Source of the DNA: Streptomyces sp. SAT1
Lineage (GTDB): Bacteria > Actinomycetota > Actinomycetes > Streptomycetales > Streptomycetaceae
Assembly: GCF_001654495.1 (NCBI RefSeq)
Contig: NZ_CP015849.1
Location: forward strand, 7,295,001 to 7,359,000
Reading direction: 5' to 3'
Length of the DNA stretch: 64,000 nucleotides
The notes under the pieces: model-generated
Told to the model about the DNA's origin: nothing
Seen by the model: only the letters and a program-made list of their open reading frames with translations
Databases searched by the model: none
In this document: positions 1 to 64,000 of the stretch, one piece after another
Layout: every line of letters starts with the position of its first letter
Position numbering within the stretch: position 1 is the stretch's first letter
Program-made: the position numbers and the translations under genes

Positions 1-806
1 TGGCCATCGGCGGCGTCGGACTGGCCGCCGGATACTGGCGCCGGGACGAGGACAACCGGCGGCGGTTCATCCGGGACCCCGTCGGCGACGACCCCGAGGC
101 GCGCCTCTATCTGACCGGTGACCTGGTGCGGCTCAACGGCGACGGCCGCCTCGTCTACGTCGGCCGCGCCGACAAGCAGGTCAAGATAAATGGCGTGCGG
201 ATAGAGATCGGCGAGATCGAGAGCGTCATCCGCGCCTTCGACGGGATCCGCAACGTGTACGTCCAGGTCCAGCAGGCGCAGGACCACAAGAGGGTCGTCG
301 CCTACTGCGCCACCGGCGGAGCACCCCACGTGTCCGAGGCGGCGCTGCGGGAGCACTGCCGCAGGTATCTCGTGTCCACGATGGTGCCGAGCACCTTCCT
401 GGTGCTGGACGAACTGCCGATCAACGCCAGCGGGAAGATCGACGAGCGTGCCCTGCCCGGTGTCGACGCCACCGCCGAGCCGGAGCCCGAGGAGCAGCTC
501 AGCGACGTCGAACGGCAGATGCTGACCAAGGCGTTCGGCCCGATCCTCGGCCGCACCGACTTCGCCAAGAACGTCAGCTTCTTCGACCTGGGCGGGACCA
601 GCCTGCAGGCCGCCCAGCTGGTCTCCAAGATCAAGAAGATCTTCGCCACGGACATCTCCCTGGCCGCGTTCTTCGCTGACTCCAGCGTTCGGAGCATGGC
701 CCTGGAGGTGGAACGGGCCCGGCTGGCCGGCCTGCCCCCCGAGGAACTCGAGAAGGTCATCGAGCAGATGTCCGAAGAGGACGTTTCCCGACTCCTGGCC
801 GAGTGA
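1..806 (+). CDS. NRPS adenylation-carrier (A-PCP) protein, C-terminal part
   Basis: This is the 3' end of a nonribosomal peptide synthetase gene whose start lies left of the window; the reading frame is open from base 3. The visible part starts in the adenylation C-terminal region with the YLTGDL core motif. It continues with GRADKQVKINGVRIEIGEIE (A8, which carries the hinge), then LPINASGKID with the A10 lysine, and then a carrier domain with the phosphopantetheine site LGGTSLQA. After the carrier there is only a short helical tail (EELEKVIEQMSEEDVSRLLAE), with no condensation or thioesterase domain. The adenylation pocket is outside the window, so its substrate cannot be read. The thioesterase fusion gene follows after about 37 bases, suggesting one operon and a shared carrier-bound intermediate. 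Confidence 0.9.
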   Translation, partial: AIGGVGLAAGYWRRDEDNRRRFIRDPVGDDPEARLYLTGDLVRLNGDGRLVYVGRADKQVKINGVRIEIGEIESVIRAFDGIRNVYVQVQQAQDHKRVVAYCATGGAPHVSEAALREHCRRYLVSTMVPSTFLVLDELPINASGKIDERALPGVDATAEPEPEEQLSDVERQMLTKAFGPILGRTDFAKNVSFFDLGGTSLQAAQLVSKIKKIFATDISLAAFFADSSVRSMALEVERARLAGLPPEELEKVIEQMSEEDVSRLLAE

Positions 807-843
807 GCAGCCGGACATCGACCACAAGGGCAGGGAACACGTG

Positions 844-3495
844 ATGCAACGTGAAGGGGAACGCCTGAACGCCTATCTCCGGACGAGATCGGCGGGGGCG
901 GACACAACGAGTCTCATCGAACTGAGCCGGCCGGACTCCTCCGGCCAGGTGCTCCTGTTCGCCCACCCGGTGGGCGGCAGTCTGCTGGCCTACCAGCCGC
1001 TGGTCCGCCGGCTCGGCGACCACCGGTGCTTCGGCCTCGAAGCCTCCGCGAGGACACTCGCCGACGGCGGACCCGCCGAGTCGATGCAGGAACTGGCCCG
1101 GCGGTACGTCGAGAGCTTCGCCGGCCGGGGACCCGAGGTCGACCTGGTGTGCGGCTGGTCCTTCGGCGGCGCCCTCGCCTGGGAGATCGCCTGCCTGCTC
1201 GCCGCCCGGGGACGCCGCCCGAGGGTGGTGCTCCTCGACTCGACGTGGTCGGGCGGCGTCTACCCGCGCTGGACACCCGGCGAGGCGGTACGGGCCTTCG
1301 TGGACGACGTGTCCAGGCTGAGCGGACGCGACGGCGAGAGCGCGCCGGACACCCGCGCGGAGGCCGCCGCCGCACTCGACATGGACCTGGAGACGTTCAC
1401 CGAGCGCTTCGAGATCTTCGAGCACAACAGACGGCTCATCTGCGAGTGGGAGCCCACACCGGGAGACCTCGACATCGTCTCCGTACGCGCCGTGGAGTCC
1501 GCCAAGTGCGACTGGCGCACGGTCACTTCGGGCGGCGTGCGCTTCCAGGACCTGCCCGGCGACCACTACGGCCTGCTCCGGGACGACGGCAACCTCGCCG
1601 CCATCGAACGGGCCGTCCGGGACGAGCCCCCGGCAGCGGCGGCAGCCGTCCCGCACCCGGACGGCCCGGCGGCCGAGGCCGACGGTGCCGCTCTGCACGC
1701 GTCGCTGAAGCAGCTCGTGGACACACCCCACTGGCGCGACCTCGTGATCAGGGCCCGGCGGATGGACCCCGACGCCATCACCGAGGCGTACCGGGAACTG
1801 GGCCGGCGCGGACTGCTCACCCCGGACTGGCCGAGCGAGTACGGCGGCGCCGGAACACCGACGCGCCGCGCCATCGAGCTCTTCGAGGGCTTCTCCTCGA
1901 CCGGGCTGCCGGACCTGGTGTACGCGCTCACCGTGCAGATCGTGGGCAACTTCGTCCTGAAGTCAGGCTCCGAACGGCTCAGGCGCGAGCTGCTCCCGTG
2001 CATCGCCCGCGGTGAGGAGTTCGCCACCGTCCTCTACAGCGAACCGCGCGCCGGGAGCGACCTCGCGGCGCTGCGGACCAGGGCGGAGCGCCGGGGCGAG
2101 AACTATGTCCTCAACGGCGTCAAGGTGTTCAGCATCTACAGCGACATCGCGGGTTCGGCGCTGGTGGCCGCGCGCACCGGCCAGGACGGGCACAAGTACG
2201 ACGGCATCACCCTCTTCGTCATCGACCTGGCGGCCGACGGCGTGAGCGTCGAACTCGTCCAGACGGTGCAACGCGAACGGATGTGCCGCGTACGCCTCCA
2301 CGACGTCGAGGTCGAGAGCTGGCGCCGGGTGGGCGACGAGGGCCGCGGCTGGGCCCTGCTCGACGGCGCCCTGGCCATCGAACGCACCGGCATCGACCAT
2401 GTCGTCAGGGCGGCCCGCTGGCTGAAGGCGCTGCACACCACGACCGCGCCCTCCGAGCGGCTGCGGCGGCTGGAGGGCCAGGTCGAGTGCGCCACGACCC
2501 TGGCACGCGCGGCCACCGAGGTGTTCCTGCGCGCCGACGTCAGGGCCACCGACACCGCCGTCGCCAAGCTGTACACCAGCGAGACCTGCCAGCAGGTCGG
2601 ACACGAGGTGCTGCGCCGCTGGAGCACCCTCGCCAGCGCGCCCGGCGCGGACGACCTGGTCCACGAGGAACTCTTCTCGGCGCTGACCGAGTCGCCCGGA
2701 CTGACCCTGTCCGCCGGCACGTCGGAGATGATGCTGTCCACCCTCTCGGCGGACCTCAAGGAGGAGTGCTCCCGGCGCTGCCTGGAGATCCTGCACCGCT
2801 TCGGCGGCGACCTCGTCGACACCGTCGTGGAGGTCCTCGAACCAGAGGGCGCCCGCATCAAGGCCGAGCCGCTGTTCGCCCACTCGGACGAGCGGCGCGA
2901 GGCGCTGGCGAAGACCCTCACCGACCTCGGCTTCGACCTGGTCGAACGCCCGGAGGAGGCGGGCGGCCTCGGACTCGGCCTCACCGCCGGCTGCGGCATC
3001 AGCCTCGGCATGGGCTACCTCGGGTACGAGAACGCCTACACCCCGCACCACTTCGCGGGCGACGGCGGCACGCAGACCCCGCACGGCCCGTGCCCGGAGC
3101 GCGCGTGCAAGCTGCGCCACGCGGCCTACGTCCTGGGCCTTGGCGTCGGCCTCTTCCGCACCGCGTGGGAACACGCCGTCACCCGGGAGCAGTTCGGCCG
3201 CCGCCTGGTCGATCACGACTCCCTGATGTTCCCGCTGATCCGCGGCTACGCCGAGCTGACCGCCCTGGGCGCGCGGCTCCACGAACTCGCCGAGCACGCG
3301 CAGAACGTGGACGAGGACGCCGTACGGCGCTTCGAACTGGTGGAACAGGACGCCCTGGTGCGCGTCGTGCGCAGCGCCATGCAGGTGCTGGGCGCCCAGG
3401 GCATCACGGAGTGGTCGGTCGCCTCGCGCTTCTACATGAAGTGCGCGCAGAACATGGGACTCCTGGACCACGAGGGCAGGGTGGCGGACGGATGA
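844..3495 (+). CDS. Thioesterase / acyl-CoA dehydrogenase (double) fusion protein
   Basis: An 883-residue protein joining functions that are normally separate. Residues 1-260 are an alpha/beta-hydrolase thioesterase of the NRPS/PKS type: HPVGG oxyanion region, GWSFGG with nucleophile Ser106, and GDHYGLL with likely catalytic His241. Residues about 285-660 are a complete acyl-CoA dehydrogenase, with YSEPRAGSDLAAL in the flavin/substrate region and the typical C-terminal SAGTSEM. Residues about 665-883 are a second, shortened dehydrogenase-like unit: part of the N-terminal helical domain and the C-terminal helical bundle (TREQFGRRLVD), without the middle beta-barrel. In related systems such dehydrogenases oxidise aminoacyl-S-carrier substrates, and here the neighbour is an A-PCP. 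I infer alpha,beta-desaturation of a carrier-bound amino acid plus editing or release. GTG 841 is an alternative start; ATG 844 is better spaced from AGGGA. Confidence 0.85.
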   Translation: MQREGERLNAYLRTRSAGADTTSLIELSRPDSSGQVLLFAHPVGGSLLAYQPLVRRLGDHRCFGLEASARTLADGGPAESMQELARRYVESFAGRGPEVDLVCGWSFGGALAWEIACLLAARGRRPRVVLLDSTWSGGVYPRWTPGEAVRAFVDDVSRLSGRDGESAPDTRAEAAAALDMDLETFTERFEIFEHNRRLICEWEPTPGDLDIVSVRAVESAKCDWRTVTSGGVRFQDLPGDHYGLLRDDGNLAAIERAVRDEPPAAAAAVPHPDGPAAEADGAALHASLKQLVDTPHWRDLVIRARRMDPDAITEAYRELGRRGLLTPDWPSEYGGAGTPTRRAIELFEGFSSTGLPDLVYALTVQIVGNFVLKSGSERLRRELLPCIARGEEFATVLYSEPRAGSDLAALRTRAERRGENYVLNGVKVFSIYSDIAGSALVAARTGQDGHKYDGITLFVIDLAADGVSVELVQTVQRERMCRVRLHDVEVESWRRVGDEGRGWALLDGALAIERTGIDHVVRAARWLKALHTTTAPSERLRRLEGQVECATTLARAATEVFLRADVRATDTAVAKLYTSETCQQVGHEVLRRWSTLASAPGADDLVHEELFSALTESPGLTLSAGTSEMMLSTLSADLKEECSRRCLEILHRFGGDLVDTVVEVLEPEGARIKAEPLFAHSDERREALAKTLTDLGFDLVERPEEAGGLGLGLTAGCGISLGMGYLGYENAYTPHHFAGDGGTQTPHGPCPERACKLRHAAYVLGLGVGLFRTAWEHAVTREQFGRRLVDHDSLMFPLIRGYAELTALGARLHELAEHAQNVDEDAVRRFELVEQDALVRVVRSAMQVLGAQGITEWSVASRFYMKCAQNMGLLDHEGRVADG

Positions 3496-3603
3496 CCCGG
3501 GCGGCACAGCCGCCGCGAGCGGGCCGCCGGCGAGCCCGGCACCGGCCGGAACGCACGAGCAGTGTCCGAGTCACCTCACCCCCCATGCGAAGGCGGTCTT
3601 CCG

Positions 3604-4830
3604 ATGCGAGTCTCCCTCAAAGGCCCTCAGCCCTCGGACGCGGCGTCGCCGGACGTCTACGAGGAAGCGCAGTACGCCGAACGGGACATGCACGCGGTCT
3701 GGCAGGAACTGCGCGACAGCGGCGGCCTGCACCGCCAGCGGACCCCCGACGGACAGGAGTTCTACGCGGCGACGCGCTACGCGGACGTCCGTGAGGTCCT
3801 GGGCGACCCCGGGACGTTCTCCTCGGCGTACAGCACCATGCTCACCGTACGGGGGGACGGGGACGTCGCGGCGGGCGCGGCGATCCACCTCACCGACCCG
3901 CCCCTGCACTCCGAGATCAAACGCGCCTTCACCCCGCTGATGACCGTGCCGGCCACGCAGCGCCTCGAACAGGGCATCACGGACCGCATGTCCGAGCTGT
4001 TCGAGACCGTGCGCGGCCGGGAGTCGTTCGACTTCTGCGAGGCGATGGTCACCCTGCCCATGACGATCACCGGGCAGCTCATGGGCATCCCGCAGCAGGA
4101 GTGGACCACCACCGGCCGGGCCACGGTGCGCGCCATGGGGGGAGTGGACTCGGCCGGGTCGGAGTACCAGCGCCGGTTCGACCTCTTCGAGGCGCACACG
4201 ACGATCATGACCGTCCTCGGCGAGGTGCTGGAGGCGAACCCCTCCGGGGACACGGTGAGCGGCCGGTGCCCGGTCACCGCCCAGGTCGTCGGCGACGAGG
4301 GCAGGGACGTCGCCCTGCTGAACGCGTACGCGTTCCTCATGGGCGCCAATCCCACCGTGCCCCAGACGATCAACCAGACGCTGATCCTCCTGGCGAGCGA
4401 CGACGATCTGTGGTCGTGGTTCACCCGCCAGGAGCGCACCGACCAGAGGTTCGTCGACGAGGCACTGCGCTGGGCGAGCCCCGTCAACCACGTCCTGCGG
4501 CGCACCACCGCGGACACCGCGCTCGCCGGGACCGAGGTGCCGGCCGGTTCGCTGGTCTCCGCCTGGATCGCCTCGGCCAACCGCGACGAGGCGGTGTTCG
4601 AGGAGCCGTACGCCTTCCTTCCCGACCGGTCCCCGAACCAGCACCTGGCCTTCGGAGTCGGTGTGCACCGCTGCATCGGGCAGCATGTCGCCGCCCTCGG
4701 CATGCGGATATTCTTCGATCTCTGGCGGAAGAATGTCCGTTCCGTGTCGCTCGGCGGAGATCCCGGACATCTCATCTCGAACTTCTTGAACGGCGTAGTG
4801 TGTCTGCCGCTGACAGTGACCTGGAAATGA
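3604..4830 (+). CDS. Cytochrome P450 with altered I-helix
   Basis: A 408-residue bacterial P450. The heme-binding loop FGVGVHRCIG is intact (ligand Cys357), and an ExxR K-helix motif is visible in DEALRWASP. The I-helix is unusual: the usual (A/G)Gx(D/E)T reads GANPTV at residues 247-252, so the acid next to the oxygen-activating threonine is replaced by proline. That change is known in P450s that do atypical chemistry or use substrate-assisted proton delivery. ATG 3604 is chosen because GAAGG lies about 10 bases upstream; a GTG at 3562 would add 14 residues rich in Pro, Ser and Gly. Its position between the dehydrogenase fusion and the azabicycle genes suggests tailoring of the amino acid or peptide. 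The substrate is unknown. Confidence 0.92.
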   Translation: MRVSLKGPQPSDAASPDVYEEAQYAERDMHAVWQELRDSGGLHRQRTPDGQEFYAATRYADVREVLGDPGTFSSAYSTMLTVRGDGDVAAGAAIHLTDPPLHSEIKRAFTPLMTVPATQRLEQGITDRMSELFETVRGRESFDFCEAMVTLPMTITGQLMGIPQQEWTTTGRATVRAMGGVDSAGSEYQRRFDLFEAHTTIMTVLGEVLEANPSGDTVSGRCPVTAQVVGDEGRDVALLNAYAFLMGANPTVPQTINQTLILLASDDDLWSWFTRQERTDQRFVDEALRWASPVNHVLRRTTADTALAGTEVPAGSLVSAWIASANRDEAVFEEPYAFLPDRSPNQHLAFGVGVHRCIGQHVAALGMRIFFDLWRKNVRSVSLGGDPGHLISNFLNGVVCLPLTVTWK

Positions 4831-4879
4831 CCGGGACTGACCGGCCGGGTCGACTGAGAAACCGCGGAAGGCAGAACTG

Positions 4880-5458
4880 ATGAGTGAATTCGTCACCACT
4901 GTTGTCGGACCGGACGACTGGCCCGCCGTCAGCGAGTTCTTCGAACCGAAAGGACTCGTGGAGAACTGCTGGTGCACCTACTTCCGGATGACGTCGAAGG
5001 AACGCTCCGGCTGTGGCACCGCGGCACGCCGGGACCGGCTGCGCGACCTGGTCACGTCCGGCGAGCGGGTGGGCGTCCTCGGCTCGGTCGACGGCGTCCC
5101 GGCCGGCTGGCTCGGGGCCGGTCCCCGCTCGGCCTTCCCGCGGCTGCGCGGATCCCGGGCGGCGAAACCGATCGAGGGCGACGACCCCGAGCGCATCTGG
5201 TCCATCGTGTGCCTCTACCTGGCCCGTGAGCACCGCCACCGGGGACTGGTGAAGGTGCTCGTCGACCGGGCGGTCCAGTGGGCGCGGGAGGAGAAGGCGG
5301 AATTCATCGAGGCATTTCCCGAGGACGACCGCGATCCCGGGGCCGCATTCGACCGCCACAGTTTCCACGGCCGGGTGAGCACCTTCGAGTCCTGCGGATT
5401 CACCGTCGTCGAACCCCGCCTGCAGCGCAGAGCCTTGGTACGGAAGGATCTCCGTTGA
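4880..5458 (+). CDS. GNAT-family acetyltransferase
   Basis: A 192-residue protein with the GNAT layout: an N-terminal strand-helix region, a central sheet (WSIVCLYLAREHRHRGLVKVLVDRAVQWARE) carrying the acetyl-CoA pyrophosphate loop as REHRHRGL, and a C-terminal strand segment ending in ESCGF. The start is well supported by GGAAGG eight bases upstream of ATG 4880. The stop overlaps the TTG start of the next gene, so it is translationally coupled to the presumed aziridine-forming pair. Two roles fit: N-acetylation of a reactive amino group as a protecting step in the pathway, or self-protection. I cannot tell which from sequence. Cysteines near the N-terminus (NCWCTYF, then SGCG) are a visible oddity. 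Confidence 0.8.
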   Translation: MSEFVTTVVGPDDWPAVSEFFEPKGLVENCWCTYFRMTSKERSGCGTAARRDRLRDLVTSGERVGVLGSVDGVPAGWLGAGPRSAFPRLRGSRAAKPIEGDDPERIWSIVCLYLAREHRHRGLVKVLVDRAVQWAREEKAEFIEAFPEDDRDPGAAFDRHSFHGRVSTFESCGFTVVEPRLQRRALVRKDLR

Positions 5459-6039
5459 CAGTTCACAAGATGCTCGTGCTGGAGCCGTTCCTGAACAACC
5501 AGGCGGCGACCACACCCGACAATCTCGCCGACGGCCGGCTGAACATCTGGCGGAACTCGCTCCCGGCGCGGAGCGAGCCGCTGGAGGTCGTCGTGGACGG
5601 TGTGCCGCTGCGCAGCGCACCGCTCGACGGGCGGGGCCCGGACAACGTGCTCTGCTCGGGACAGCGGATAGCGGTACCCGAGCGGCGCTGGGACTGGCTC
5701 TATGTCATCGGCTGCGGCGAGCGGCGGGTCAGAGACGTCCTCACCTGGCACTTCTCCAACGGCTCGGTGGACCGCGACCACTTGGCGCTCTCCGACCTGT
5801 GGGAGGGCCGGTCCGGCTACGGCGAGGAACTCGCGCTGCGCACCGACGTCATCCACTACCCGTACCACGTGCAGGAACGCATAGGGATCACACTCTGGTG
5901 CCAACGTGTGCCGATCACCTCCCGGCAGCCGCTCGGCGCCATGTCACTGCCCAAGAACCCGGCCGTGCACCTCTTCGCCATGACGCTGGTCGGCCGGCGG
6001 GCGGACGGCCGGCCGGCGGACGAAGGGGACCAGTCGTGA
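5455..6039 (+). CDS. Candidate small subunit of aziridine-forming enzyme (Vzb10/11, AziU3/U2-like)
   Basis: A 194-residue protein in which I recognise no common enzyme motif. It appears beta-rich, with conserved-looking blocks such as NNQAATTPDNLADGRLNIWR and DWLYVIGCGERRV. Published work on vazabitide and azinomycin identifies a two-protein complex (Vzb10/11, AziU3/U2) with no similarity to known enzymes that makes the aziridine by sulfate elimination. This gene and the next have the position, pairing and pathway context expected for that complex, but the assignment is inference because no alignment was possible. The start is probably TTG 5455: GGAAGG lies seven bases upstream and TTGA overlaps the GNAT stop. 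ATG 5470 is the alternative. The stop overlaps the next gene's GTG start. Confidence 0.6.
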   Translation: MTVHKMLVLEPFLNNQAATTPDNLADGRLNIWRNSLPARSEPLEVVVDGVPLRSAPLDGRGPDNVLCSGQRIAVPERRWDWLYVIGCGERRVRDVLTWHFSNGSVDRDHLALSDLWEGRSGYGEELALRTDVIHYPYHVQERIGITLWCQRVPITSRQPLGAMSLPKNPAVHLFAMTLVGRRADGRPADEGDQS

Positions 6040-7112
6040 ACGCAGGCGGTACGACCGGGACGGCGCTGCGCACTCCGCGGTGGAACGGCACCACCGGCAC
6101 CTACCCCCAGTGGTACGAGGACCCGCTGAGCTGCCTGCAGACCACCCTCGGCAGCATCCTGCTGGAGCACGGTCTGCGGCCGGTCGAAGTGCTCGGCCAC
6201 GCCTGCGAGTTCGCGTTCGCGCCCGACGACGCCATGTGCGAGGAGTTCTACCGCCCCGCGCAGAGCAGCCGCGGTGTGGCGGCCGACCTGTGCCCCTACC
6301 ACGACGTGGAGTCGGCCTGGACGTCCGGGAAGGACGCCGACGACCTGATCGGCCTCATCGAGGAGCACGCCGCCGTCATCGTCGCGGTGGACAACTACCA
6401 TCTGCCCTTCCGGCCCGCCTACCACGACGTGCACGCGGCCCACCTGGTCGTGGTGCCCGCCTGGCGGCGCACCGGCGGCGGACAGGTGGAGTTCTACGTC
6501 TCCGACGCCCAACCGCCGGGATTCCAGGGGTGGCTGGCCGCCGAGCACCTGGTGGAGAGCTGGACGTCCGGCAACCCCACCGACACCCAGGACGTGTTCT
6601 TCTCCAGCCGGGAGATCGGCGGCCGGGTGCTGACCGTGAAGGTGCGGCCGGAACCAGGACCGCTCACCGACGACCAGGTCGTACGGGCGCTCAGGGGCAA
6701 CCTAGACAAGTGGGACACCGGCACGGCAGGCCCCGCCGACCGCGTCTGGACCGGCCGCAGCGGGCTGCGCCGGTTCGTCGAGCGGCTGGAGGAGCACAGT
6801 GCCGACCCGGCCCGGCTGCGGCCCGCGTACACCTTCGGCTGGGCGATGCAGGCGCAGGCGTACCTGCACGGGCGGTTCGCCCAGGGGTGCGCGCTCCGCA
6901 CGCGCCCCGGCCATCTGGCCGAGGTAGCGGCCTCGGCGGACCGCGTCGTCTCCGCCTGGTCGAACGTACGGCTGCTGAGCGCGCACGCGGCACACACCCC
7001 CGGGGCACCGGAACTGATCCGGCGGCGCGGCGAAGAGCTGACGCACGCCTACGAGCAACTGGCCGTCGACTGGCGGCTCGCCCTGTCGACGGAACGGACG
7101 GACGCCTCATGA
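6036..7112 (+). CDS. BtrH-N-like protein; candidate large subunit of aziridine-forming enzyme
   Basis: A 358-residue protein. Its N-terminal half resembles the butirosin BtrH N-terminal family: DPLSCLQTTLGSILLEHG with a cysteine, then VDNYHLPFRPAYHD followed by HAAHLVVVPAW, and a strand-rich VEFYVSDAQPPGFQG segment. The C-terminal half is helical with no motif I recognise. It is coupled to the upstream gene by a GTGA overlap and to the downstream aminotransferase by ATGA, so the pair is probably made in fixed ratio. By context it is the likely partner in a Vzb10/11- or AziU3/U2-type complex that displaces sulfate with the C6 amino group. The BtrH-like resemblance is from memory of motif order. 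A thiol-dependent acyltransferase role is the main alternative. Confidence 0.6.
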   Translation: MNAGGTTGTALRTPRWNGTTGTYPQWYEDPLSCLQTTLGSILLEHGLRPVEVLGHACEFAFAPDDAMCEEFYRPAQSSRGVAADLCPYHDVESAWTSGKDADDLIGLIEEHAAVIVAVDNYHLPFRPAYHDVHAAHLVVVPAWRRTGGGQVEFYVSDAQPPGFQGWLAAEHLVESWTSGNPTDTQDVFFSSREIGGRVLTVKVRPEPGPLTDDQVVRALRGNLDKWDTGTAGPADRVWTGRSGLRRFVERLEEHSADPARLRPAYTFGWAMQAQAYLHGRFAQGCALRTRPGHLAEVAASADRVVSAWSNVRLLSAHAAHTPGAPELIRRRGEELTHAYEQLAVDWRLALSTERTDAS

Positions 7113-8374
7113 ACGGCGCAGCCGCGGACACCCTGGCGCTCACCGGGGGCGAGCCCGTACTGGGCACGCTCGCGCCGGTGGACTGGCCGAAGACGACGGA
7201 CGCCGACCGCGCAGCGGTGCTCTCGGTGCTGGACTCGAACGTCTTCGTCTCCGACCGCACCGGCGGTCCGACCGCCGTCGAACGGCTGGAGAGAGCCTGG
7301 GCCGACTACTTAGGCGTACGGCGCTGCGTCGGCGTGAGCAACGGCACCACCGCGATCGAACTCGCCCTGCTGGCCCACGGGGTGGGCCCCGGCGACGAGG
7401 TCGTCGTCCCCGCGCTGACCTTCGTCGCCACGGCGATGGCCGTGGTGCATGTCGGGGCGACACCCCGCTACGCCGACGTCGACCCGGTCACCTTCACCAT
7501 GTCACCGCGGAGCCTGGCCGCGCAGATCACCGGGCGGACCAAGGCCGTCGTCCCGGTGCACCTGCACGGTCTGAGCGCCGACATGGAGGCGATCGGCGAC
7601 ATCGCGCGCCGCCACGGCTGCGTGGTGGTCGAGGACGCCGCGCAGGCCCAGGGCGCCCGCTACCGGGACACCCTGTGCGGCGCGTCCGGCAACACCGCCA
7701 CCTTCAGCCTCCAGATGACGAAGAACCTCCCCACCTGCGGAGAAGGCGGACTCGTCGTCACCGACGACGACGGCGTGGCCGACCGGATCGTCCAGTTGCG
7801 CCAGTTCGGCGAGACCATCCGCGCGGACCGCCCCCGGCGGTACGTGAGCCACCGGCTCGGCTTCAACGCCAAGCTGAGCAACGTCCAGGCGGCCTACACC
7901 GCCAGCCAGTTGGAGCGCTTCGAGGAGTACCACGCGGCCCGCAGGTCCAATGTCGCCGCCTTCCTGGCGCGGCTGGAGCACCTGGACGGCCTGCGGTGCC
8001 CGGCGGAGCCCGAAGGGTACGAGCACGCGTGGCACATCCTGCGGTTCGTCGTCGACCTCGGCCGGCTCCTGCCCGGCGCGGACACCGCGACGGCGCGGAA
8101 CCTGCTGATCCGGGCCCTGCGCGCCGAGGGCCTTCCGGCGACCAGGTACCAGATGATGCCGGTCCCCGAGCAGCCCGCGCTGCGGTCCATATGCCCCCAG
8201 GAGCCGGGCTCGTGGCCGGTCACCCAGGACGTCGTCGACCGCAGCTTCACCCTCCAGCAGCGCCATCTGCCGCCCGACGCCGGGCCGTTGCTCCAGGACT
8301 TCGCCGATGTCCTGGAGAAGGTCTGGTCGCATCTGAAGGTCCTGGCGGAACTCGCGGAAGGTGCGGACCGCTGA
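7109..8374 (+). CDS. DegT/DnrJ/EryC1-family PLP aminotransferase
   Basis: A 421-residue sugar-aminotransferase-type enzyme. Visible family signatures are VSNGTTAIELAL, DEVVVPALTFVATA, the PLP-contacting VVVEDAAQAQGA, and the Schiff-base lysine in QMTKNLPTCGEGG. In the DADH route an aminotransferase converts the ketone formed after two-carbon transfer into the C6 amine while the substrate is still on the carrier protein, and this gene stands directly before the transketolase genes. ATG 7109 overlaps the previous stop (ATGA). Codon 68 is a TTA leucine codon, very rare in Streptomyces genes. Confidence 0.92.
   Translation: MNGAAADTLALTGGEPVLGTLAPVDWPKTTDADRAAVLSVLDSNVFVSDRTGGPTAVERLERAWADYLGVRRCVGVSNGTTAIELALLAHGVGPGDEVVVPALTFVATAMAVVHVGATPRYADVDPVTFTMSPRSLAAQITGRTKAVVPVHLHGLSADMEAIGDIARRHGCVVVEDAAQAQGARYRDTLCGASGNTATFSLQMTKNLPTCGEGGLVVTDDDGVADRIVQLRQFGETIRADRPRRYVSHRLGFNAKLSNVQAAYTASQLERFEEYHAARRSNVAAFLARLEHLDGLRCPAEPEGYEHAWHILRFVVDLGRLLPGADTATARNLLIRALRAEGLPATRYQMMPVPEQPALRSICPQEPGSWPVTQDVVDRSFTLQQRHLPPDAGPLLQDFADVLEKVWSHLKVLAELAEGADR
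7310..7312 (+). promoter_or_regulatory. In-frame TTA codon (likely bldA-dependent translation point)
   Basis: Leu68 of the aminotransferase (context DYLGVRR) is encoded by TTA. In Streptomyces TTA is read only by the bldA tRNA and marks developmentally controlled genes. It is the only in-frame TTA I noticed in the window's genes. Because the flanking genes are start/stop coupled, failure here should also lower expression of the downstream transketolase and carrier-protein genes. Confidence 0.8.
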
Positions 8375-8382
8375 CCAGATCC

Positions 8383-9258
8383 GTGCACGAGCCGGCGGCA
8401 CGCGAACAGCTGGAACACCACGCCCACCGCGTGCGGGAGCACATCGTCGAGATGTGCTCCGGCCCCGAGGGCGGCCACCTGGGCGGATCGATGTCCTGCG
8501 TGGAGATCCTGGTGGCGCTGTTCTTCCACACGATGAACGTCGACCCCGCCGACCCCGGACGGCCCGAGCGGGACATGTTCGTCCTGAGCAAGGGCCACGC
8601 GGCGATGGCCCTCTACGCCGTACTCGCCGAGCGCGGCTTCATCGCGCCGGAGGAGATCGGCACCTTCTGCCGCCCCGGCGGCAGACTGGCCACCCACGGC
8701 AACGTCGCCGTCCCCGGCGTCGAGTTCGCCACCGGCTCCCTCGGCCACGGCCTCGCCCTCGCCAACGGCACCGCCTGGGCGCAGCGCCGGCACAGCGGGA
8801 CACCCGCGCGCACCTATGTGCTGCTCGGTGACGGCGAGTTGCAGGAAGGATCCGTATGGGAGGCGGCCCAGGTCAGCCGCGCCCTGAACGCCGGGAACCT
8901 CGTCGCGGTGATCGACGTCAACGGCTTCCAGCAGACCGGGGCCGTCGGCGAGGTGAGCCCCGGCGCGCCCGTGGCCGACCGGTGGAACGGCTTCGGCTGG
9001 CACACCGTCGAGGTGGACGGACACGACCCGGCGGCCCTCTGCGCGGCCTTCGAGGAGGCGGCGGAGACGGACGGGCCGACGGCGGTGGTCTGCCGCACGG
9101 TCAAGGCGCAGGGCACCGGTGTCCTCGCGGGCCGGGCCGTCTCCCACTTCGTCCGGCTCGACACCGCGAAACGCGCACGCGTCCTGGCCGGCCTGCGACG
9201 GACGGCCCCGCTCGGCGGCACGAACGGCGGCACGAAGGGAGCGCCCGGCCATGCCTGA
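8383..9258 (+). CDS. Transketolase, N-terminal (pyrophosphate-binding) subunit
   Basis: This is the thiamine-diphosphate pyrophosphate-domain half of a split transketolase (about 291 residues). Visible are GGHLGGSMSCVEIL, the LSKGHAAMALY segment, SLGHGLALANG, and the ThDP/Mg motif GDGELQEG followed by IDVNGFQQTG. In DADH biosynthesis a two-subunit transketolase adds a two-carbon hydroxyacyl unit to the carrier-bound glutamate semialdehyde. GTG 8383 is given as start. A CTG at 8371 is a serious alternative because GGAAGGTG lies seven bases upstream and CTGA would overlap the aminotransferase stop. The stop overlaps the start of the C-terminal subunit. Confidence 0.9.
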   Translation: MHEPAAREQLEHHAHRVREHIVEMCSGPEGGHLGGSMSCVEILVALFFHTMNVDPADPGRPERDMFVLSKGHAAMALYAVLAERGFIAPEEIGTFCRPGGRLATHGNVAVPGVEFATGSLGHGLALANGTAWAQRRHSGTPARTYVLLGDGELQEGSVWEAAQVSRALNAGNLVAVIDVNGFQQTGAVGEVSPGAPVADRWNGFGWHTVEVDGHDPAALCAAFEEAAETDGPTAVVCRTVKAQGTGVLAGRAVSHFVRLDTAKRARVLAGLRRTAPLGGTNGGTKGAPGHA

Positions 9259-10180
9259 GGTCACAGCGGAGCGGGCGAGCACCCGTGCCGCCTTCGCGGA
9301 CGCCCTGCCGGAACTCGTGGCACGGCACGGCGTACTCGTCGTCGACACCGACACCGGCAGCGTCAAACCGACAGCTGAGATGGATTACCTCAACGTCGGC
9401 ATAGCGGAGAACGCCGCCATCGGGCTCGCCGCCGGTGCCGAGCACTGCGGACGGCGCGCGCTGGTCTGCACATTCGGTGCCTTCGCCGTCAGCCGGGCGT
9501 TCGAGTTCATCAAGCTCGACATCGCCTATCCGCGGCGCCGGGTGTGCATCGTCGGCACCCACGGCGGCGCCAGCGGAGGCTGGCTGGGGCCGACCCACCA
9601 CGCCACCGAGGACCTGGCCCTGATGAGCGCGCTGCCCCACATGCGCGTCGTCGTCCCGGCCGACGCGCACCAGACGGCGCCGCTGCTGGAGCAGTGCCTG
9701 CGCCACGACGGCCCGACCTACCTGCGGCTCGGCCGCAAGGCGTCGCCGCTGTTCGCGGGCTTGCCCGTACCGGAACTGGGCGTGCCCCAGGTGGTCCGGA
9801 CCGGCCGCGACATCGCCCTGGTCGCGACGGGACCCGAGATGCTCTCCATCGCCCTGGACGTCGCCCGCGCCCTGGCCGACGAGGGACACAGCGCCCAGGT
9901 GGTCAACGTCCACACCGTCGACCAGGAGGCCGCCGCCGCGACCGGACGGGCCCTCGCCGGGGAGTGCCGTCTGCTGGTCACGCTGGAGGAGGCGTGGACC
10001 TCCGGCGGAATGGGCGCGCAGCTCGCCGCGGCGGTCGGAGCCCGCGGCATCCCGTGGCTCCCGATCGGCGTCACCGGCTTCCTCCCACCCGGCACCCACG
10101 CGTCCCTGCTGGAGGCCGGCGGGCTCACCGCCGACTCCGTGCTCCGCCAGGTGCTGAAGTTCGTCACCGACCCGCGATGA
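9251..10180 (+). CDS. Transketolase, C-terminal (pyrimidine-binding) subunit
   Basis: The second half of the split transketolase (309 residues), carrying the pyrimidine-binding and C-terminal domains. MDYLNVGIAENAAIGLAAG contains the conserved glutamate that activates thiamine, followed by the GTHGGASGG and GPTHHATEDLALM segments. The last third (DIALVATGPEM, LLVTLEEAWTSGGMGAQL) is the typical transketolase C-domain. It begins inside the last codons of the N-subunit gene, so the two subunits are coupled and expected to form a heteromeric enzyme. Split transketolases occur in several natural-product clusters; next to a LysW-like carrier the function is well constrained to C5 to C7 extension. 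Confidence 0.9.
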   Translation: MPEVTAERASTRAAFADALPELVARHGVLVVDTDTGSVKPTAEMDYLNVGIAENAAIGLAAGAEHCGRRALVCTFGAFAVSRAFEFIKLDIAYPRRRVCIVGTHGGASGGWLGPTHHATEDLALMSALPHMRVVVPADAHQTAPLLEQCLRHDGPTYLRLGRKASPLFAGLPVPELGVPQVVRTGRDIALVATGPEMLSIALDVARALADEGHSAQVVNVHTVDQEAAAATGRALAGECRLLVTLEEAWTSGGMGAQLAAAVGARGIPWLPIGVTGFLPPGTHASLLEAGGLTADSVLRQVLKFVTDPR

Positions 10181-10235
10181 CCGAGAACCGACCGAGAACC
10201 GACCGAGAACCGACCGAGAACCGACCGGGAACCGT
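10181..10235 (+). repeat. Five-unit 11-bp tandem repeat before the carrier-protein gene
   Basis: Four perfect copies of CCGAGAACCGA and one degenerate copy (CCGGGAACCGT) run head to tail between the transketolase stop and the carrier-protein ribosome-binding site. An ATG at 10177 overlaps the transketolase stop and reads through the array in frame into the carrier gene. Because the unit is 11 bp, gain or loss of one copy would break that frame. Confidence 0.9.
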
Positions 10236-10254
10236 TCGAGAAGGGACAGATGAG

Positions 10255-10422
10255 ATGGACACGCAGTGCGTCAGCTGCGCCGGCCCGTTGCAGATACCGG
10301 CGGACAGCTATCAGGGGGAGATCGTGAGCTGTCCGGGGTGCGCGGCGGAACTGGAGATCCAGTCGACGGCCCCGCTGGCCCTGGCGATCGCGCCCGAGCC
10401 CGAAGAGGACTGGGGTGAGTGA
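10255..10422 (+). CDS. LysW-like amino-group carrier protein (AmCP)
   Basis: A 55-residue acidic protein. It has two zinc-binding CxxC pairs (Cys5/Cys8 and Cys26/Cys29) and the diagnostic C-terminal EDWGE. In this family the gamma-carboxyl of the terminal glutamate is ligated to the alpha-amino group of the substrate, which is then processed while protein-bound. Five neighbouring genes (ligase, kinase, reductase, aminotransferase, deacylase) are the expected partners. ATG 10255 is favoured because AAGGGA lies eight bases upstream. ATG 10177 would give an 81-residue form with an N-terminal segment encoded by the 11-bp repeats. The stop overlaps the ligase GTG. Confidence in the family is high because of EDWGE. 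Confidence 0.95.
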   Translation: MDTQCVSCAGPLQIPADSYQGEIVSCPGCAAELEIQSTAPLALAIAPEPEEDWGE

Positions 10423-11302
10423 CCGCCCGGGAAGACGACAGCGGCCGCTCGGGATCCTCCTGTCCACCGTCCGCCACGAGGAGCGCCGCCTTCTGGACGA
10501 ACTGGAACGCCGCGACATCCCCGCGGTCCGGCTCGACCCCCGCACCCTGTCCTTCGCACCACGGGACGCCGAGCGGCTGCGGGGCATGCGGGTCCTGAAC
10601 CGGGAGATCTCCAGCCAACGGGCCGCGCTCACGGCGGAGTCGCTGGAAGCGTTCGGCGCGCACCCGGTGAACGGCGCGACCGCGAGCCGGGTGTGCGGCA
10701 ACAAGTGGTCCACCTATGTGCGGCTGAGGCAGCTCGGCATCCCCACCCCGACGACGCTGCTGGCGCCGTCCCCGGAAGCCGGGAGGAAGGCGATCGAGGC
10801 GGTCGGCTACCCGGCCGTGGTCAAGCCCCTCAGCTCGTCGTGGGGCAACCGGGTCAGCCTGATCACCGACCGGTACGCGGCCGACGCCGTGCTCGAACAC
10901 TGCGCCGCGCTGCCCTCGGCGGTCACACGGACGGTGATCGTGCAGGAAGCGGTGAGACCCGGCGCGCCGGACATTCGGGGCATCGTGGTCGACGGTGTCT
11001 GCCTGGGCGTCATCGTCCGGGCGGGCGGCGACTGGCGCAACAACGTGGCCCGGGGAGCGACGGTGGAGCAGCACCCGCCGGACGAGGAGATCCAGCGGCT
11101 GTGCGTCCGGGCGGCGGCCGCCGTGGACGCCCGGATCGCCGGGGTGGACCTGGTCGAGGGCGCGGACGGGCGCCACCTGGTGCTGGAGGTGAACTCCCGC
11201 GTGGAGTTCCAGGGGTTCGAACGGGCGACGGGTGTCGATGTCGCCGCGCGGATCGTGGAGGCATGTGTGTCCGAGCCGACCGATGTGAAGGTGCCCGTAT
11301 GA
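10415..11302 (+). CDS. LysX-like ATP-grasp ligase (AmCP-glutamate ligase)
   Basis: A 295-residue ATP-grasp enzyme expected to attach the amino group of glutamate to the C-terminal glutamate of the adjacent carrier protein. ATP-grasp features are visible: a central NKWSTYVRLRQLGIPTP, GYPAVVKPLSSSWG with the nucleotide-binding lysine, and EVNSRVEFQGFERATGVDV near the C-terminus. The last block corresponds to the LysX/ArgX metal-binding region (usually VEFKN). In this pathway class the substrate is glutamate rather than aminoadipate; the VEFQGFE variation may reflect substrate choice, but that is speculative. GTG 10415 overlaps the carrier stop; ATGA couples it to the reductase. Confidence 0.92.
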   Translation: MSDRPGRRQRPLGILLSTVRHEERRLLDELERRDIPAVRLDPRTLSFAPRDAERLRGMRVLNREISSQRAALTAESLEAFGAHPVNGATASRVCGNKWSTYVRLRQLGIPTPTTLLAPSPEAGRKAIEAVGYPAVVKPLSSSWGNRVSLITDRYAADAVLEHCAALPSAVTRTVIVQEAVRPGAPDIRGIVVDGVCLGVIVRAGGDWRNNVARGATVEQHPPDEEIQRLCVRAAAAVDARIAGVDLVEGADGRHLVLEVNSRVEFQGFERATGVDVAARIVEACVSEPTDVKVPV

Positions 11303-12309
11303 AGCGCGTCGCGGTGGTGGGCGGCAGGGGATTCGTGGGCGGCGAGCTGCTTCGCCTGCTCGTCCACCATCCCGGGGTCGAGGTCACCGCCGTGACCTCG
11401 GACACCCACGCCGGCAAGGCGGTGGAGAGCGCGCACCCGCCGCTGCGCGGCAGCGGGCTGCGCTACAGCGGACGTGCGGACCTGGAACCGGCCGACCTCG
11501 TCTTCCTCGCCGGGGTGCACGGCTCCACGGCGAAGATCCTCGACGAGATGACCGCGCTCGCACCGAAGATCGTGGACCTGACCGCCGACTTCCGGATCGA
11601 GGACGGCGCCCTGATGGAGCGCTACTACGGCTGGCGGCGCGAGGGGGAGCACGCCAGGGCCTTCGTGCGCGGCCTGCCCGAACTCCACCGCAAGCAGATC
11701 ACCGACGCGAACCGGGTCGCGGTCCCCGGCTGCATGGCCACCAGCGCGATCCTGAGCCTCGCGCCGCTCGCGGCCCGGGGTCTCCTGGAGGAGGTGCAGA
11801 TCGACGCGCGCACCGGCAGCAGCGGCTCCGGCGCTTCCGGCGGCCCGGCCAACTCCCATGCGCTGCGCAGCGGTGTGCTGCGGGTGTTCGCGCCGTTCGA
11901 CCACCGGCACGAGGCGGAGGTCGTCGAGGCGCTGGGTGTCGGGGCATCCATGACGGTCACCGCGACACCCCAGGTGCGCGGCGTGCAGACGGTGACCAAG
12001 GTGGCCGTCGGCGAGGTGAGCGAACGCGAACTGCTCGCCATGTACCGCGAGGACTACGCCGCCGAGCCGTTCGTCCGCCTGGTGAACAGCCCGCGCGGCA
12101 CCTACCGCTACCCGGACGCCAAGGTCCTGCTCGGCTCGAACCACTGCGACGTCGGGATCGTCGCCGACCACCGCGGCAGAGCGCTCGTGATGGGCGCGCT
12201 CGACAACCTCATGAAGGGAGCCGCGGGCGGCGCGGTCCAGTGCATGAATCTCATGCTCGGTCTCCCGGAGACGTGCGGTCTGACGTTTCCCGGCCTGCAT
12301 CCGGTGTGA
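11299..12309 (+). CDS. LysY/ArgC-like AmCP-glutamyl-phosphate reductase
   Basis: A 336-residue NADPH-dependent reductase of the N-acetyl-gamma-glutamyl-phosphate reductase family. It has an N-terminal Rossmann motif VVGGRGFVGGELLRLL, the catalytic cysteine in VPGCMATSAIL, and TGSSGSGASGGP typical of the family. Together with the kinase it is expected to turn carrier-bound glutamyl phosphate into the semialdehyde that accepts the two-carbon unit from transketolase. It overlaps the ligase by ATGA and the kinase by GTGA. A role in ordinary arginine synthesis is unlikely because no argJ/argD/argF neighbours are present and it sits inside the AmCP operon. Confidence 0.92.
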   Translation: MKRVAVVGGRGFVGGELLRLLVHHPGVEVTAVTSDTHAGKAVESAHPPLRGSGLRYSGRADLEPADLVFLAGVHGSTAKILDEMTALAPKIVDLTADFRIEDGALMERYYGWRREGEHARAFVRGLPELHRKQITDANRVAVPGCMATSAILSLAPLAARGLLEEVQIDARTGSSGSGASGGPANSHALRSGVLRVFAPFDHRHEAEVVEALGVGASMTVTATPQVRGVQTVTKVAVGEVSERELLAMYREDYAAEPFVRLVNSPRGTYRYPDAKVLLGSNHCDVGIVADHRGRALVMGALDNLMKGAAGGAVQCMNLMLGLPETCGLTFPGLHPV

Positions 12310-13136
12310 ACACGATGAGACTCGTGGTGAAGTGGGGCGGCAGCCTCCAGGAGGACAGCGCACGGCTCGCCGACGACATCGCCGCCCTCAGCGGCGGCCA
12401 CCGCGTCACCGTGGTGCACGGCGGCTCCCGGGACATCGACGACACCCTCGGCGAACTGGGGCTGCCGCGGCGCACCTTGCGCTCCCCGGACGGGATGGTC
12501 ACGCGGTACACGGACGAGCCGACGCTCGGCGCGCTCATGATGGCGATGCGCGGCCGTACCCAGGCGCGGATCGTCTCGGAACTGGCCGCACGCGGTGTGA
12601 CGGCCGTGGGCCTGTCGGGAATGGACGGGGGGCTGGTGCGCACCGTACGCAAGGCGGCCGTCCGCGCGGTCTTCGACGGCGCCGTGCGCGTGGTGCGCGA
12701 CAACCTCGCCGGCCGGATCACCGGTGTGGACACCGCCGTCCTGGACGCGGTGCACACCTGCGGCATGGTCCCCGTCGTGTGTCCCCCGGGCATGACCGCC
12801 GACGGCCAGGCGACCAACGTCGACGCGGACCGGATGGCCTGCGCGATCGCGGCGGCCTGGCAGGCGGACCGGCTGCTCCTGTTCACCGACGCGCCGGGCG
12901 TCCTCGCCGACCCCGCCGACCCCTCGTCCGTCATCGCCGCACTGAGCCGCGACGAGGCGAGACGGCTGGTGCCGGAGCTGACGGGCGGCATGCGGATGAA
13001 GGTCGCCGCCGCGGTGGAGGCCCTGGAGAACGGCGCGCAGGCGGTACAGGTGTGCGACGGACGGGTGGACTCGCCCGTCGCGAAAGCTCTACGAGGGAGC
13101 GGAACCCTCATCGGGAAGGGTCTTGGCACGCCGTGA
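12306..13136 (+). CDS. LysZ/ArgB-like AmCP-glutamate kinase
   Basis: A 276-residue amino-acid kinase. Visible are LVVKWGGSLQ (phosphate-binding KxGG), TVVHGGS, AVGLSGMDGGLV, and the nucleotide-side segment ATNVDADRMACAIAAAWQADRLLLFTDAPGV. It should phosphorylate the side-chain carboxylate of glutamate attached to the carrier protein. Its sequence differs clearly from the second argB-type gene in this window (56579-57508), which has the conventional acetylglutamate-kinase form. GTG 12306 (GTGA overlap with the reductase stop) is used; ATG 12315 is an alternative three codons in. The stop overlaps the deacylase start. Confidence 0.92.
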   Translation: MNTMRLVVKWGGSLQEDSARLADDIAALSGGHRVTVVHGGSRDIDDTLGELGLPRRTLRSPDGMVTRYTDEPTLGALMMAMRGRTQARIVSELAARGVTAVGLSGMDGGLVRTVRKAAVRAVFDGAVRVVRDNLAGRITGVDTAVLDAVHTCGMVPVVCPPGMTADGQATNVDADRMACAIAAAWQADRLLLFTDAPGVLADPADPSSVIAALSRDEARRLVPELTGGMRMKVAAAVEALENGAQAVQVCDGRVDSPVAKALRGSGTLIGKGLGTP

Positions 13137-14221
13137 CGATCGAACATCTCAGCACCCAGAAAAGCGAGTTGACCGACGCCGAAGCCGTCGGACTGCTCGC
13201 CGAGGCAGTGGCGACACCGTCCGTCTCCGGCGACGAGCGGCGACTGGCCGAGCGGCTGCGGCACATCGCGGCCCAACACGGCGCGCGGAGCCACATCGAC
13301 GAGGTGGGCAACGTGCACGCCCTGGTCGGCCGCGGCCCGCGCACGGTCGTGCTCCTCAGCCACCTGGACACCGTGCCGGGCGCCGTCCCCTTCGAGCACA
13401 CCGCGACCCTCGTCCGCGGGCGCGGCGCCGTGGACGCCAAGGGACCGCTGGCGGCCATGCTGGTCGCCGCGCTCAGCAGCCGCGACCTCGGCATCCGCGT
13501 CCACTGGGTGGGCGTCGTCGAGGAGGAGACCCTGTGGTCCCGGGGCGCCGAACACGTCCGCCGGACCGTGCCGGTGCCCGACGCCGTCATCGTGGGGGAA
13601 CCGAGCGGTGCCTCGGCGGTGACCATCGGCTACAAGGGAATGGCCGAGTTCGAGGTGCGGTGCGAGGTCCCGCGCACCCACACCGCCACCCCCGGGCCCA
13701 AGGCCGGCGAGATCCTGGTACGGGCGCTCGGCCGGCTCCTCGACACCTACGGGACCCGGGGCAACGCGAACTTCGGCGACGTCGGCATGGTCGTCAGGGA
13801 CGGCCGCCTCGAACCGTTCTCGAGTGCGTGCTCCCTCGTGTTCCGCACACCCCCGGGCCTCTCGCCCGAGGAACTGCTGCGGCAGGTCACGGCGACCCTC
13901 GGCGAGGGGATCGACGTCGTCCCGGTGTACGACGTACCCGCCGTCATGGTGCCGCGCGGTTCCGCGTGCGTACGCGCGCTGACCCGCGCCATCCGCCTCG
14001 AAGGGTTCCGGCCCGCGCACAAGCTCAAGACGGGCACCAGCGACATGAACACGCTCAGCAGGAGCTGGCAGGTGCCGATGGCCACCTACGGCCCCGGGGA
14101 CTGCCATCAGGACCACACCGACACCGAGCACATCCTGGTCCAGGAGTACCTGGACGGCATACGGATCCTCCGCACGGCCCTGCGCGAACTGGACAACTCC
14201 TTCCGAGAGGCGGCCTCATGA
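13133..14221 (+). CDS. LysK-like metallopeptidase releasing product from AmCP
   Basis: A 362-residue zinc deacylase of the LysK/ArgE type (M20). It shows LLSHLDTVPG (metal ligands), RGAVDAKGPLAAM, VVEEETLWSRGAEHV with the general-base glutamate pair, VGEPSGASAVTIGYKG, and a late GDCHQDHTDTEH segment supplying the remaining ligand. It should cleave the gamma-glutamyl amide and free the finished diamino acid (DADH if the pathway model is right) from the carrier. Its place at the end of the carrier operon, just before the sulfotransferase, suggests that sulfonation follows or is coupled to release. Overlaps are GTGA at the start and ATGA at the end. Confidence 0.9.
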   Translation: MTIEHLSTQKSELTDAEAVGLLAEAVATPSVSGDERRLAERLRHIAAQHGARSHIDEVGNVHALVGRGPRTVVLLSHLDTVPGAVPFEHTATLVRGRGAVDAKGPLAAMLVAALSSRDLGIRVHWVGVVEEETLWSRGAEHVRRTVPVPDAVIVGEPSGASAVTIGYKGMAEFEVRCEVPRTHTATPGPKAGEILVRALGRLLDTYGTRGNANFGDVGMVVRDGRLEPFSSACSLVFRTPPGLSPEELLRQVTATLGEGIDVVPVYDVPAVMVPRGSACVRALTRAIRLEGFRPAHKLKTGTSDMNTLSRSWQVPMATYGPGDCHQDHTDTEHILVQEYLDGIRILRTALRELDNSFREAAS

Positions 14222-14967
14222 CGGAGCGGCAGCCGGACCTCCTGGCGCTGTGGTGCGTACCGCGCTCGCGGTCGACCGCGTTCGAGCGCGCGATGTACGA
14301 GCGCGGCGACTTCCTGGTGGTGCACGAGCCGTTCTCGCGCGTGTGCGACTTCGGCACCGCCGAGGTCGCCGGCCGTACCTGCACCGGCCAGGAGCAGGTG
14401 ATGGCCGCGCTCGCCGACGCGGCGGCCGACCGGCCCGTCTTCTTCAAGGACACCACCGACTTCGCCCTCGACCGGCTCGCCGCCGACCCGGCCTTCCTGA
14501 AGCGGTGCCGGCACGCCGCGATGGTCCGCAACCCCCGCGACACGGTCCGCTCACACCTGAGGATGCAGCCCGACGCCACCTCCGCGGCGATGGGCTTCGG
14601 ACACCTGTGGGACATCGTCTCGACCGTGACGTCCTCGGGGCTGCCCATGCACCTGGTCGACGGCGACCGGGTGGCCGGTGACCCGGAGACGGAGATGCGG
14701 CGGTACTGCGCGGCCATGGACATCGCGTTCCTGCCCGAGTCGCTCGCCTTCCGCAAGGAACCGCCGCCCAGCTGGCGGGCGACCGGGCGCTGGCACGCCG
14801 GCGCCAGTGAGTCCAGCGCGCTCGGAGCCGCCCCGGCCGGGAAGGGCACCCTGCCGGACGAGCTGGAGCGGACCGCCGCCGCCTTCGAGCGCGACCAGCT
14901 GCCGTACTACGAGCTGATCACGGCGGCCCTGGGCAGGGACGGCGACCACGAGCCCGAAGTTCCTTGA
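14218..14967 (+). CDS. PAPS-dependent sulfotransferase
   Basis: A 249-residue sulfotransferase-family protein. The N-terminal LLALWCVPRSRSTAFERAM matches the PAPS 5'-phosphosulfate loop (PRSxST). VFFKDTTDFALD is the usual lysine-containing segment, and AAMVRNPRDTVRS is the 3'-phosphate-binding RxPRD block. It should transfer sulfate to a hydroxyl, presumably C7-OH of the diamino-dihydroxy acid, creating the leaving group for aziridine closure. CysC, CysD and CysN within the same cluster would supply PAPS. It ends the tight run of overlapping genes that begins at 4880. The following 125 bp contain no gene. Confidence 0.9.
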   Translation: MTERQPDLLALWCVPRSRSTAFERAMYERGDFLVVHEPFSRVCDFGTAEVAGRTCTGQEQVMAALADAAADRPVFFKDTTDFALDRLAADPAFLKRCRHAAMVRNPRDTVRSHLRMQPDATSAAMGFGHLWDIVSTVTSSGLPMHLVDGDRVAGDPETEMRRYCAAMDIAFLPESLAFRKEPPPSWRATGRWHAGASESSALGAAPAGKGTLPDELERTAAAFERDQLPYYELITAALGRDGDHEPEVP

Positions 14968-15092
14968 AAAACAAGCGAGTTCGACCGGCGCAACCACCGT
15001 CCTCGGCAGGGCTCGGGACACTAGATTGACGCTGCCGCACGGCGCGTGAGACACGAGCAACAGGTACCGGCAAGGACGACAGAGGAGCGGAC

Positions 15093-16343
15093 ATGACATT
15101 GGGCCGTAGCTTCACCAAGCTGTGGTGGTCGCAGGGCCTATCGAACCTCAGCGACGGGCTGGTGCTGGCCGCCGTACCCCTCCTCGCCGTGACGATGACC
15201 CGCGACCCCCTGCTCATCTCCGGCATGACGGTGGCCCAGTTCCTGCCGTGGCTGCTGTTCACGCTGCCGTCCGGAGCACTCGCCGACCGCATCGACCGAC
15301 GCCTCATCATGGTGTGGGGCAACGTGATCCGCGCCGTCGGATTCGGCCTGCTGGTCCTGACCCTCGTGGCCGACCTGCGCCACATCACCATCCTCTACCT
15401 CGCCGTGTTCCTCGCCGGCACGGCCGAGACACTCGTGGACAACGCGGCCCTGACCGTCCCGCCGCGCCTGGTCAAACGGAGCGACCTCGAACGGGCCAAC
15501 GGCCGCCTGTTCGCCACCCAGTCGGCCATCAACAACTTCGTCGGACCCACCGCGGGCGCCGCCCTGTTCGCGATGTCGGCGATCGTCGTGTTCACCTCCA
15601 GCGCGGGCCTCTTCGCCCTCGCCGCGCTGGCCGCGTTCACCCTGCCGCGGATGCTGCCGACCGCGAGCGACACCAGCGGCGCCAAGCACACCCAGGGCGA
15701 GGTCGTGCGCAGCATCAAGGAGGGCTGGTCCTACTTCTGGAACCACCGGCTGCTGCGCCGCGTGGCGTTCATCTCCGGCTCGATCAACCTGTTCTCGTCC
15801 GCCACCGGTGGCCTGCTCGTCCTCCTGGCCACCGGCCCCCTGGGCGTCTCCGAGTCCTGGTACGGCATCTTCATCGCCGTACCGGCGGTCGGAGCCGTCA
15901 TCGGTTCGCTGATCGCCGCGCGCGTGGTCCCGGCCATCGGCGGGGGACCGGTCACCTGGCTCGCCGCGCTCGTGCCCGCAGCCAGCTATGTGGTGCTCGG
16001 CCTCAGCGGGAACGTCTTCCTCGTCGAGGTCTTCATGTTCTTCGCCGCGATCGCCACGGCCCTCAACCAGATCGTGGTCAGCACGCTCCGCCAGGCAGCC
16101 GTGCCCGACGAACTCCTCGGCCGCGCCACGGCCGGATACCGCCTGATCGTGCTCGGCGCGGTGCCCGTCGGGGCGTTCCTCGGCGGCGGACTGGGACGCT
16201 GGCTGGGACCCGAGAGCACCTTCGTGGTGTGCGGCACAGGACTGGCGCTCGCCGCGCTCGTCTTCGCCTCACGTGTCACGACCCGGGCGCTGCGCGAAGC
16301 CGAGCAGACCGTCCACCCCACCGCCGCCGAACCCATCGCCTGA
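15093..16343 (+). CDS. MFS transporter, probable product exporter
   Basis: A 416-residue major-facilitator protein with about 12 hydrophobic segments. It has the loop 2-3 motif GALADRIDRRLIM and a charged central loop around SDTSGAKHTQGEVVRSIKEG. The sequence resembles the enterobactin-exporter-like MFS group common in actinomycete clusters. It begins after a 125-bp gap, so it may have its own promoter, and is followed by the VOC and carrier-protein genes. By context it probably exports the cluster product and contributes to self-resistance. Substrate is unknown. Confidence 0.88.
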   Translation: MTLGRSFTKLWWSQGLSNLSDGLVLAAVPLLAVTMTRDPLLISGMTVAQFLPWLLFTLPSGALADRIDRRLIMVWGNVIRAVGFGLLVLTLVADLRHITILYLAVFLAGTAETLVDNAALTVPPRLVKRSDLERANGRLFATQSAINNFVGPTAGAALFAMSAIVVFTSSAGLFALAALAAFTLPRMLPTASDTSGAKHTQGEVVRSIKEGWSYFWNHRLLRRVAFISGSINLFSSATGGLLVLLATGPLGVSESWYGIFIAVPAVGAVIGSLIAARVVPAIGGGPVTWLAALVPAASYVVLGLSGNVFLVEVFMFFAAIATALNQIVVSTLRQAAVPDELLGRATAGYRLIVLGAVPVGAFLGGGLGRWLGPESTFVVCGTGLALAALVFASRVTTRALREAEQTVHPTAAEPIA

Positions 16344-16380
16344 CCACGACACCGCACCGGATCCGGAAAGAGCGCACCAG

Positions 16381-16764
16381 ATGAGCCTGACCCTGTCCCA
16401 CACCACGATCGACGCCCGCGACCCCTACGCGCAGGCCCGGTGGTGGTGCGAAATGGCCGAGTTCTCCCCGCAGGAGGGAGTGCGGCCGGGCTCGGACGAG
16501 TGCTACGTGATCACCGAGCACGGCTACACGGTGCTCTTCATCCTCGTGCCCGACGCGAAGACGGTGAAGAACCGCGTGCACTTCTGCATGCGCCCCAAGG
16601 ACCGCTCGCAGGACGAGGAGGTGGCACGCGCCCTCCGACTGGGAGCGAGCGTGGTCACCGACTTCAGGGAGAGCGGCGGCTGGGTGGTCATGGCCGACCC
16701 GGAGGGCAACGAGTTCTGCATCCTGACCGCTTCGCGGCACACCGACGCACCTGCGGAATCGTGA
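16381..16764 (+). CDS. VOC (glyoxalase/bleomycin-resistance) superfamily protein
   Basis: A 127-residue protein with the paired beta-alpha-beta-beta-beta arrangement of the VOC fold. The N-terminal SHTTIDARDPYAQARWWCEMAEF and C-terminal GWVVMADPEGNEFCILT segments are typical. VOC proteins in antibiotic clusters often bind the drug and sequester it; the mitomycin-binding protein Mrd is one for an aziridine compound. Placed right after the exporter in a presumed aziridine cluster, a binding-protein resistance role is a reasonable inference, though a metal-dependent enzyme cannot be excluded. Start ATG 16381 follows GGAAAGAG. Confidence 0.85.
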   Translation: MSLTLSHTTIDARDPYAQARWWCEMAEFSPQEGVRPGSDECYVITEHGYTVLFILVPDAKTVKNRVHFCMRPKDRSQDEEVARALRLGASVVTDFRESGGWVVMADPEGNEFCILTASRHTDAPAES

Positions 16765-16796
16765 GCCGAGCCGACCAGACGAGAACAGGAGATCCC

Positions 16797-17072
16797 GTGA
16801 CCGAGAACCGCGACGTCGTGTGCAAGGTCGAGTACGAGCCACCCGCGGACGAACTGGAGGAGGTGCTCGCCGCCGTCATCGCGGAGGTGCTGGACGTCGA
16901 CCAGGTCGGCCGGCGCGACAGCTTCTACGACCTCGGCGGCGCGTCGCTGTCGGCCATCCGGATCTGCGCCCGCATCGAACGCCGCCTCGGCATCCGCGTC
17001 GACCCCGCATGGCTGCTCGAACACGACGAACTGGCCGACTTCGCCGAGCAGATCAGGCTCGGTGCCGCGTGA
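16797..17072 (+). CDS. Discrete peptidyl carrier protein
   Basis: A 91-residue single-domain carrier protein with the phosphopantetheine attachment motif FYDLGGASLSAIRI (serine of GGAS). AGGAG lies just upstream of GTG 16797. The stop overlaps the start of a free-standing adenylation protein, so the two are probably made together and form an A/PCP loading pair. A discrete C protein follows. Such split modules often activate one amino acid for a coupling or tailoring step. Confidence 0.93.
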   Translation: MTENRDVVCKVEYEPPADELEEVLAAVIAEVLDVDQVGRRDSFYDLGGASLSAIRICARIERRLGIRVDPAWLLEHDELADFAEQIRLGAA

Positions 17073-18595
17073 GCGAGCCGACGAACACGCCGCCGCTGCG
17101 CAGTGTGCACGCCGCGGTCATGGAGCACGCCGCCACGGCACCCCGCGACCTCGCCCTGGTGCACGGCGGCGAACGCATCGACTACCGGACCCTCACCGAC
17201 GCGGCGGCGGCACTGGCCGGGCAGCTCACCGCATGGGGCGTACGGCCCGGCGACATCGTCCCGCTGCTGGTACCGCGCGGCGCCCAACTGGTCGCCCTCC
17301 AGCTCGGCGTGCTGATGAGCGGCGCCGCCTACGCCACCCTCGACCCGCGCTGGCCCGCCCCCCGCGTCGAGTCGATCCTCCGCCAGCTCGACCGCCCGGT
17401 CGTCGTCGGCCGTCCCGGCGGCGAACCCCTCGGCGTCACCCGGGCCCTCGACCCGGTCCCCCTGGCCGCGATCGCCGGGGCCGCGCGGGCGGACCGGCCC
17501 GAGCCGGCGCATGTCGCCCTGGACGATGTGGCCATGGTGTTCTTCACCTCGGGCAGCACAGGTATCCCCAAGGGTGTGCTCATACCCCACCGGGCGGTCA
17601 CCCGGATGTTCGGACCGGGCGGCCTGGACGGTTTCGGACCCGGACACATCACCCCACAGGTCGCGCCCGCCGCCTGGGACATGTACGCCTTCGAGCTGTG
17701 GGGCCAGCTCACCACCGGCGGCGCCGTGGTCGTCGTCGACGAGAACCACCTCATGCCCAGCCGGCTGCGCTCCCTCGTCGCCGACGAGCAGATCGACACG
17801 GTCTGGCTCACGACCTCGCTGTTCAACCTGGTCGTCGACGAGGACCTGGACGCCTTCGAGGGGCTGAAGACGCTCTACGTCGGCGGCGAGAAGCAGTCCC
17901 CCCGCCATGTCGAGATGTTCCTGCGGCGCTTCCCCTGCCTGCCCCTGTGGAACGGCTTCGGCCCGGCCGAGAACTGCATGCTCACCACGGTCCACCGGAT
18001 GGGACCGGGCGACAGGAACGCCCCCGCGGGCATCCCGGCGGGTGTGCCGGTGCCCGGCACCACGGTGATCCTGCTGCGCGAGGACGGCTCACCGGCACCG
18101 CGCGGCGAACGCGGTGAGATCGTCGCACTCGGCCCCGGAGTGGCCCTGGGCTACCTCAACGACGATCTCCTCACCCGCGAGAGGTTCCCGGAACTGCGCG
18201 TGGCGGGCGAGAAGCGCCGCGCCTACCGCACCGGCGACATGGGAGTGTTCGACGACGACGGCGTCCTGCACTTCCACGGCCGCCGGGACCGGCAGGTCAA
18301 ACTGAGCGGCAACCGGATCGAACTCGGCGACATCGAGGCCGCCGCGTCCACCGTCCCGCAGATCCGCACCTGCGCCGCCGTGGCGCGCACGGACGAGGGC
18401 GGCACCGTCGCACACATCGCGCTGGTCTACACCCTCGCCGAGGGCGGCGAGCTGACCCCGCGGGAGCTACGCGCGGCACTCGGCGCACTGCTTCCCGCCT
18501 ACGCCGTCCCCGGCAGGTTCGAGCAACTGGACGACCTGCCCCGCAGGGAGAACGGCAAGGTCGACCTGCCCGCTCTGGAGAGGCGCCGGGTGTGA
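17069..18595 (+). CDS. Discrete NRPS adenylation protein
   Basis: A 508-residue stand-alone adenylation domain with all core motifs: FFTSGSTGIPKG (A3), a GFGPAEN variant of A5, YRTGDMG (A7), GRRDRQVKLSGNRIELGDIE (A8) and RRENGKVD with the A10 lysine. Specificity positions read by hand against PheA give approximately D-M-F-W-Y-G-G-M-L-K. The D-x-F-W-x-G-G frame recalls valine-type pockets, but three positions are unusual, so the substrate is uncertain. It likely charges the preceding discrete carrier protein, whose stop it overlaps; its own stop overlaps the C-protein start. Confidence 0.92.
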   Translation: MSEPTNTPPLRSVHAAVMEHAATAPRDLALVHGGERIDYRTLTDAAAALAGQLTAWGVRPGDIVPLLVPRGAQLVALQLGVLMSGAAYATLDPRWPAPRVESILRQLDRPVVVGRPGGEPLGVTRALDPVPLAAIAGAARADRPEPAHVALDDVAMVFFTSGSTGIPKGVLIPHRAVTRMFGPGGLDGFGPGHITPQVAPAAWDMYAFELWGQLTTGGAVVVVDENHLMPSRLRSLVADEQIDTVWLTTSLFNLVVDEDLDAFEGLKTLYVGGEKQSPRHVEMFLRRFPCLPLWNGFGPAENCMLTTVHRMGPGDRNAPAGIPAGVPVPGTTVILLREDGSPAPRGERGEIVALGPGVALGYLNDDLLTRERFPELRVAGEKRRAYRTGDMGVFDDDGVLHFHGRRDRQVKLSGNRIELGDIEAAASTVPQIRTCAAVARTDEGGTVAHIALVYTLAEGGELTPRELRAALGALLPAYAVPGRFEQLDDLPRRENGKVDLPALERRRV

Positions 18596-19896
18596 TGCGC
18601 GCATTCCCGCAGACCTTCGAGCAAGAGGCGCTCTGGATCGCCGAACAGTTCATGCCGGACCCCTCGCCGTTCCTGGAGACATGGGCGCAGTACATCGCCG
18701 GACCGCTCGACGTACCGGCCCTGGAACGCGCCCTGGCCGCGCTGGTGGGACGGCACGCCGCGTTGCGCACCCGGTTCGAGCTGGACGACACCGGCGCGGT
18801 ACAGCGCATCGACCCGGTCGGCACCGTCCCCCTGGAACGGCTCCCGTGGCCCGGCGGAGACCTGCACGACACCCTGCGCCGGGCCGGCCGGCGCCCCCTC
18901 GACCTGACCGTGTCACCGGCCAGGCTGACGCTGTACGACTACGCGCCCGACGAACACGTGCTGCTGCTCCAGATCCACCACATCGCCGTCGACGACGCCT
19001 CCCTGGCACTGCTCGACCACGAGCTGTCCGCCCTGTACACCGAGGAGACCGGCGGCGAACCGGCGAAGCTCACCCCGCCGGCCCTGACACTCGGCGAGCA
19101 CGCCGTCCGGGCGCGGGCGGCCGGGATCGCGCCGCGGGACCTCGCCTTCTGGGCCGACTACCTGGACGGGGCACCGCCGCTCACCCACCTGCCGCCCCGG
19201 ATCCGCCCGGCGGCCGCCCGGCGCGGCCCCGACTGCGACTGCGTGCGCGCCACCGTCCCCGCCGAGCTGGGCAGGGCCGTCCGCACCGCGGCCCGTACGC
19301 TGCGCACCACGCCCCATGTGCTGATGAGCGCCTGCACGGCCGTCACCGCGGCGGCGGTGAACGGCGAGGACATCGTCATCGGCATCCCGGTGTCCCGGCG
19401 CGGCGAACCGGACCTCGACGACGTCTTCGGCTGTCTGACCGACCTGCTGCCGGTACGGTTCCAGGTCCCCGAGCGGGCCACGTTCGCCGAGGTGTGCGCC
19501 GCCGCGAAACGCAGCTCGCTGGACGTGCTGCGGCACCGCCAGGTGCCCTACGCCATGCTCGGCGGCGGTGTCACCCGGACCCGGGGAGTGCTGTCCGGCG
19601 AGCACCTGGGCCGAATCTGCCTCGTCCTCGACGAGATCCCGAGCAGGCTGACGCTGCCGGGACTGCGCTGCGAACGGGTGCACGTGGCGGGCGCCTCGGC
19701 GAAGTTCGACTGGCTCCAGTACGTCGTCGCCGACGGCGAGGGCTGGAACGTGCGGGCCGACTACGCCACGGATTACTTCACCGCCGACGAGGCGGTGGAC
19801 ATGCTCCAGCAGTGGCTGACCGTCCTGACGACGGCCGCCGACGACCCCCACGTACCGGTGCGGACCCTGTTCGACAGGCTGGCCGAGATCGGATGA
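18592..19896 (+). CDS. Discrete NRPS condensation protein
   Basis: A 434-residue free-standing condensation domain. The active-site motif reads HHIAVDDASL, that is HHxxxD with Asp in place of the usual Gly, so the catalytic second histidine is present. An early FEQEALWIAEQF resembles the C1 region, and FGCLTDLLPVRF resembles a later C-domain core. It probably joins the amino acid on the discrete PCP to an acceptor, such as the azabicyclic amino acid on the first A-PCP protein. GTG 18592 (eight bases after GGAGAGG, GTGA overlap) is chosen; ATG 18595 is an equal alternative. Confidence 0.9.
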   Translation: MMRAFPQTFEQEALWIAEQFMPDPSPFLETWAQYIAGPLDVPALERALAALVGRHAALRTRFELDDTGAVQRIDPVGTVPLERLPWPGGDLHDTLRRAGRRPLDLTVSPARLTLYDYAPDEHVLLLQIHHIAVDDASLALLDHELSALYTEETGGEPAKLTPPALTLGEHAVRARAAGIAPRDLAFWADYLDGAPPLTHLPPRIRPAAARRGPDCDCVRATVPAELGRAVRTAARTLRTTPHVLMSACTAVTAAAVNGEDIVIGIPVSRRGEPDLDDVFGCLTDLLPVRFQVPERATFAEVCAAAKRSSLDVLRHRQVPYAMLGGGVTRTRGVLSGEHLGRICLVLDEIPSRLTLPGLRCERVHVAGASAKFDWLQYVVADGEGWNVRADYATDYFTADEAVDMLQQWLTVLTTAADDPHVPVRTLFDRLAEIG

Positions 19897-19915
19897 CGTC
19901 CAGAAGGAGAGCGAC

Positions 19916-20497
19916 ATGCCGGTGAGAACTGAGCCGCGATCCGGTCCGGAGCGGCGCGCCTGCGACTGCGGTGCGACGGTGTGGCTGACGGGCCTGCCCA
20001 GCTCGGGCAAGACGACGATCGCCCGCGCCGTGGCCGGACACCTCCGCGGCGCAGGACGCAGGGTGGAGGTGCTCGACGGTGACGAACTGCGCGAGACCCT
20101 CTCCTCGGGTCTGGGATTCACCCGCGCGGACCGGCACACCAACGTGCAGCGCATCGGCCTGGTCGCCGAAGTGCTCGCCCGCAACGGCGTCCTGGTGCTG
20201 GTGCCGGCCATCGCGCCCTACGCCGACAGCCGGCAGGCGGTGCGGCGACGACACCAGGCGTCCCACACCCCCTACCTGGAAGTACATGTCGCCACACCTT
20301 CGAGCACCTGCTCCCGGCGCGACGTGAAGGGCCTGTACGCCAGACAGGCGGCGGGCGAGCTGTCCGGACTCACCGGTGTCGACGACCCGTACGAGGTCCC
20401 GGAAGCCCCTGATCTGCGCATACCCGCACATGTGCAGTCCGTCGCCGAATCGGCGTCGGCTCTGCTGAGCCTGCTGGGGGAAAGGCGGCTGACATGA
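19916..20497 (+). CDS. cysC: Adenylylsulfate (APS) kinase
   Basis: A 193-residue APS kinase that phosphorylates adenylylsulfate to PAPS. It shows the P-loop TGLPSSGKTTIA, the substrate segment LDGDELRETLSSGLGFTRADR, and the NVQRIG block of the family. AGAAGGAGA precedes the ATG. With CysD and CysN it gives a complete sulfate-to-PAPS route inside the cluster. No PAPS reductase or sulfite reductase is next to it, so the purpose is sulfonation rather than sulfur assimilation. Confidence 0.93.
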   Translation: MPVRTEPRSGPERRACDCGATVWLTGLPSSGKTTIARAVAGHLRGAGRRVEVLDGDELRETLSSGLGFTRADRHTNVQRIGLVAEVLARNGVLVLVPAIAPYADSRQAVRRRHQASHTPYLEVHVATPSSTCSRRDVKGLYARQAAGELSGLTGVDDPYEVPEAPDLRIPAHVQSVAESASALLSLLGERRLT

Positions 20498-21426
20498 GTT
20501 CCCGTCACACCGGCCTGGACATGGGCCATCTCTACGCCCTCTCGCATCTGGACGCGTTGGAGTCGGAGGCGGTGCACATCTTCCGTGAGGTGGCGGGGGA
20601 GTTCGAGAATCCGGTGATCCTGTTCTCCGGGGGCAAGGACTCGATCCTGATGCTGCGTCTGGCGTTGAAGGCGTTCGCGCCTGCGCCGGTGCCGTTCGCG
20701 CTGCTGCATGTGGACACCGGTCACAACTTCCCCGAGGTGCTGGCCTACCGGGACCGCACGGTGGAGCGGTACGGGCTGCGGCTGCACGTGGCGTCGGTGC
20801 AGGACTACATCGACCGGGGTGTGCTCCGCGAACGCGCGGACGGGACGCGCAATCCGCTGCAGACGCTGCCGCTGACGGAGAGGATCCGCACCGAGCGGTT
20901 CGACGCGGTGTTCGGCGGGGGGCGCCGCGACGAGGAGAAGGCACGGGCCAAGGAGCGGGTGTTCTCGCTGCGCGACGAGTTCTCCCAGTGGGACCCGCGC
21001 CGCCAGCGCCCCGAGCTGTGGAACCTCTACAACGGGCGCCACGCACCGGGCGAGCACGTACGCGTGTTCCCGCTGTCGAACTGGACCGAGCTGGACGTGT
21101 GGCAGTACATCGCCCGCGAGGGCATCGACCTGCCCGCCATCTACTACGCGCACGAACGCGAGGTGTTCGAGCGGGGCGGCATGTGGCTGACCGCCGGACA
21201 GTGGGGCGGCCCCCGCGAGGGCGAGAGGGTGGAGAAGCGGCAGGTCCGCTACCGCACGGTCGGCGACATGTCCTGCACCGGCGCCGTCGACTCCGACGCC
21301 ACCACCATCGAGAAGGTCATCACCGAGATCGCCGCCTCCCGCCTGACCGAACGCGGCGCCACCCGCGCCGACGACAAGCTCTCCGAAGCCGCGATGGAAG
21401 ACCGCAAACGCGAGGGGTACTTCTAG
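20494..21426 (+). CDS. cysD: Sulfate adenylyltransferase subunit 2
   Basis: A 310-residue ATP-sulfurylase small subunit. Visible are ILFSGGKDSILMLRLALKAF (PP-loop), LLHVDTGHNFPEVL, GGGRRDEEKARAKERVFSLR and a LSNWTELDVWQYI segment, all characteristic of CysD. It overlaps cysC by ATGA. The first part of the gene has more G-ending and fewer C-ending codons than its neighbours (for example around 20520-20700), which may point to a different origin from the surrounding cluster genes. Confidence 0.95.
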   Translation: MSSRHTGLDMGHLYALSHLDALESEAVHIFREVAGEFENPVILFSGGKDSILMLRLALKAFAPAPVPFALLHVDTGHNFPEVLAYRDRTVERYGLRLHVASVQDYIDRGVLRERADGTRNPLQTLPLTERIRTERFDAVFGGGRRDEEKARAKERVFSLRDEFSQWDPRRQRPELWNLYNGRHAPGEHVRVFPLSNWTELDVWQYIAREGIDLPAIYYAHEREVFERGGMWLTAGQWGGPREGERVEKRQVRYRTVGDMSCTGAVDSDATTIEKVITEIAASRLTERGATRADDKLSEAAMEDRKREGYF

Positions 21427-21428
21427 AG

Positions 21429-22745
21429 ATGACCACCGTGACACCCGAACACCTCGCGGCCACCACCCTGCTGCGCTTCGCCACCGCCGGATCCGTCGAC
21501 GACGGCAAGTCCACCCTCGTCGGCCGCCTCCTGCACGACTCCAAGTCCGTCCTCACCGACCAGCTCGAAGCCGTCGAACGCGCCTCCGCCGGCCGCGGCC
21601 AGGACGGACCCGACCTGGCCCTGCTCACCGACGGCCTGCGCGCCGAGCGCGAGCAGGGCATCACCATCGACGTCGCCTACCGCTACTTCGCCACCCCCCG
21701 ACGCCGCTTCATCCTGGCCGACACCCCCGGACATGTGCAGTACACCCGGAACATGGTCACCGGCGCCTCCACCGCCGAACTCACCGTGATCCTCGTCGAC
21801 GCCCGCAACGGCGTCGTCGAGCAGACCCGCCGCCACGCCGCCATCGCCGCGCTGCTCCGCGTCCCGCACGTGGTGCTGGCGGTGAACAAGATGGACCTGG
21901 TGGGCTACCGGGAGCCGGTGTTCGCGGCCATCGCGAAGGAGTTCACGGCGTACGCGACGGAGCTGGGCGTCCCCGAGGTCACGGCCGTCCCGATCTCCGC
22001 GCTGGCCGGGGACAACGTGGTGGAGCCCTCCGCGGTCATGGACTGGTACGGCGGACCCACCGTCCTCGAACACCTGGAGACCGTCCGGCTGGGCGACACC
22101 TCGGCGAGCGGGCCTTCCCGCTTTCCCGTGCAGACGGTCATCCGGCACGGCGGGGAACGCCACTACGCCGGGCAGCTGCTCAGCGGCCGGCTCCGGGTCG
22201 GAGACACCGTGACGGTGCAGCCCTCCGGCCGCGTCACCACCATCACCTCGCTCGACGTCCTCGGACAGCCGGCGGACGCCGTGTGCGCGGGCCGGTCCCT
22301 CAGTGTGCGGCTCGCGGACGAACTCGACGTCGGGCGCGGCGACATGCTCACCGCCGGACCGCGGCCGCCCCGGATCGCCAAGGAGACCGGGGCCACCGTC
22401 TGCCATGTCGCGGACACCCCGCTGACCGTCGGCCACCGGGTGCTCCTCAAGCACACCACACGCACCGTGAAGGCGATCGTCACGGAGATCCCCTCGCGGC
22501 TCACCCTCGACGACCTCTCCCAGCATCCCGAACCTGGGCAGCTCGTCGCCAACGACATCGGCCGGGTGCGGGTCCGCACCGCCGAACCGCTCGTCCTCGA
22601 CTCCTACGCCGACTCGCGGCGCACCGGCTCGTTCCTGCTGATCGACCCCGCCGACGGCACCACGCTCGCGGCCTGCATGGTGGGCGACGCGTTCGCGACC
22701 CGGGCCGCGGGACCGGCCGCCGACGGCGACGGGTGGGACTTCTAG
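21429..22745 (+). CDS. cysN: Sulfate adenylyltransferase subunit 1 (GTPase)
   Basis: A 438-residue GTPase subunit of ATP sulfurylase. Motifs are GSVDDGKSTLVGRLL (G1), DTPGHVQYTRNMVTGAS (G3), NKMD (G4), and an EF-Tu-like beta-barrel C-terminus ending near DSYADSRRTGSFLLID, characteristic of CysN. There is no C-terminal APS-kinase fusion, consistent with the separate cysC. It starts two bases after the cysD stop. It is the last gene I would assign with confidence to the azabicycle cluster. Confidence 0.95.
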   Translation: MTTVTPEHLAATTLLRFATAGSVDDGKSTLVGRLLHDSKSVLTDQLEAVERASAGRGQDGPDLALLTDGLRAEREQGITIDVAYRYFATPRRRFILADTPGHVQYTRNMVTGASTAELTVILVDARNGVVEQTRRHAAIAALLRVPHVVLAVNKMDLVGYREPVFAAIAKEFTAYATELGVPEVTAVPISALAGDNVVEPSAVMDWYGGPTVLEHLETVRLGDTSASGPSRFPVQTVIRHGGERHYAGQLLSGRLRVGDTVTVQPSGRVTTITSLDVLGQPADAVCAGRSLSVRLADELDVGRGDMLTAGPRPPRIAKETGATVCHVADTPLTVGHRVLLKHTTRTVKAIVTEIPSRLTLDDLSQHPEPGQLVANDIGRVRVRTAEPLVLDSYADSRRTGSFLLIDPADGTTLAACMVGDAFATRAAGPAADGDGWDF

Positions 22746-22820
22746 GATGGGCGGACCGGCGGGCGCAGGACGACCACGGGCGGGTCGCCCGAGGGGACCG
22801 CCAGAAGTGGGGGAGAGCCT

Positions 22821-23366
22821 GTGATCGTCTGGGTGAACGGCGCGTTCGGCAGCGGGAAGACCACGCTGGTCGAGGAGTTGCGTCTGCGCCGGCCCGACGC
22901 GCTGGTCTTCGACCCGGAGCTGGTGGGCTTCGTCCTGCGCCGGATCGTGGAGGTGCCGACCGGTGACTTCCAGGACCTGCGGCAGTGGCGGCGCCAGGTC
23001 GTCAGCATGGCCGTGGGCCTGGTGGAGGAGTACGGGCGCCCCGTCCTGGTGCCGATGACCCTGGTGAACCCGGCCTACCTCGACGAGATCCTCGGCGCCC
23101 TGAAGGACGCGGGCGTCGAGGTGCACCACTTCTTCCTCCAGGTCCCCGAGGACGTCCTCGTCGGGCGGATCGAGGGGCGCAGTCTCACCCCGGACGATCC
23201 CGCCAAGGACGCGGAGGTCCGCGCCTGGTGCAGAGCCAGGATCGCGTCGTGCCTGGCCGTGGTGGACGCCCTGCCGCGGGACACCGTGCTGCTGGACGGC
23301 CGGTCGGCGCCGTCCGAGCTGGCCGACGCCGTGCTCGCGCGGATCCCCCGGGCTCAGGGGAGCTGA
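22821..23366 (+). CDS. TmrB-like P-loop ATP-binding protein
   Basis: A 181-residue protein strikingly like the tunicamycin-resistance protein TmrB in layout. It opens with VIVWVNGAFGSGKTTLVEEL (P-loop), then FDPELVGFVLRRIV, DFQDLRQWR, LVPMTLVNPAYLDEI and VHHFFLQVPEDVL. TmrB is a membrane-associated ATP-binding protein that binds tunicamycin. Homologues are frequent in Streptomyces and many lie outside clusters, so whether this one belongs to the azabicycle cluster is open. It ends six bases before the convergent next gene. Confidence 0.85.
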   Translation: MIVWVNGAFGSGKTTLVEELRLRRPDALVFDPELVGFVLRRIVEVPTGDFQDLRQWRRQVVSMAVGLVEEYGRPVLVPMTLVNPAYLDEILGALKDAGVEVHHFFLQVPEDVLVGRIEGRSLTPDDPAKDAEVRAWCRARIASCLAVVDALPRDTVLLDGRSAPSELADAVLARIPRAQGS

Positions 23367-23372
23367 GTCCGC

Positions 23373-24281
23373 TCAGCGCTGTCGGCGGGCCCGGCGGCGG
23401 GCGCCCAGCAGGACCCGCAGCGCCCCCGCCACGGGCGGCTTCGCCGATCCGCGCAGCAGCCCGGTGCCGCGCGCCAGCGCCGCGTCCGCCGTCAGCAGCT
23501 CGATGTCGATCAGCGCGCCGATCAGGGCGCTGTACGGGGACGAGGTGAGGACGGGCAGCTCCCGGGCGGTGAGCAGATCCGCTCGGGCCGCTTCGACCTG
23601 ATGCCGGACCAGTGCACCGACGCCCGGCGAGGCCCGTCCGGCGGCGATGTCCCGCGCCGTGACGGAGAAGCGCTCCAGCGTCCGTGCCGGGACACCGGTC
23701 CGCCCCTCCCGCGCGTCCTCGGCGAGGTCGTTGACGAAGTCCAGCCGCTGGGTGCCGTCGACGAGCGTGCGGCAGGCGGTCCGGTACGGCCCGTCGTCCC
23801 CCTCCGGCGCCAGCAGGATGCCGACCAGCAGGAAGGCGGGCATCGAGTAGGCGTCCAGGTAGGCCTGGTAGTCCGCCTCGTCGGCGAACCCGGTGAACTC
23901 GAGTTCCGCGTCGGCGGTGGACAGATACTCCTCGACCACGTCCCGCAGCCGCGGACGGGCGCCGATCGTGTGCATCAGCGCGCGGATCATGGGATCCGTG
24001 CTCCGCCCGGTCGCCAGCGCCTCGCGCACGTCCCGCCGGAACGCCCCCCACGCCTCGGCCCGCCGGGGCTTGGGGCCGGTGTCCAGCAGATCGTCGCCGT
24101 GATGCATCACCGCCGTAGCCGCCACCACGTGCGGCAGCAGCGGCCGGGGCAGCAGCGTCCTCGCCGCCAGGTACGCACTGCGCCGGAAGCGCGCCACCAG
24201 GTCCCGCTGTGCGCCGTAGTCGCTGCGCAACCCCGGCTCCCGTATTCCCGCCGCGTCCAGGGACCGGCTCCATGCGCTCAT
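23373..24281 (-). CDS. Squalene/phytoene synthase-family protein
   Basis: A 302-residue all-helical trans-prenyltransferase of the head-to-head family. Both acidic motifs appear: HHGDDLLD in the first third and DFVNDLAED in the second half. These would bind the magnesium ions holding prenyl diphosphates. No other carotenoid or hopanoid genes are nearby, so it is an orphan in this window and its substrate is unknown. The ATG at 24281 faces the catalase gene across about 240 bp that hold no further gene. Confidence 0.85.
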   Translation of the reverse strand: MSAWSRSLDAAGIREPGLRSDYGAQRDLVARFRRSAYLAARTLLPRPLLPHVVAATAVMHHGDDLLDTGPKPRRAEAWGAFRRDVREALATGRSTDPMIRALMHTIGARPRLRDVVEEYLSTADAELEFTGFADEADYQAYLDAYSMPAFLLVGILLAPEGDDGPYRTACRTLVDGTQRLDFVNDLAEDAREGRTGVPARTLERFSVTARDIAAGRASPGVGALVRHQVEAARADLLTARELPVLTSSPYSALIGALIDIELLTADAALARGTGLLRGSAKPPVAGALRVLLGARRRARRQR

Positions 24282-24519
24282 GATCGCATCGTAGGCGCAC
24301 TGCCTGAAGTCCGGCCACGCACGGTCCCTCGGCCCACTTCACACGTATGCTGAGGGCCAGCCGAAGACATGTGTTTCGGGAACCCGGCCCGACAGGGACG
24401 ACGTCCGCTATAGGGTGTGCGCAGATGTGAGGCGCGGGCACACATACACGGGTACCCGGCCGACCGGGACCACCGGGCCGTGAGCCATGCCGAGAACCAC
24501 TTCCACCGAGGAGCGAGCA

Positions 24520-25983
24520 GTGCCCGAGAACAGCCAGAGGCCCCTGACCACGGTCGCCGGTGCGCCGGTCCCCGACAACCAGAACTCCCTGACGTCCGGC
24601 CCGCGTGGTCCGATGCTCCTCCAGGACGTGTGGTTCCTGGAGAAACTCGCCCACTTCGACCGCGAGGTCATCCCGGAGCGCCGGATGCACGCCAAGGGCT
24701 CCGGCGCGTTCGGCACCTTCACCGTGACCCATGACATCACGCGGTACACCAGCGCGAAGATCTTCTCCGAGGTCGGCAGGCAGACGCAGTTGTTCGCGCG
24801 GTTCTCGACCGTCGCGGGCGAGCGCGGCGCGGCCGACGCCGAGCGCGACATCCGCGGCTTCGCCGTGAAGTTCTATACGGACGAGGGCAACTGGGACCTG
24901 GTGGGCAACAACACCCCGGTGTTCTTCTTCCGCGACCCGCTGAAGTTCCCCGACCTCAACCACGCGGTGAAGCGCGACCCGCGCACCAACCTCCGCGACC
25001 CCGAGAACAACTGGGACTTCTGGACCAGCCTCCCCGAGGCCCTGCACCAGGTCACGATCGTGATGTCCGACCGCGGCATCCCCGCCTCGTACCGGCACAT
25101 GCACGGCTTCGGATCGCACACCTACAGCCTGGTCAACGCCGACGGCGAGCGGTTCTGGGTGAAGTTCCACCACCGTACCCAGCAGGGCATCCGGAATCTC
25201 ACCGACGCCGAGGCCGAGGCACTGATCGGCAAGGACCGGGAGTCCCACCAGCGCGACCTGTTCGACGCCATCGAGCGGGGCGACTTCCCGAGGTGGAAGC
25301 TCTTCGTCCAGGTCATGCCGGAGGCCGAGGCCGAGCACTGCCGCTTCCACCCCTTCGACCTCACCAAGGTGTGGCCGAAGCAGGACCACCCGCTCATCGA
25401 GGTCGGTGAGTGGCAGCTCGACCGCAACCCCGAGAACTACTTCGCGGACGTCGAACAGGCCGCGTTCACCCCGGCCAACGTGGTCCCGGGCATCGGTTTC
25501 TCCCCGGACCGCATGCTCCAGGGCCGGCTCTTCTCCTACGGTGACGCCCAGCGCTACCGCCTCGGTGTGAACCACCACCAGATCCCGGTCAACGCCCCCA
25601 GGAACCCGGTGAACTCCTACCACCGCGACGGCGGCATGCGCGTGGACGGCAACCAGGGCGCCACCCCCGGCATCGAGCCCAACTCCTACGGCCGCTGGCA
25701 GGAGCAGCCCGCGTACCGCGAGCCGAGGCAGGCCGTGGGAGCCTTCGCCGACCGGTTCGACTTCCGCGAGGACGACGACAACTACTTCGAGCAGCCCGGC
25801 GACCTGTTCCGCCTGATGAGCCCCGAGCAGCGGCAGGCGCTCTTCGAGAACACCGCTCGGGCGATCGACGGCGCCTCGCGGCGGACCGTCGAGCGGCACA
25901 TCGCCAACTGCACCGAGGCCGACCCCGCCTACGGCGAGGGCGTCCGCAAGGCGATCGAGGCCCTGGCCGCCGGCGACCTCTGA
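24520..25983 (+). CDS. Monofunctional heme catalase (small-subunit clade)
   Basis: A 487-residue cytoplasmic catalase decomposing hydrogen peroxide. The distal catalytic histidine is in [11 protein letters not shown] (His57), the asparagine lies in the [11 protein letters not shown] region, and the heme-ligand tyrosine is in [15 protein letters not shown] (Tyr340). GTG 24520 is preferred because GAGGAG stands five bases upstream; an ATG at 24487 would add 11 residues without a ribosome site. Upstream, CTATAG near 24409 is a weak -10 candidate. A broken ankyrin gene follows, a pairing common in bacteria where the ankyrin protein supports catalase. Confidence 0.95.
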
Positions 25984-26132
25984 GGCACGCCCGGCGCGGG
26001 CGCAGCCCGTCCACGCTGGGCCGGACCCGTTCCCGCACGACCGCCCCGTACGTACGACCACGATCACTTGTACGGGCATCTTCGCCCGTGACGACCGGAC
26101 CAGAAGGAGCCGCGCATGAGCGGAGGCGGACC

Positions 26133-26503
26133 GTGACCCCCGAACAGACGCGTCGCGTCGTCGACCTGGCCCTGGACCTGGCCCGGCAGGGCCGCACCGG
26201 GGAACTGACGGATTTCGTGGAGCACGGGCTGCCGGTGGACGTCGGCGACCCGTCCGGCAACACCCTTCTCATGCTCGCCGCCTACCACGGCCACGCCGGC
26301 ACCGTCCGCGCCCTGATCCGGCTCGGCGCCGACCCCGACCTGCGCAACGCCCGCGACCAGACACCCATCGCCGGCGCTCTGTTCAAAGGCGCCGACGACG
26401 TGGTGACCGTCCTGCGGCAGGCGGGTGCCGACCTCGACTCCGGCACCCCACCGCACGGGCCGCCGCCGCCCTGTTCGGCCGCGCCCACCTGCTCGCCGAC
26501 TGA
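26133..26503 (+). pseudogene. Ankyrin-repeat protein, frameshifted near the 3' end
   Basis: The first about 105 codons encode ankyrin repeats (GNTLLMLAAYHGHAGTVRALIR, then GADPDLRNARDQTPIAGALFKG, then GADLDSGTP), of the type that follows catalase genes. After the CCCC run at 26446-26449 the original frame continues into implausible proline-rich sequence and misses the natural end. One missing base there restores ARAAAALFGRAHLLAD and a stop at 26501-26503, exactly what this family's C-terminus should look like. The span of 371 bp is one base short of a multiple of three. It is either a real recent frameshift or a sequencing error. Confidence 0.8.
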
Positions 26504-26580
26504 ACCCGGGCACGGGGCCCGGATCCCGCGGCGCACCCGCTGCGGCGCGGCGGACCGGCGAGGACCGTACCCGCCGCCGA

Positions 26581-27192
26581 TCAGCCGAGCGGTACGACGA
26601 TCTCACCGCGGTACGCGGCCTTCTCCGCCTCGTCCAGCATCAGCGCGGCCACGGAGGCGCGGGACATCCTCGGCGGCAGCAGCGGTCGGCGCAGCTCCGC
26701 GAGCCGTACGACGCGGCGCCCGGGGCCGAGGGGCCCGCCGGTCAGATCCGGCGCGTGGAACACGGTGGCGCCCGCGTCCAGGGCGATCCGGTCGGCCTCG
26801 GCCTTCTCGGCCAGTTCCGCGCCGACCGCCATCCGCATCACCGCCTGGTAGAGGAGCCCGCCAGCGCCGGTCGAGACGCCGGACCCCAGCGCGCCCAGCC
26901 ACACCGTGCGGACATGTGCCGCGGCGAGCAGCCCGGCCCCGGCGACCAGGGCGCCCGGACCGTCCTTCTTCCCGATGCCGATGGCCGAGACGGCCGCGTC
27001 GACGTCGTCCAGGCCCGGGAAGGTGTGCGGGGAGAAGACGTCCGCCTTCCGTATGTCGATGTGCCGCCCCGGCGGCAAAGCGGCCCGGTCGGGGTCGCGG
27101 ACGAGGGCGACGACCTCGTGCCCCCGCTCCAGGGCCTGGGTGGTGAGCAGGCCGCCGACCCTGCCCGACGCGCCGAGTACCGCGATGCGCAT
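26581..27192 (-). CDS. NAD(P)-binding oxidoreductase (NmrA/SDR-like)
   Basis: A 203-residue atypical short-chain-dehydrogenase/NmrA-like protein. The N-terminal MRIAVLGASGRVGGLLTTQAL is a clear GxxGxxG dinucleotide site, followed by VVALVRDPDRA at the end of the second strand. The substrate is not evident. It is divergent from a TetR gene across a 133-bp region with three operator-like repeats, so it is very likely the regulator's target. Such proteins act as flavin or quinone reductases or redox sensors. Confidence 0.85.
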   Translation of the reverse strand: MRIAVLGASGRVGGLLTTQALERGHEVVALVRDPDRAALPPGRHIDIRKADVFSPHTFPGLDDVDAAVSAIGIGKKDGPGALVAGAGLLAAAHVRTVWLGALGSGVSTGAGGLLYQAVMRMAVGAELAEKAEADRIALDAGATVFHAPDLTGGPLGPGRRVVRLAELRRPLLPPRMSRASVAALMLDEAEKAAYRGEIVVPLG

Positions 27193-27210
27193 GATGCTCC
27201 GTCCCTTAAC

Positions 27211-27299
27211 TGAACAACCGTTGGTAACCTAAGTAAACGACTGTTGGTGAGGGCTGTCAAGGCGCCCCGTGGCTGTAGCATGAACAGCTGTTGGTCAAC
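27211..27299. promoter_or_regulatory. Triple TetR operator-like repeat in divergent promoter
   Basis: Three copies of AACnnnnGTTGGT occur at 27213-27225 (AACAACCGTTGGT), 27236-27248 (AACGACTGTTGGT) and 27283-27295 (AACAGCTGTTGGT). Each has a dyad AAC-n4-GTT, and the third contains the perfect palindrome AACAGCTGTT. Start-to-start spacing is 23 and 47 bp, close to whole multiples of 23.5. They lie between the oxidoreductase and TetR genes and probably bind that TetR protein. Confidence 0.7.
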
Positions 27300-27325
27300 G
27301 GTCCACGCTGGTCGGAAGGGGGAAC

Positions 27326-27994
27326 GTGTCGACTGACGAGGAAGCCGCCACCACCCGTCGCCGCCGCAATCCGCGCGGGCAGGGGCAGGTGCTCAGGGCC
27401 CAGCTGGTGGAGGCCGCGGCGAAGCTCCTGGCCACCCTCGACCAGCCGGAGACACTGACGCTGCGGCAGGTCGCGCGGGAGGTCGGGATCGCGCCCGCCA
27501 GTATCTACGGCCACTTCCCGGACCTGGGCGCGCTGGTCGAACACGTGCTGCGGCTGCGCTACGACGAACTGGCCGGACTGATGCACCAGGCCGCGCGGTC
27601 CGCGCCGGACCCGCTGGCGGACCTCGTCGCCCGGTGTGCCGTGTATGTGCGCTGGGGTGTCGAGCAGCCCGGCCACTACCGGACTCTCTTCGGCGGGCGG
27701 ATGCCGGCCGACCTCGTCCCCGGATCCGCCCACGGCGCCGGTGCCGAACTGCTGGAGTCCGTCGTCGCCTCCCTGGCGGCCGTCACCGGCACGGACACGA
27801 GCTCCGAAGCGGAACACCGGTGGCAGGCGGGGCTCCTGCTCTGGACCGCGATGCACGGTCTGATCAGCCTCTACAACGACCATGGGGACATGCCCTGGCC
27901 GCCCCTGGACGACCTGCTCGCCGATCTGATCAGCCTGCACACCGCCCGGCCTGCGGCCGAGATCGCCGCGCTCCTGGTCCAGGACGGCGGCTGA
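27326..27994 (+). CDS. TetR-family regulator
   Basis: A 222-residue repressor. The N-terminal helix-turn-helix is visible as LTLRQVAREVGIAPASIYGHFPDLGALVEHV, typical of TetR. The C-terminal ligand-binding part has a WTAMHGLISLY segment, the WHG-like feature of one TetR C-terminal subfamily. It starts at GTG 27326 after AAGGGGG. It is divergently placed to the oxidoreductase and most likely represses it and itself through the repeats between them. The ligand is unknown. Confidence 0.9.
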   Translation: MSTDEEAATTRRRRNPRGQGQVLRAQLVEAAAKLLATLDQPETLTLRQVAREVGIAPASIYGHFPDLGALVEHVLRLRYDELAGLMHQAARSAPDPLADLVARCAVYVRWGVEQPGHYRTLFGGRMPADLVPGSAHGAGAELLESVVASLAAVTGTDTSSEAEHRWQAGLLLWTAMHGLISLYNDHGDMPWPPLDDLLADLISLHTARPAAEIAALLVQDGG

Positions 27995-28071
27995 GACCCG
28001 GACCGGGAACCGGCCGCCGGGCCAGGTCGCCCGCCCGCCGCCGGGACCGCTGAAGTGCCTCCCCGCCGAGG

Positions 28072-28716
28072 TCAGCGCTCCGGTGCCGCCACCGTAGCGG
28101 CGGCGCGCAGGATCTGCCCGATCCCGAAGCGGAAGCGCTCCTCGAACTCCACCGACATGAAGTCCTCCACCGCGCGGCCGAGTCCCGGGAAGTGTCCCTC
28201 CTCCAGGGTGGCGCGCAGGCCGGCGCGGTCGTGGGCGGGTGCGGCCTGCTCCTCCTGGACCAGGCCCAGGGTGAAGTAGAAGAGGTTCCAGGCCGTCCAG
28301 GCGGCCGTCCTCGGCGTGGGGCAGCCGCGCAGCAGGGCCGCCATCAGCCGGTCGGTGTAGGCCAGGGTGCGCGGCAGCGCCGGGAAGGTGCCCGCGACGA
28401 CCACGCCGCCGTCCCGGTGCCCGAGCATGGCCCGCCGCAGCCGCATCAGCAGCTCGGCCGCCTGCTCGTCCCACGGCTCCGGCAGGTCCTCCAGGGCGAC
28501 TTCGCCGAGCACGGCGTCGGCCATGGTGTCCAGCAGCCGTTCCTTCGTGCCGATGTGCCACATCACGGTGTTCATGCTCACCCCGAGCCGGGCGGCGATG
28601 GCCCTGGTGGAGAGCTTGGCGACACCGCCCGCGTCGAGTACGTCGAACGCCGCGTCGACCACCTGGCCGAGCGTGATCCCGACCCTGGCCCGGTCGGCGG
28701 CTTGCTTCTTGGTCAC
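28072..28716 (-). CDS. TetR-family regulator
   Basis: A 214-residue repressor with the DNA-binding segment LSTRAIAARLGVSMNTVMWHIGTKERLLDTMADAV, and a C-terminal region resembling tetracycline-repressor-type ligand domains. It is divergent from a flavin monooxygenase and DHA2 efflux gene, 71 bp apart, with repeated CTTGGTCA-type elements overlapping its own start, suggesting drug-inducible control of that pair. Start is GTG at 28716. It converges with the preceding TetR gene. Confidence 0.9.
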   Translation of the reverse strand: MTKKQAADRARVGITLGQVVDAAFDVLDAGGVAKLSTRAIAARLGVSMNTVMWHIGTKERLLDTMADAVLGEVALEDLPEPWDEQAAELLMRLRRAMLGHRDGGVVVAGTFPALPRTLAYTDRLMAALLRGCPTPRTAAWTAWNLFYFTLGLVQEEQAAPAHDRAGLRATLEEGHFPGLGRAVEDFMSVEFEERFRFGIGQILRAAATVAAPER

Positions 28717-28766
28717 TGAACAAGTATACCTGCCTCAGCGTCTTGGTCAGTGATAGAGAACCAAGA
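28708..28766. promoter_or_regulatory. Repeated TetR operator-like elements
   Basis: CTTGGTCACTGA (28708-28719) and CTTGGTCAGTGA (28742-28753) form a near-perfect direct repeat 34 bp apart. Each is part of a dyad: the first closes with CAAG at 28721-28724 and the second with ACCAAG at 28760-28765. They cover the tetR start and the presumed promoter of the monooxygenase gene, as expected for autoregulation plus control of the divergent operon. Confidence 0.65.
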
Positions 28767-28787
28767 GAACTCTCCGAAGAGGTGGTC

Positions 28788-30341
28788 ATGGCGGACGACG
28801 TCGTCATCGTCGGCGGTGGGCCGACGGGCATGTGGCTGGCCTGCGAACTGCGCCTGGCCGGCATCCCCACGGTGGTCCTGGAACAGGAACCGCGCATCGA
28901 TCCGAACTCCCGGGCGCTGACGATCCACCCCAGGACGATCGAGGTCCTCGCGCTGCGCGGGGCCCACCGGGGACTGCTGGCCGAGGGCGGCCGGATACCC
29001 AGCGGACACTTCGCGATCCTGGACGAGCGGCTCGACTTCGGGACGCTGGACACCGCGTTCCCGTACACCCTCACGATCCCGCAGGCGCGGACCACGGAAC
29101 TGCTCCAGGAACTCGCCCTGAGCCGCGGCGCCGACGTACGGCGCGGCCACCGGGTGACGGACTGCGCGCCGAGCGGCGACACGGTCACCGTGTCCGTCGA
29201 AGGACCGCACGGCCCCTACACGCTCGACGCGGCGTACGTGGTCGGCTGCGACGGCACCCGCAGTCTGGTCAGGCGCCGCGCGGGCATCGGCGTCGAGGAG
29301 TCCCGCTTCACGGCCCTCGGCGCCCTGGGCGACGTGGTCCTGGACGATCCTCCGCCCGGCCCCGTGACCAGCGCCTGGACCATGCAGGGCACCCTCATGC
29401 TCGTACCGCTGCCCGGCGGCCGGCACCGGATCGCGCTGCACTCGCCGGAGGACGTGCGCGAGGACCGGCCGGGCGACCTCACCTTCGACGAGTTCCGGGA
29501 ACGGGTCCGGCGCGTCACGGGCACCGACTACGGGATGCACAGCCCGTCCTGGCTGTCCCGGTACAGCAACACCACCCGGCTGGCCCGCCAGTACCGCAAG
29601 GGCCGGTTCCTTCTGGCGGGCGACGCGGCACACCAGCACATGCCGGCGGGCGGCGTCGGACTCAACGTCGGTGTGCAGGACGCGATGAACCTGGGCTGGA
29701 AACTGGCCGCGACCGTGTCCGGCCGGGCACCCGGGGCACTGCTCGACACCTATCACACCGAACGGCACCCGGTGGGGGCCGAGACGATCGAACACACCCA
29801 GGCCCAGACCGCGCTCATGATGGGTTTCTCCCCGCAGGGCCAGGCACTGCGCTCGCTGCTGGGAAAGCTGATAGCCGGTCAGCCGCGGCTCGGCGAGGCC
29901 CTCGCCGAACGCCTCTCCGGACTGTCCGTCGCGTACACCCCGCCGGCCGGTGCGCATCCGCTCACCGGCCGCCGGGCACCGGACCTGAGCCTGTCGGACA
30001 CCGAGTCGCTGTTCGGTCTGCTCCAGGACGGCAGGGCCGCCCTCGTCGACTTCGGCCGCGTCGACGGCTTCGAGGCCGGCGACGCCGTCCCCGCCGACGC
30101 GGCCGGTCACTTCGTGCGCCACCGGTGCGCGCGGCAGGCCGGCCGGTCGCGCCCGGACTGGGCCGGTGTCACCGCCGCCCTGATCCGGCCGGACGGGCAC
30201 ATCGGCTGGGCATCGGAGGAGACCGACCCGGAAGCCCTCGCCGCCGGGGTCCGACACGTGGTCAGCACCCTCCACACGACACGCACCACCGGTGCCGCCG
30301 ACAGCACCGGCACCACCCGCACCGAAAGGCACCCCGCATGA
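28788..30341 (+). CDS. FAD-dependent aromatic monooxygenase (PheA/TfdB type)
   Basis: A 517-residue group-A flavoprotein hydroxylase. It has VVIVGGGPTGMWLACEL (ADP binding), VVGCDGTRSLVRR (DG motif) and LLAGDAAHQHMPAGGVGLNVG (GD motif binding flavin ribityl), then a C-terminal thioredoxin-like segment. Family members hydroxylate aromatic polyketides, phenols or antibiotics such as rifampicin and tetracyclines. Being coupled by ATGA to a DHA2 efflux pump and facing a TetR gene, it looks like part of a drug-inactivation plus export cassette rather than biosynthesis. ATG 28788 follows GAAGAGG. Confidence 0.92.
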   Translation: MADDVVIVGGGPTGMWLACELRLAGIPTVVLEQEPRIDPNSRALTIHPRTIEVLALRGAHRGLLAEGGRIPSGHFAILDERLDFGTLDTAFPYTLTIPQARTTELLQELALSRGADVRRGHRVTDCAPSGDTVTVSVEGPHGPYTLDAAYVVGCDGTRSLVRRRAGIGVEESRFTALGALGDVVLDDPPPGPVTSAWTMQGTLMLVPLPGGRHRIALHSPEDVREDRPGDLTFDEFRERVRRVTGTDYGMHSPSWLSRYSNTTRLARQYRKGRFLLAGDAAHQHMPAGGVGLNVGVQDAMNLGWKLAATVSGRAPGALLDTYHTERHPVGAETIEHTQAQTALMMGFSPQGQALRSLLGKLIAGQPRLGEALAERLSGLSVAYTPPAGAHPLTGRRAPDLSLSDTESLFGLLQDGRAALVDFGRVDGFEAGDAVPADAAGHFVRHRCARQAGRSRPDWAGVTAALIRPDGHIGWASEETDPEALAAGVRHVVSTLHTTRTTGAADSTGTTRTERHPA

Positions 30342-31900
30342 CCCACCGCGCCGCACCGGGCGCCGGCGTTCCCCGCCCCGGCAGAGCCCTCCTCGCCCTC
30401 ACGCTGACGGTCTCGGCGGTCCTGCTGGGCAGCACCGTCCTCAACGTGGCGCTCCCCACCATGCAGCGGGATCTGGGTGCCGGGAACACCGAACAGCAGT
30501 GGTTCCTCAACGCCTACACCCTCACCTTCGCCGGCTTCCTGCTCGTGGCGGGCAGCGCGGGCGACAGGTTCGGCCTGAAACGTGTGCTTCTCGCGGGTTC
30601 GGCGGCCTTCGCCGTGACGTCCTCCGTGGCCGGGTTCCTCGACTCACCTCTGGCGATCATCGTCCTGCGCGCACTCATGGGCGTGGCCGCCGCCGCGGTC
30701 ATGCCCACCACCCTCGCGGTGATCCTCCGCGTCTTCCCCGCCGGGGAACGCGCAGGGGCCATCGCCTCCTGGGCGGCCGCCTCGGGCCTGTCCATCTCGC
30801 TCGGCCCGCTGCTCGGCGGGGCGCTGCTGAGCGCGGGCCTGTGGTGGGGCTCCGTGCTGGAACTCGTCGCCCTCTTCGCGCTCGCCGGTCTCGCGGCGAG
30901 CGCGGTGTGGATCCCCGTCATCCCCGCGGGCAGCCGCGGCGAACTGCGCATGACGCCCGTCGCCGCCTCCCTGGCGGGGATCGGCCTGCTCGTGTTCGGG
31001 GTCGTGCACGCCACCGACAGGGGCTGGGCCTACCCCGGCACCTGGCTGCCCGCGGCGGCCGGCGTCGCCGTCCTGGCGGTCCTCGTCGTCATCGAGGTGC
31101 GCCACCGCGAACCGCTCGTGGACATCGGCCTGTTCCGGCACACCTCGTTCACCGTCTCCGCGGTGGCGCTCACACTCGGTTCGTTCGTCGTCTACGGCTA
31201 CCTGTACCTCACCACGTTCTACCTCCAGATCCTGCGCGGCTACTCGCCGCTGCGGACCGGGCTGCTCCTGATCCCGCTGTCGGCGGGACTCGTGGCCGGC
31301 GCCCCGCTCTCGCGGACCGCGACCCAGCGGTTCGGCGCCCGGACGACCATGGCGGCCGGTACGGCCCTGATGACCGCGGCGTTCGCGGGTGTGGCCGCTC
31401 TGGGCGCCCACACCTGGGACGGCTGGTTCGTGCTGGACGCGTTCGTCCTGCAACTCGGCTTCGCGCTCGTCCTCGCACCGGGCACCACCCTGGCCTCCTC
31501 CTCCGTGCCCGCCGAGCGCACCGGAGCGGGCTCGGCGCTGCTGAACACGCTGCGCCAGCTCGGCAGCGCCCTCGGCGTGGCCGTCCTCGGATCGGTTCTC
31601 TGGTCGCGGTACGGGGCCGTGATGCACGATCGGCTCACCGGTCTCCCGGCGGATGTCCGCCGAACGGCCGGGCAGTCGCTGACCTCGGCCCTGGCCACCG
31701 GCGACCCGGCAGCGGTGCACGCCGCCGGGCCGGCCTTCCTCGGCGCGATGCACCGGACGGGACTGGTCGCGGCGGGAGTCAGCGCCCTCGCCCTGCTCGC
31801 GACACTCCTCATACGTACCTCGGGCCGCACGAGGACCCTGAGGGCTGTCACACACATGCCCGCCGAGAAACGTGTTGACGCCGTCGACCACCAGGGGTGA
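30338..31900 (+). CDS. MFS multidrug efflux transporter (DHA2, 14 TM)
   Basis: A 520-residue transporter with about 14 hydrophobic segments. Visible are the DHA2 features LNVALPTMQRDLGA, QQWFLNAYTLTFAGFLL, the AGDRFGLKRVLL loop (motif A) and RALMGVAAAAVMPTTLAVI (motif C region). It overlaps the monooxygenase stop by ATGA, so both are co-translated and presumably controlled by the divergent TetR. Likely exports a toxic aromatic compound or antibiotic. The substrate is unknown. Confidence 0.92.
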   Translation: MTHRAAPGAGVPRPGRALLALTLTVSAVLLGSTVLNVALPTMQRDLGAGNTEQQWFLNAYTLTFAGFLLVAGSAGDRFGLKRVLLAGSAAFAVTSSVAGFLDSPLAIIVLRALMGVAAAAVMPTTLAVILRVFPAGERAGAIASWAAASGLSISLGPLLGGALLSAGLWWGSVLELVALFALAGLAASAVWIPVIPAGSRGELRMTPVAASLAGIGLLVFGVVHATDRGWAYPGTWLPAAAGVAVLAVLVVIEVRHREPLVDIGLFRHTSFTVSAVALTLGSFVVYGYLYLTTFYLQILRGYSPLRTGLLLIPLSAGLVAGAPLSRTATQRFGARTTMAAGTALMTAAFAGVAALGAHTWDGWFVLDAFVLQLGFALVLAPGTTLASSSVPAERTGAGSALLNTLRQLGSALGVAVLGSVLWSRYGAVMHDRLTGLPADVRRTAGQSLTSALATGDPAAVHAAGPAFLGAMHRTGLVAAGVSALALLATLLIRTSGRTRTLRAVTHMPAEKRVDAVDHQG

Positions 31901-32016
31901 CACCTGTTTCCCCGTCGGCCCGTGACCGCGCGAGCGCCCGCGCCGGTGCTCCTCCGCCGGGCCGGCCGGCCGCACCCGCATCCCGGGGAGGGGTGTGGGC
32001 GCGGCGTCGGCGCAGG

Positions 32017-33003
32017 TCAGGCGGTGGGCCGGGGGCCCGCGGCGCGGCGGAGCCGGTTGGCGATCGCCAGGCCGAGCCCTTCCTCGGCCGGAAGGGAGGC
32101 GACGATGAGGTCGCACTCCTGCCGGTCGAGTTCGCGCAGGAACCCGTACAGACCGCGCGCGTAGGCGGCCGTCGAAGCGGGGACCGCGACCACGGCGTGC
32201 GCCTCGACCGCGGTGCCGGCGAGGGCGGGCGGGAGGAAGACGCCCACCCGGTGCCCGCGCTCCCGCGCGAGCCGCGCCTCGGCGACGACCTCCTCGGACC
32301 CGACGAGGACGACCCGGGCCCGCGGCGCGTAGTGCGACGGATGCTGGCCCGGCACCCGGACGTGACTGGTCGAGGGGACCGCGAGCGGGTGGCCCAGCAC
32401 CGCTTCGAGATCCTCGCGCGTCACCCCGCCGGGCCGGAGGATGCTCGGGACATCGCCCGTGACGTCGACGATGGTCGACTCGACGCCGACCTCGCAGGTG
32501 CCGCCGTCCAGCACGAAGTCGACCGCGTCGCCCAGCTCCGCACGGACATGGTCGGCGGTGGTGGGACTGACCGAGCCGAAGCGGTTGGCGGACGGTGCCG
32601 TGACCCCGCCGCCGAAGGCCGCCAGCAGCGCGAGCGCGACGGGGTGGTCGGGCACCCGCACGGCCACCGTCTCCAGGCCGCCCGTCGCTTCGAGGGGCAC
32701 GCGGGCGCCGCGCCGCAGCACCAGCGTGAGCGGCCCCGGCCAGAAGGCCCCGGCCAGCAGGCGCGCCGTCTCGGGCACCTCCTGGACCCAGTCGTCCAGG
32801 TGGTCCGCGCCGCCGATGTGGACGATCAGCGGGTGCGAGGGCGGACGGCCCTTGACCTGGAAGATGCGCGAGACGGCGGCGGGGTTCTCGGCATCGGCCC
32901 CCAGCCCGTACACGGTCTCCGTCGGCAGGGCCACGAGCCCGCCGCCGCGCAGCACACCGGCCGCCTTCTCGATGTCACTGGTTCTTGCCATCACCCTCGC
33001 CAT
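32017..33003 (-). CDS. L-threonylcarbamoyladenylate synthase (Sua5/YrdC)
   Basis: A 328-residue Sua5-type enzyme that makes threonylcarbamoyl-AMP from threonine, bicarbonate and ATP for the t6A37 modification of ANN-decoding tRNAs. The YrdC domain is clear: GGLVALPTETVYGLGADA, IFQVKGRPPSHPLIVHI and TAPSANRFGSVSPT. A linker (LRPGGVTREDLEAVLG) leads to a C-terminal Sua5 domain, so it is the long form. ATG 33003 is used; ATG 32991 is a close alternative. About 265 bp separate it from cchA, with no gene seen. Confidence 0.92.
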   Translation of the reverse strand: MARVMARTSDIEKAAGVLRGGGLVALPTETVYGLGADAENPAAVSRIFQVKGRPPSHPLIVHIGGADHLDDWVQEVPETARLLAGAFWPGPLTLVLRRGARVPLEATGGLETVAVRVPDHPVALALLAAFGGGVTAPSANRFGSVSPTTADHVRAELGDAVDFVLDGGTCEVGVESTIVDVTGDVPSILRPGGVTREDLEAVLGHPLAVPSTSHVRVPGQHPSHYAPRARVVLVGSEEVVAEARLARERGHRVGVFLPPALAGTAVEAHAVVAVPASTAAYARGLYGFLRELDRQECDLIVASLPAEEGLGLAIANRLRRAAGPRPTA

Positions 33004-33267
33004 CCTAGGCGCGCCGGGGCCCGGCGACGGCCGCCGGAGGTCCGGGTGCCGTCCGGGGAGGGCCGCGGCCCCTGGGACGCCGGGGCACCCGGCCGCGGAC
33101 GGGACCCGGCCCGTCATCCGATCGGGACCACCGCGCAGCGGCCGTCCCGGGCAGCGGGCGCGGACCCGGGCGGGCGCGGGCCGGACCGACCCGCGGAGTC
33201 CCGGCACCGGTGTACCGGTGTGCCGCAGCGGCGCTGGGGCGGGCGGGGGAGAGGTGTGCCGGCCGGG

Positions 33268-34212
33268 TCAGGGGCGGTCGGTGAGATAGCCGCCCATGGA
33301 CCGGAAGTACTCCGTCGCGGGCAGTTCGCGGCCGTCCTCGGTCCGGACGCGGGTGACGGCCAGGCCGTGGTTGCGGCCCGTGCGGGCGTCGGCACCGGCG
33401 ACGATGACCACGCCGTCGCCCTCGCGGTAGAAGACACGGCCCGGGGTGCCCCCGTAGCGGCCCTCGGACACGACGGCGGTGAGGATCTCCAGGCGCTTGC
33501 CCCGGTGGAAGGTGAAGGCGGCCGGGTAGGGGGCGGACTGGGCGCGGACCAGACGCTCCAGGTCCTCGGCGGGCCAGCCCCAGTCGATCCGGATGTCCTC
33601 CTCGGCCCGCTTGTGGAAGAAGCTGGCCTGCGACCGGTCCTGCCGGGTGAACTCGGTCTCGCCGGAGGCGATCCGGTCGAGGGCGCCGATCGTGACCGGG
33701 GCGATCAGGTCGACCGTCTTGTGGAACAGGTCGGTGGCCGTGTCCCTCGGGCCGACGGCGACCGCGCGCTGGAGGACGATGTCACCGGCGTCGAGCACCT
33801 CGTCCATCAGGTGCGCGGTGACGCCCACTTCGGACTCGCCGTTGATGAGCGCCCAGATCAGCGGGGAGAAACCGGCGTACTTGGGCAGCAGCGAGTCGTG
33901 CACGTTGAGGGTGCCGTGCGGCGGCAGGGTGTAGACGCGCGGCGGGATCCAGGTCCGCCAGTTGTTGGCGACGATGATGTCCGGGTCGGCTTCCTTGAGC
34001 CGCTGGAACAGCTCGTCGTCGGGGCGGTCGCGGATGACGACCGGGACGCCGTGCTCCTCGGCGAGTTCGGCGACCGAGTCGCTCCAGATCTTCTCGTAGG
34101 CGTGCTCGCTCTTGGGATGGGTCACGACCATCACGACGTCGTGTTCGGAGTCCAGGAGCGCTTTCAGGGTGCGATGGCCCCAGGTCTGATAGCCGAACAT
34201 GACGACCCGCAT
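33268..34212 (-). CDS. cchA: N5-hydroxyornithine formyltransferase, coelichelin type
   Basis: A 314-residue methionyl-tRNA-formyltransferase-like enzyme. It should transfer formyl from N10-formyltetrahydrofolate to N5-hydroxyornithine to build the hydroxamate of coelichelin. The catalytic Asn-His-Asp set is visible: LNVHDSLLPKYAG (Asn and His) and DEVLDAGDIVLQ (Asp). AGGAGG precedes the ATG at 34212. It is divergent from the ornithine hydroxylase gene, with two iron boxes between. A C-terminal domain follows the transferase fold, as in full-length family members. Confidence 0.92.
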   Translation of the reverse strand: MRVVMFGYQTWGHRTLKALLDSEHDVVMVVTHPKSEHAYEKIWSDSVAELAEEHGVPVVIRDRPDDELFQRLKEADPDIIVANNWRTWIPPRVYTLPPHGTLNVHDSLLPKYAGFSPLIWALINGESEVGVTAHLMDEVLDAGDIVLQRAVAVGPRDTATDLFHKTVDLIAPVTIGALDRIASGETEFTRQDRSQASFFHKRAEEDIRIDWGWPAEDLERLVRAQSAPYPAAFTFHRGKRLEILTAVVSEGRYGGTPGRVFYREGDGVVIVAGADARTGRNHGLAVTRVRTEDGRELPATEYFRSMGGYLTDRP

Positions 34213-34253
34213 CAGGGGTTCCTCCTCGGGGAGAGCGACAGCACCAGAGTGAG

Positions 34254-34272
34254 TAAAGCAAGCCTTACCTAA
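34254..34272. promoter_or_regulatory. Iron box (DmdR/IdeR operator), cchA side
   Basis: On the minus strand it reads TTAGGTAAGGCTTGCTTTA, a good match to TTAGGTTAGGCTAACCTAA. It lies about 42 bp upstream of the cchA start, so iron-loaded DmdR1/IdeR would block the cchA promoter. Confidence 0.85.
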
Positions 34273-34355
34273 CGTTGCAACAGCCGTGATTCCGGGCGCG
34301 GTTGGCCGGTGAGCGGACAGGCCGTCCGCTTTGTCTGGTCGACAGCGTCGTGCGA

Positions 34356-34374
34356 TGAGGTTAGCTTTACCTAA
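34356..34374. promoter_or_regulatory. Iron box (DmdR/IdeR operator), cchB side
   Basis: TGAGGTTAGCTTTACCTAA, a near-consensus DmdR/IdeR site about 170 bp upstream of cchB. It presumably represses the promoter of the cchB operon when iron is plentiful; the long distance implies an untranslated leader. Confidence 0.85.
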
Positions 34375-34542
34375 GTTCCGCTCGGCCGCCGGTCCTCGGT
34401 GCGCCTGGAACCCGTACCGCCCCGTCCCCGCAACCGCTGTATCCCCACATCCCCGCATCGGTACCGGAGTTCCTCCGGTCTCCCGGCTTCCCCACCCCGA
34501 CAGGACGCCCGCGGGCGGCTGTCCCGCACGAATGGGAGTGAC

Positions 34543-35910
34543 ATGTCACAGGCTCTTCCTGGCGACGCTCCACTGATCCACGATCTGATCGGTGTCGGCT
34601 TCGGGCCGTCGAACGTCGCCATGGCGATCGCGCTGAGCGAGCACAACGCGCGCGTCGGAAGACACGAGACGGTCACCGCTCACTTCTTCGAACAGCAGGC
34701 CGGTTTCGGCTGGCACCGCGGCATGCTGATCGACGACGCGACGATGCAGGTGTCCTTCCTGAAGGACCTGGTGACGCTCCGGAACCCGGCGAGCGAGTAC
34801 AGCTTCCTGTGCTACCTCCAGGACAAGGGCCGCCTGATCGACTTCGTCAACCACAAGAACCTCTTCCCGCTCCGGGTCGAGTTCCACGACTACTTCGAGT
34901 GGGCCGCGGCGAAGGTCGACGACATGGTCTCCTACGGGCACCGGGTCGTCGCCGTCGACCCCGTGGTGCGCGACGGCGTGGTGGAGTACGTCGACGTGAC
35001 CGCCCGGTCCGGCGACGACATCGTCGTCCACCGCGCCCGCAACCTCGTCCTGGGCACCGGACTGCGCCCGCTCATGCCCGAGGGCGTCGAGCGCGGCGAC
35101 CGCATCTGGCACAACTCCGACCTGCTGGCGAAGGTGGACGGCCTGGCGGGCACCGAGCCGACCCGCTTCGTCGTCGTGGGCGCGGGCCAGAGCGCCGCCG
35201 AGAACGTCGCCTATCTGCACCGCCGCTTCCCCCGTGCCGAGGTCTGCGCGGTCTTCTCCCGCTACGGCTACAGCCCGGCGGACGACAGCAGCTTCGCCAA
35301 CCGCATCTTCGACCCCGAGGCGGTCGACCAGTACTTCGCGGCGCCGGAGGACGTCAAGCGCCGGCTGATGGACTACCACGGCAACACCAACTACTCCGTG
35401 GTGGACATCGACCTCATCGACGACCTGTACCGGCAGGCGTACCAGGAGCGGGTGCTCGGCACCGAGCGGCTGCGCTTCCTGAACGTCTCGCGCCTGACGG
35501 ACGTGGCGCGGACGCCCGACGGGGTCCAGGTCACCGTCAAGTCCCTCGTCACCGGCGAGGAGACCCGACTGGACGCCGATGCCGTGGTGTGCGCCACCGG
35601 GTACCTGGAGGCCGACGGCCTCGGTCTGCTCGGCGAGGCGGCCGACCGGTGCCACCGCGACGAGCAGGGCCGCGTCCGCGTCGAACGGGACTACCGGGTG
35701 GCGACCGACCCCGAACTGGCCTGCGGCATCTACCTCCAGGGCGGCACCGAGCACACGCACGGCATCACCTCCTCCCTGCTGTCCAACACCGCCGTACGCG
35801 TCGGCGAGATCCTGGCCTCGATCCTCGACCGCGGCCTCAAGGACGTGCCCGACGCCATCCGGCCCGTCGCCGGGGGAGCCGGCGGCCAGATCCACCAGCC
35901 GGCCCGCTAG
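34543..35910 (+). CDS. cchB: L-ornithine N5-monooxygenase, coelichelin type
   Basis: A 455-residue flavin-dependent N-hydroxylase of the lysine/ornithine monooxygenase family. It shows DLIGVGFGPSNVAMAIAL (FAD site), MQVSFLKDLVTLRNP, VVVGAGQSAAENVAYLH (NADPH site) and a C-terminal ATGYLEADGLGLL followed by THGITSSLLS. It makes N5-hydroxyornithine, used directly for one coelichelin residue and formylated by CchA for others. ATG 34543 follows GGGAGTGAC; the open frame upstream is just the leader. cchC begins 158 bases after the stop. Confidence 0.95.
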   Translation: MSQALPGDAPLIHDLIGVGFGPSNVAMAIALSEHNARVGRHETVTAHFFEQQAGFGWHRGMLIDDATMQVSFLKDLVTLRNPASEYSFLCYLQDKGRLIDFVNHKNLFPLRVEFHDYFEWAAAKVDDMVSYGHRVVAVDPVVRDGVVEYVDVTARSGDDIVVHRARNLVLGTGLRPLMPEGVERGDRIWHNSDLLAKVDGLAGTEPTRFVVVGAGQSAAENVAYLHRRFPRAEVCAVFSRYGYSPADDSSFANRIFDPEAVDQYFAAPEDVKRRLMDYHGNTNYSVVDIDLIDDLYRQAYQERVLGTERLRFLNVSRLTDVARTPDGVQVTVKSLVTGEETRLDADAVVCATGYLEADGLGLLGEAADRCHRDEQGRVRVERDYRVATDPELACGIYLQGGTEHTHGITSSLLSNTAVRVGEILASILDRGLKDVPDAIRPVAGGAGGQIHQPAR

Positions 35911-36068
35911 CCGGTCCGCGGCACCCAGCAGATCCGCGGCACGCAGCAGAAAGGAACGTCCGTGCCCCCTGTCATCCGCCCGCGCCCCGGCGGCCGGCCA
36001 CCCGGCCGGTGCGGAGCGCCCCGGCACCCCGGCGGCCGGGCTCGAGGCAAGGGATAGCGTTCGTCGAC

Positions 36069-37130
36069 ATGGGCACGACTACAGTGGAACGTCCCGCGTC
36101 CTCGCGGGTGGTCGCGGAGGCCCGGCGGCGGCGGATCGCGGGCCTGGGCGTCATCGTCGGGATCCTCGTGGCCGCCGCGGTGGTCTCCCTGGCCGTCGGC
36201 GCGCGGGCGTTGAGCCCGGCCGAGGTGTGGCACGGACTGTCCGGTGCGCCGGACCCCGACCAGAGGGCCACGGAGATCCGGCTCATCGTGCGGACCGTAC
36301 GGGTGCCCCGTACGGTGCTCGCGATCGTGGCCGGGATCGCGCTGGGCACCAGCGGGGCGCTGATCCAGGGATACACGCGCAACCCCATCGCGGACACCGG
36401 CCTGCTGGGGGTGAACACCGGCGCCTCGTTCGCCGTCGTGTCGGCGATCTCCCTGCTCGGGCTCACCAACCCCTTCCAGTACGTGTGGTTCGCCTTCCTG
36501 GGCGCCGCGGTCGCCGGTGTCGTCGTCTTCGGCCTGTCGAGCATCGGCCGGGGCGCGGGCAACCCGCTGACCCTCGCGCTGGCCGGACAGGGTGTCACCG
36601 TGTTCCTCGCGGCGATGACGACGGCGGTGGCGCTGTCGGACAAGGCCGCGCTGAACGCGCTGCGCTTCTGGAACGCGGGCTCGGTGGCCGGCGTCCGGTT
36701 CGACGTCATCTGGCCGATGACGGCCTTCATCGTGGTCGGGCTGGTGCTGGTCCTCGCCACCCTGCCCTCCGTCAACCTGCTCAACCTGGGTGACGACGTG
36801 GCGCGGGGCCTGGGGGTGAACATCACGCTGATCCGGACGGTCGGCATCGTCGCCGTCACCCTGCTCGCGGGCGCGGCCACGGCGGCGTGCGGTCCCATCG
36901 CCTTCCTCGGGCTGATGGTGGCACACGTGGCCCGCTACCTGGCCGGTCCCGACTACCGCTGGCTGGTGCCGTACGCGGGTCTGCTCGGCGCGGTCGTCCT
37001 GCTGGTCTGCGACATCGTGGGCCGCCTGGTGGTGCGTCCGGGGGAACTGGAGGCGGGAGTCCTCGTCGCCCTCCTCGGCGCCCCGTTCTTCGCGGTCCTG
37101 GTGTGGCGGGGAAAGTTCAGGAACGCATGA
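36069..37130 (+). CDS. cchC: Ferric-siderophore ABC transporter permease
   Basis: A 353-residue FecCD-family inner-membrane permease with about nine hydrophobic segments. It has LRPG-type family segments such as VRVPRTVLAIVAGIALGTSGALIQG, NPIADTGLLGVNTGA, and the late CGPIAFLGLMVAHVAR that contacts the ATPase. It pairs with the next permease to import ferric coelichelin. ATG 36069 is the first good start; the ribosome site (AAGGGA) is about 15 bases away, so translation may be modest. It overlaps cchD by ATGA. Confidence 0.93.
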   Translation: MGTTTVERPASSRVVAEARRRRIAGLGVIVGILVAAAVVSLAVGARALSPAEVWHGLSGAPDPDQRATEIRLIVRTVRVPRTVLAIVAGIALGTSGALIQGYTRNPIADTGLLGVNTGASFAVVSAISLLGLTNPFQYVWFAFLGAAVAGVVVFGLSSIGRGAGNPLTLALAGQGVTVFLAAMTTAVALSDKAALNALRFWNAGSVAGVRFDVIWPMTAFIVVGLVLVLATLPSVNLLNLGDDVARGLGVNITLIRTVGIVAVTLLAGAATAACGPIAFLGLMVAHVARYLAGPDYRWLVPYAGLLGAVVLLVCDIVGRLVVRPGELEAGVLVALLGAPFFAVLVWRGKFRNA

Positions 37131-38188
37131 ACACGACAGTGGTGAAGTCCTCGGTGGCGCCGGGTGTGCGCATCGGCTCCGTGTCCTTCGTGTGGCGGCC
37201 CAGGGTCGCGCTGGTCACGCTGGTGCTGGCGGCGGCGGCCTTCCTGGCGTTCTGCCTGTCCATCGCCGTGGGGGACTTCCCCCTGAGCCTGAGCCAGGTG
37301 ATCGCCACGCTGTTCGGGCGGGGCGAGCGGGTGGACCGGTTCGTCATCATGGACCTGCGCATGCCGCGGGCCCTGGCCGGTCTCGTGGTGGGCGTCGCGC
37401 TGGGCGTGTCCGGAGCCATCACCCAGTCCATCGCCCGCAATCCGCTGGCCAGTCCGGACGTGCTGGGCATCACCGGGGGCGCCGGCGCGGTCTCGGTGTT
37501 CCTGGTGACGGTCTCGGGCGGGGCCACCACGGCGGTCGTCACCTCGGTCGGCCTGCCCGCCGCGGCGCTGGCCGGCGGTCTCGGCGCGGGGCTGCTGGTG
37601 TACTTCATGGCGTGGCGCCGCGGGATGGACGGCTTCCGGCTCATCCTCATCGGCATCTCGGTGAGCGCCGTGACGGAGGCGCTCACCACCTGGCTGCTGG
37701 CCACCGCCGACATCCGGGACGTGGCGCGGGCCCAGGCATGGCTGGTCGGCTCGCTGGACGACCGCTCCTGGGACCAGGTCCGGCTGGCGCTGTGGGGCAC
37801 GCTCGCCGTCCTGGCCGTCGTGACGTGCGCCGCCTTCCAGTTCAAACCGCTGCACTTCGGCGACGACGTGGCCGCCGGGCTCGGCGTCCGCCACCGGCTG
37901 GTGCGGGCCGTCCTGATGCTGTGCGCGGTGCTGCTGGCCGGGTTCGCGGTGAGCGCGGCGGGACCGGTGCCGTTCGTCGCGCTGGTGGCGCCGCAGGTGG
38001 CGCTGCGCCTGACGAAGTCCCCGACCCCGCCGATGACGGCGTCCGCCATGGTGGGAGCGGTGCTGCTGACCGGCGCCGACCTCGTCGCGCGCACCGCGCT
38101 GCCTCTCTCCCTGCCGGTCGGCGTGGTCACCGCCGCGATCGGCGGGCCCTTCCTCGTCCACCTCCTGGTGCGGGCCAACCGCCGCTAG
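37127..38188 (+). CDS. cchD: Ferric-siderophore ABC transporter permease
   Basis: The second FecCD-family permease (353 residues), with MDLRMPRALAGLVVGVALGVSGAI, NPLASPDVLGITGGA and AAGPVPFVALVAPQVALRL. It should form a heterodimeric channel with CchC. ATGA overlap with cchC indicates coupled translation. After its stop an iron box precedes cchE, so the ATPase gene can be separately iron-regulated. Confidence 0.93.
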   Translation: MNTTVVKSSVAPGVRIGSVSFVWRPRVALVTLVLAAAAFLAFCLSIAVGDFPLSLSQVIATLFGRGERVDRFVIMDLRMPRALAGLVVGVALGVSGAITQSIARNPLASPDVLGITGGAGAVSVFLVTVSGGATTAVVTSVGLPAAALAGGLGAGLLVYFMAWRRGMDGFRLILIGISVSAVTEALTTWLLATADIRDVARAQAWLVGSLDDRSWDQVRLALWGTLAVLAVVTCAAFQFKPLHFGDDVAAGLGVRHRLVRAVLMLCAVLLAGFAVSAAGPVPFVALVAPQVALRLTKSPTPPMTASAMVGAVLLTGADLVARTALPLSLPVGVVTAAIGGPFLVHLLVRANRR

Positions 38189-38196
38189 GTGATAGA

Positions 38197-38215
38197 AAGT
38201 TAGGCAAGCCTAAAC
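38197..38215. promoter_or_regulatory. Iron box before cchE
   Basis: AAGTTAGGCAAGCCTAAAC, with an imperfect palindromic core TTAGGCAAGCCTAA, lies 15 bp upstream of the cchE start and just after the cchD stop. It suggests an internal iron-repressed promoter. The match is weaker on the left arm than in the other boxes. Confidence 0.75.
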
Positions 38216-38229
38216 TCAAGGGGGAGGCC

Positions 38230-39096
38230 GTGGTCGCTCAGTACACCACCGAGACCGGTTCCGCGACACAGGACGTCCCGCGGCTGGCGGCCCGGGGCGT
38301 CTCGGTCGGCTACGGCGACCGGACCGTCATCGACACGCTGGACGTGGCGATCCCGCCGGGTGTGATCACCACCATCATCGGCCCCAACGGCTGCGGGAAG
38401 TCCACCCTGTTGCGGACCCTGTCGCGGCTGCTGAAGCCGACCCGGGGCTCGGTCGTGCTGGACGGCGCGGACATCGCGGAGCTGAAGACCAGGGACGTGG
38501 CGAAGAAGCTCGGTCTGCTGCCGCAGTCGCCGGTCGCCCCGGAGGGCCTGACCGTGGCCGACCTGGTCGCCCGGGGCCGTCATCCGCACCAGAGCTGGCT
38601 GCGCCAGTGGTCCTCCGACGACGCCTCGGTGGTGGAGCGCGCGCTCGCCATGACCGGGGTGTCCGACCTGGCGGGCCGGCCGGTCGACGCGCTCTCGGGC
38701 GGGCAGCGGCAGCGCGTCTGGATCTCGATGACCCTCGCCCAGGGCACCGACCTGCTGCTGCTCGACGAGCCCACCACCTATCTGGACCTGGCGCACGCCG
38801 TCGACGTGCTGGACCTCGTCGACGACCTGCACGAGTCGGGACGCACGGTGGTCATGGTGCTGCACGACCTCAACCTGGCCGCGCGCTACAGCGACAACCT
38901 CGTCGTGATGAAGGCGGGTTCGGTGCTGGCGCAGGGCCATCCGCGCGACGTGGTGACCCCCGAGCTGCTGCACGAGGCGTTCGGTCTGCGCGCCGAGGTG
39001 ATGGTCGATCCGGTGGGGGAGCGGCCGCTCGTCGTGCCCATCGGCCGGACCCACGTCCGGGATCCGGGCGGCCGGAAGGCAACTCCCGCAACTTAG
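38230..39096 (+). CDS. cchE: Ferric-siderophore ABC transporter ATPase
   Basis: A 288-residue cytoplasmic ATPase of the FepC/FhuC group: GPNGCGKSTLLRTL (Walker A), LLPQSPVAPEGLTVADLVARGRHPH (Q-loop region), [17 protein letters not shown] (signature), LLLLDEPTTYLDL (Walker B) and a switch histidine in VLHDLNLA. It powers uptake through CchC/CchD. GTG 38230 follows GGGGGAGG. The stop codon lies inside the iron box that precedes cchF. Confidence 0.95.
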   Translation: MVAQYTTETGSATQDVPRLAARGVSVGYGDRTVIDTLDVAIPPGVITTIIGPNGCGKSTLLRTLSRLLKPTRGSVVLDGADIAELKTRDVAKKLGLLPQSPVAPEGLTVADLVARGRHPHQSWLRQWSSDDASVVERALAMTGVSDLAGRPVDALSGGQRQRVWISMTLAQGTDLLLLDEPTTYLDLAHAVDVLDLVDDLHESGRTVVMVLHDLNLAARYSDNLVVMKAGSVLAQGHPRDVVTPELLHEAFGLRAEVMVDPVGERPLVVPIGRTHVRDPGGRKATPAT

Positions 39097-39111
39097 GCTA
39101 GGTTTACCTTA
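39093..39111. promoter_or_regulatory. Iron box before cchF
   Basis: TTAGGCTAGGTTTACCTTA overlaps the cchE stop and stands about 70 bp upstream of cchF. It is a recognisable DmdR/IdeR site with several mismatches; a partial GGTAAGGTGTGCCT follows at 39121. It gives the binding-protein and exporter genes their own iron control. Confidence 0.75.
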
Positions 39112-39179
39112 CTCATCGCGGGTAAGGTGTGCCTGCCCGCACGGGCCGCAGCGGACTGCACGAAAGCAAGGGATCCCGG

Positions 39180-40244
39180 ATGCTCCTCGATCGAACGGCA
39201 CGTACGAAGTCCTGGCGGCGGCTGGCGGCGACCGTGTCCGCCGTGGCCCTCGGCGCGGGTCTCCTCGCGGGGTGCGGCTCCGGTTCGTCGGACGACAAGG
39301 ACGACAGCGCGGGCGCCGGTGCCTCGGCGTCGTCCGGCGCCTTCCCGGTCACCGTGCAGCACGCGTTCGGATCCACCACGATCACCAAGGCCCCCGAGCG
39401 GGTCGTGACCGTGGGCTACACGGACGACCAGGACGTCCTCGCCTTCGGCGTCAAGCCGGTCGGCATGGTCGACCAGTACCCGAACCCGGCGGGCAGGAGC
39501 CCCGACATCAACACCCAGTGGCCGTGGGTGAAGGACAAGTGGGGCGACGCCCGGCCCACGGTCATCATGAGCAACGGCGACTCCGGCCCCAACTACGAGA
39601 AGATCGCCGCCCTGCGGCCGGACCTGATCATCGCCGTCTACTCCGAGATCGACCAGAGCGCGTACGCCAAGCTCTCCAGGATCGCTCCGACGGTGGGCCG
39701 TACCAAGGCCGAGAAGGAGCCGTTCAGCGCACCCTGGCAGGACAACGCCCTCCAGATCGCCACGGCGCTCGGCAAGGCCGACGAGGGCAAGAAGCTGGTC
39801 CAGGGCATCCGGGACCAGCTCGCCGCGGTCAGGAAGGCCCACCCGGAGTTCGCCGGCCAGAAGGCTGTCGCGCTGTCCTGGTACAAGGACGCGGTCGCGC
39901 CCTTCACCACCACCGACGTCCGCGGACAGCTCCTGTCGGGCATGGGCTTCAAGGGCCAGACCGAGATCGACAAGATCGCGGGTGACAAGTTCTACACGAC
40001 GCTCTCCCCGGAGCGCATGGACCTCGTCGACGTCGACCGGGTGTTCGTCATCAACGACAAGGCCGACACCGAGGCGCTGAAGAAGTTCGCCCTCTTCACC
40101 AACCTGAAGGTGGTCAAGAACGGCAAGGTGTCGTACCTCCTCGACAGCGAGGGCCCGGCCGTGGGCGCCGCCATGTCGCAGGCCACCCTGCTCTCCCTGC
40201 CGTACGCCGTCGACGAGCTCGTCAAGTCGGCCGGTCAGGGGTGA
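39180..40244 (+). CDS. cchF: Ferric-siderophore-binding lipoprotein
   Basis: A 354-residue solute-binding protein. A positively charged N-terminus, a hydrophobic stretch (LAATVSAVALGAGLLAGC) and the lipobox cysteine mark it as a lipoprotein anchored outside the membrane. A Gly/Ser/Asp-rich linker follows, then the class III binding fold (VVTVGYTDDQDVLAFGVKPVGM, LRPDLIIAVYSEI). It captures ferric coelichelin for CchCDE. The stop overlaps the GTG of cchG. Confidence 0.95.
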   Translation: MLLDRTARTKSWRRLAATVSAVALGAGLLAGCGSGSSDDKDDSAGAGASASSGAFPVTVQHAFGSTTITKAPERVVTVGYTDDQDVLAFGVKPVGMVDQYPNPAGRSPDINTQWPWVKDKWGDARPTVIMSNGDSGPNYEKIAALRPDLIIAVYSEIDQSAYAKLSRIAPTVGRTKAEKEPFSAPWQDNALQIATALGKADEGKKLVQGIRDQLAAVRKAHPEFAGQKAVALSWYKDAVAPFTTTDVRGQLLSGMGFKGQTEIDKIAGDKFYTTLSPERMDLVDVDRVFVINDKADTEALKKFALFTNLKVVKNGKVSYLLDSEGPAVGAAMSQATLLSLPYAVDELVKSAGQG

Positions 40245-42028
40245 GCACCCCGCGGACGCGTGTCGCCCCGGCCGTCCTGCGGACCACGACCGGCCGTGAG
40301 GCGGCCCGGTGGGTGGCGGCGCACTGCCGCGGCGCACCCTGGCTGACGGCCGGCACCGTGTTCAGCACGGTGGCCGGGGCGGCGCTCCAGATGCTCCCGG
40401 TGCTCCTGCTCGGCCGGGTGGTCGACGAGGTGACCGGGGGCAAGGAGCGCTCGGCGCTGCTGACCGTCGGAGTGCTGATGGTGGCCGCCGCGCTGCTCGG
40501 CGCGGCGGCCACCGCCGTCTCCACCTATCTGATCGGACGGCTCGGCGCCGACCTGCTCGCGCAGTTGCGCGAGGGCGCCGTCCGCGCCGTGCTGGGCATG
40601 CCGAGCGCCCGGATCGAACAGGTGGGCCGCGGCGATGTGCTCTCCCGGGTCGGCGACGATGTGGCCGTGCTGTCCAAGGGCATCCGCGCGGCCGTCCCCA
40701 CGGTCTTCTCCGCGGGGGTGCTGGTGGCCGTCGCCACCTTCGGCATGTTCGGCCTCGACTGGCGGCTCGGCCTGGCGGGCGCCGGTGCGCTGCCCGCCTA
40801 CGCGCTGGCCCTGCGCTGGTACCTGCCCCGGTCCGCCCCGCTCTACCGGAAGCAGCGGGCCGCCCAGGCGGACCGCGCGCAGTCGCTGATCAGCGGCCTG
40901 AACGGCATCGAGACGGTGCGGGCGTACCGCCTGGAGGAGGCGTTCCGCGAGAAGGTCGACGCGGACTCGCGGCGGGTGCGCGACCTCGGCATCGAGGTGT
41001 TCCGCTTCTTCGGCCGGTTCGTCGGGCGGGAGAACCGCGCGGAGTTCATCGGCCTGGTCCTGATCCTGGTGGTGGGTTACGCCCTGCTGGAGACCGGCTC
41101 CGCCACGCTCGGCGAGGTGGCGGCCGCGCCGCTGGTGTTCCACCGCCTGTTCACCCCGCTGGGCGCCATCATGTTCACCTTCGACGAGGCGCAGAAGTCG
41201 GGCGCGAGCCTGACGCGGCTCGTCGGGGTGCTCGCGGAACCCACCGAGGAACGGTTGGTGGGCGACTCGACCGCCGACGACGACGAGGGCGCCGCGTGCT
41301 CCGTGACGGTCAAGGGGCTGACGTTCACCTATCCCGGCGCCGAGCAGCCGGTGCTGCGGGATGTCGACCTGGCGATCCCCGCGGGCGGTTCGCTGGCCCT
41401 GGTCGGCGCGACGGGTGCGGGCAAGACGACACTGGCCGCGCTCATCGCCGGTATCGGCACCCCGCAGGCCGGGTCGGTGCGCGTCGGGACGACCGATCTC
41501 GCCGACCTGGACGAGGCCGGGGCGCGAGCGCTGGTGAGCATCCTGACCCAGGAGACACATGTCTTCTCCGGCCCGCTCGCCGAGGACCTGAGACTGGCCG
41601 CACCGGGCGCGAGTGACGCCGAGCTGACGGACGCGCTGCGTACCGCCGGCGCCCACGCGTGGGTCGAGGCGCTGCCGGACGGGCTGTACACCGCGGTCGG
41701 CGAGGGCGGCGAGCGGCTGGACGGCACCCGGGCCGCCCAGGTCGCCCTGGCCCGGCTGGTGCTGGGGCGGGCGCCGGTGGTGGTGCTCGACGAGTCGACG
41801 GCGGAGGCGGGCAGCGAGGGTGCCGCCGAACTCGAACGGGCGGTGCTGGCCGCGTGTTCCGGCCGGACCGCGCTGTTCGTGGCGCACCGGCTGACCCAGG
41901 CGGTGGCCGCCGACCGGATCGCCGTGCTGGACGCGGGACGGGTCGTGGAGCAGGGGACGCACGAGGAACTGGTCGCTCTGGACGGCCGTTACGCACGGCT
42001 CTGGAGGGCCTGGCGAGAGGGTGGTTAG
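40241..42028 (+). CDS. cchG: ABC exporter half-transporter (canonical Walker sites, degenerate signature)
   Basis: A 595-residue fused transmembrane-ATPase half-transporter. The N-terminal part has about six hydrophobic segments. In the ATPase, GATGAGKTTLAALI (Walker A), PVVVLDESTAEAG (Walker B with catalytic Glu), a Q-loop (ILTQET) and a switch His (FVAHRLTQ) are intact. The signature LSGGQ is lost and reads ERLDGTRAAQVALAR. In a heterodimer with CchI, whose defects are complementary, one good ATP site could be built. It probably exports newly made desferri-coelichelin. GTG 40241 overlaps the cchF stop. Confidence 0.9.
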   Translation: MSTPRTRVAPAVLRTTTGREAARWVAAHCRGAPWLTAGTVFSTVAGAALQMLPVLLLGRVVDEVTGGKERSALLTVGVLMVAAALLGAAATAVSTYLIGRLGADLLAQLREGAVRAVLGMPSARIEQVGRGDVLSRVGDDVAVLSKGIRAAVPTVFSAGVLVAVATFGMFGLDWRLGLAGAGALPAYALALRWYLPRSAPLYRKQRAAQADRAQSLISGLNGIETVRAYRLEEAFREKVDADSRRVRDLGIEVFRFFGRFVGRENRAEFIGLVLILVVGYALLETGSATLGEVAAAPLVFHRLFTPLGAIMFTFDEAQKSGASLTRLVGVLAEPTEERLVGDSTADDDEGAACSVTVKGLTFTYPGAEQPVLRDVDLAIPAGGSLALVGATGAGKTTLAALIAGIGTPQAGSVRVGTTDLADLDEAGARALVSILTQETHVFSGPLAEDLRLAAPGASDAELTDALRTAGAHAWVEALPDGLYTAVGEGGERLDGTRAAQVALARLVLGRAPVVVLDESTAEAGSEGAAELERAVLAACSGRTALFVAHRLTQAVAADRIAVLDAGRVVEQGTHEELVALDGRYARLWRAWREGG

Positions 42029-42038
42029 GCGCCGAAAG

Positions 42039-42057
42039 TTAGGTTAGCCTTGCCTTA
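42039..42057. promoter_or_regulatory. Iron box before cchH
   Basis: TTAGGTTAGCCTTGCCTTA, a strong match to the iron-box consensus, sits 26 bp before the NRPS start and 10 bp after the cchG stop. It should control the promoter for cchH and cchI. Confidence 0.88.
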
Positions 42058-42082
42058 ATTCCTGGAAGGTGCTGAGACTTCG

Positions 42083-45000
42083 ATGATGGAACCGAGCGCT
42101 CGTCTCGTGCAGATCTCCTCCACGCGCCTGGCCGACGTACGGCGGCGCATCGGCGAACACTCCGACCGGACCATCGCCGAGGCATGTGCCATCGCACTGT
42201 CGTACTGGGCGACGGACCGCAGCCCGGACGGCATCGACCTCGCCCCCGGCACCCTCTTCGCCGACGTGCTCGGCTGGGTCCGCAACGGCGGCGGCGCCCC
42301 GCGCGGCTGGGAGGTGGACGAGGCCCCGGACGGGATGCGCGTCGCCGTCCCCGAGGGCGTGTCGCCGTCCCGGGCGCAGCTCACGCTGGACGACCTGGCC
42401 GACTTCCCGGACCGGCCCCTCGGCTCCATCGGCCCGTCCGGCACGGCCGAGCGACTGCGGACCCTCGCCGCCTGGAACGACACCGCCGCCGAACGGGTCC
42501 GGCCGACCGTCGTCGAGATGTTCCGCGAACAGGCGCGGCTCAGGCCGGACGCCGTCGCCGTCGTCGACGAACACCGGTCGCTGACCTACCGCGAGGCGGC
42601 ACGCCTGTCGGCCCAGCTGGCCCACCACCTGATCGCCCGCGGACTCACCGCGGAACAGGTGGTCGGCATCTCGCTGGAGCGCTCGGCGGACATGGTGATC
42701 GGCCTGCTCGGCGTGCTCCAGGCGGGCTGCGCGTTCGTGCCGCTCGATCCGCAGTGGCCCGCCGCGCGCCGCGCCGTCGTCATCGCCGACGCACAGGTCG
42801 TGGTGCAGCTCAACGCCTCCGGCGAGCACGACGCCGCCGAACCCCCCGCCGTCGCCGTCGGCCTCGACGACTGGCGCCACGGCTCCCAACCCGACGAGGC
42901 ACCCCGGACCACCATCCCCGGCGGGGCCCTGGCCTACGTCATCTTCACCTCCGGTTCGACCGGCCGCCCCAAGGGCGCGATGATCCGGCACGAGGCGATC
43001 AGCGAGCGCCTGCTGTGGCAGTCCGGCGAGATCCTCGGCTTCGGCCACGACGACGCCTCGCTGTTCAAGGCACCGCTGTCCTTCGACATCTCCGTCAACG
43101 AGATCTTCCTGCCCCTGGTGTGCGGCGGCAGGCTGGTGGTCCTGCGGCCGGGCGGCGAACGCGACCCGCACCACCTGCTGAGCGTGATCGCCGGACAGCG
43201 CGTCACCTTCACCTACCTGGTGTCGTCCATGCTGGACGTCCTGCTGGAGATCGCCGGCGACTCCGGACGGCTGGACAGCCTGCGACACGTGTGGTGCGGC
43301 GGCGAGGTGCTCACCCCGGAGCTGTACGAGCGGTTCCGCACCCGGCTCGACATCCCCATGTACCACGGCTACGGACCGGCCGAGACCACCATCGGCGTCT
43401 CGCACGTCATCTACCGGGGCGCGGCGGAACGCCTGTCGACCTCCATCGGCAGGGCCAACCCCAACACCCAGCTGTACGTCCTGGACGAGGAACTGCGCCC
43501 GGTCCCGGTCGGCGTCGGCGGCGAACTCTACGTCGGCGGCTTCCTGCTGGGCCGCGGGTACGTCAACGCGCCCGGCCTGACCGCGACCCGCTTCGTCGCC
43601 AACCCCTTCGCGGACGACGGGTCCCGGCTGTACCGCACCGGCGACCTCGCGCGGTTCGCCCCGGACGGATCGCTGGACTTCCTCGGCCGGGCCGACAACC
43701 AGGTCAAGATCCGCGGTATGCGGCTCGAACTGGAGGACGTCGAGGCCGGTCTCGCCGAACACCCCGGCGTACGGCACACCTGCGTCGTCGCCAGGAAGAA
43801 CAGCGCGGGCGGCACCTGTCTCGTCGGCTATGTGATCCCGGCCGCCGGGCACGAAGGACTGCGGGCGGCCGAGGTCAGGTCCTGGGCCGCCGGGCACCTG
43901 GTGGAGTACATGGTGCCCGCCCACATCGTCGTTCTGCCAGAGTTCCCGCTCACCCCCAACGGCAAGCTGGACCGGCGCGCGCTGCCCGAGCCGGAGATCG
44001 CCACCGGCCCGACCGTCCGGCCCGTCACCGACGAGGAGCGGGTGGTGTGCGCGGCCGTCGCCTCGCTGCTGCGGCTGGAGGAGGTCGGCGTCGACCAGGA
44101 CTTCTTCCAGCTCGGCGGCGACAGCATCCTCGCCATCTCGCTGCTGAGCGCGCTGCGCGACGCCGGTCTCTACGTCACCGCCGGGCAGATCTTCGCCCAC
44201 AGCGTCCTGGGCGCACTGGCCGCGGTGGCCGGCCGCGAGGACGTCACCGGCGTGGACCACGGCGACGTACCGACCGGCCCCGTCACCGGATCGCCCGTCG
44301 TCCAGTGGCTCGGCGGCACCACCGACGCGATCGACGGCTTCGTGCAGTCGGTCGTGCTGAACACCCCGGCGCAGCTCACCGCCGACGCCCTCGACACCGT
44401 CCTCACCGCCGTCGTCGCCCGCCACGACATGCTGCGCGCCCGGCTCGTGCGCGGCGAACGCTGGAGCTTCGACATCCCGGCGGTCGGCACGGCACGGGCC
44501 CACTGGCAGGAGAGCGACCGGCCGCTGGAGGAGTGCGTGGCCCTCGCCACCGGCGGACTGGACCCGGACGGCGGAATCATGCTGCGGGCCGTCTGGCGCC
44601 GCGCTGCACGCCAACTGGTCCTTGTCGCCCACCACGTGGTCGTCGACGGCGTGTCCTGGCGGGTCCTGATGGACGACCTGGCCACGGCATGGCGCCGGTG
44701 CGCCGCGGGCGAACCCGTCGAACTGCCCGCGGTCGGCACCTCGTTCCGGCGCTGGACACAACTGCTGGAGAGCGCGGACTTCGGCCGGGACCGCGCGTAC
44801 TACGAGCGTCCCCTGCCGGGACCCGACGCCCCGCTCGGCAGACGGGCGCTGTCCGGGGCCGACACCGTCGCACGGGAGAGGTCCCGGACCGTCACGGTCG
44901 GCCCCGACACCACCGCCGCCCTGCTCGGCGAGGTACCGGCACGGTTCCACGCGGGCGTCAACGACGTGCTGCTGACCGCGCTCGCCGTCACCCTCGCCCG

Positions 45001-48000
45001 GTGGCGCCGCGACCGGGGCCAGGACCAGACGTTCGCGCACATCGAACTGGAGGGCCACGGCCGCGAGGGCCGCCATGTGGCCGCCGCCACCGGCGTCGAG
45101 CCGGAACTGTCGCGCACCGTCGGCTGGTTCACCACGCTCTTCCCCGTGACCGTCGACCCCGGCACGGCCGACGACCTCACCGACCCCGGCTACCTCGCCG
45201 CCGCGCTCAAGGCGGTCAAGGAGGACCTCGCCCGCGTGCCGGGCAACGGCGTCTCCTACGGCGCCCTGCGCCACCTGGCCGGTGCCGCCTTCACCGCCCC
45301 CGCGCCCCAGGTCCTCTTCAACTACCTGGGCCGCTTCGACGCGGGCGCGTCCGGGGACTGGCAACTGACCGGGGCCACCGGGCACCTGGGCGAGAAGCGC
45401 GACCCGGGCATGCGCCTGCCCCGCGTCCTGGAGTTCAACGCGATCGCCGAACCCGCCGCCGGCGGCGAGTACGAACTGGTCACCACCCTCACCTGGCCCG
45501 ACGGCATGTTCACCGACACGGACATCGACACGATCGGCGGCTACTTCCGTACGGCCCTCGCCGGGCTCGCCGCACTCGACGGCGGCGGTCACTCGCCCAG
45601 CGACTTCCCGCTGGTGCGGCTCACCCAGGACGACGTCGACGCCCTGGACGGCCCCGCGCTGCGCGACATCCTGCCCCTGACCCCGCTCCAGGAGGGCCTG
45701 TACTTCCACTCGGTCTTCGACGACGACTCCACCGGCAGCTACGTCGAACAGCAGGTGCTGACCCTGGAGGGCGAACTCGACGCCGACCGGCTCGCCGCCG
45801 CGGCCACCCGGCTGCTCGACCTGCACCCCAACCTGGCCGCGCGGTTCACCGCGCTCTCCGACGGCCGCGTCGTCTCCGTACTGGAGAGCGGGGCCCGCGC
45901 GCCGTTCACCGTGCTCGACCGGCCCGGCATCACCGACGAGGAGATCCGCGACCACGCCGAGCAGGACCGCCGCGCCGGATTCGACCTGGCCACCGGCCCG
46001 TTGATGCGGTACACGCTGTTCCGCGACGCGGCGGCCGGCCGCGACGTGCTGGTGCAGACCGTGCACCACATCGTCGCCGACGGCTGGTCCGTGCCGCCCA
46101 TGCTCCGCACCCTGCTCGCCGAGTACCACGCGCCGGGCACCGTGTATCCGGCGGGCGGCTACGCCGACCATGTCGCCTGGCTCGCCGGACGCGACGCCGA
46201 AGAGAGCGACCGGGTGTGGGACGCCGAACTGGCCGGGCTGCCCGGCCCGTCACTGGTCGCGGCGGACCACACCCCCTCCGGCCGGTTCGCCGACACCTCC
46301 GCGCGGCTGCCGCAGGACATCGACGCGGCCGCACGGGCCGCCGGAGCCACCCTGAGCGTGGCCGTGCACAGCGCCTGGGCCCTGACCCTGGGCGGCCTCC
46401 TGCACACCGGCGACGTGGTCTTCGGCTCCACCGTCTCCGGCCGCGACGCGGACGTCCCCGGCATCGGCGACATGATCGGGCTGTTCATCAACACCGTTCC
46501 GCTGCGGGCCCGTTGGGACGACGGGACCACGGCGGGCGAACTGCTCTCCTCGGTGCGCGCCCACCAGAGCGCGGTCCTCGCACACCAGCACGTCTCGCTC
46601 GCGCGGATCGGCCGCCGGGCCGGCGCCGGCCCCCTCTTCGACACCCTCGTGGTGTTCGACGTGGCGACCGACGTCTCCGCCCTGCGCCGCCCCGGCGACA
46701 CCCTCTCCGTCACCGGCATCGCCAACGAGGGCGCCCCGCACTACCCGCTGACCCTGGTCGTGGAGCGGACCCCCGACGGGCACCCGCGCTTCAACCTCAT
46801 CCACGACACCGCGCTGCTGCGGGAGAACGGCGCCCAGGACATCCTGCGCAGGTTCACCCGCATCCTCACCGGACTGCTCGACCGGCCGGACGCCCCCGTC
46901 GCCGACCTGCTGCCGGGGGAGACCCGGAGCGCTGCGCCGACCGAACCGACCACCCTGGGCGCCCTGTTCGACGCCGCCGCGCTCCGCGACCCGGCGGCCA
47001 CCGCCGTCACCGAGTGCGCCCTGGACGGCACCACCCGCTCGCTGACCTACGGCGAACTGGCCGAGGCGAAGGACACCCTGGCCGCCGCCCTGCGCGCGGC
47101 GGGAGTCAGGCCCGGCCGCCGCGTCGCCGTGGCCGTCCCCCGCTCCGTGGAACAGGTCGTCGCCCTGCTCGCGACCGTCTCCGCGGGCGGCGCCTATGTG
47201 CCGCTGGACACGGCCTATCCCGACGAACGCCTGGAGTACATCCTCGCCGACGCCGCCCCGCAGACCGTCCTCGTCGGCCCCGGGGAGCGGGACCGCTTCA
47301 CGGCGCTGCTGGAACGGGCGGGCGTCGCGGCCCGCGTCCTCGTGCAGGGCGACGCACCGCCGCAGGACCCCGCCGGGTCCGCCGCGCAGGAGGCCGGCCC
47401 GCACGATGCCGCCTACGTCATCTACACGTCCGGCTCCACCGGCCGGCCCAAGGGCGTCGTCGTCCCGCACTCCAGTGTGGTGGCGCTGCTCGCCAACACC
47501 CGCCGGGACATGGGCTTCGGCCCGGACGACGTATGGGTGCAGTTCCACTCGTACTCCTTCGACTTCGCGGTCTGGGAGCTGTGGGGCGCCCTGGTGCACG
47601 GCGGCGAACTGCTCGTCCCCGACTACGCGTTGACCCGCTCCCCGGTCGACTTCCACCGGCTGGTCCGCGAGCGCGGGGTGACCGTGCTCAACCAGACGCC
47701 CTCCGCCTTCCACCAGTTCACCGAGGCCGACCGGCAGGCGGGCCTGCCCCTGCCGGCGCTGCGCCGGATCATCTTCGGCGGCGAGGCGCTGGACCTCGCG
47801 CGGCTGCGCGGCTGGACCGAACGCCACGGCACCGCAGCGCCCGAACTGGTCAACATGTACGGCATCACCGAGACCACGGTCCATGTGACCCACCGGGTGC
47901 TCACCGGCGACGACTTCGGCTCCGACGGCGTCAGCCCCATCGGGGGCCCCGTCCCCGGCCTGGTCGCCCATCTGCTCGACGACCGGCTCCGGCCGGTGCC

Positions 48001-51000
48001 GCCCGGCCGGGAGGGCGCCATCTACGTGGCCGGTGACCAGGTGTCCCTCGGCTACCTGGGCCGTCCCGGGCTCACCGCGAGCCGGTTCGTGGCGAACCCG
48101 TTCGCCGCGGACGGCTCCCGCATGTACCACACGGGCGACCTCGCCCGCCGCGCCCTCGGCGGCGAGCTGGAGTTCACCGGCCGCGCCGACGACCAGGTGC
48201 AGCTCAAGGGCTTCCGCATCGAGCTGGGCGAGGTCGAGTCCGCCGTACGGGACCTCGACGGCGTGACCGACGCCGCCGTCACCGTCGCGGACAGCGGAGA
48301 CCACCTCGTCGCCCACGTCGTGGGCCGCGCACCCGCCGGCCTCACCGCGCTCCTCGCCGCGAAGCTGCCCGCGCACATGGTGCCGGGCCGCGTCCTGGCG
48401 GTGGACGCCCTGCCCCTGACCGTCAACGGCAAACTGGACCGCGAGGCCCTGGCCGAGCGGGCCGCCGCAGCGCGGACCGAGGAGGCTCCGGCGGCCGCCC
48501 CCGACTCCGTACTCTCCGCGCTGACCGCGCTGACCGGCATCTTCGCCGACACCCTGGACCAGCCGGGCGCCGACGCCGACACCGACTTCTTCGGCGCCGG
48601 CGGCGACAGCATCGTCGCCATCACCGTCGTCAACCGGGCCAGGGCGCTCGGCCTGCCGGTCACGCCCCGCGACGTGTTCCTGCTGAAGACACCGCGCGCG
48701 CTCGCCGGTGAGCTGGCCGCCCGCGCACCGCGGAGCGCGCAGGCCGCCGCGGCGCCCGCGCGGCGCGAGCACGGCCCGGTGCCGCCCACCCCGGTCATCC
48801 TGCGCCGGCGCGAACTGGGCGGCTCCCTGGACCGGTTCGCCCAGGCCAGGACCCTGGAGGTGCCCGACGGCATCGCCTACCGGGACATCGAGCGCGCCGC
48901 GAACGCCGTCCTGGCCGCCCACCCGGCCCTCGGGCTGCGGCTGAGCACCGAGCACGGCGTGTGGACGCTGCGCACCGGCCCCGCACGCGAGGCCACCGTC
49001 GTACGCGCGGACACGGCCGACGCCACCACTGCCGCCGACGAGGCCGCCGCCCGGCTCGACCCCGCGACCGGCGACCTCACCGCGTTCACCTGGCTCCCCG
49101 CCACCCGCACCCTGGTCGTCACCGTCCACCATCTCGCGGTCGACTCGGTGTCCTGGCTGATCCTGCTGGACGACCTGGCGGACGCCCTGCGCGGGCGGGA
49201 ACTCGCACCGCCGACCACGTCCTACGCCGAGTACGCCGAGGCACTCGTCCAGGAGTCCGCCGACACCACCGGCCTCGGCCACTGGATCGACATCCTCCGG
49301 GCACCCGCGCTGCTGCCCGCGACCGGCGCGCTGCGCGAGACCACCGCCGTCCTCGATCCCGGCACCAGCGACCGGGTGACGCGCACCGCGCCCGCCGCGC
49401 TCGGCGTCGCCCTCACCGAACTGCTCTGCGGCGCACTGCGCGCCGCGCTGACCCGGATCCAGCCGGCCCCCACCGATCTCGCGATCGACCTGGAGCGGCA
49501 CGGCCGCGTCCCCGTGCGCGAGGACCACGACTACACCCGCACGGTCGGCTGGTTCACCGCCATCGCCCCCGTACGGCTCACCGCGCACACCGACCCCGTC
49601 GCCGCGGCCCGCGAACTCGCCGAGCGACAGCCGGACGAGGCCGGGCATCTCGCCTACGGCCGGCTGCGCCACCTCAACGCGCAGACCGCCCCGCTGCTCA
49701 CCGCCCGCCCGCAGGTGCTCTTCAACTACCTCGGCCGGGGCGGCGAGTCCCAGGCTCCGCGCATCACCGGCGGCGGCCAGGGCAGCCCGTACGCCGTGGA
49801 GGTCAACGCCTGGACCGACGCGGCCACCGGCAGCCTGCACGCCGAATTCACCCTCGCCGAGGAGATCCCCGACGAGATCACCGCCCACTGGCTGCACGCC
49901 CTGGAGGGCATCGCGGACGCCGCCGCCACCGCCGAACGCACCGCACCGGTCACCCCGCTCCAGCGCGGACTGTTCTTCCAGGCCCAACTGGCGGGCGCGT
50001 CCGGGCACTACGTCGCCCAGAGCCACTTCGGCTTCGACCGGCGACTGGACACCGACGCGCTCGCCGAGGCCATGGCGGCCGTGATCGCCCGGCACCCCGC
50101 CGTCGGCGCCGCCTTCACCACCGACGACGACGGCAACCCGGTCCAGCTCCTCAGGGCGGGCCTGCGGGCGGCCGTCCGTACGGTCGAACTGTCCACCGAG
50201 GCGGACGTGCGGGACCTGTGCGCGCGCGACCGCGGCACCGGATTCGACCTGACCGATCCGCCCCTGATCCGGCTGACCGTGATCCGGCGGCCCGGCGGAC
50301 GCGACGACCTCCTCCTCAGCTACCACCTGCTGCTGTGGGACGGCTGGTCCCGCGCGATCGTGCTGCGCGACCTGTTCGCCGCCTACGAGGCCGTCCTCGC
50401 GGGCGAACAGCCGGACACCCACCCCGTCGCACCCGGCTTCGAGGACCACGCCCGGACCCTCGCCGCCAGGGACCAGGCCGCCTCGGAACGCTTCTGGGCC
50501 GAGCACCTGGCCGCGCTCCCGGGCCCGACCCTGCTCGCCGGACCCGCACCCGCCCTCTCGGCGGACCTGCCGCCCGCCCTCGTGCGCACCCTCACCGCCG
50601 AGCAGTCGGACCTGCTGCGGGAGGCGGCCAGGAAGCACGGCGTCACCCTCAACTCCGTCCTCACCGGCGCGTTCGGCCTGCTGCTGGGCGCACACACGGG
50701 CCGCGCCGACGCGGTGTTCGGCGTGACCGTCTCCGGCCGCGAGGGCGAGGGACTGGCCGACATCGTCGGAGTGCTGCTCAACACCGTGCCGATGTGGACC
50801 CGGGCCCGGCCCGACGACACGGTCGAGGACTACCTGACGGCGGTCCAGGCGTCCCGGGTCGCGGCCATGGAGCACGAACACCTCGGCCTCGGCGAGATCC
50901 AGCGGGCCGGCGGCCACGACACCCTGTTCGACAACCTCTTCGTGCTCCAGAACTTCCTGGACCTGGACGCCTTCGCCGAGATGAACGCCCGCCACGGCAT

Positions 51001-52999
51001 CACCGCCGTGCGCTCCGACGACTCCACCCACTACCCGTTCACCTGGGTCGTCACCCCCGGCGACCGGCTCACGATCAAGTTGGAGCACCGCCACGGCGAC
51101 AGCGACGGCGCCCGCCGCCTCCTCGACGGCTACGTGCGCGTGCTGGAGGACCTGGCCACGGCGAGCGGACCGGTGGGCGCCCTGCGCGGCTTCGGTCCCG
51201 AGCCCGAGCCGGCCGTCCGCACGGACATCGGCACGGACACCGTCGTCGACCGGTTCGACGCGGCGGCCGACCGCGCCCCGCGGCGCACCGCGCTCGTCTC
51301 GCACGGCCGCAGCATGACGTTCGCCGAACTCCGCGACCGCAGCCGGGCACTGGCGGGCGTGCTCGCCGGACGCGGCATCGGACCCGAGCGGACCGTGGCC
51401 CTCGCCCTCCCGCGCTCCCTCGACTCGATCGTCGCCCTGTTCGCCGTGCTGCGCACCGGAGCCGCGTACGTGCCGCTGGAGCTGGACCACCCCGACGAGC
51501 GGATCGCCTCGATCGTCGCCGACGCCCGCCCCGACGTGACCCTCACCGTCAGCACCGTGTCGCCCCGGCTCACCGGCGACCTGATCGAACTCGACCGGCC
51601 GCTCCCGCCGGCCGTGCCGTTCGTGACGTTCGCGCCGGACGACCCGGACCGCCTGCGGCACCCGGCGTACACGATCTACACCTCCGGTTCCACCGGGCGG
51701 CCCAAGGGCGTCGTGACCGAGTACGCCGGTCTCACCAACATGCTCGTCAACCACCGGCGCCGTGTCTTCGGTCCGGTGCTGGCCGGCCACGGCGACCGGG
51801 TCTTCCGGATCGCCCACACCGTGTCCTTCGCCTTCGACATGTCGTGGGAGGAGCTGCTGTGGCTGGCCGACGGCCACGAGGTGCACATCTGCGACGAGGA
51901 GCTGCGCCGCGACGCGCCCGCCCTGGTCGCGTACTGCCGTGAGCACGCCGTCGACGTCGTCAACGTGACCCCCACGTACGCCCAGCAGCTGGTGGCCGAG
52001 GGACTGCTCGACACCCCGGACCGGCGTCCCGCGCTGGTCCTGCTGGGCGGCGAGGCGGTCACCCCGGCCCTGTGGCAGCGGCTCGCCGACACCGAGGGCA
52101 CCGTCGGCTACAACCTGTACGGACCCACCGAATACACCATCAACACCCTGGGCGTGGGCACCTTCGAGTGCCAGGACCCGGTGGTGGGCACGGCGATCGA
52201 CAACACCGACGTGTTCGTGCTGGACCCGTGGCTGCGACCGCTGCCGGACGGGGTGCCCGGCGAGCTGTACGTCTCGGGCATCGGCATCGCCCGCGGCTAC
52301 CTCGGCCAGAGCGCGCAGACCGCGCACCGCTTCGTCGCCTCGCCCTTCGGCCGGCCCGGCGAACGCATGTACCGCACCGGCGACCTCGTGGTCCGGCGGC
52401 CCGACGGCCATCTGGCCTACCTCGGCCGCACCGACCAGCAGGTCAAGATCCGCGGTCACCGGGTCGAACTCGGCGAGGTCGAGGCGGCGTTCGCCGCCCA
52501 TCCGGCGGTACGCTTCACCGCCGCCGTCGCCCAGCCGGACCCGCAGGCCGACGGCGCCCACCGGCTGGCCGCCTACCTGGTGCTCGACGGCGCCGGCCTG
52601 GCGACCGTCGCCGCCGAGGTGGGCGCCGCGCTGCCGGACTTCCTGCGCCCGACCCACTACGCCGAGGTCGACCGCATCCCGCTCACCGTCAACGGCAAGG
52701 CCGACACCAGGGCCCTGCCCGAGCCCCGGCCGCTGGGAGCGCTGACCACCGGGGGCGAGCGCCGCCCGCGGACCGGGACCGAGACACTGGTCTGCGAGTG
52801 TTTCGCCGAGGCCCTGGACCTGGACGACGAGGAGGTGAGCGCGGTGAGCGACTTCGTGTCGCTCGGCGGCCACTCCATGCTCGCCGTCCGCCTGAACGGG
52901 CTGCTCCGCCGCGAGTTCGGACCCGTGATCACCATCCGCGACCTGTTCACCCTGCGCACCCCGGAAGCGATTGCCCGCCACCTCGATGACCACTCCTGA
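42083..52999 (+). CDS. cchH: Three-module coelichelin NRPS (A-PCP-E / C-A-PCP-E / C-A-PCP)
   Basis: A 3638-residue synthetase. Module 1: A (about 140-640), PCP (LGGDS near 677), E (HHVVVDG near 849). Module 2: C (HHIVADG near 1328), A (1620-2126), PCP (AGGDS near 2170), E (HHLAVDS near 2347). Module 3: C (near 2621-3050), A (3053-3546), PCP (LGGHS near 3593). No thioesterase. Pocket codes read by hand are DINYWGGIGK (formyl-hydroxyornithine), DFWNIGMVHK (threonine, one change from the standard code) and DMENLGLINK (hydroxyornithine). This matches coelichelin: formyl-hOrn, allo-Thr, hOrn, with module 1 thought to be used twice. In module 3 C the motif reads HLLLWDG: the catalytic second His is Leu. 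Confidence 0.97.
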
Positions 53000-54689
53000 C
53001 GTCCAGCGGTCCCGCGCCCAGGGATCCGGCATCCTCCGCACCGCCGTGCGCCGCAACGTGGGCGCGATGGCCTGGGGCACCCTCCTGATGGGGCTGTACC
53101 AGGCGGGCGAGACCGCCTTCCCGATCGCACTCGGCCTGATCGTCGACCACACCCTGCGGCACCGGAGCGCGGCGGCGCTCGGCCTGTCGGTCGCGGCGCT
53201 CGCCGTGATCGTCACGACCGTGTCGCTGTCGTGGCGCTTCGGGATGCGCGTCCTCCAGAAGGCCAACACGACCGAGGCGCACCGCTGGAGGGTGCGGGTC
53301 GCGGCCTGCGGCCTCCAGCCGGTGGCCCGGGACACCGGCCTCAAGTCCGGCGAGGTGCTGACCATCGCCACCGAGGACGCCGACCAGACCGCCGACATCG
53401 TGGAGGTGGTCCCCATGCTGGTCAGCTCCCTGGTCTCGGTGCTGATCGCGGCGGTCACCCTGAGCCTGGCGAGCCTCCGGCTCGGCCTGCTCGTCCTGGT
53501 GGGCACCGTCGCCATCCTCTCGGTGCTCAGCGTGATGTCCCGGCGCATCGGCACCAGCACCAAGGAGCAGCAGGCCCGGGTGGCACGAGCGGGCGCGAAG
53601 GTCGCCGACCTGATCATCGGCCTGCGCCCGCTGCACGGCTTCGGCGGCAACCACGCGGCGTTCCTGTCCTACCGGAAGGTCAGCCAGGAGGCCAGGCAGC
53701 AGGCGGTCACCGTGGCCCGGGTGAACGGTCTCTACGCGGGCGCCGCGCTGGGCCTGAACGCCGCCCTCGCCGCCTCGGTGACGCTGACCGCCGGGTGGCT
53801 GGCCCTCGACGGGCGGATCAGCATCGGGGAACTGGTCACGGCCGTCGGTCTGGCGCAGTTCATCATGGAACCGCTCAAGCTTTTCTCGGACATGCCCAAG
53901 TACGTCATGATGGCGCGCGCCTCGGCCGAGCGGATGGCCCTGGTGCTGTCCGGGCCGCCGGTGACGGCCCCGGGGACCGGCCGCCCGGACCCGGGCGGGG
54001 ACCTGGAGGTCGACGGCGTCCGGTACGGGTCCCTGCGCGGCGTGGGGTTCCGGGTCCCGGCGGGCTCCTTCACGGCGATCGCGGCCCACCAGCCGCGCGC
54101 GGCGGGCGAACTGACCTCGATCCTGGCCCTGTCCGTCCCGCCGGACGCCTACGAGGGGACGGTGCGCGTCGGCGGGCGGCGGCTCGCGGAGCTGTCGGTC
54201 GAGTCGGTCCGCGAGCACCTCCTCGTGAACCCGTACGACGGCGAGATCTTCGCCGGCACCCTCCGCTCGAACATCGACCCGTCCGGGACGAGCCGCATGG
54301 TGGCCGAGGCGGTCGAGGCGTCCCTGCTGACCGACGTCGTCGCCCTGCACCGGGAGGGGCTGGACCACGAGGTCCGCGACCGCGGCTCGAACCTCTCCGG
54401 CGGCCAGCGCCAACGGCTCTCCCTGGCGCGGGCGCTGGCCGCCGACAGCGACGTCCTGGTGCTGCACGACCCGACGACGGCGGTGGACGCCGTGACCGAG
54501 CAGCTCGTCGCGCGCAACATCGCGCGGCTGCGCCGGGGCCGTACCACCGTCGTCGTCACCACCAGCCCGGCCCTGCTGGACGCCGCCGACCGGGTCCTCG
54601 TCCTGGACGGCGGGGTCGTCACCGCCCGGGGCACCCACCGCGAACTCCTGGCGAGCGACGAGGCGTACCGCCTGGCCGTGACGAGGTGA
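52986..54689 (+). CDS. cchI: ABC exporter half-transporter (intact signature, degenerate Walker sites)
   Basis: A 567-residue half-transporter with an N-terminal membrane domain. Its ATPase has an intact signature ([16 protein letters not shown]). Walker A is lost ([13 protein letters not shown], no GKT), Walker B reads [12 protein letters not shown] (Asp to His and Glu to Asp), the Q-loop Gln is replaced (LLVNPYDG), and the switch His is Thr (VVTTSPAL). It is therefore the complement of CchG. It starts 14 bases inside the end of cchH, so it is made with the synthetase. Confidence 0.9.
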
Positions 54690-54758
54690 GCGGCCCGGCC
54701 GGATCCCCGGGGGCCCGGGGCGCGCGGCGGTCCGCCGGTGACCCGGGCCCCGCGCCCG

Positions 54759-55874
54759 TCAGCCCAGCGCCCAGGCGACATCCCTGAGCAGGGAGTGCCG
54801 CCAGCCCGCCCGGTCATGGTGCGAGGCCGATCTGGACACCCGTACGGTCGCACCGGAGCGCCGGGTCAGGTCCTCGACCAGCTCGCAGTGGGGGCGCATA
54901 CGTGTCTCGTGCTCGCCCAGGTCGAAGGCGATCCTCAGTCCGGCCGGGGCGGGCCGCTCGCGCAGCCGCGCGGCGACGGTGCCGCCGACCGGGCCGCCCA
55001 GCGGGTCCGGCAGCTCCATGGCCCCGGGCGTCCACCAGAACGAGCCCGACTGGCACGCGACGCGGGACACCAGCTCCGGGAACTCCAGCGCCGCGTACAG
55101 CGCGCTCAGCCCGCCCAGACTCTGCCCGGCGACCACCAGGCGGTCCGGGTCGGCGGGCACCCCGCTGTCCGCCACCAGCGGCAGCAACTCCTCCCGCACC
55201 GACTCCCACAGCTCGGGCCGGCACCCGAACTCGGCGGGCCGGTCCCGGGACGGCACGAAGACCAGCGTGACCGCGGGCACGTCACCGGCGGCGACGGCCG
55301 CGTCGAACGCCGCCATGGCCGGATGCAGGTAGAGCCAGTCGTCGCCGTCCAGCAGTAGGACCACCGGGCCGCCGCCGCCCACCGGATGGACCCGCACCGT
55401 CCGCCGCCCGCCCAGCCGCCCGGCGGGCCAGCGGATCCGGGTGCGGGGCAGCGGCAGCACGTCGCCGGCGCCGACGGACGGCCAGTGCGGCTGCGGGGGA
55501 GCGTCCGGTGTGGCGGTCACGGACCGGTCGCCGCCCATCCCGACGGGGTTGAGCGGATCGGCGCAGGAGATGTCGCCCGCCACGAACCGGTAGGTCGCCC
55601 GGAACCGCGCGGGCAGGGGCACCTGGGCGTACCAGCAGTCCGTGTCGCGCCACCGGACCAGCGGCACCGGGTCCGGCCAGCTCTCGAACGCGACGACCGC
55701 CGGACCGCCGCGCCGCAGGAACAGGGTGAGCCAGCCGCCGTCGCCGGACGGCACGGGCACGGGAGCCGCGGCGGCCCAGAACGCGTCGGTGCCGGGTGTA
55801 CCGGACAGTCCGAACGCGGCGAAGGGGCTCTGCGTGCCGTCCGCGTCCGGGACCCGTTCGACTGGACGACGCAT
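54759..55874 (-). CDS. cchJ: Siderophore esterase/thioesterase (Fes/IroD family)
   Basis: A 371-residue alpha/beta-hydrolase of the enterochelin-esterase family. An N-terminal domain (residues about 40-150) precedes the hydrolase, with GQSLGGLSALYAAL carrying the nucleophile serine and LGEHETRMRPHCELVEDL near the acid/His region. In coelichelin clusters CchJ is proposed to release the peptide, as the NRPS has no thioesterase, or to hydrolyse the ferric complex after uptake. AAGGAG precedes the ATG at 55874. It diverges from the MbtH gene and shares one iron box with it. Confidence 0.9.
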   Translation of the reverse strand: MRRPVERVPDADGTQSPFAAFGLSGTPGTDAFWAAAAPVPVPSGDGGWLTLFLRRGGPAVVAFESWPDPVPLVRWRDTDCWYAQVPLPARFRATYRFVAGDISCADPLNPVGMGGDRSVTATPDAPPQPHWPSVGAGDVLPLPRTRIRWPAGRLGGRRTVRVHPVGGGGPVVLLLDGDDWLYLHPAMAAFDAAVAAGDVPAVTLVFVPSRDRPAEFGCRPELWESVREELLPLVADSGVPADPDRLVVAGQSLGGLSALYAALEFPELVSRVACQSGSFWWTPGAMELPDPLGGPVGGTVAARLRERPAPAGLRIAFDLGEHETRMRPHCELVEDLTRRSGATVRVSRSASHHDRAGWRHSLLRDVAWALG

Positions 55875-55917
55875 CGGTGTCTCCTTGTGAGGGGAAAGAG
55901 GGAACGTTAAGCTGCGA

Positions 55918-55936
55918 TTAGGCGAGCCTAACCTAA
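55918..55936. promoter_or_regulatory. Iron box between cchJ and cchK
   Basis: TTAGGCGAGCCTAACCTAA, a strong match, lies 43 bp from cchJ and about 93 bp from the MbtH gene. A single site can serve both divergent promoters. Confidence 0.88.
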
Positions 55937-56029
55937 GTGTGTGGCCGCCTCTGTTGCCGAACCCATCCCCGACCGAGCACCCCGTGGACATGGCGCCCGC
56001 CGTCCCAACGGGCCAGGAGGAAACCGGAC

Positions 56030-56242
56030 ATGAGCACCAACCCGTTCGACGACGCCGACGGCCGCTTCCTGGTCCTGGTGAACGACGAGGGCCAGCACTC
56101 GCTCTGGCCGTCCTTCGCCGCGGTGCCCGGAGGGTGGACGGTCGCCCTGGAGGAGACCACCCGCGACGCCTGCCTGGAGTACGTCGAGACCCACTGGACC
56201 GATCTGCGCCCCCGCTCCCTCGCCGAAGCCGCCGACGCCTGA
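56030..56242 (+). CDS. cchK: MbtH-family protein
   Basis: A 70-residue MbtH-like protein, a chaperone/activator that binds adenylation domains. The family core is plain: [18 protein letters not shown], then [15 protein letters not shown] with conserved tryptophans, and WTDLRPRSL. It likely activates one or more A domains of CchH and could serve other NRPS proteins in the cell, including the discrete A protein of the azabicycle cluster. AGGAGG is nine bases upstream of the ATG. Confidence 0.96.
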
Positions 56243-56259
56243 CCGGAAGCGGGACAACC

Positions 56260-56490
56260 ATGAGCAGCCCGACGGACGTCCTGGAGCGGTACGCCCACCT
56301 CTGGGAGGAGCCCGACGTCCTGCCCCGCTGGATCATCTGGCGCGCGGACGCGGGGGAGACCTTCGTCTTCGACCGGCACCTCAACATCCCCGTCGACGTG
56401 GACGACACGTCGCTCGCCGAGGTCCTGCGCCGGATGCGCGAGGCCGGGGCGCCGGAGACGGACTCCTATCCCGGGCGGCGCTGCGGCTAG
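56260..56490 (+). CDS. Small uncharacterised protein downstream of cchK
   Basis: A 76-residue acidic, Trp-rich protein (LWEEPDVLPRWIIWRADAGETFVF). It begins 17 bases after the MbtH stop, so it is probably in the same iron-regulated transcript. I recognise no family. Its size and tryptophans hint at a small partner protein, but that is only an impression. GC skew and codon use look coding, with G/C at nearly all third positions. A strong terminator follows. Confidence 0.7.
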   Translation: MSSPTDVLERYAHLWEEPDVLPRWIIWRADAGETFVFDRHLNIPVDVDDTSLAEVLRRMREAGAPETDSYPGRRCG

Positions 56491-56509
56491 CGCCCCGGCG
56501 GCCCGGACA

Positions 56510-56545
56510 TGACGGTGGCCCCGCCCTCGGGCGGGGCCACCGTCA
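56510..56545. terminator. Strong hairpin terminator, probably bidirectional
   Basis: A perfect 17-bp inverted repeat (TGACGGTGGCCCCGCCC and its complement, with two bases TC between) stands between the cchK operon and the convergent argB-type gene. There is no U-tract, as is common in Streptomyces. Confidence 0.9.
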
Positions 56546-56578
56546 CGTCCGGGTGGTCACACGTCGCGTTACGTGCCG

Positions 56579-57508
56579 TCAGATCCCGTCCGGGACCACC
56601 GTGGTGCCGGACGGGGTCCCGGTGAAGACGTCGCGCAGCAGCGCGTGCGGGACCCGGCCGTCGACGACCTGGGCCCTGGCGACCCCGGACCGTACGGCGC
56701 GCAGGCAGCCCTCCATCTTGGGCAGCATTCCGGCGGCGAGTCCCGGCAGCAGTGCGTCCAGCTCACCGGCCGTCAGACGCCCGATCACCTCGGTGCGGTG
56801 CGGCCAGTTCGCGTACAGGCCCTCGACATCGGTCATCACCACCAGCCGGTCCGCCCCCAGCGCCACGGCCAGGGCCGACGCGGCGAGATCGGCGTTGACG
56901 TTGTAGACCAGGCCGTCCTCGCCGCGTGCGACGGGCGAGACCACGGGGATGCGGCCCTGCTCCAGCAGCGCGTCGATCGTGGCGGCCTCCACGGCCACGA
57001 CGTCGCCGACCAGGCCGATGTCCACGGGCCGGCCGTCCACCCAGGCGGAGCGCCGCACGGCGGTCATCGTGTGGGCGTCCTCGCCCGACAGGCCCACGGC
57101 GAAGGGCCCGTGGGCGTTGATGGCTCCGACCAGTTCGCGCTGGACGTGGCCGGTGAGCACCATCCGGACGACGTCCATGGTCTCCGGCGTCGTCACCCGC
57201 AGCCCGGCCTCGAAGCGCACCTCCAGGCCGAGCCGGTCGAGCAGGGCGCTGATCTGCGGGCCGCCGCCGTGCACGACGACGGGCCGCAGGCCCGCGTGCC
57301 GCAGCTCCACCAGGTCCTGGGCGAACGTCCGGTGCAGGGACGGATCCACCATGGCGTTGCCGCCGAACTTCACGACGACCGTGCGGCCCCGGAGCTCCTT
57401 CGCCCACGGCAGGTCCCGGCCGCCCGGCGTCGGAGCGGGCACCGGCCTCCCGGCCGCCCCCGCCGTCCTCGTCGTTCCCGCGGCCTGCGCCGTACTCGGC
57501 TCCGTCAT
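56579..57508 (-). CDS. argB: Acetylglutamate kinase
   Basis: A 309-residue N-acetylglutamate kinase that phosphorylates acetylglutamate in ornithine synthesis. It shows [52 protein letters not shown] and [27 protein letters not shown], all normal for ArgB. An N-terminal extension of about 35 residues, rich in Ala, Thr and Pro, precedes the kinase. No argC, argJ or argD lies beside it, but an iron box stands about 70 bp upstream. I infer an extra copy boosting ornithine for coelichelin. ATG 57508 is chosen; upstream GTGs at 57523 and 57562 are possible. Confidence 0.93.
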
Positions 57509-57576
57509 CTCCGCCCCGTTCACGAGCTGTACGCCCTGGGCGCGGGGGAGAGGGTGCCCCACGCCGGATCTCGCAC

Positions 57577-57595
57577 TTAGCTTAGCCTAACCTAA
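57577..57595. promoter_or_regulatory. Iron box upstream of argB
   Basis: TTAGCTTAGCCTAACCTAA differs from the consensus at few positions and is among the best boxes here. It lies 69 bp upstream of the argB start, also within 40 bp of the pepE stop on the other side. It indicates that this argB is repressed by iron through DmdR1/IdeR. Confidence 0.85.
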
Positions 57596-57631
57596 ACACG
57601 ATCAACGGCGCCGGGCCAAGGCGCGCGCAGG

Positions 57632-58357
57632 CTACGCCCGCCGGTCGAACTCCGGTGTCACCGTGAGCAGTTCGGAGACGTCCGCCCCGACGGCCAGCTC
57701 GCACGGCTGCGCACCCCGCCGGAACAGCCGGGCCGGACGCTCGCCCCCGACCGCGGCACGGCCGTCGGCCACCCGCAGCCAGGAGCCCTCGCGCAGCCCC
57801 AGGACCGGCACGTCGTTCTCCTCCAGGAACTCCGTCAGCCGCTCCTCGCGGGTCTCGCCCTTGTGCGTGGAGCGCGGGTCGGGGTCCAGGTAGTGCGGAT
57901 TGATCTGGAAGGGGACCAGGCCCAGCGCCTCGAACGACGGCGGCTGCACGATCGGCATGTCGTTGGTGGTGCGCAGCGTGGGCGCGGCCATGTTGGTGCC
58001 CGCGCTGGCCCCCATGTACGGCAGCCCGCCGCGCACCGCGTCCCGCAGCGCCTCGCGCAGTCCCGTCCGGTACAGGGCGCTCAGCAGCCGGAACGAGTTG
58101 CCGCCGCCGACGAACACGGCGTCCGACGCGGCCAGTCGCGCGAGCGGGTCGCCGCCCTCGTGCACCCCGCGCACCTCGATCCCGGCGTCCGCGAGCGCGC
58201 CGCGCACCTTGGCGGTGTACGCGTCGTGGTCGGCGAGCGCGTACGGCACGAACGCCAGCCGCGCCCCCGCGGGCAGGAAGCCGGTCACGGTGTCCAGGGC
58301 GTGTTCCAGGTAACCGCGGCCGTACTGGGTGGAGTTGGACAGGAGCAGCAGATTCAC
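57632..58357 (-). CDS. pepE: Peptidase E (alpha-aspartyl dipeptidase)
   Basis: A 241-residue cytoplasmic serine peptidase of family S51 that cleaves Asp-X dipeptides. The family blocks are MNLLLLSNSTQYG, FVGGGNSFRLL, YMGASAGTNMAAP with the nucleophile serine, and FQINPHYLDPDP with the histidine. GTG at 58357 has GAGGG seven bases upstream. It may act with the nearby permease and M20 peptidase in small-peptide use, and lies next to the IclR gene in the same direction. Confidence 0.92.
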   Translation of the reverse strand: MNLLLLSNSTQYGRGYLEHALDTVTGFLPAGARLAFVPYALADHDAYTAKVRGALADAGIEVRGVHEGGDPLARLAASDAVFVGGGNSFRLLSALYRTGLREALRDAVRGGLPYMGASAGTNMAAPTLRTTNDMPIVQPPSFEALGLVPFQINPHYLDPDPRSTHKGETREERLTEFLEENDVPVLGLREGSWLRVADGRAAVGGERPARLFRRGAQPCELAVGADVSELLTVTPEFDRRA

Positions 58358-58431
58358 GGGGTGTCCCTCATTGAACGGGTGCGACACAGGTGCGACACGG
58401 GGGTGATACGGGTGCGATGGTGAGGTGCGGG

Positions 58432-59310
58432 TCAGGCCGGGCGCGCGGCGCGCGGCCTGCGGTGGTGCTGCGGCGGATGCGTCAGGCGCCGCTCCAGGAG
58501 CCGGGCCGCGCGGCGCAGCGCGTCGAGGCGGTCCTCGGGCCCGTCCGGGAAGCGTTCCTTGGCGGCGCCGAGGCTGAGGCTGCCGTAGGGCTCGGCGCCG
58601 AGGAAGACGGGCACGGCGACGGTGCCGATCCCGGCGTCGTACTCGCCCACGGTCCAGGCGTACCCCTGCGCGCGCACCTCGCGGAACTCGCGCTCCAGCC
58701 GGTCGGGGTCGGTGACCGTGCGCTCGGTGAAGCGCGCCATCGGACGGCTGCGGAACAGCCGGTGGCGCTGCTCGTCGGGGAGGAAGGCGTAGTACGACTT
58801 GCTGGTGGCGCCCGCGTGCGCCGGGTACAGCTCGCCGACCAGCGGGTAGTAGCGCAGCGGCCCCTCCTCGCCCTCGACGGCCGCCACACAGCGCATGTGG
58901 AAGCTGTCCGGCAGACAGAACAGCACGGTGTCGCCGGTCACCGTCCGCAGCTCCTGGAGCACCGGTTCCGCCAGCAGCTCCAGGGAGCCCGAACGCTCCC
59001 ACAGCCGGCCCAGGCGCAGCGCGGCCGGGCCGATGCGGTAGCGCCGGGTCGCCGGGTCGGAGACCAGGAAGCCGCGGCCCGCGAGCGTGGACAGCAGCCG
59101 CTGGGCGACCGAGGTGTCCCAGCCGAACTCGCCGGCCACCTCCGTCACCCCCCAGTCGGGCCGCGAGCGCTCGAAGGCCAGCAGCACCAGCAGGGCGCGG
59201 TCCACGGTCTGCAGCGCCCCGGCCGGGGTCCTGCGGTCGGCGGGCTGACCGGACTGGCCGGACTGACCGGACTGGTCAGGCTGACCGGACCTACCGGGCT
59301 GATCAGGCAC
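58432..59310 (-). CDS. IclR-family transcriptional regulator
   Basis: A 292-residue regulator. Residues about 32-90 form the winged helix (TVDRALLVLLAFE, VTEVAGEFGWDTSVAQRLLSTLAGRGFL), followed by the IclR effector-binding domain (LYPAHAGATSKSYYAFLP, TVGEYDAGIGTVAVPVF). The N-terminus carries a short Ser-Gly-Gln-rich repeat (SGQPDQSGQSGQSGQP), an unusual low-complexity tail. It is divergent from the DUF1177 operon, with two direct repeats between, so it likely controls that operon. Confidence 0.9.
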   Translation of the reverse strand: MPDQPGRSGQPDQSGQSGQSGQPADRRTPAGALQTVDRALLVLLAFERSRPDWGVTEVAGEFGWDTSVAQRLLSTLAGRGFLVSDPATRRYRIGPAALRLGRLWERSGSLELLAEPVLQELRTVTGDTVLFCLPDSFHMRCVAAVEGEEGPLRYYPLVGELYPAHAGATSKSYYAFLPDEQRHRLFRSRPMARFTERTVTDPDRLEREFREVRAQGYAWTVGEYDAGIGTVAVPVFLGAEPYGSLSLGAAKERFPDGPEDRLDALRRAARLLERRLTHPPQHHRRPRAARPA

Positions 59311-59392
59311 GGACGGCTCCTCTCCCTCGCTTGTCCCTCGCTTGCCGTCTCCTCGCCGCGCCGGACGAAGCGTCTCGCCATCCAGACGCGTA

Positions 59393-59424
59393 TTGCAGAT
59401 AACGGGAAACAGTTGCGGAGAACG
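59393..59424. promoter_or_regulatory. Direct-repeat operator candidate for the IclR regulator
   Basis: TTGCAGATAACG (59393-59404) and TTGCGGAGAACG (59413-59424) differ at two positions and are exactly 20 bp apart, on one face of the helix. A GTTAAC palindrome follows. The site lies between the IclR and DUF1177 genes. Confidence 0.65.
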
Positions 59425-59483
59425 TTAACGGATCCCGAACCTGCTGTCAGCACCGCCCCGGGTGCGGATCAGGAGAACTGCCC

Positions 59484-60437
59484 ATGTTGAAGTACGTCCT
59501 GGACCTCGTCGAGCTGCTCGACGACCCCGACGTCGACGGCAAGCGCGTCGCCGCCCATCTCGACACCTTCGCGGGTCCCGAGGGCTCCGGCGCCCAGGTC
59601 ACCACCGTCACCGGCGAGCGCGGCTCGACGGACTTCGTCCTCGTGCGGATCCCCGGGCGCGGCGGCCGCGCCGCCGGCGGCACGGCCCGCACCCTCGGCG
59701 TGGTGGGCCGGCTGGGCGGCGTCGGCGCGCGCCCGGAGATCACCGGGCTGGTCTCCGACGCGGACGGCGCCGTCGCCGCGCTGGCCACCGCCGCCAAGCT
59801 GCTCGACATGCGCCGCCGGGGCGACGTCCTGGACGGCGACGTGGTCGTCGCCACCCACATCTGCCCGAACGCCCCGACCGCGCCGCACGACCCGGTCCCG
59901 TTCATGGACTCGCCGGTCGACATCGCCACCATGAACCGGCACGAGGTCACCGCCGACATGGAGGCGGTGCTGTCCATCGACACCACCAAGGGCAACCGGA
60001 TCATCAACCACAAGGGCCTCGCCCTGTCACCCACCGTGAAGGAGGGCTGGGTGCTCCGGGTCAGCGAGCAGCTGGGCGAGCTGCTCGCCGTGGTCACCGG
60101 TGAGCCGTTGGTCACGTACCCGGTGACCACCCAGGACATCACCCCGTACGGTAACGGTGTACACCACATCAATTCGATCCTGCAGCCGGCCACGGCGACC
60201 TCCGCCCCGGTCGTCGGTGTCGCGGTGACCTCCGCCGCGGCGGTGCCCGGCTGCCAGACGGGCGCGAGCCACGAGGGCGACATCGCGGCGGCGGCCCGGT
60301 TCGCCGTCGAGACGGCGAAGGCGTACGGCGGCGGCCGCCTCGACTTCCACGACGAGGCCGAGTTCGCCGCCCTCGTCGCCCGCTACGGCCCGCTCGCCCA
60401 CCTGCAGACCCTCGGCAACGCCCCCAGGGAGTCGTGA
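59484..60437 (+). CDS. DUF1177 family protein
   Basis: A 317-residue protein of the DUF1177 family, function not established. Visible blocks include ATHICPNAPTAPHDPVPFMDSPVD, TTKGNRIINHKGLALSPTVKEG and VPGCQTGASHEGDIAAAARF. The His, Asp and Glu residues in these conserved blocks would suit metal binding. It forms an operon with a cytosine-permease-like transporter and an M20 peptidase, which suggests a catabolic hydrolase or a regulator of uptake, but no reaction can be stated. Confidence 0.85.
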   Translation: MLKYVLDLVELLDDPDVDGKRVAAHLDTFAGPEGSGAQVTTVTGERGSTDFVLVRIPGRGGRAAGGTARTLGVVGRLGGVGARPEITGLVSDADGAVAALATAAKLLDMRRRGDVLDGDVVVATHICPNAPTAPHDPVPFMDSPVDIATMNRHEVTADMEAVLSIDTTKGNRIINHKGLALSPTVKEGWVLRVSEQLGELLAVVTGEPLVTYPVTTQDITPYGNGVHHINSILQPATATSAPVVGVAVTSAAAVPGCQTGASHEGDIAAAARFAVETAKAYGGGRLDFHDEAEFAALVARYGPLAHLQTLGNAPRES

Positions 60438-60439
60438 CC

Positions 60440-61846
60440 ATGGCCACACACGAGAACGCGGCCGCGCCCCCGCAGGAGGGTGGCGCCAGAGCCGTCGGCA
60501 GCGACGACTACGCCCTGTCCCGCGTCCCGCGCGACAAGCGGCTCGGCTTCTGGACCATGCTGCTCCAGTGGCTCGCCCAGTCGGGCTCCATCTCGCAGTT
60601 CACGCTCGGCGCCACCATCGGCGTCGGCATGTCCTTCGGCGACGCGTTCTGGGCCTTCACCCTGGGCGCGGTGATCCTCGAGGTCGTGATCTTCGCGATC
60701 GGCCTCGCCGGGATGCGCGAGGGCCTGGCGACCCCGCTGCTCACCCGCTGGGCCGGCTTCGGCCGCAACGGCTCCGCCCTGGTCAGCCTGGTCATCTCGA
60801 TCAGCCTCGTCGGCTGGTTCGGCGTCCAGAACACGATCTTCGGCGACAGCGTGTCCTCCCTGGTCGGCGGGCCGTCCTGGCTGTGGTGCGTGGTCGCGGG
60901 CATCGCCATCACCGTCCTGGTGATCTTCGGCTTCCGCTACATGGCCGTCTTCGCCAAGATCGTCACCCCGCTGTTCTTCGCGATGGTGGCCTGGTCGGTC
61001 ACCGACGCGCTCAGCGAGCACTCGCTGTCCGAGCTGATCCACTCCCCGGCGCCCGGCCAGGCGATCCCGCTCTCCGTCGCCGCCACCGCCATCGCGGGCG
61101 GCTACATGACCGGCGCGATCGTCTCGCCCGAGATGACCCGCTACAACCGCAAGGGCAGCCACGTCTTCCTGCAGAGCGCCTCGTCGATGATCCTCTCCGA
61201 GTACATCGTCGGCCTGACCGGCGTGCTGCTCGGCCACATGGTCGGCAACGGCCAGGTCTCGCAGATCGTGCTCTCCACCTCCGGCGTCTTCGGCGTCCTG
61301 GTCGTCCTGATGTCCACGGCGAAGATCAACGACTGGAACCTGTACGGCTCCTCGCTCGGCGTCGTCAACTTCTTCCAGGTCGTCTTCGCCAAGCGCCTGC
61401 ACCGCGGCGCGGTCACCATCGTCCTCGGCATCGCCGGGACCGTGCTGTCCGCCATCGGCATCATGACCCACTTCACCGACTTCCTGTCCGTGCTCGGCGT
61501 CGCCATCCCGCCGGTGGGCGGCATCATCGTCGCCGAGTACTGGGTCGTGCGCCGCATGCGCGCCCCGCTCGACGCCACCCGTGACGCCGGGACCCTGCCC
61601 GCCACCTCGCCGACCTGGGTCCCCATGTCCCTGGTCATCTGGGCCGCCGCGTTCTGCGTCGGCAAGTTCTACGACGGTGGCATCCCCGCCCTGAACTCCC
61701 TGCTCACCGCCTTCGTCCTCTACGCCGCCCTCGGCCTCGTCGGCTGGATCCGGCCGTACGGCACCACCACCGTCGAGGACCAGTCCGGCGACACCGGCAC
61801 CACGACCCCGGCCGCCTCCGGCACGGCCCCCGTAGGAGCACCATGA
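60440..61846 (+). CDS. NCS1-family permease (cytosine/purine-permease-like)
   Basis: A 468-residue inner-membrane permease with about 12 hydrophobic segments: DYALSRVPRDKRLGFWTMLLQW at the N-terminus, SQFTLGATIGVGMSFGDAF, and AEYWVVRR near the end. NCS1 carriers import nucleobases, hydantoins, allantoin or related small molecules. ATG 60440 follows AGGGAG; GTG 60434 overlapping the DUF1177 stop is possible. The ATGA overlap with the M20 peptidase gene suggests uptake of a compound whose amide bond is then hydrolysed. Confidence 0.9.
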   Translation: MATHENAAAPPQEGGARAVGSDDYALSRVPRDKRLGFWTMLLQWLAQSGSISQFTLGATIGVGMSFGDAFWAFTLGAVILEVVIFAIGLAGMREGLATPLLTRWAGFGRNGSALVSLVISISLVGWFGVQNTIFGDSVSSLVGGPSWLWCVVAGIAITVLVIFGFRYMAVFAKIVTPLFFAMVAWSVTDALSEHSLSELIHSPAPGQAIPLSVAATAIAGGYMTGAIVSPEMTRYNRKGSHVFLQSASSMILSEYIVGLTGVLLGHMVGNGQVSQIVLSTSGVFGVLVVLMSTAKINDWNLYGSSLGVVNFFQVVFAKRLHRGAVTIVLGIAGTVLSAIGIMTHFTDFLSVLGVAIPPVGGIIVAEYWVVRRMRAPLDATRDAGTLPATSPTWVPMSLVIWAAAFCVGKFYDGGIPALNSLLTAFVLYAALGLVGWIRPYGTTTVEDQSGDTGTTTPAASGTAPVGAP

Positions 61847-63180
61847 CCAGCACCGCCCCCGCCCTCGTCCCCGCCTCCGAGGAGGCGCAGCAGGAAGTCG
61901 TCGACCTGTGCGCGGAGCTGATCCGCTTCGACACCTCCAACCCCACCAGCGACGAGCGCGCCTGCGCCGACTGGGTCGTGGCCCGCCTCGCCGACGTCGG
62001 CATCGCCTCCGAGCTGGTGGAGAGCGCCCCGGGCCGCGCCAACGTCATCGCCCGCATCCCCGGCACCGACCCCGCCCGCGGCGCCCTGCTCGTCCACGGC
62101 CACCTGGACGTCGTACCCGCCGACGCCGCCGAATGGCAGGTCCCGCCCTTCTCCGGCGAGATCCGCGACGGCTATCTGTGGGGCCGCGGCGCCATCGACA
62201 TGAAGGACACGGTGGCCGTCATGCTGGCCACCGCCCGGCACTTCGCCCGCACCGGCACCCGGCCCGCCCGCGAGATCGTCCTCGCCTTCCTCGCCGACGA
62301 GGAGGCGGGCGGCAGGTTCGGCGCCCACTGGCTGGTCGAGCACCGGCCGGAGCTGTTCACCGGTGTCACCGAGGCGATCGGGGAAGGCGGCGGCTTCAGC
62401 TACGCCCTCGACGACACCCGCCGCCTCTACCCGATCGAGAACGCCCAGCGCGGCATGGCCTGGATGGAGCTGACGGCCACCGGACGCGCCGGGCACGGCT
62501 CGTCCCCGAACACCGAGAACGCCGTCACCGACCTCGCCGAGTCCCTCACCCGCATCGGCCGCCACACCTTCCCGGTCCGGCTGATCGCGCCGGTGCGCGC
62601 CGTACTGGAGGAGGCCGCCCGGCTCCAGGGCGTCGACGTCGACCTGGACACCGAGGACGCCGAGGACCTGGAGACGGAGCTGGCCAAGCTGGGCCATGTC
62701 GCCGACTTCCTCCAGGTGGTCCTGCGCAACTCGGCCAACCCGACGATGTTCTCGGCGGGCTACCAGACCAATGTGATCCCGGGCCGCGCCACCGCCCGCG
62801 TCGACGGCCGCTTCCTGCCCGGCCACGAGCAGGAGCTGATCGGCACCGTCGACGCGCTGCTGCTGCCCTCGGTCTCCCGCGAGTGGGTCAACCACGACAT
62901 CGCCATGGAGACCTCCTTCGACGGCCCGCTCGTCGACGCCATGTGCGCCGCCGTGCGCGCCGAGGACCCCGACGGCCATCCCGTGCCGTACTGCAACCCC
63001 GGCGGCACCGACGCCAAGGCGTTCACCAAGCTGGACATCCGCTGCTTCGGCTTCAAGGGCCTCAAGCTGCCCCACGACCTCGACTACAGCCGTCTGTTCC
63101 ACGGCGTGGACGAGCGGGTGCCGCTGGAGGGACTGCGCTTCGGCGTACGGGTGATGACCCGGCTGTGGCAGGACTGCTGA
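61843..63180 (+). CDS. M20-family metallopeptidase/deacylase
   Basis: A 445-residue zinc hydrolase of the ArgE/DapE/CPG2 group. It has LLVHGHLDVVPAD, GRGAIDMKDTVAVML and LADEEAGGRFGAHWLVE with the Glu-Glu pair, then the dimerisation domain starting near GRAGHGSSPN. Unlike the LysK-like protein at 13133 it is full-length with a standard lid domain. It is coupled to the permease by ATGA. Likely splits an N-acyl amino acid or dipeptide in the catabolic operon. Confidence 0.92.
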   Translation: MTSTAPALVPASEEAQQEVVDLCAELIRFDTSNPTSDERACADWVVARLADVGIASELVESAPGRANVIARIPGTDPARGALLVHGHLDVVPADAAEWQVPPFSGEIRDGYLWGRGAIDMKDTVAVMLATARHFARTGTRPAREIVLAFLADEEAGGRFGAHWLVEHRPELFTGVTEAIGEGGGFSYALDDTRRLYPIENAQRGMAWMELTATGRAGHGSSPNTENAVTDLAESLTRIGRHTFPVRLIAPVRAVLEEAARLQGVDVDLDTEDAEDLETELAKLGHVADFLQVVLRNSANPTMFSAGYQTNVIPGRATARVDGRFLPGHEQELIGTVDALLLPSVSREWVNHDIAMETSFDGPLVDAMCAAVRAEDPDGHPVPYCNPGGTDAKAFTKLDIRCFGFKGLKLPHDLDYSRLFHGVDERVPLEGLRFGVRVMTRLWQDC

Positions 63181-63498
63181 ACCGGCCACGGCACCTCGGA
63201 CATCCCACGGCGGCCCGGTCCCGCGTACGGCGGGGCCGGGCCGCCGCGCACCCGGACCCGCGCGGCGCGCGCCCCGGCCTCAGTCGTTCGGCGTAGCGGG
63301 GCGCACCCGGCCCTCGGCGGGGCGGGCCCGGGGGCGGGCCCGGGGACCGAGGCGGTCACTGGGCTCCGGGGGCGGCCACGGGCTCCGGAGCGCACGCCCG
63401 CGCCGCCCGCGCCCCGGCCCCTACCCGGGCGGCTGCCGGTGCGCCGGGGCCGGATCCGGCAGACCATGTAAGGGACCGGAAGCCCCCGAGGTGCGTCT
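63181..63498. other. Intergenic region (318 bp)
   Basis: No gene seen. It contains the hairpin at 63209-63245 (terminator for the M20 peptidase operon) and then GC-rich sequence without a recognisable promoter or operator before the PAS gene. Confidence 0.7.
63209..63245 (+). terminator. Hairpin terminator after M20 peptidase operon
   Basis: GGCGGCCCGG pairs perfectly with CCGGGCCGCC, and the inner TCCCGC with GCGGGG (one mismatch of G-T type), around the loop GTACG. It starts 29 bp after the stop codon. Confidence 0.85.
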
Positions 63499-64000
63499 AT
63501 GGAGAGCCAGCTCTTTCCGTTCGCCGACAGCATGGCCGGCGTCGTTCTCGACGGGCGGGGCGTCGTCGTCGGCTGGACGCCGGCCGCCGAGGAACTGCTG
63601 GGCCACCGGGCCGAGGACGTCTGCGGCCGGCCCGTGTGGGGCCTGCTGCGGGACCCCGACATCCGGCCCGCGCCCCCACCGGACCGTGACAGCGGCGCCT
63701 CCTGGTACGGCGAGGCCGTGCTCCGGCACGCCTCCGGAAGCGAGCAGAAGGTCGTCTTCCGGGTGCTCCCCCTGAGCGGGGACGAGAAGGAGAAGGAAGA
63801 CGAGGGGGCCGAGGGGGCCGAGGGGGCCGAGGGGGCCGAGGGGGCCGAGGGGACCGAGGGGACCGAGGGGGCCGAGGCGACGGACAGCGGGAAGGCCCGC
63901 TGCCTGGTCCTGTGCGCGGCCGCCCCGGAGGTCTCCCACTGGCGTCAGGACCGCGCCCTCACCCGGGGTCTGTTCCGGCAGGACCGGGTGGGCCTCGCCG
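63499..64000 (+). CDS. PAS-domain protein, N-terminal part (probable SpoIIE-type phosphatase or kinase)
   Basis: The gene runs off the right edge; 167 codons are visible. A PAS domain is clear: MAGVVLDGRGVVVGWTPAAE, then ELLGHRAEDVCGRPVWGLL. After about residue 98 comes an acidic linker with eight Glu-Gly-Ala/Thr repeats. In Streptomyces this PAS style usually opens PAS-GAF-SpoIIE phosphatases, but the catalytic end is not in view. No ribosome site is obvious near ATG 63499 other than CCGAGG about 8 bases upstream. Confidence 0.8.
   Translation, partial: MESQLFPFADSMAGVVLDGRGVVVGWTPAAEELLGHRAEDVCGRPVWGLLRDPDIRPAPPPDRDSGASWYGEAVLRHASGSEQKVVFRVLPLSGDEKEKEDEGAEGAEGAEGAEGAEGTEGTEGAEATDSGKARCLVLCAAAPEVSHWRQDRALTRGLFRQDRVGLA
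63802..63873 (+). repeat. Nine-base minisatellite encoding (Glu-Gly-Ala/Thr)8
   Basis: Eight head-to-tail copies of GAGGGGGCC, with GAGGGGACC in the sixth and seventh units. Being 9 bp, copy changes keep the reading frame and only lengthen or shorten the acidic linker of the PAS protein. Confidence 0.92.

Follow-up and report, generated by a model that had tools for sequence, protein, structure and literature searches.

What does a protein do that joins a thioesterase (TE) to one complete and one partial acyl-CoA dehydrogenase (ACAD), and how did such a chain arise? The question is raised by the open reading frame at 844-3495 (plus strand) of a 64,000-nucleotide stretch from Streptomyces sp. 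SAT1 (contig NZ_CP015849.1, positions 7,295,001 to 7,359,000), referred to here as the window. Our analysis supports the view that the product is likely a single-chain, TE-linked oxidase of the Fic32-33 type that completes 1-azabicyclo[3.1.0]hexane (ABCH) rings. The frame starts at GTG or ATG (841/844), encodes 884/883 amino acids, and holds, in this order, a TE, a complete ACAD, and a second ACAD devoid of the middle domain. Pfam matches on the whole protein comprise Thioesterase at residues 38-250 (5.9e-15), Acyl-CoA_dh_N at 307-392 and Acyl-CoA_dh_M at 398-489, followed by the C domain of the first ACAD and, at 759-867, by another C domain. When the final 310 residues were scanned by themselves, the C domain (5.5e-16) was found together with an N domain of marginal score (0.005), and a middle domain was absent. 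We accordingly divide the protein into a TE unit (aa 1-271, 844..1656, plus strand; PF00975), a complete ACAD unit, alpha (about aa 291-640, 1714..2763, plus strand; phmmer and model match), and a truncated ACAD unit, a minimal beta (about aa 641-883, 2764..3492, plus strand; phmmer and Pfam).

The coding pattern runs unbroken across all units, with third-position GC of 0.90-0.96. A frameshift or assembly artefact is ruled out, because full-length copies with about 78% identity occur in Streptomyces sp. NRRL S-646 (L009) and S. roseicoloratus (L010), and a fourth is present in another genome (L090). The domain order that an earlier note had read from this DNA is thus borne out by the reading frame, the Pfam matches and the copies in other genomes. 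In all four species alpha and beta lie in one reading frame rather than in separate genes, a difference of organisation and not of mechanism from their relatives.

The closest structural relative of both ACAD units is PDB entry 8HK0, titled 'Crystal structure of Fic32-33 complex from Streptomyces ficellus NRRL 8067'. The alpha unit matches chain A (8hk0_A; phmmer E 2.7e-63, 40% identity) and the beta unit matches chain C (8hk0_C; E 1.5e-12). Fold searches, which covered model residues 1-363, placed the predicted alpha model nearest to 8hk0_A (Z 43.2, 2.2 Å over 354 residues; runner-up entry Z 37.4), and a second predicted model gave the same answer (Z 40.6; runner-up 35.4). Alpha has a complete N-M-C ACAD fold and, on these matches, the two ACAD units are orthologues of Fic32-33, the first of chain A and the second of the chain C type. 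As reference for the antibiotic ficellomycin we used locus L095, which carries the crystallised proteins, since a 338-aa stretch of 8hk0_A lies wholly within its alpha gene and three stretches of 8hk0_C are contained in its beta gene. In the producer's own genome, the other matches to the alpha unit are ordinary ACADs with 29-36% identity, and no second alpha/beta pair of the Fic32-33 kind was found there.

The surroundings of the gene fit this relationship. Like the Fic32-33 genes, the fusion adjoins a C-A-PCP nonribosomal peptide synthetase (NRPS) in an amino-group-carrier and aziridine cluster. Downstream, all on the plus strand, lie homologues of the aziridine-forming proteins AziU2 (5470..6039; 7wuw_A, E 3.8e-36) and AziU3 (6036..7112; 7wuw_C, E 1.1e-49), a DegT/DnrJ-type aminotransferase (7109..8374; Pfam 8e-92), the N and C subunits of a transketolase (8383..10180; Pfam), a LysW-type amino-group carrier protein ending in EDWGE (10255..10422; Pfam Zn_ribbon_LysW 8e-13), a block encoding a LysX ligase, a LysY-type reductase, a LysZ-type kinase and an M20 peptidase (10415..14221; Pfam), and a sulfotransferase that may act in C7-O sulfation (14218..14967; Pfam Sulfotransfer_5 2e-5). 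Free-standing PCP, A and C domains (16797..19896; Pfam) are followed by an APS kinase (CysC), a CysD-like and a CysN-like protein (19916..22745; Pfam for CysC and CysD), which would supply PAPS; the CysN-like call rests on our reading of the sequence and on its match to the neighbouring genes of relatives. This gene set corresponds to the established pathway for making the aziridine precursor (review: PMC9570651), and at least 29 of the 34 loci with an alpha gene have one or more azabicycle marker genes within about 10 kb. The azabicycle cluster suspected in the earlier note is therefore supported by its gene content.

Between the fusion and the aziridine genes lie a cytochrome P450 (3604..4830, plus strand; Pfam p450 7e-22), presumed to act in tailoring, and a GNAT acetyltransferase (4880..5458, plus strand; Pfam). 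Each of the four fusion clusters has both genes after the fusion, and neither stands beside the ficellomycin oxidase genes of L095. By analogy with azinomycin, these two enzymes could hydroxylate and acylate the azabicycle.

We propose that the amino-group carrier pathway would deliver a diamino-dihydroxy-heptanoic acid, which would be sulfated at C7-O and then converted to an aziridine by the AziU2/U3-like pair, and that the upstream C-A-PCP protein would be loaded with the resulting aziridine amino acid. The alpha half, with FAD bound and Glu513 as base, would then remove the alpha hydrogen as a proton and the beta hydrogen as a hydride, giving a 2,3-unsaturated aminoacyl-PCP, and addition of the aziridine nitrogen to C3 would close the five-membered ring. 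We infer the desaturation of the PCP-bound amino acid and the attack at C3 from the characterised homologue. A 2023 study in JACS by Cheng et al. reportedly found that alpha,beta-dehydrogenation of an NRPS-bound aziridine amino acid starts closure of the second ring; from its title and date, we take it to be the paper describing 8HK0. Going by that title, as given in PMC11880133, the paper (doi 10.1021/jacs.2c12507) concerns the unfused enzyme. Carrier-bound alpha,beta-desaturation followed by addition of the aziridine nitrogen, as put forward for this locus in the earlier note, is thus chemistry already known, since it has been published for the two-protein version. The substrate itself may have shifted, because alpha shares no more than about 40% identity with Fic32-33 chain A and its branch in the tree is long.

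A different outcome of the same desaturation deserves attention. The oxidase could be a dehydroamino acid synthase that yields an azabicycle with the azinomycin-type C2=C3 double bond, with a second oxidation that either follows ring closure or takes its place. Azinomycin has that double bond, azinomycin proteins are the relatives of the aziridine-forming pair whose structures have been solved, and the P450 and GNAT genes directly downstream would suit an azinomycin-like decorated ring. However, the closest characterised oxidase is that of ficellomycin, which to our knowledge lacks a C2=C3 double bond of this type, and the cluster holds just one such oxidase. We consider this outcome unlikely, and ring completion remains our preferred reading.

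The second question concerns the attached TE. Its motifs GWSFGG, LLDST and GDHYG carry Ser106, Asp132 and His241, respectively, as the probable catalytic triad. In most of the azabicycle-cluster genomes tested, the best match to this TE genome-wide is the terminal TE of the NRPS beside alpha, and this holds in 10 genomes with such a TE; in one further genome (G124) the best match is a free TE beside alpha. By this measure, the domain and the terminal TE of the cluster NRPS are orthologues. The C-terminal part of the upstream NRPS occupies 3..806 (plus strand; Pfam) and ends without a TE. The whole gene begins before the window (L026:7186-10806) and encodes a C-A-PCP protein of 1206 aa, so that the A and PCP domains described earlier are present, and the protein that bears them also has a C domain. 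In 9 of 9 genomes tested, the azabicycle NRPS is the protein that it matches best genome-wide, with 655-728 bits in separate-gene clusters vs at most 486 for other NRPSs.

These matches allow the fusion to be compared with the layout found in most relatives, in which an NRPS (C-A-PCP-TE), alpha and beta are three genes; here they are an NRPS (C-A-PCP) and a TE-alpha-beta protein. In 20 relatives the gene before alpha encodes an NRPS of roughly 1280-1390 aa that ends in a TE (by coordinates, with Pfam confirmation for L095), and in most of these 20 alpha and beta lie one base apart (TGA-N-ATG). A further group has a free TE gene directly before alpha (Pfam-confirmed for L082 and L085). Because the best matches of both the TE and the NRPS fall in azabicycle clusters, we read the order PCP-TE-alpha-beta as common to these loci, with only the reading-frame borders moved and beta reduced in size. 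The preserved order, with only its frame borders changed, suggests that the TE and the oxidase serve one carrier protein, and the origin of the TE in an NRPS leads us to expect that this N-terminal domain would release the product from the same PCP.

In this respect, the TE might instead be an editing enzyme of type II, with no role beyond clearing misloaded carriers, its fusion to the oxidase being fortuitous. Free TEs are often editing enzymes, and some azabicycle clusters do have a free TE directly before alpha (L082, L085). Nevertheless, no further TE is present in the upstream NRPS, and the best match in most relatives is the NRPS's own terminal TE, which makes an editing role improbable compared with product release. 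It is tempting to speculate further that desaturase and TE are coupled in cis, with ring closure gating release, such that the TE would dock on the PCP, deliver the oxidase to the same substrate, and free only the azabicycle, while beta, made up of two helical domains and lacking the beta-barrel, would be smaller than any other working ACAD partner known; we offer this extension tentatively, as a possibility somewhat stronger than the editing role and well short of our main proposal.

How, then, could the two ACAD units make one active site? All 34 alpha sequences keep a helix-G glutamate within ERTG, which in the fusion is Glu513 (AIERTG; 2380..2382, plus strand), the predicted catalytic base at the position seen in IVD and LCAD. 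The J-K loop glutamate of MCAD-type enzymes is absent from the fusion's alpha (loop LSAGTSE), and relatives have Ala, Ser or Gly at that position, which rules out canonical MCAD-type catalysis; the two base positions are explained in PMC11153573. The flavin motif EPxxGSD is kept in the alpha sequences, with Ala in place of Gly in five. The reverse holds for the second unit, which has no recognisable catalytic base and carries an R.Q[FS]G motif whose R.Q is invariant in 32 of 32 beta sequences; in the alignment, R..FG occurs in none of the 34 alphas. In ordinary ACADs, this Arg-x-Gln motif touches the FAD of the neighbouring subunit. In the fusion it is TREQFG (aa 780-785; 3181..3198, plus strand), where Arg781 and Gln783, judging from the family, presumably contact the alpha-bound FAD. 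Since the flavin motif and the helix-G Glu lie in alpha and R.Q lies in beta, the halves appear complementary, and neither alone is expected to form a working flavin site. Beta, reduced to its helical N and C domains, would act as a non-catalytic scaffold and hold the ADP side of FAD through Arg781 and Gln783. The strict partition of motifs thus favours the pseudo-dimer with one dead half that had been suggested for this protein, and we expect a quaternary structure of (alpha-beta)2.

The reduction of beta is pronounced. Between its N and C parts, the fusions have 23-28 residues (24 in this protein), vs 79-150 in the 28 stand-alone relatives aligned and 115 in Fic32-33, in agreement with the missing middle region noted before. 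All stand-alone relatives therefore keep a middle-domain-sized segment, perhaps a non-essential one, that the fusion lacks. A first AlphaFold run (pTM 0.58) gave a confident alpha and a poor second half, because the alignment was shallow there; a balanced alignment lifted the pTM to 0.75 and brought the C domain of beta to a pLDDT of about 72-87. The short N part of beta was of low confidence in both runs. When all alpha and beta rows were pooled, the latter aligned to the alpha half and the set proved unusable, and reading through the one-base gap between alpha and beta served only for viewing the paired alignment, not for folding.

Similar divisions of labour are known elsewhere. The ficellomycin heterotetramer shares with the fusion orthologous alpha and beta units, the catalytic Glu and the split of FAD motifs; it differs in consisting of two separate proteins with no TE attached, whereas the fusion is one chain with a TE at its N-terminus. 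PigA, AnaB and ColB1, which are among the fold matches to the alpha model, also have the ACAD fold and oxidise carrier-bound amino acids. They are single-unit enzymes, neither split nor fused, that act on proline or cysteine and close no ring onto an aziridine. Heteromeric steroid ACADs hold the flavin ring and the catalytic Glu in one half and the ADP part in the other (PMC11153573). ChsE4-ChsE5, ChsE1-ChsE2 and Tcur3481-Tcur3483 resemble the fusion in this split, and 6wy8_B matches the alpha unit (Z 36.8, 26% identity); unlike the fusion, the steroid enzymes use steroid-CoA substrates, consist of separate subunits and have no TE. No steroid genes were seen near the fusion locus; its best structural match is Fic32-33 and its cluster is of the azabicycle type, which sets it apart from steroid catabolism. 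Finally, CasC of Rhodococcus jostii, a bile-acid ACAD, consists of two fused ACAD domains, one catalytic and the other needed for FAD (PMC8399759). In CasC the non-catalytic domain comes first, the reverse of the fusion, the substrate is a CoA thioester, and that account mentions no TE.

The chemistry, the two-protein enzyme and fused heteromeric ACADs, in the opposite order in CasC, are thus known already. The open-access literature searched gave no account of an azabicycle oxidase in a single chain, of such an oxidase joined to a TE, or of a beta without a middle domain, and this fused, TE-linked, minimal-beta form appears to be undescribed. The fusion is a rare, pared-down rearrangement of a known machine and brings no new reaction. 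Whereas the known enzyme must join two proteins and find its NRPS in trans, the fusion packs both halves and the TE in one chain. It would offer a one-gene tool for the azabicycle warhead, a strained and DNA-damaging ring, and its minimal beta is a natural test of what a non-catalytic ACAD partner contributes.

Proteins of this architecture, 880-890 aa long, were found in four Streptomyces species. A draw of genomes from the order yielded three other species with the fusion, two of them being the genomes behind L009 and L010, and no further copies turned up in a 393-genome draw of the genus or a 396-genome draw of the phylum (E <= 1e-50). The same fusion outside natural-product loci would have weakened the earlier proposal; in the genomes searched, no copy lay outside azabicycle clusters. 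The fusion alphas form one clade (100/100) on a long branch, from which we read a single origin of the fusion. S. roseicoloratus (G551) apparently holds a pair of azabicycle clusters, of which L010 encodes the fused oxidase and L089 has alpha and beta as separate genes; the fusion therefore marks a distinct cluster lineage and not a quirk of one species. Between the window and L009, third- and second-position differences in the alpha unit number 97 and 25, a pattern of purifying selection. A decaying ACAD relic beside a TE that alone still works, as the loss of beta's whole middle domain and the low-confidence model of its N part might suggest, is very improbable, given that the truncation is common to four species with catalytic motifs kept and 85% identity in alpha, that third-position changes are in excess, and that no other such pair was found in the producer's genome.

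The fusion could also serve as a marker for finding more azabicycle clusters. Clusters of this type with alpha and beta genes are fairly common in Streptomyces (L078-L109), and several with a different layout (L083, L085, L088 and L103-L106) may lead to new azabicycle products. Just past the cluster described here lie a squalene/phytoene synthase gene (23373-24281, minus strand) and a catalase gene (24487-25983). Further along, positions 33268-55000 hold a second cluster that resembles a hydroxamate siderophore system, with a formyltransferase (33268-34212, minus strand), an ornithine/lysine N-hydroxylase (34621-35910), a periplasmic binding protein (39234-40244) and a 3638-aa NRPS with matches to three A, four C and three PCP domains (42083-52999).

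Follow-up and report, generated by a model that had tools for sequence, protein, structure and literature searches.

What does a co-directional run of genes in the soil-type bacterium Streptomyces sp. SAT1 make, given that it carries an amino-group carrier beside sulfate-activation and NRPS genes, and is it one of the aziridine pathways already described? Natural products with an aziridine are a small group of DNA alkylators, and in ficellomycin, azinomycin, and similar antibiotics it is the azabicyclic aziridine amino acid that reacts with DNA. We analyzed a window of 64,000 nucleotides (contig NZ_CP015849.1, positions 7,295,001 to 7,359,000), with all features below on the forward strand, and found from open reading frames and Pfam domains that 23 co-directional genes form one cluster, larger than the interval of 4880-22745 given in a first-pass annotation. 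The right end of that interval, cysN at 22745, stands, while its left part omitted an NRPS gene (NRPS1), a fusion of a thioesterase (TE) with two acyl-CoA-dehydrogenase-like halves (ACAD1 and ACAD2), and a cytochrome P450. Extending leftward, we traced the NRPS1 open reading frame from L003:17186 to window position 806, and the left limit is this C-A-PCP gene, starting 2-3 kb beyond the window edge. The parts that the first-pass annotation had named, from a GNAT acetyltransferase through cysC-cysD-cysN, were all found where it had placed them, but it had missed a two-gene pair at 5458-7112, homologous to AziU2/AziU3. As judged from its genes, the cluster is a real orphan aziridine-peptide biosynthetic gene cluster, a variant that we matched to no named product and whose product structure is putative. 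It is not a chance assembly, since its LysW-type carrier reaches 49-50 bits where the cut-off is 27 and its gene order is repeated in seven other genomes.

We found a complete set of candidate genes for a carrier-bound (AmCP) route to DADH. The LysW-type amino-group carrier (10255-10422; 55 amino acids; PF21344, E 2.2e-13) is the sole LysW match of a profile search of the genome, scores 60 bits with NF041070, under the cut-off of 75, and ends in EEDWGE, as it does in all seven extended relatives that retain lysW. The same operon holds homologues of LysX, LysY, LysZ, and LysK, namely an ATP-grasp ligase (10415-11302; Pfam RimK and LysX_preATP_grasp) and, by Pfam, a semialdehyde dehydrogenase (11299-12309), an amino acid kinase (12315-13136), and an M20 hydrolase (13133-14221). 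As LysX scores 217 bits with TIGR02144 (cut-off 276) and LysK 317 bits with NF003367, the [LysW]-lysine hydrolase family (cut-off 363), both below their NCBIfam equivalog cut-offs, these two are homologues of unproven equivalence. The split transketolase and the aminotransferase expected for a DADH-derived aziridine pathway are both present by Pfam, the former as N-terminal (8371-9258) and C-terminal (9251-10180) subunits and the latter as a DegT/DnrJ enzyme (7109-8374; E 7e-92), expected to carry out the C6 amination to DADH.

The overlooked pair made the aziridine reading much firmer. The AziU2 homologue (5458-6039) matches PDB 7wuw_A, 7wux, and 8gs1 (E 2e-36) and was examined by alignment, and the AziU3 homologue (6036-7112; Pfam BtrH_N) matches 7wuw_C (E 1.1e-49) and was placed in a tree; the two are putative partner subunits of an aziridine synthase, and the PDB pair was solved with O7-sulfo-DADH (7WUX). 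The gene set supports the earlier proposal that DADH is made on an AmCP and that sulfate displacement then forms the aziridine. Identity to the azinomycin pair is 37-40% (40% for AziU3), the AziU3 clade of the cluster sits on a long stem (1.26), and, while the window protein keeps two particular histidines of the AziU3 block DN-x-H-LPFRPA-x-H-DVHAAH, three relatives have Tyr and Gln in their place and a Micromonospora wenchangensis locus (L074) has Tyr and Arg. Based on these three features, a shifted substrate or reaction of the pair is possible. Taken further, they would suggest that the reaction of this deep clade has changed such that a DADH-type building block is made while its aziridine is ring-opened or rearranged and not retained, which we regard as improbable, because in the alignment the cluster shares the AziU2 block HYP.HVQ, and most of the AziU3 block, with the azinomycin pair, and because an oxidase resembling ficellomycin Fic32-33 and an A domain with the code DVFDFGGVT are retained.

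Sulfate transfer is provided for within the cluster. A predicted PAPS-type sulfotransferase (14218-14967; Sulfotransfer_5, 24.4 bits against the Pfam cut-off of 23.2; motif PRSRST) yielded a structure model with a pLDDT of 89 that superposes on the olefin synthase sulfotransferase 4gox (Z 14.6, 3.9 Å over 217 residues). Genes for CysC, the APS kinase (19916-20497; TIGR00455 above cut-off, and Pfam), and for the small and large sulfate adenylyltransferase subunits CysD (20494-21426; TIGR02039 above cut-off) and CysN (21423-22745; TIGR02034 above cut-off) close the conserved block on its right. That the cluster has its own sulfate-activation genes was borne out, but this does not set it apart, as such genes are also embedded in 20 of 72 other loci. 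A second cysD copy, 99% identical, lies at 5.93 Mb, and the stretch 20533-22086 is 98.6% identical (21 mismatches over 1.55 kb) to an assimilatory cysDN copy (L168), with flanking 100-base windows at 60-89% identity. This stretch is a gene-conversion tract, and it shows that specialised and primary sulfate activation swap sequence inside one genome.

The oxidase lies in the TE-ACAD1-ACAD2 fusion (841-3495; thioesterase motif GWSFGG), identified by Pfam, PDB matches, and a structure model. It matches 8hk0_A (E 5.9e-64) and 8hk0_C (E 1.3e-12), chains of one PDB entry whose title names the Fic32-33 complex of S. ficellus, and model residues 279-638 superpose on 8hk0_A with Z 40.3 and 2.7 Å over 355 residues. 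Pfam detected a single acyl-CoA-dehydrogenase middle domain, in the ACAD1 half; the ACAD2 half, to which the 8hk0_C match belongs, was modelled at low confidence. What had been called a dehydrogenase fusion is recognisable, from sequence and model, as a thioesterase joined to counterparts of both Fic32-33 chains in one polypeptide, a single-chain counterpart of a complex that elsewhere is encoded by two genes.

The NRPS1 3' end (3-806; PCP motif LGGTS) had been read as A-PCP, and a C domain (motif HHIIFDG) is also present past the window edge. Its A-domain code is DVFDFGGVT. Codes of this type occur in 27 of 27 related loci where both ACAD1 and an A domain of any kind were seen, and the code is a simple candidate marker with which to mine genomes for NRPS modules that load the azabicycle. 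Pfam further identified a stand-alone PCP (16794-17072), A domain (17069-18595; code DMFWYGGML), and C domain (18592-19896; motif HHIAVD). We know of no characterised match for DMFWYGGML, whose substrate is possibly a branched aliphatic amino acid, and the length of the product is uncertain because there are two C domains while a simple dipeptide needs one. Pfam detected no PKS domain among the 23 genes, an absence taken earlier as a sign of novelty; it is not odd, as the nearest characterised oxidase is that of ficellomycin, and a ficellomycin-like locus (L079) also has no PKS among the 8 genes run through Pfam. The remaining genes, also assigned by Pfam, encode the P450 (3562-4830; heme motif FGVGVHRCIG), a probable tailoring hydroxylase; the GNAT acetyltransferase (4880-5458), predicted to act in tailoring or self-protection; a predicted MFS exporter (15093-16343); and a VOC/glyoxalase_6 protein (16381-16764), whose gene is without a tblastn match in four of eight close relatives.

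From homology, domain content, motif conservation, and synteny, we infer the following reactions, their order, and the product. LysX would attach glutamate, through its amino group, to the Glu at the C-terminus of LysW, the side-chain carboxylate would be converted to the semialdehyde by LysZ and LysY, the two-subunit transketolase would add two carbons, and the DegT enzyme would aminate the product to AmCP-bound DADH. LysK would release DADH from the carrier, with sulfation placed either before or after this step. With PAPS supplied by CysD/CysN and CysC, the sulfotransferase would put sulfate onto O7, from where the C6 amine, under the action of the AziU2/AziU3 homologues, would displace it to close the aziridine. 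The NRPS1 A domain would then load the aziridine amino acid onto the NRPS1 PCP, and the fused ACAD1-ACAD2 oxidase would complete the bicycle on the carrier, as the paper on the ficellomycin oxidase states in its title. The stand-alone A and PCP would provide a partner and the C domains would couple the two, whereupon the fused TE would release the product, the P450 and GNAT decorate it, and the MFS protein export it. The AziU2/AziU3 homologues, the Fic32-33-type oxidase, and the DVFDFGGVT A domain together make an aminoacyl-azabicyclo[3.1.0]hexane peptide the most likely outcome, and the product is very probably a peptide with a 1-azabicyclo[3.1.0]hexane (aziridine-fused pyrrolidine) amino acid.

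Within the actinobacteria, the cluster falls into a lineage separate from those of ficellomycin and azinomycin, and its eight close relatives are spread over four genera. In seven of these, again from four genera, the genes between NRPS1 and the stand-alone C domain follow one order (VOC unmatched in three), and all seven preserve the TE, PCP, C, P450, and sulfotransferase motifs as well as the LysW C-terminus. Could the family nevertheless be cryptic or decaying, without a product? Strain AC1-42W is reduced to LysX through CysN in the stretch read, with no match to the fusion gene at E 1e-100, the fusion match of S. anmyonensis carries an internal TGA, and, as weak evidence, we found no named product for the family in the literature covered. 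However, every frame of the cluster is open, its motifs are preserved across four genera, and the fusion match is without an internal stop in all seven other genomes that have it, such that we consider decay very improbable.

How does the cluster, with its probable aziridine peptide, compare with known systems? As far as compared, it is not near-identical to any characterised cluster, with an identity of 37-40% to AziU2/AziU3 and of 42% to Fic32-33 chain A. An AmCP-mediated DADH route is common to the cluster and vazabitide A (vzb), a likeness drawn from the pathway description in PMC9570651. Among the azinomycin-type loci compared (L120, L110, L124, and L145), L120 has AziU2/AziU3, sulfotransferase, LysX, an ACAD pair, and a P450 in common with the cluster, but also encodes a type I PKS and a glycosylase resembling AlkZ, neither of which is in the cluster; the genome matches to the glycosylase lie at 2.80 and 6.03 Mb, with one below cut-off at 1.14 Mb, none of them clustered. 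We rejected identity with the azinomycin cluster, given the lack of a PKS for the naphthoate and of a clustered AlkZ, and an AziU3 identity of 40%.

Ficellomycin carries a guanidine, for whose installation an amidinotransferase gene is expected, whereas the sole PF02274 (ADI/amidinotransferase) match in this genome, at 5.81 Mb, is 1.49 Mb from the cluster. The ficellomycin-like group (L077-L112) has an oxidase 75-88% identical, with C-A-PCP-TE adjoining ACAD1 and ACAD2 (in L079, C-A-PCP-TE / ACAD1 / ACAD2 against C-A-PCP / TE-ACAD1-ACAD2 here), and identity to 8hk0_A, at 42% for ACAD1 of the cluster, rises to 88% in other loci. Unlike ficellomycin, compared through Fic32-33 and L079, the cluster has TE, ACAD1, and ACAD2 in one protein, together with the P450, GNAT, stand-alone PCP, A, and C, and MFS genes; among 80 loci, only close relatives reach at least 60% identity for P450, GNAT, stand-alone A, C, and MFS, except that P450 and GNAT also do so in L074. 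These differences make it extremely improbable that this is the ficellomycin cluster or makes ficellomycin, even though both have the AmCP route, an AziU-type synthase, a sulfotransferase, and a heteromeric acyl-CoA-dehydrogenase-like oxidase (Fic32-33, PDB 8HK0), and neither has a PKS. Aziridine formation through sulfotransfer, described for ficellomycin in PMC11880133, is likewise predicted here.

The M. wenchangensis locus reads as a natural recombinant of both halves: its NRPS1, TE-ACAD-ACAD fusion, P450, and GNAT are 67-74% identical to those of the cluster, while identity is 40-55% for its AmCP/aziridine genes, and in the tree its AziU3 falls among the ficellomycin-like sequences. Overall, a new final product is plausible, and we put at about even the chance that the cluster represents a third azabicyclo[3.1.0]hexane lineage beside azinomycin and ficellomycin, with a one-chain TE-oxidase, a predictive aziridine A-domain signature DV[FG]D[FW]G[GA]V[TA], and a new non-guanidinylated, P450/GNAT-tailored aziridine peptide. 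The cluster family is compact, syntenic, and cross-genus, and, because the parts of the cluster map onto solved azinomycin and ficellomycin steps, prediction and isolation of the product are directly testable.

Using ORFs and codon-position composition for gene calling, and Pfam and NCBIfam for annotation, we found 23 genes that read in one direction and form a single set, ending with cysN at 22745. The genome is a single contig of 7.47 Mb, in which the window occupies bases 7295001-7359000. The gene order is NRPS1 (C-A-PCP), TE-ACAD1-ACAD2, P450, GNAT, AziU2, AziU3, DegT, transketolase N, transketolase C, LysW, LysX, LysY, LysZ, LysK, sulfotransferase, MFS, VOC, PCP, A, C, CysC, CysD and CysN. 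The Pfam and NCBIfam matches bore out the co-oriented run of AmCP (LysW-type amino-group carrier), transketolase, aminotransferase, sulfotransferase and cysC-cysD-cysN genes described in the first-pass annotation, and extending the view leftward, which that annotation had proposed as a check, showed that NRPS1 sits mostly beyond the left window edge. We sampled the left flank by running nine ORFs of locus L003 besides NRPS1 through Pfam, while ORFs of L002 were only listed. Five of the nine carried Pfam domains, with a beta-propeller amidohydrolase closest to NRPS1 among these, and none of the nine had an NRPS, PKS or AmCP domain. As, moreover, the AAA_33 protein to the right of CysN had no match in any of 80 related loci, the cluster probably runs from NRPS1 to CysN. 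PADLOC gave zero matches for the three proteins submitted. Elsewhere in the window, 36887-54689 holds a separate NRPS of 3638 aa with three A and four C domains. The region also encodes two ABC transporters, FecCD and a periplasmic binding protein, and looks like a siderophore cluster.

The cluster belongs to a small conserved family. Of 392 genomes sampled from the genus, 59 had LysW, 55 of them above the family cut-off (the 55 of 59 LysW-positive genomes that one follow-up search covered), and 42 had the sulfotransferase at E 1e-10, the best of the other copies being 43% identical. Scanning a collection of 84,980 species, which may omit entries for the genome of the window itself or for one very close to it, we obtained 102 relatives of the sulfotransferase, of which the top 80 were retained as loci. 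Among these best 80 of 102, eight were 72-83% identical (the close relatives L066-L073), followed by values of at most 44%. Homologues of both AziU2 and AziU3 were present in 53 of the 80 loci, while AmCP, transketolase and AziU genes were all absent from view in 14, which may represent other sulfotransferases. When the loci were extended, the stretch from NRPS1 through the stand-alone C domain kept its gene order in seven of the eight close relatives: Streptomyces NRRL S-646, D2-8, NRRL F-6131, S. roseicoloratus, Streptacidiphilus anmyonensis, Kitasatospora purpeofusca and Amycolatopsis circi. CysC followed the stand-alone C domain in six of these seven, with CysD-CysN next in five; the Streptacidiphilus anmyonensis contig stops after CysC. 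In Amycolatopsis circi the three genes run CysD-CysN-CysC and are only 45-63% identical, pointing to separate acquisition of its sulfate-activation set. In the stretch read from the eighth relative, Streptomyces AC1-42W, only LysX to CysN was kept, the left half with LysW and the aziridine synthase being absent there, and its genome had no fusion gene at E 1e-100. Among the eight, VOC had no match in NRRL F-6131, Kitasatospora purpeofusca, Amycolatopsis circi and AC1-42W. Streptomyces roseicoloratus carries two different aziridine-type clusters in one genome (L073 and L086). Among the papers listed in our literature searches, whose coverage excluded most subscription journals, JACS included, no title or abstract opening described this cluster.

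No sulfotransferase of this genome matched PF00685, because the cluster sulfotransferase (14218-14967) belongs to PF19798. By phmmer at E 0.1 it likewise had no sequence relative in the PDB. Folding settled the question: the structural model (pLDDT 89) resembles PAPS sulfotransferases, the top match being 4gox at Z 14.6 (3.9 A across 217 residues). The alignment prepared for folding contained 30 of the 80 loci, with L070 (in-frame stop), L068, L072, L073, L083, L119 and L144 excluded. Sulfotransferase alignments were made without L042, L047, L044, L054, L055 and L049 (in-frame stop). CysC, CysD and CysN all scored above curated NCBIfam cut-offs. At least two of the three lay inside the 20-kb view in 27/80 loci, and in 20/72 outside the close relatives, although some of the copies counted may be housekeeping genes; embedded sulfate-activation genes are hence recurrent and not unique to this cluster.

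The same genome carries a second cysD at 5.93 Mb, with a protein 99% identical to that of the cluster. As a sulfite/nitrite-reductase-like gene, cysH, cysC and cysN lie alongside, this second set is an assimilatory operon. Upon DNA alignment, window positions 20533-22086 shared with it a tract of 1.55 kb with 21 mismatches (98.6% identity), while 100-base windows on both sides of the tract were 60-89% identical, and the same cluster stretch showed 78-87% identity with the cluster copies of the relatives wherever these aligned. A tract of such identity between diverged flanks argues for a recent gene conversion between the cluster cysD-cysN and the assimilatory cysDN. Specialised and primary sulfate activation would then be partners in cysDN gene conversion.

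For the NRPS genes, code positions were set by eye on the GrsA scheme. The NRPS1 A-domain code, DVFDFGGVT, recurred exactly in the seven extended relatives and in Micromonospora wenchangensis. Since we drew up the pattern DV[FG]D[FW]G[GA]V[TA] after inspecting the codes, its occurrence in all 27 of the loci (out of 80) that show ACAD1 together with an A domain is only descriptive. It also occurred in 6/27 loci that had an A domain and lacked ACAD1 in view, these 27 including the eight close relatives, whose NRPS1 the 20-kb view does not reach. Overall, 36 of the 87 A domains carried it; five loci had ACAD1 without any A domain in view. The stand-alone A domain has the code DMFWYGGML in the window and all eight relatives, and we take its W and GG to resemble valine codes. 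The P450 (3562-4830) has GANPT at the I-helix position where P450s usually carry an acid-alcohol motif, as do the seven extended relatives and the Micromonospora wenchangensis locus, possibly reflecting unusual oxygen activation.

Searches against the azinomycin structures 7wuw, 7wux and 8gs1 matched 5458-6039 to AziU2 (E 2e-36) and 6036-7112 to AziU3 (E 1.1e-49), and alignment showed conserved blocks common to both pairs. According to a figure legend, 7WUX contains bound O7-sulfo-DADH (PMC11168924). In the main AziU3 block, the window retains two His that are replaced by Tyr and Gln in NRRL S-646, S. roseicoloratus and D2-8, and by Tyr and Arg in Micromonospora wenchangensis. A midpoint-rooted AziU3 tree of 55 rows (53 loci, the window and a PDB segment, excluding rows with <70% query cover or a stop) separated the eight window-clade rows, and likewise the five rows of the azinomycin clade, from the rest by a branch with 100/100 support, with several long branches outside these two clades, and placed the Micromonospora wenchangensis AziU3 among ficellomycin-like loci. 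Azinomycin-type loci, defined by 79-97% identity to AziU2/AziU3, were L120, L110, L124 and L145, from Streptomyces NRRL S-340, S. flavidovirens, Microtetraspora glauca and S. violens.

In the fusion (841-3495), the ACAD1 part resembles chain A and the ACAD2 part chain C of PDB 8hk0, titled as the Fic32-33 complex from S. ficellus NRRL 8067; the structural model was good for the ACAD1 part only, the ACAD2 half being weak. Alignment A3 comprised 38 rows of chosen TE, ACAD1 and ACAD2 pieces. ACAD1 of the window shares LAIERTG and SAGTSE with 8hk0_A. LAIERTG, whose Glu may be an isovaleryl-type catalytic base, is shared by the window, all seven relatives and the Micromonospora wenchangensis locus (L074); SAGTSE is present in the window and the relatives except Amycolatopsis circi, and is missing in L074. 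The fusion occurred in 8 of 9 genomes searched, the seven relatives and Micromonospora wenchangensis, the Streptacidiphilus anmyonensis match being interrupted by a TGA. Among 16 loci with both ACAD halves in view, only L074 had TE, ACAD1 and ACAD2 in one ORF, while Micromonospora halophytica (L091) and Herbidospora mongoliensis (L100) had an ACAD1-ACAD2 ORF without TE. A review links sulfotransfer, and the reference on the oxidase heterotetramer, to ficellomycin (PMC11880133), and from the titles we infer that 8HK0 is the structure from the Cheng 2023 paper.

L074 carries window-type NRPS1, TE-ACAD-ACAD, P450 and GNAT genes at 67-74% identity, and AmCP/aziridine genes of the ficellomycin-like lineage. 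It reads as a natural recombinant of a window-type NRPS/TE-oxidase/P450/GNAT half and a ficellomycin-like AmCP half, a combination that fits a pathway built from two exchangeable halves that join at the aziridine amino acid.

For comparison with known systems, we represented the azinomycin type by L120, L110, L124 and L145 and the ficellomycin type by L079 and 8hk0. The azinomycin-type L120 encodes an AlkZ-like protein in addition to a type I PKS. We rejected AlkZ self-resistance within the window cluster, as AlkZ-like matches in the genome lie only at 2.80 and 6.03 Mb, with a sub-cut-off one at 1.14 Mb. We also rejected the cluster as a ficellomycin producer, its ACAD1 being only 42% identical to 8hk0_A and the sole genomic PF02274 match lying 1.49 Mb distant. 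In the ficellomycin-like L079, the NRPS is C-A-PCP-TE and ACAD1 and ACAD2 are separate genes, whereas the window has C-A-PCP followed by TE-ACAD1-ACAD2 as one gene; between the two arrangements, the gene borders have shifted, so that the TE stands with the oxidase and not at the end of the NRPS.
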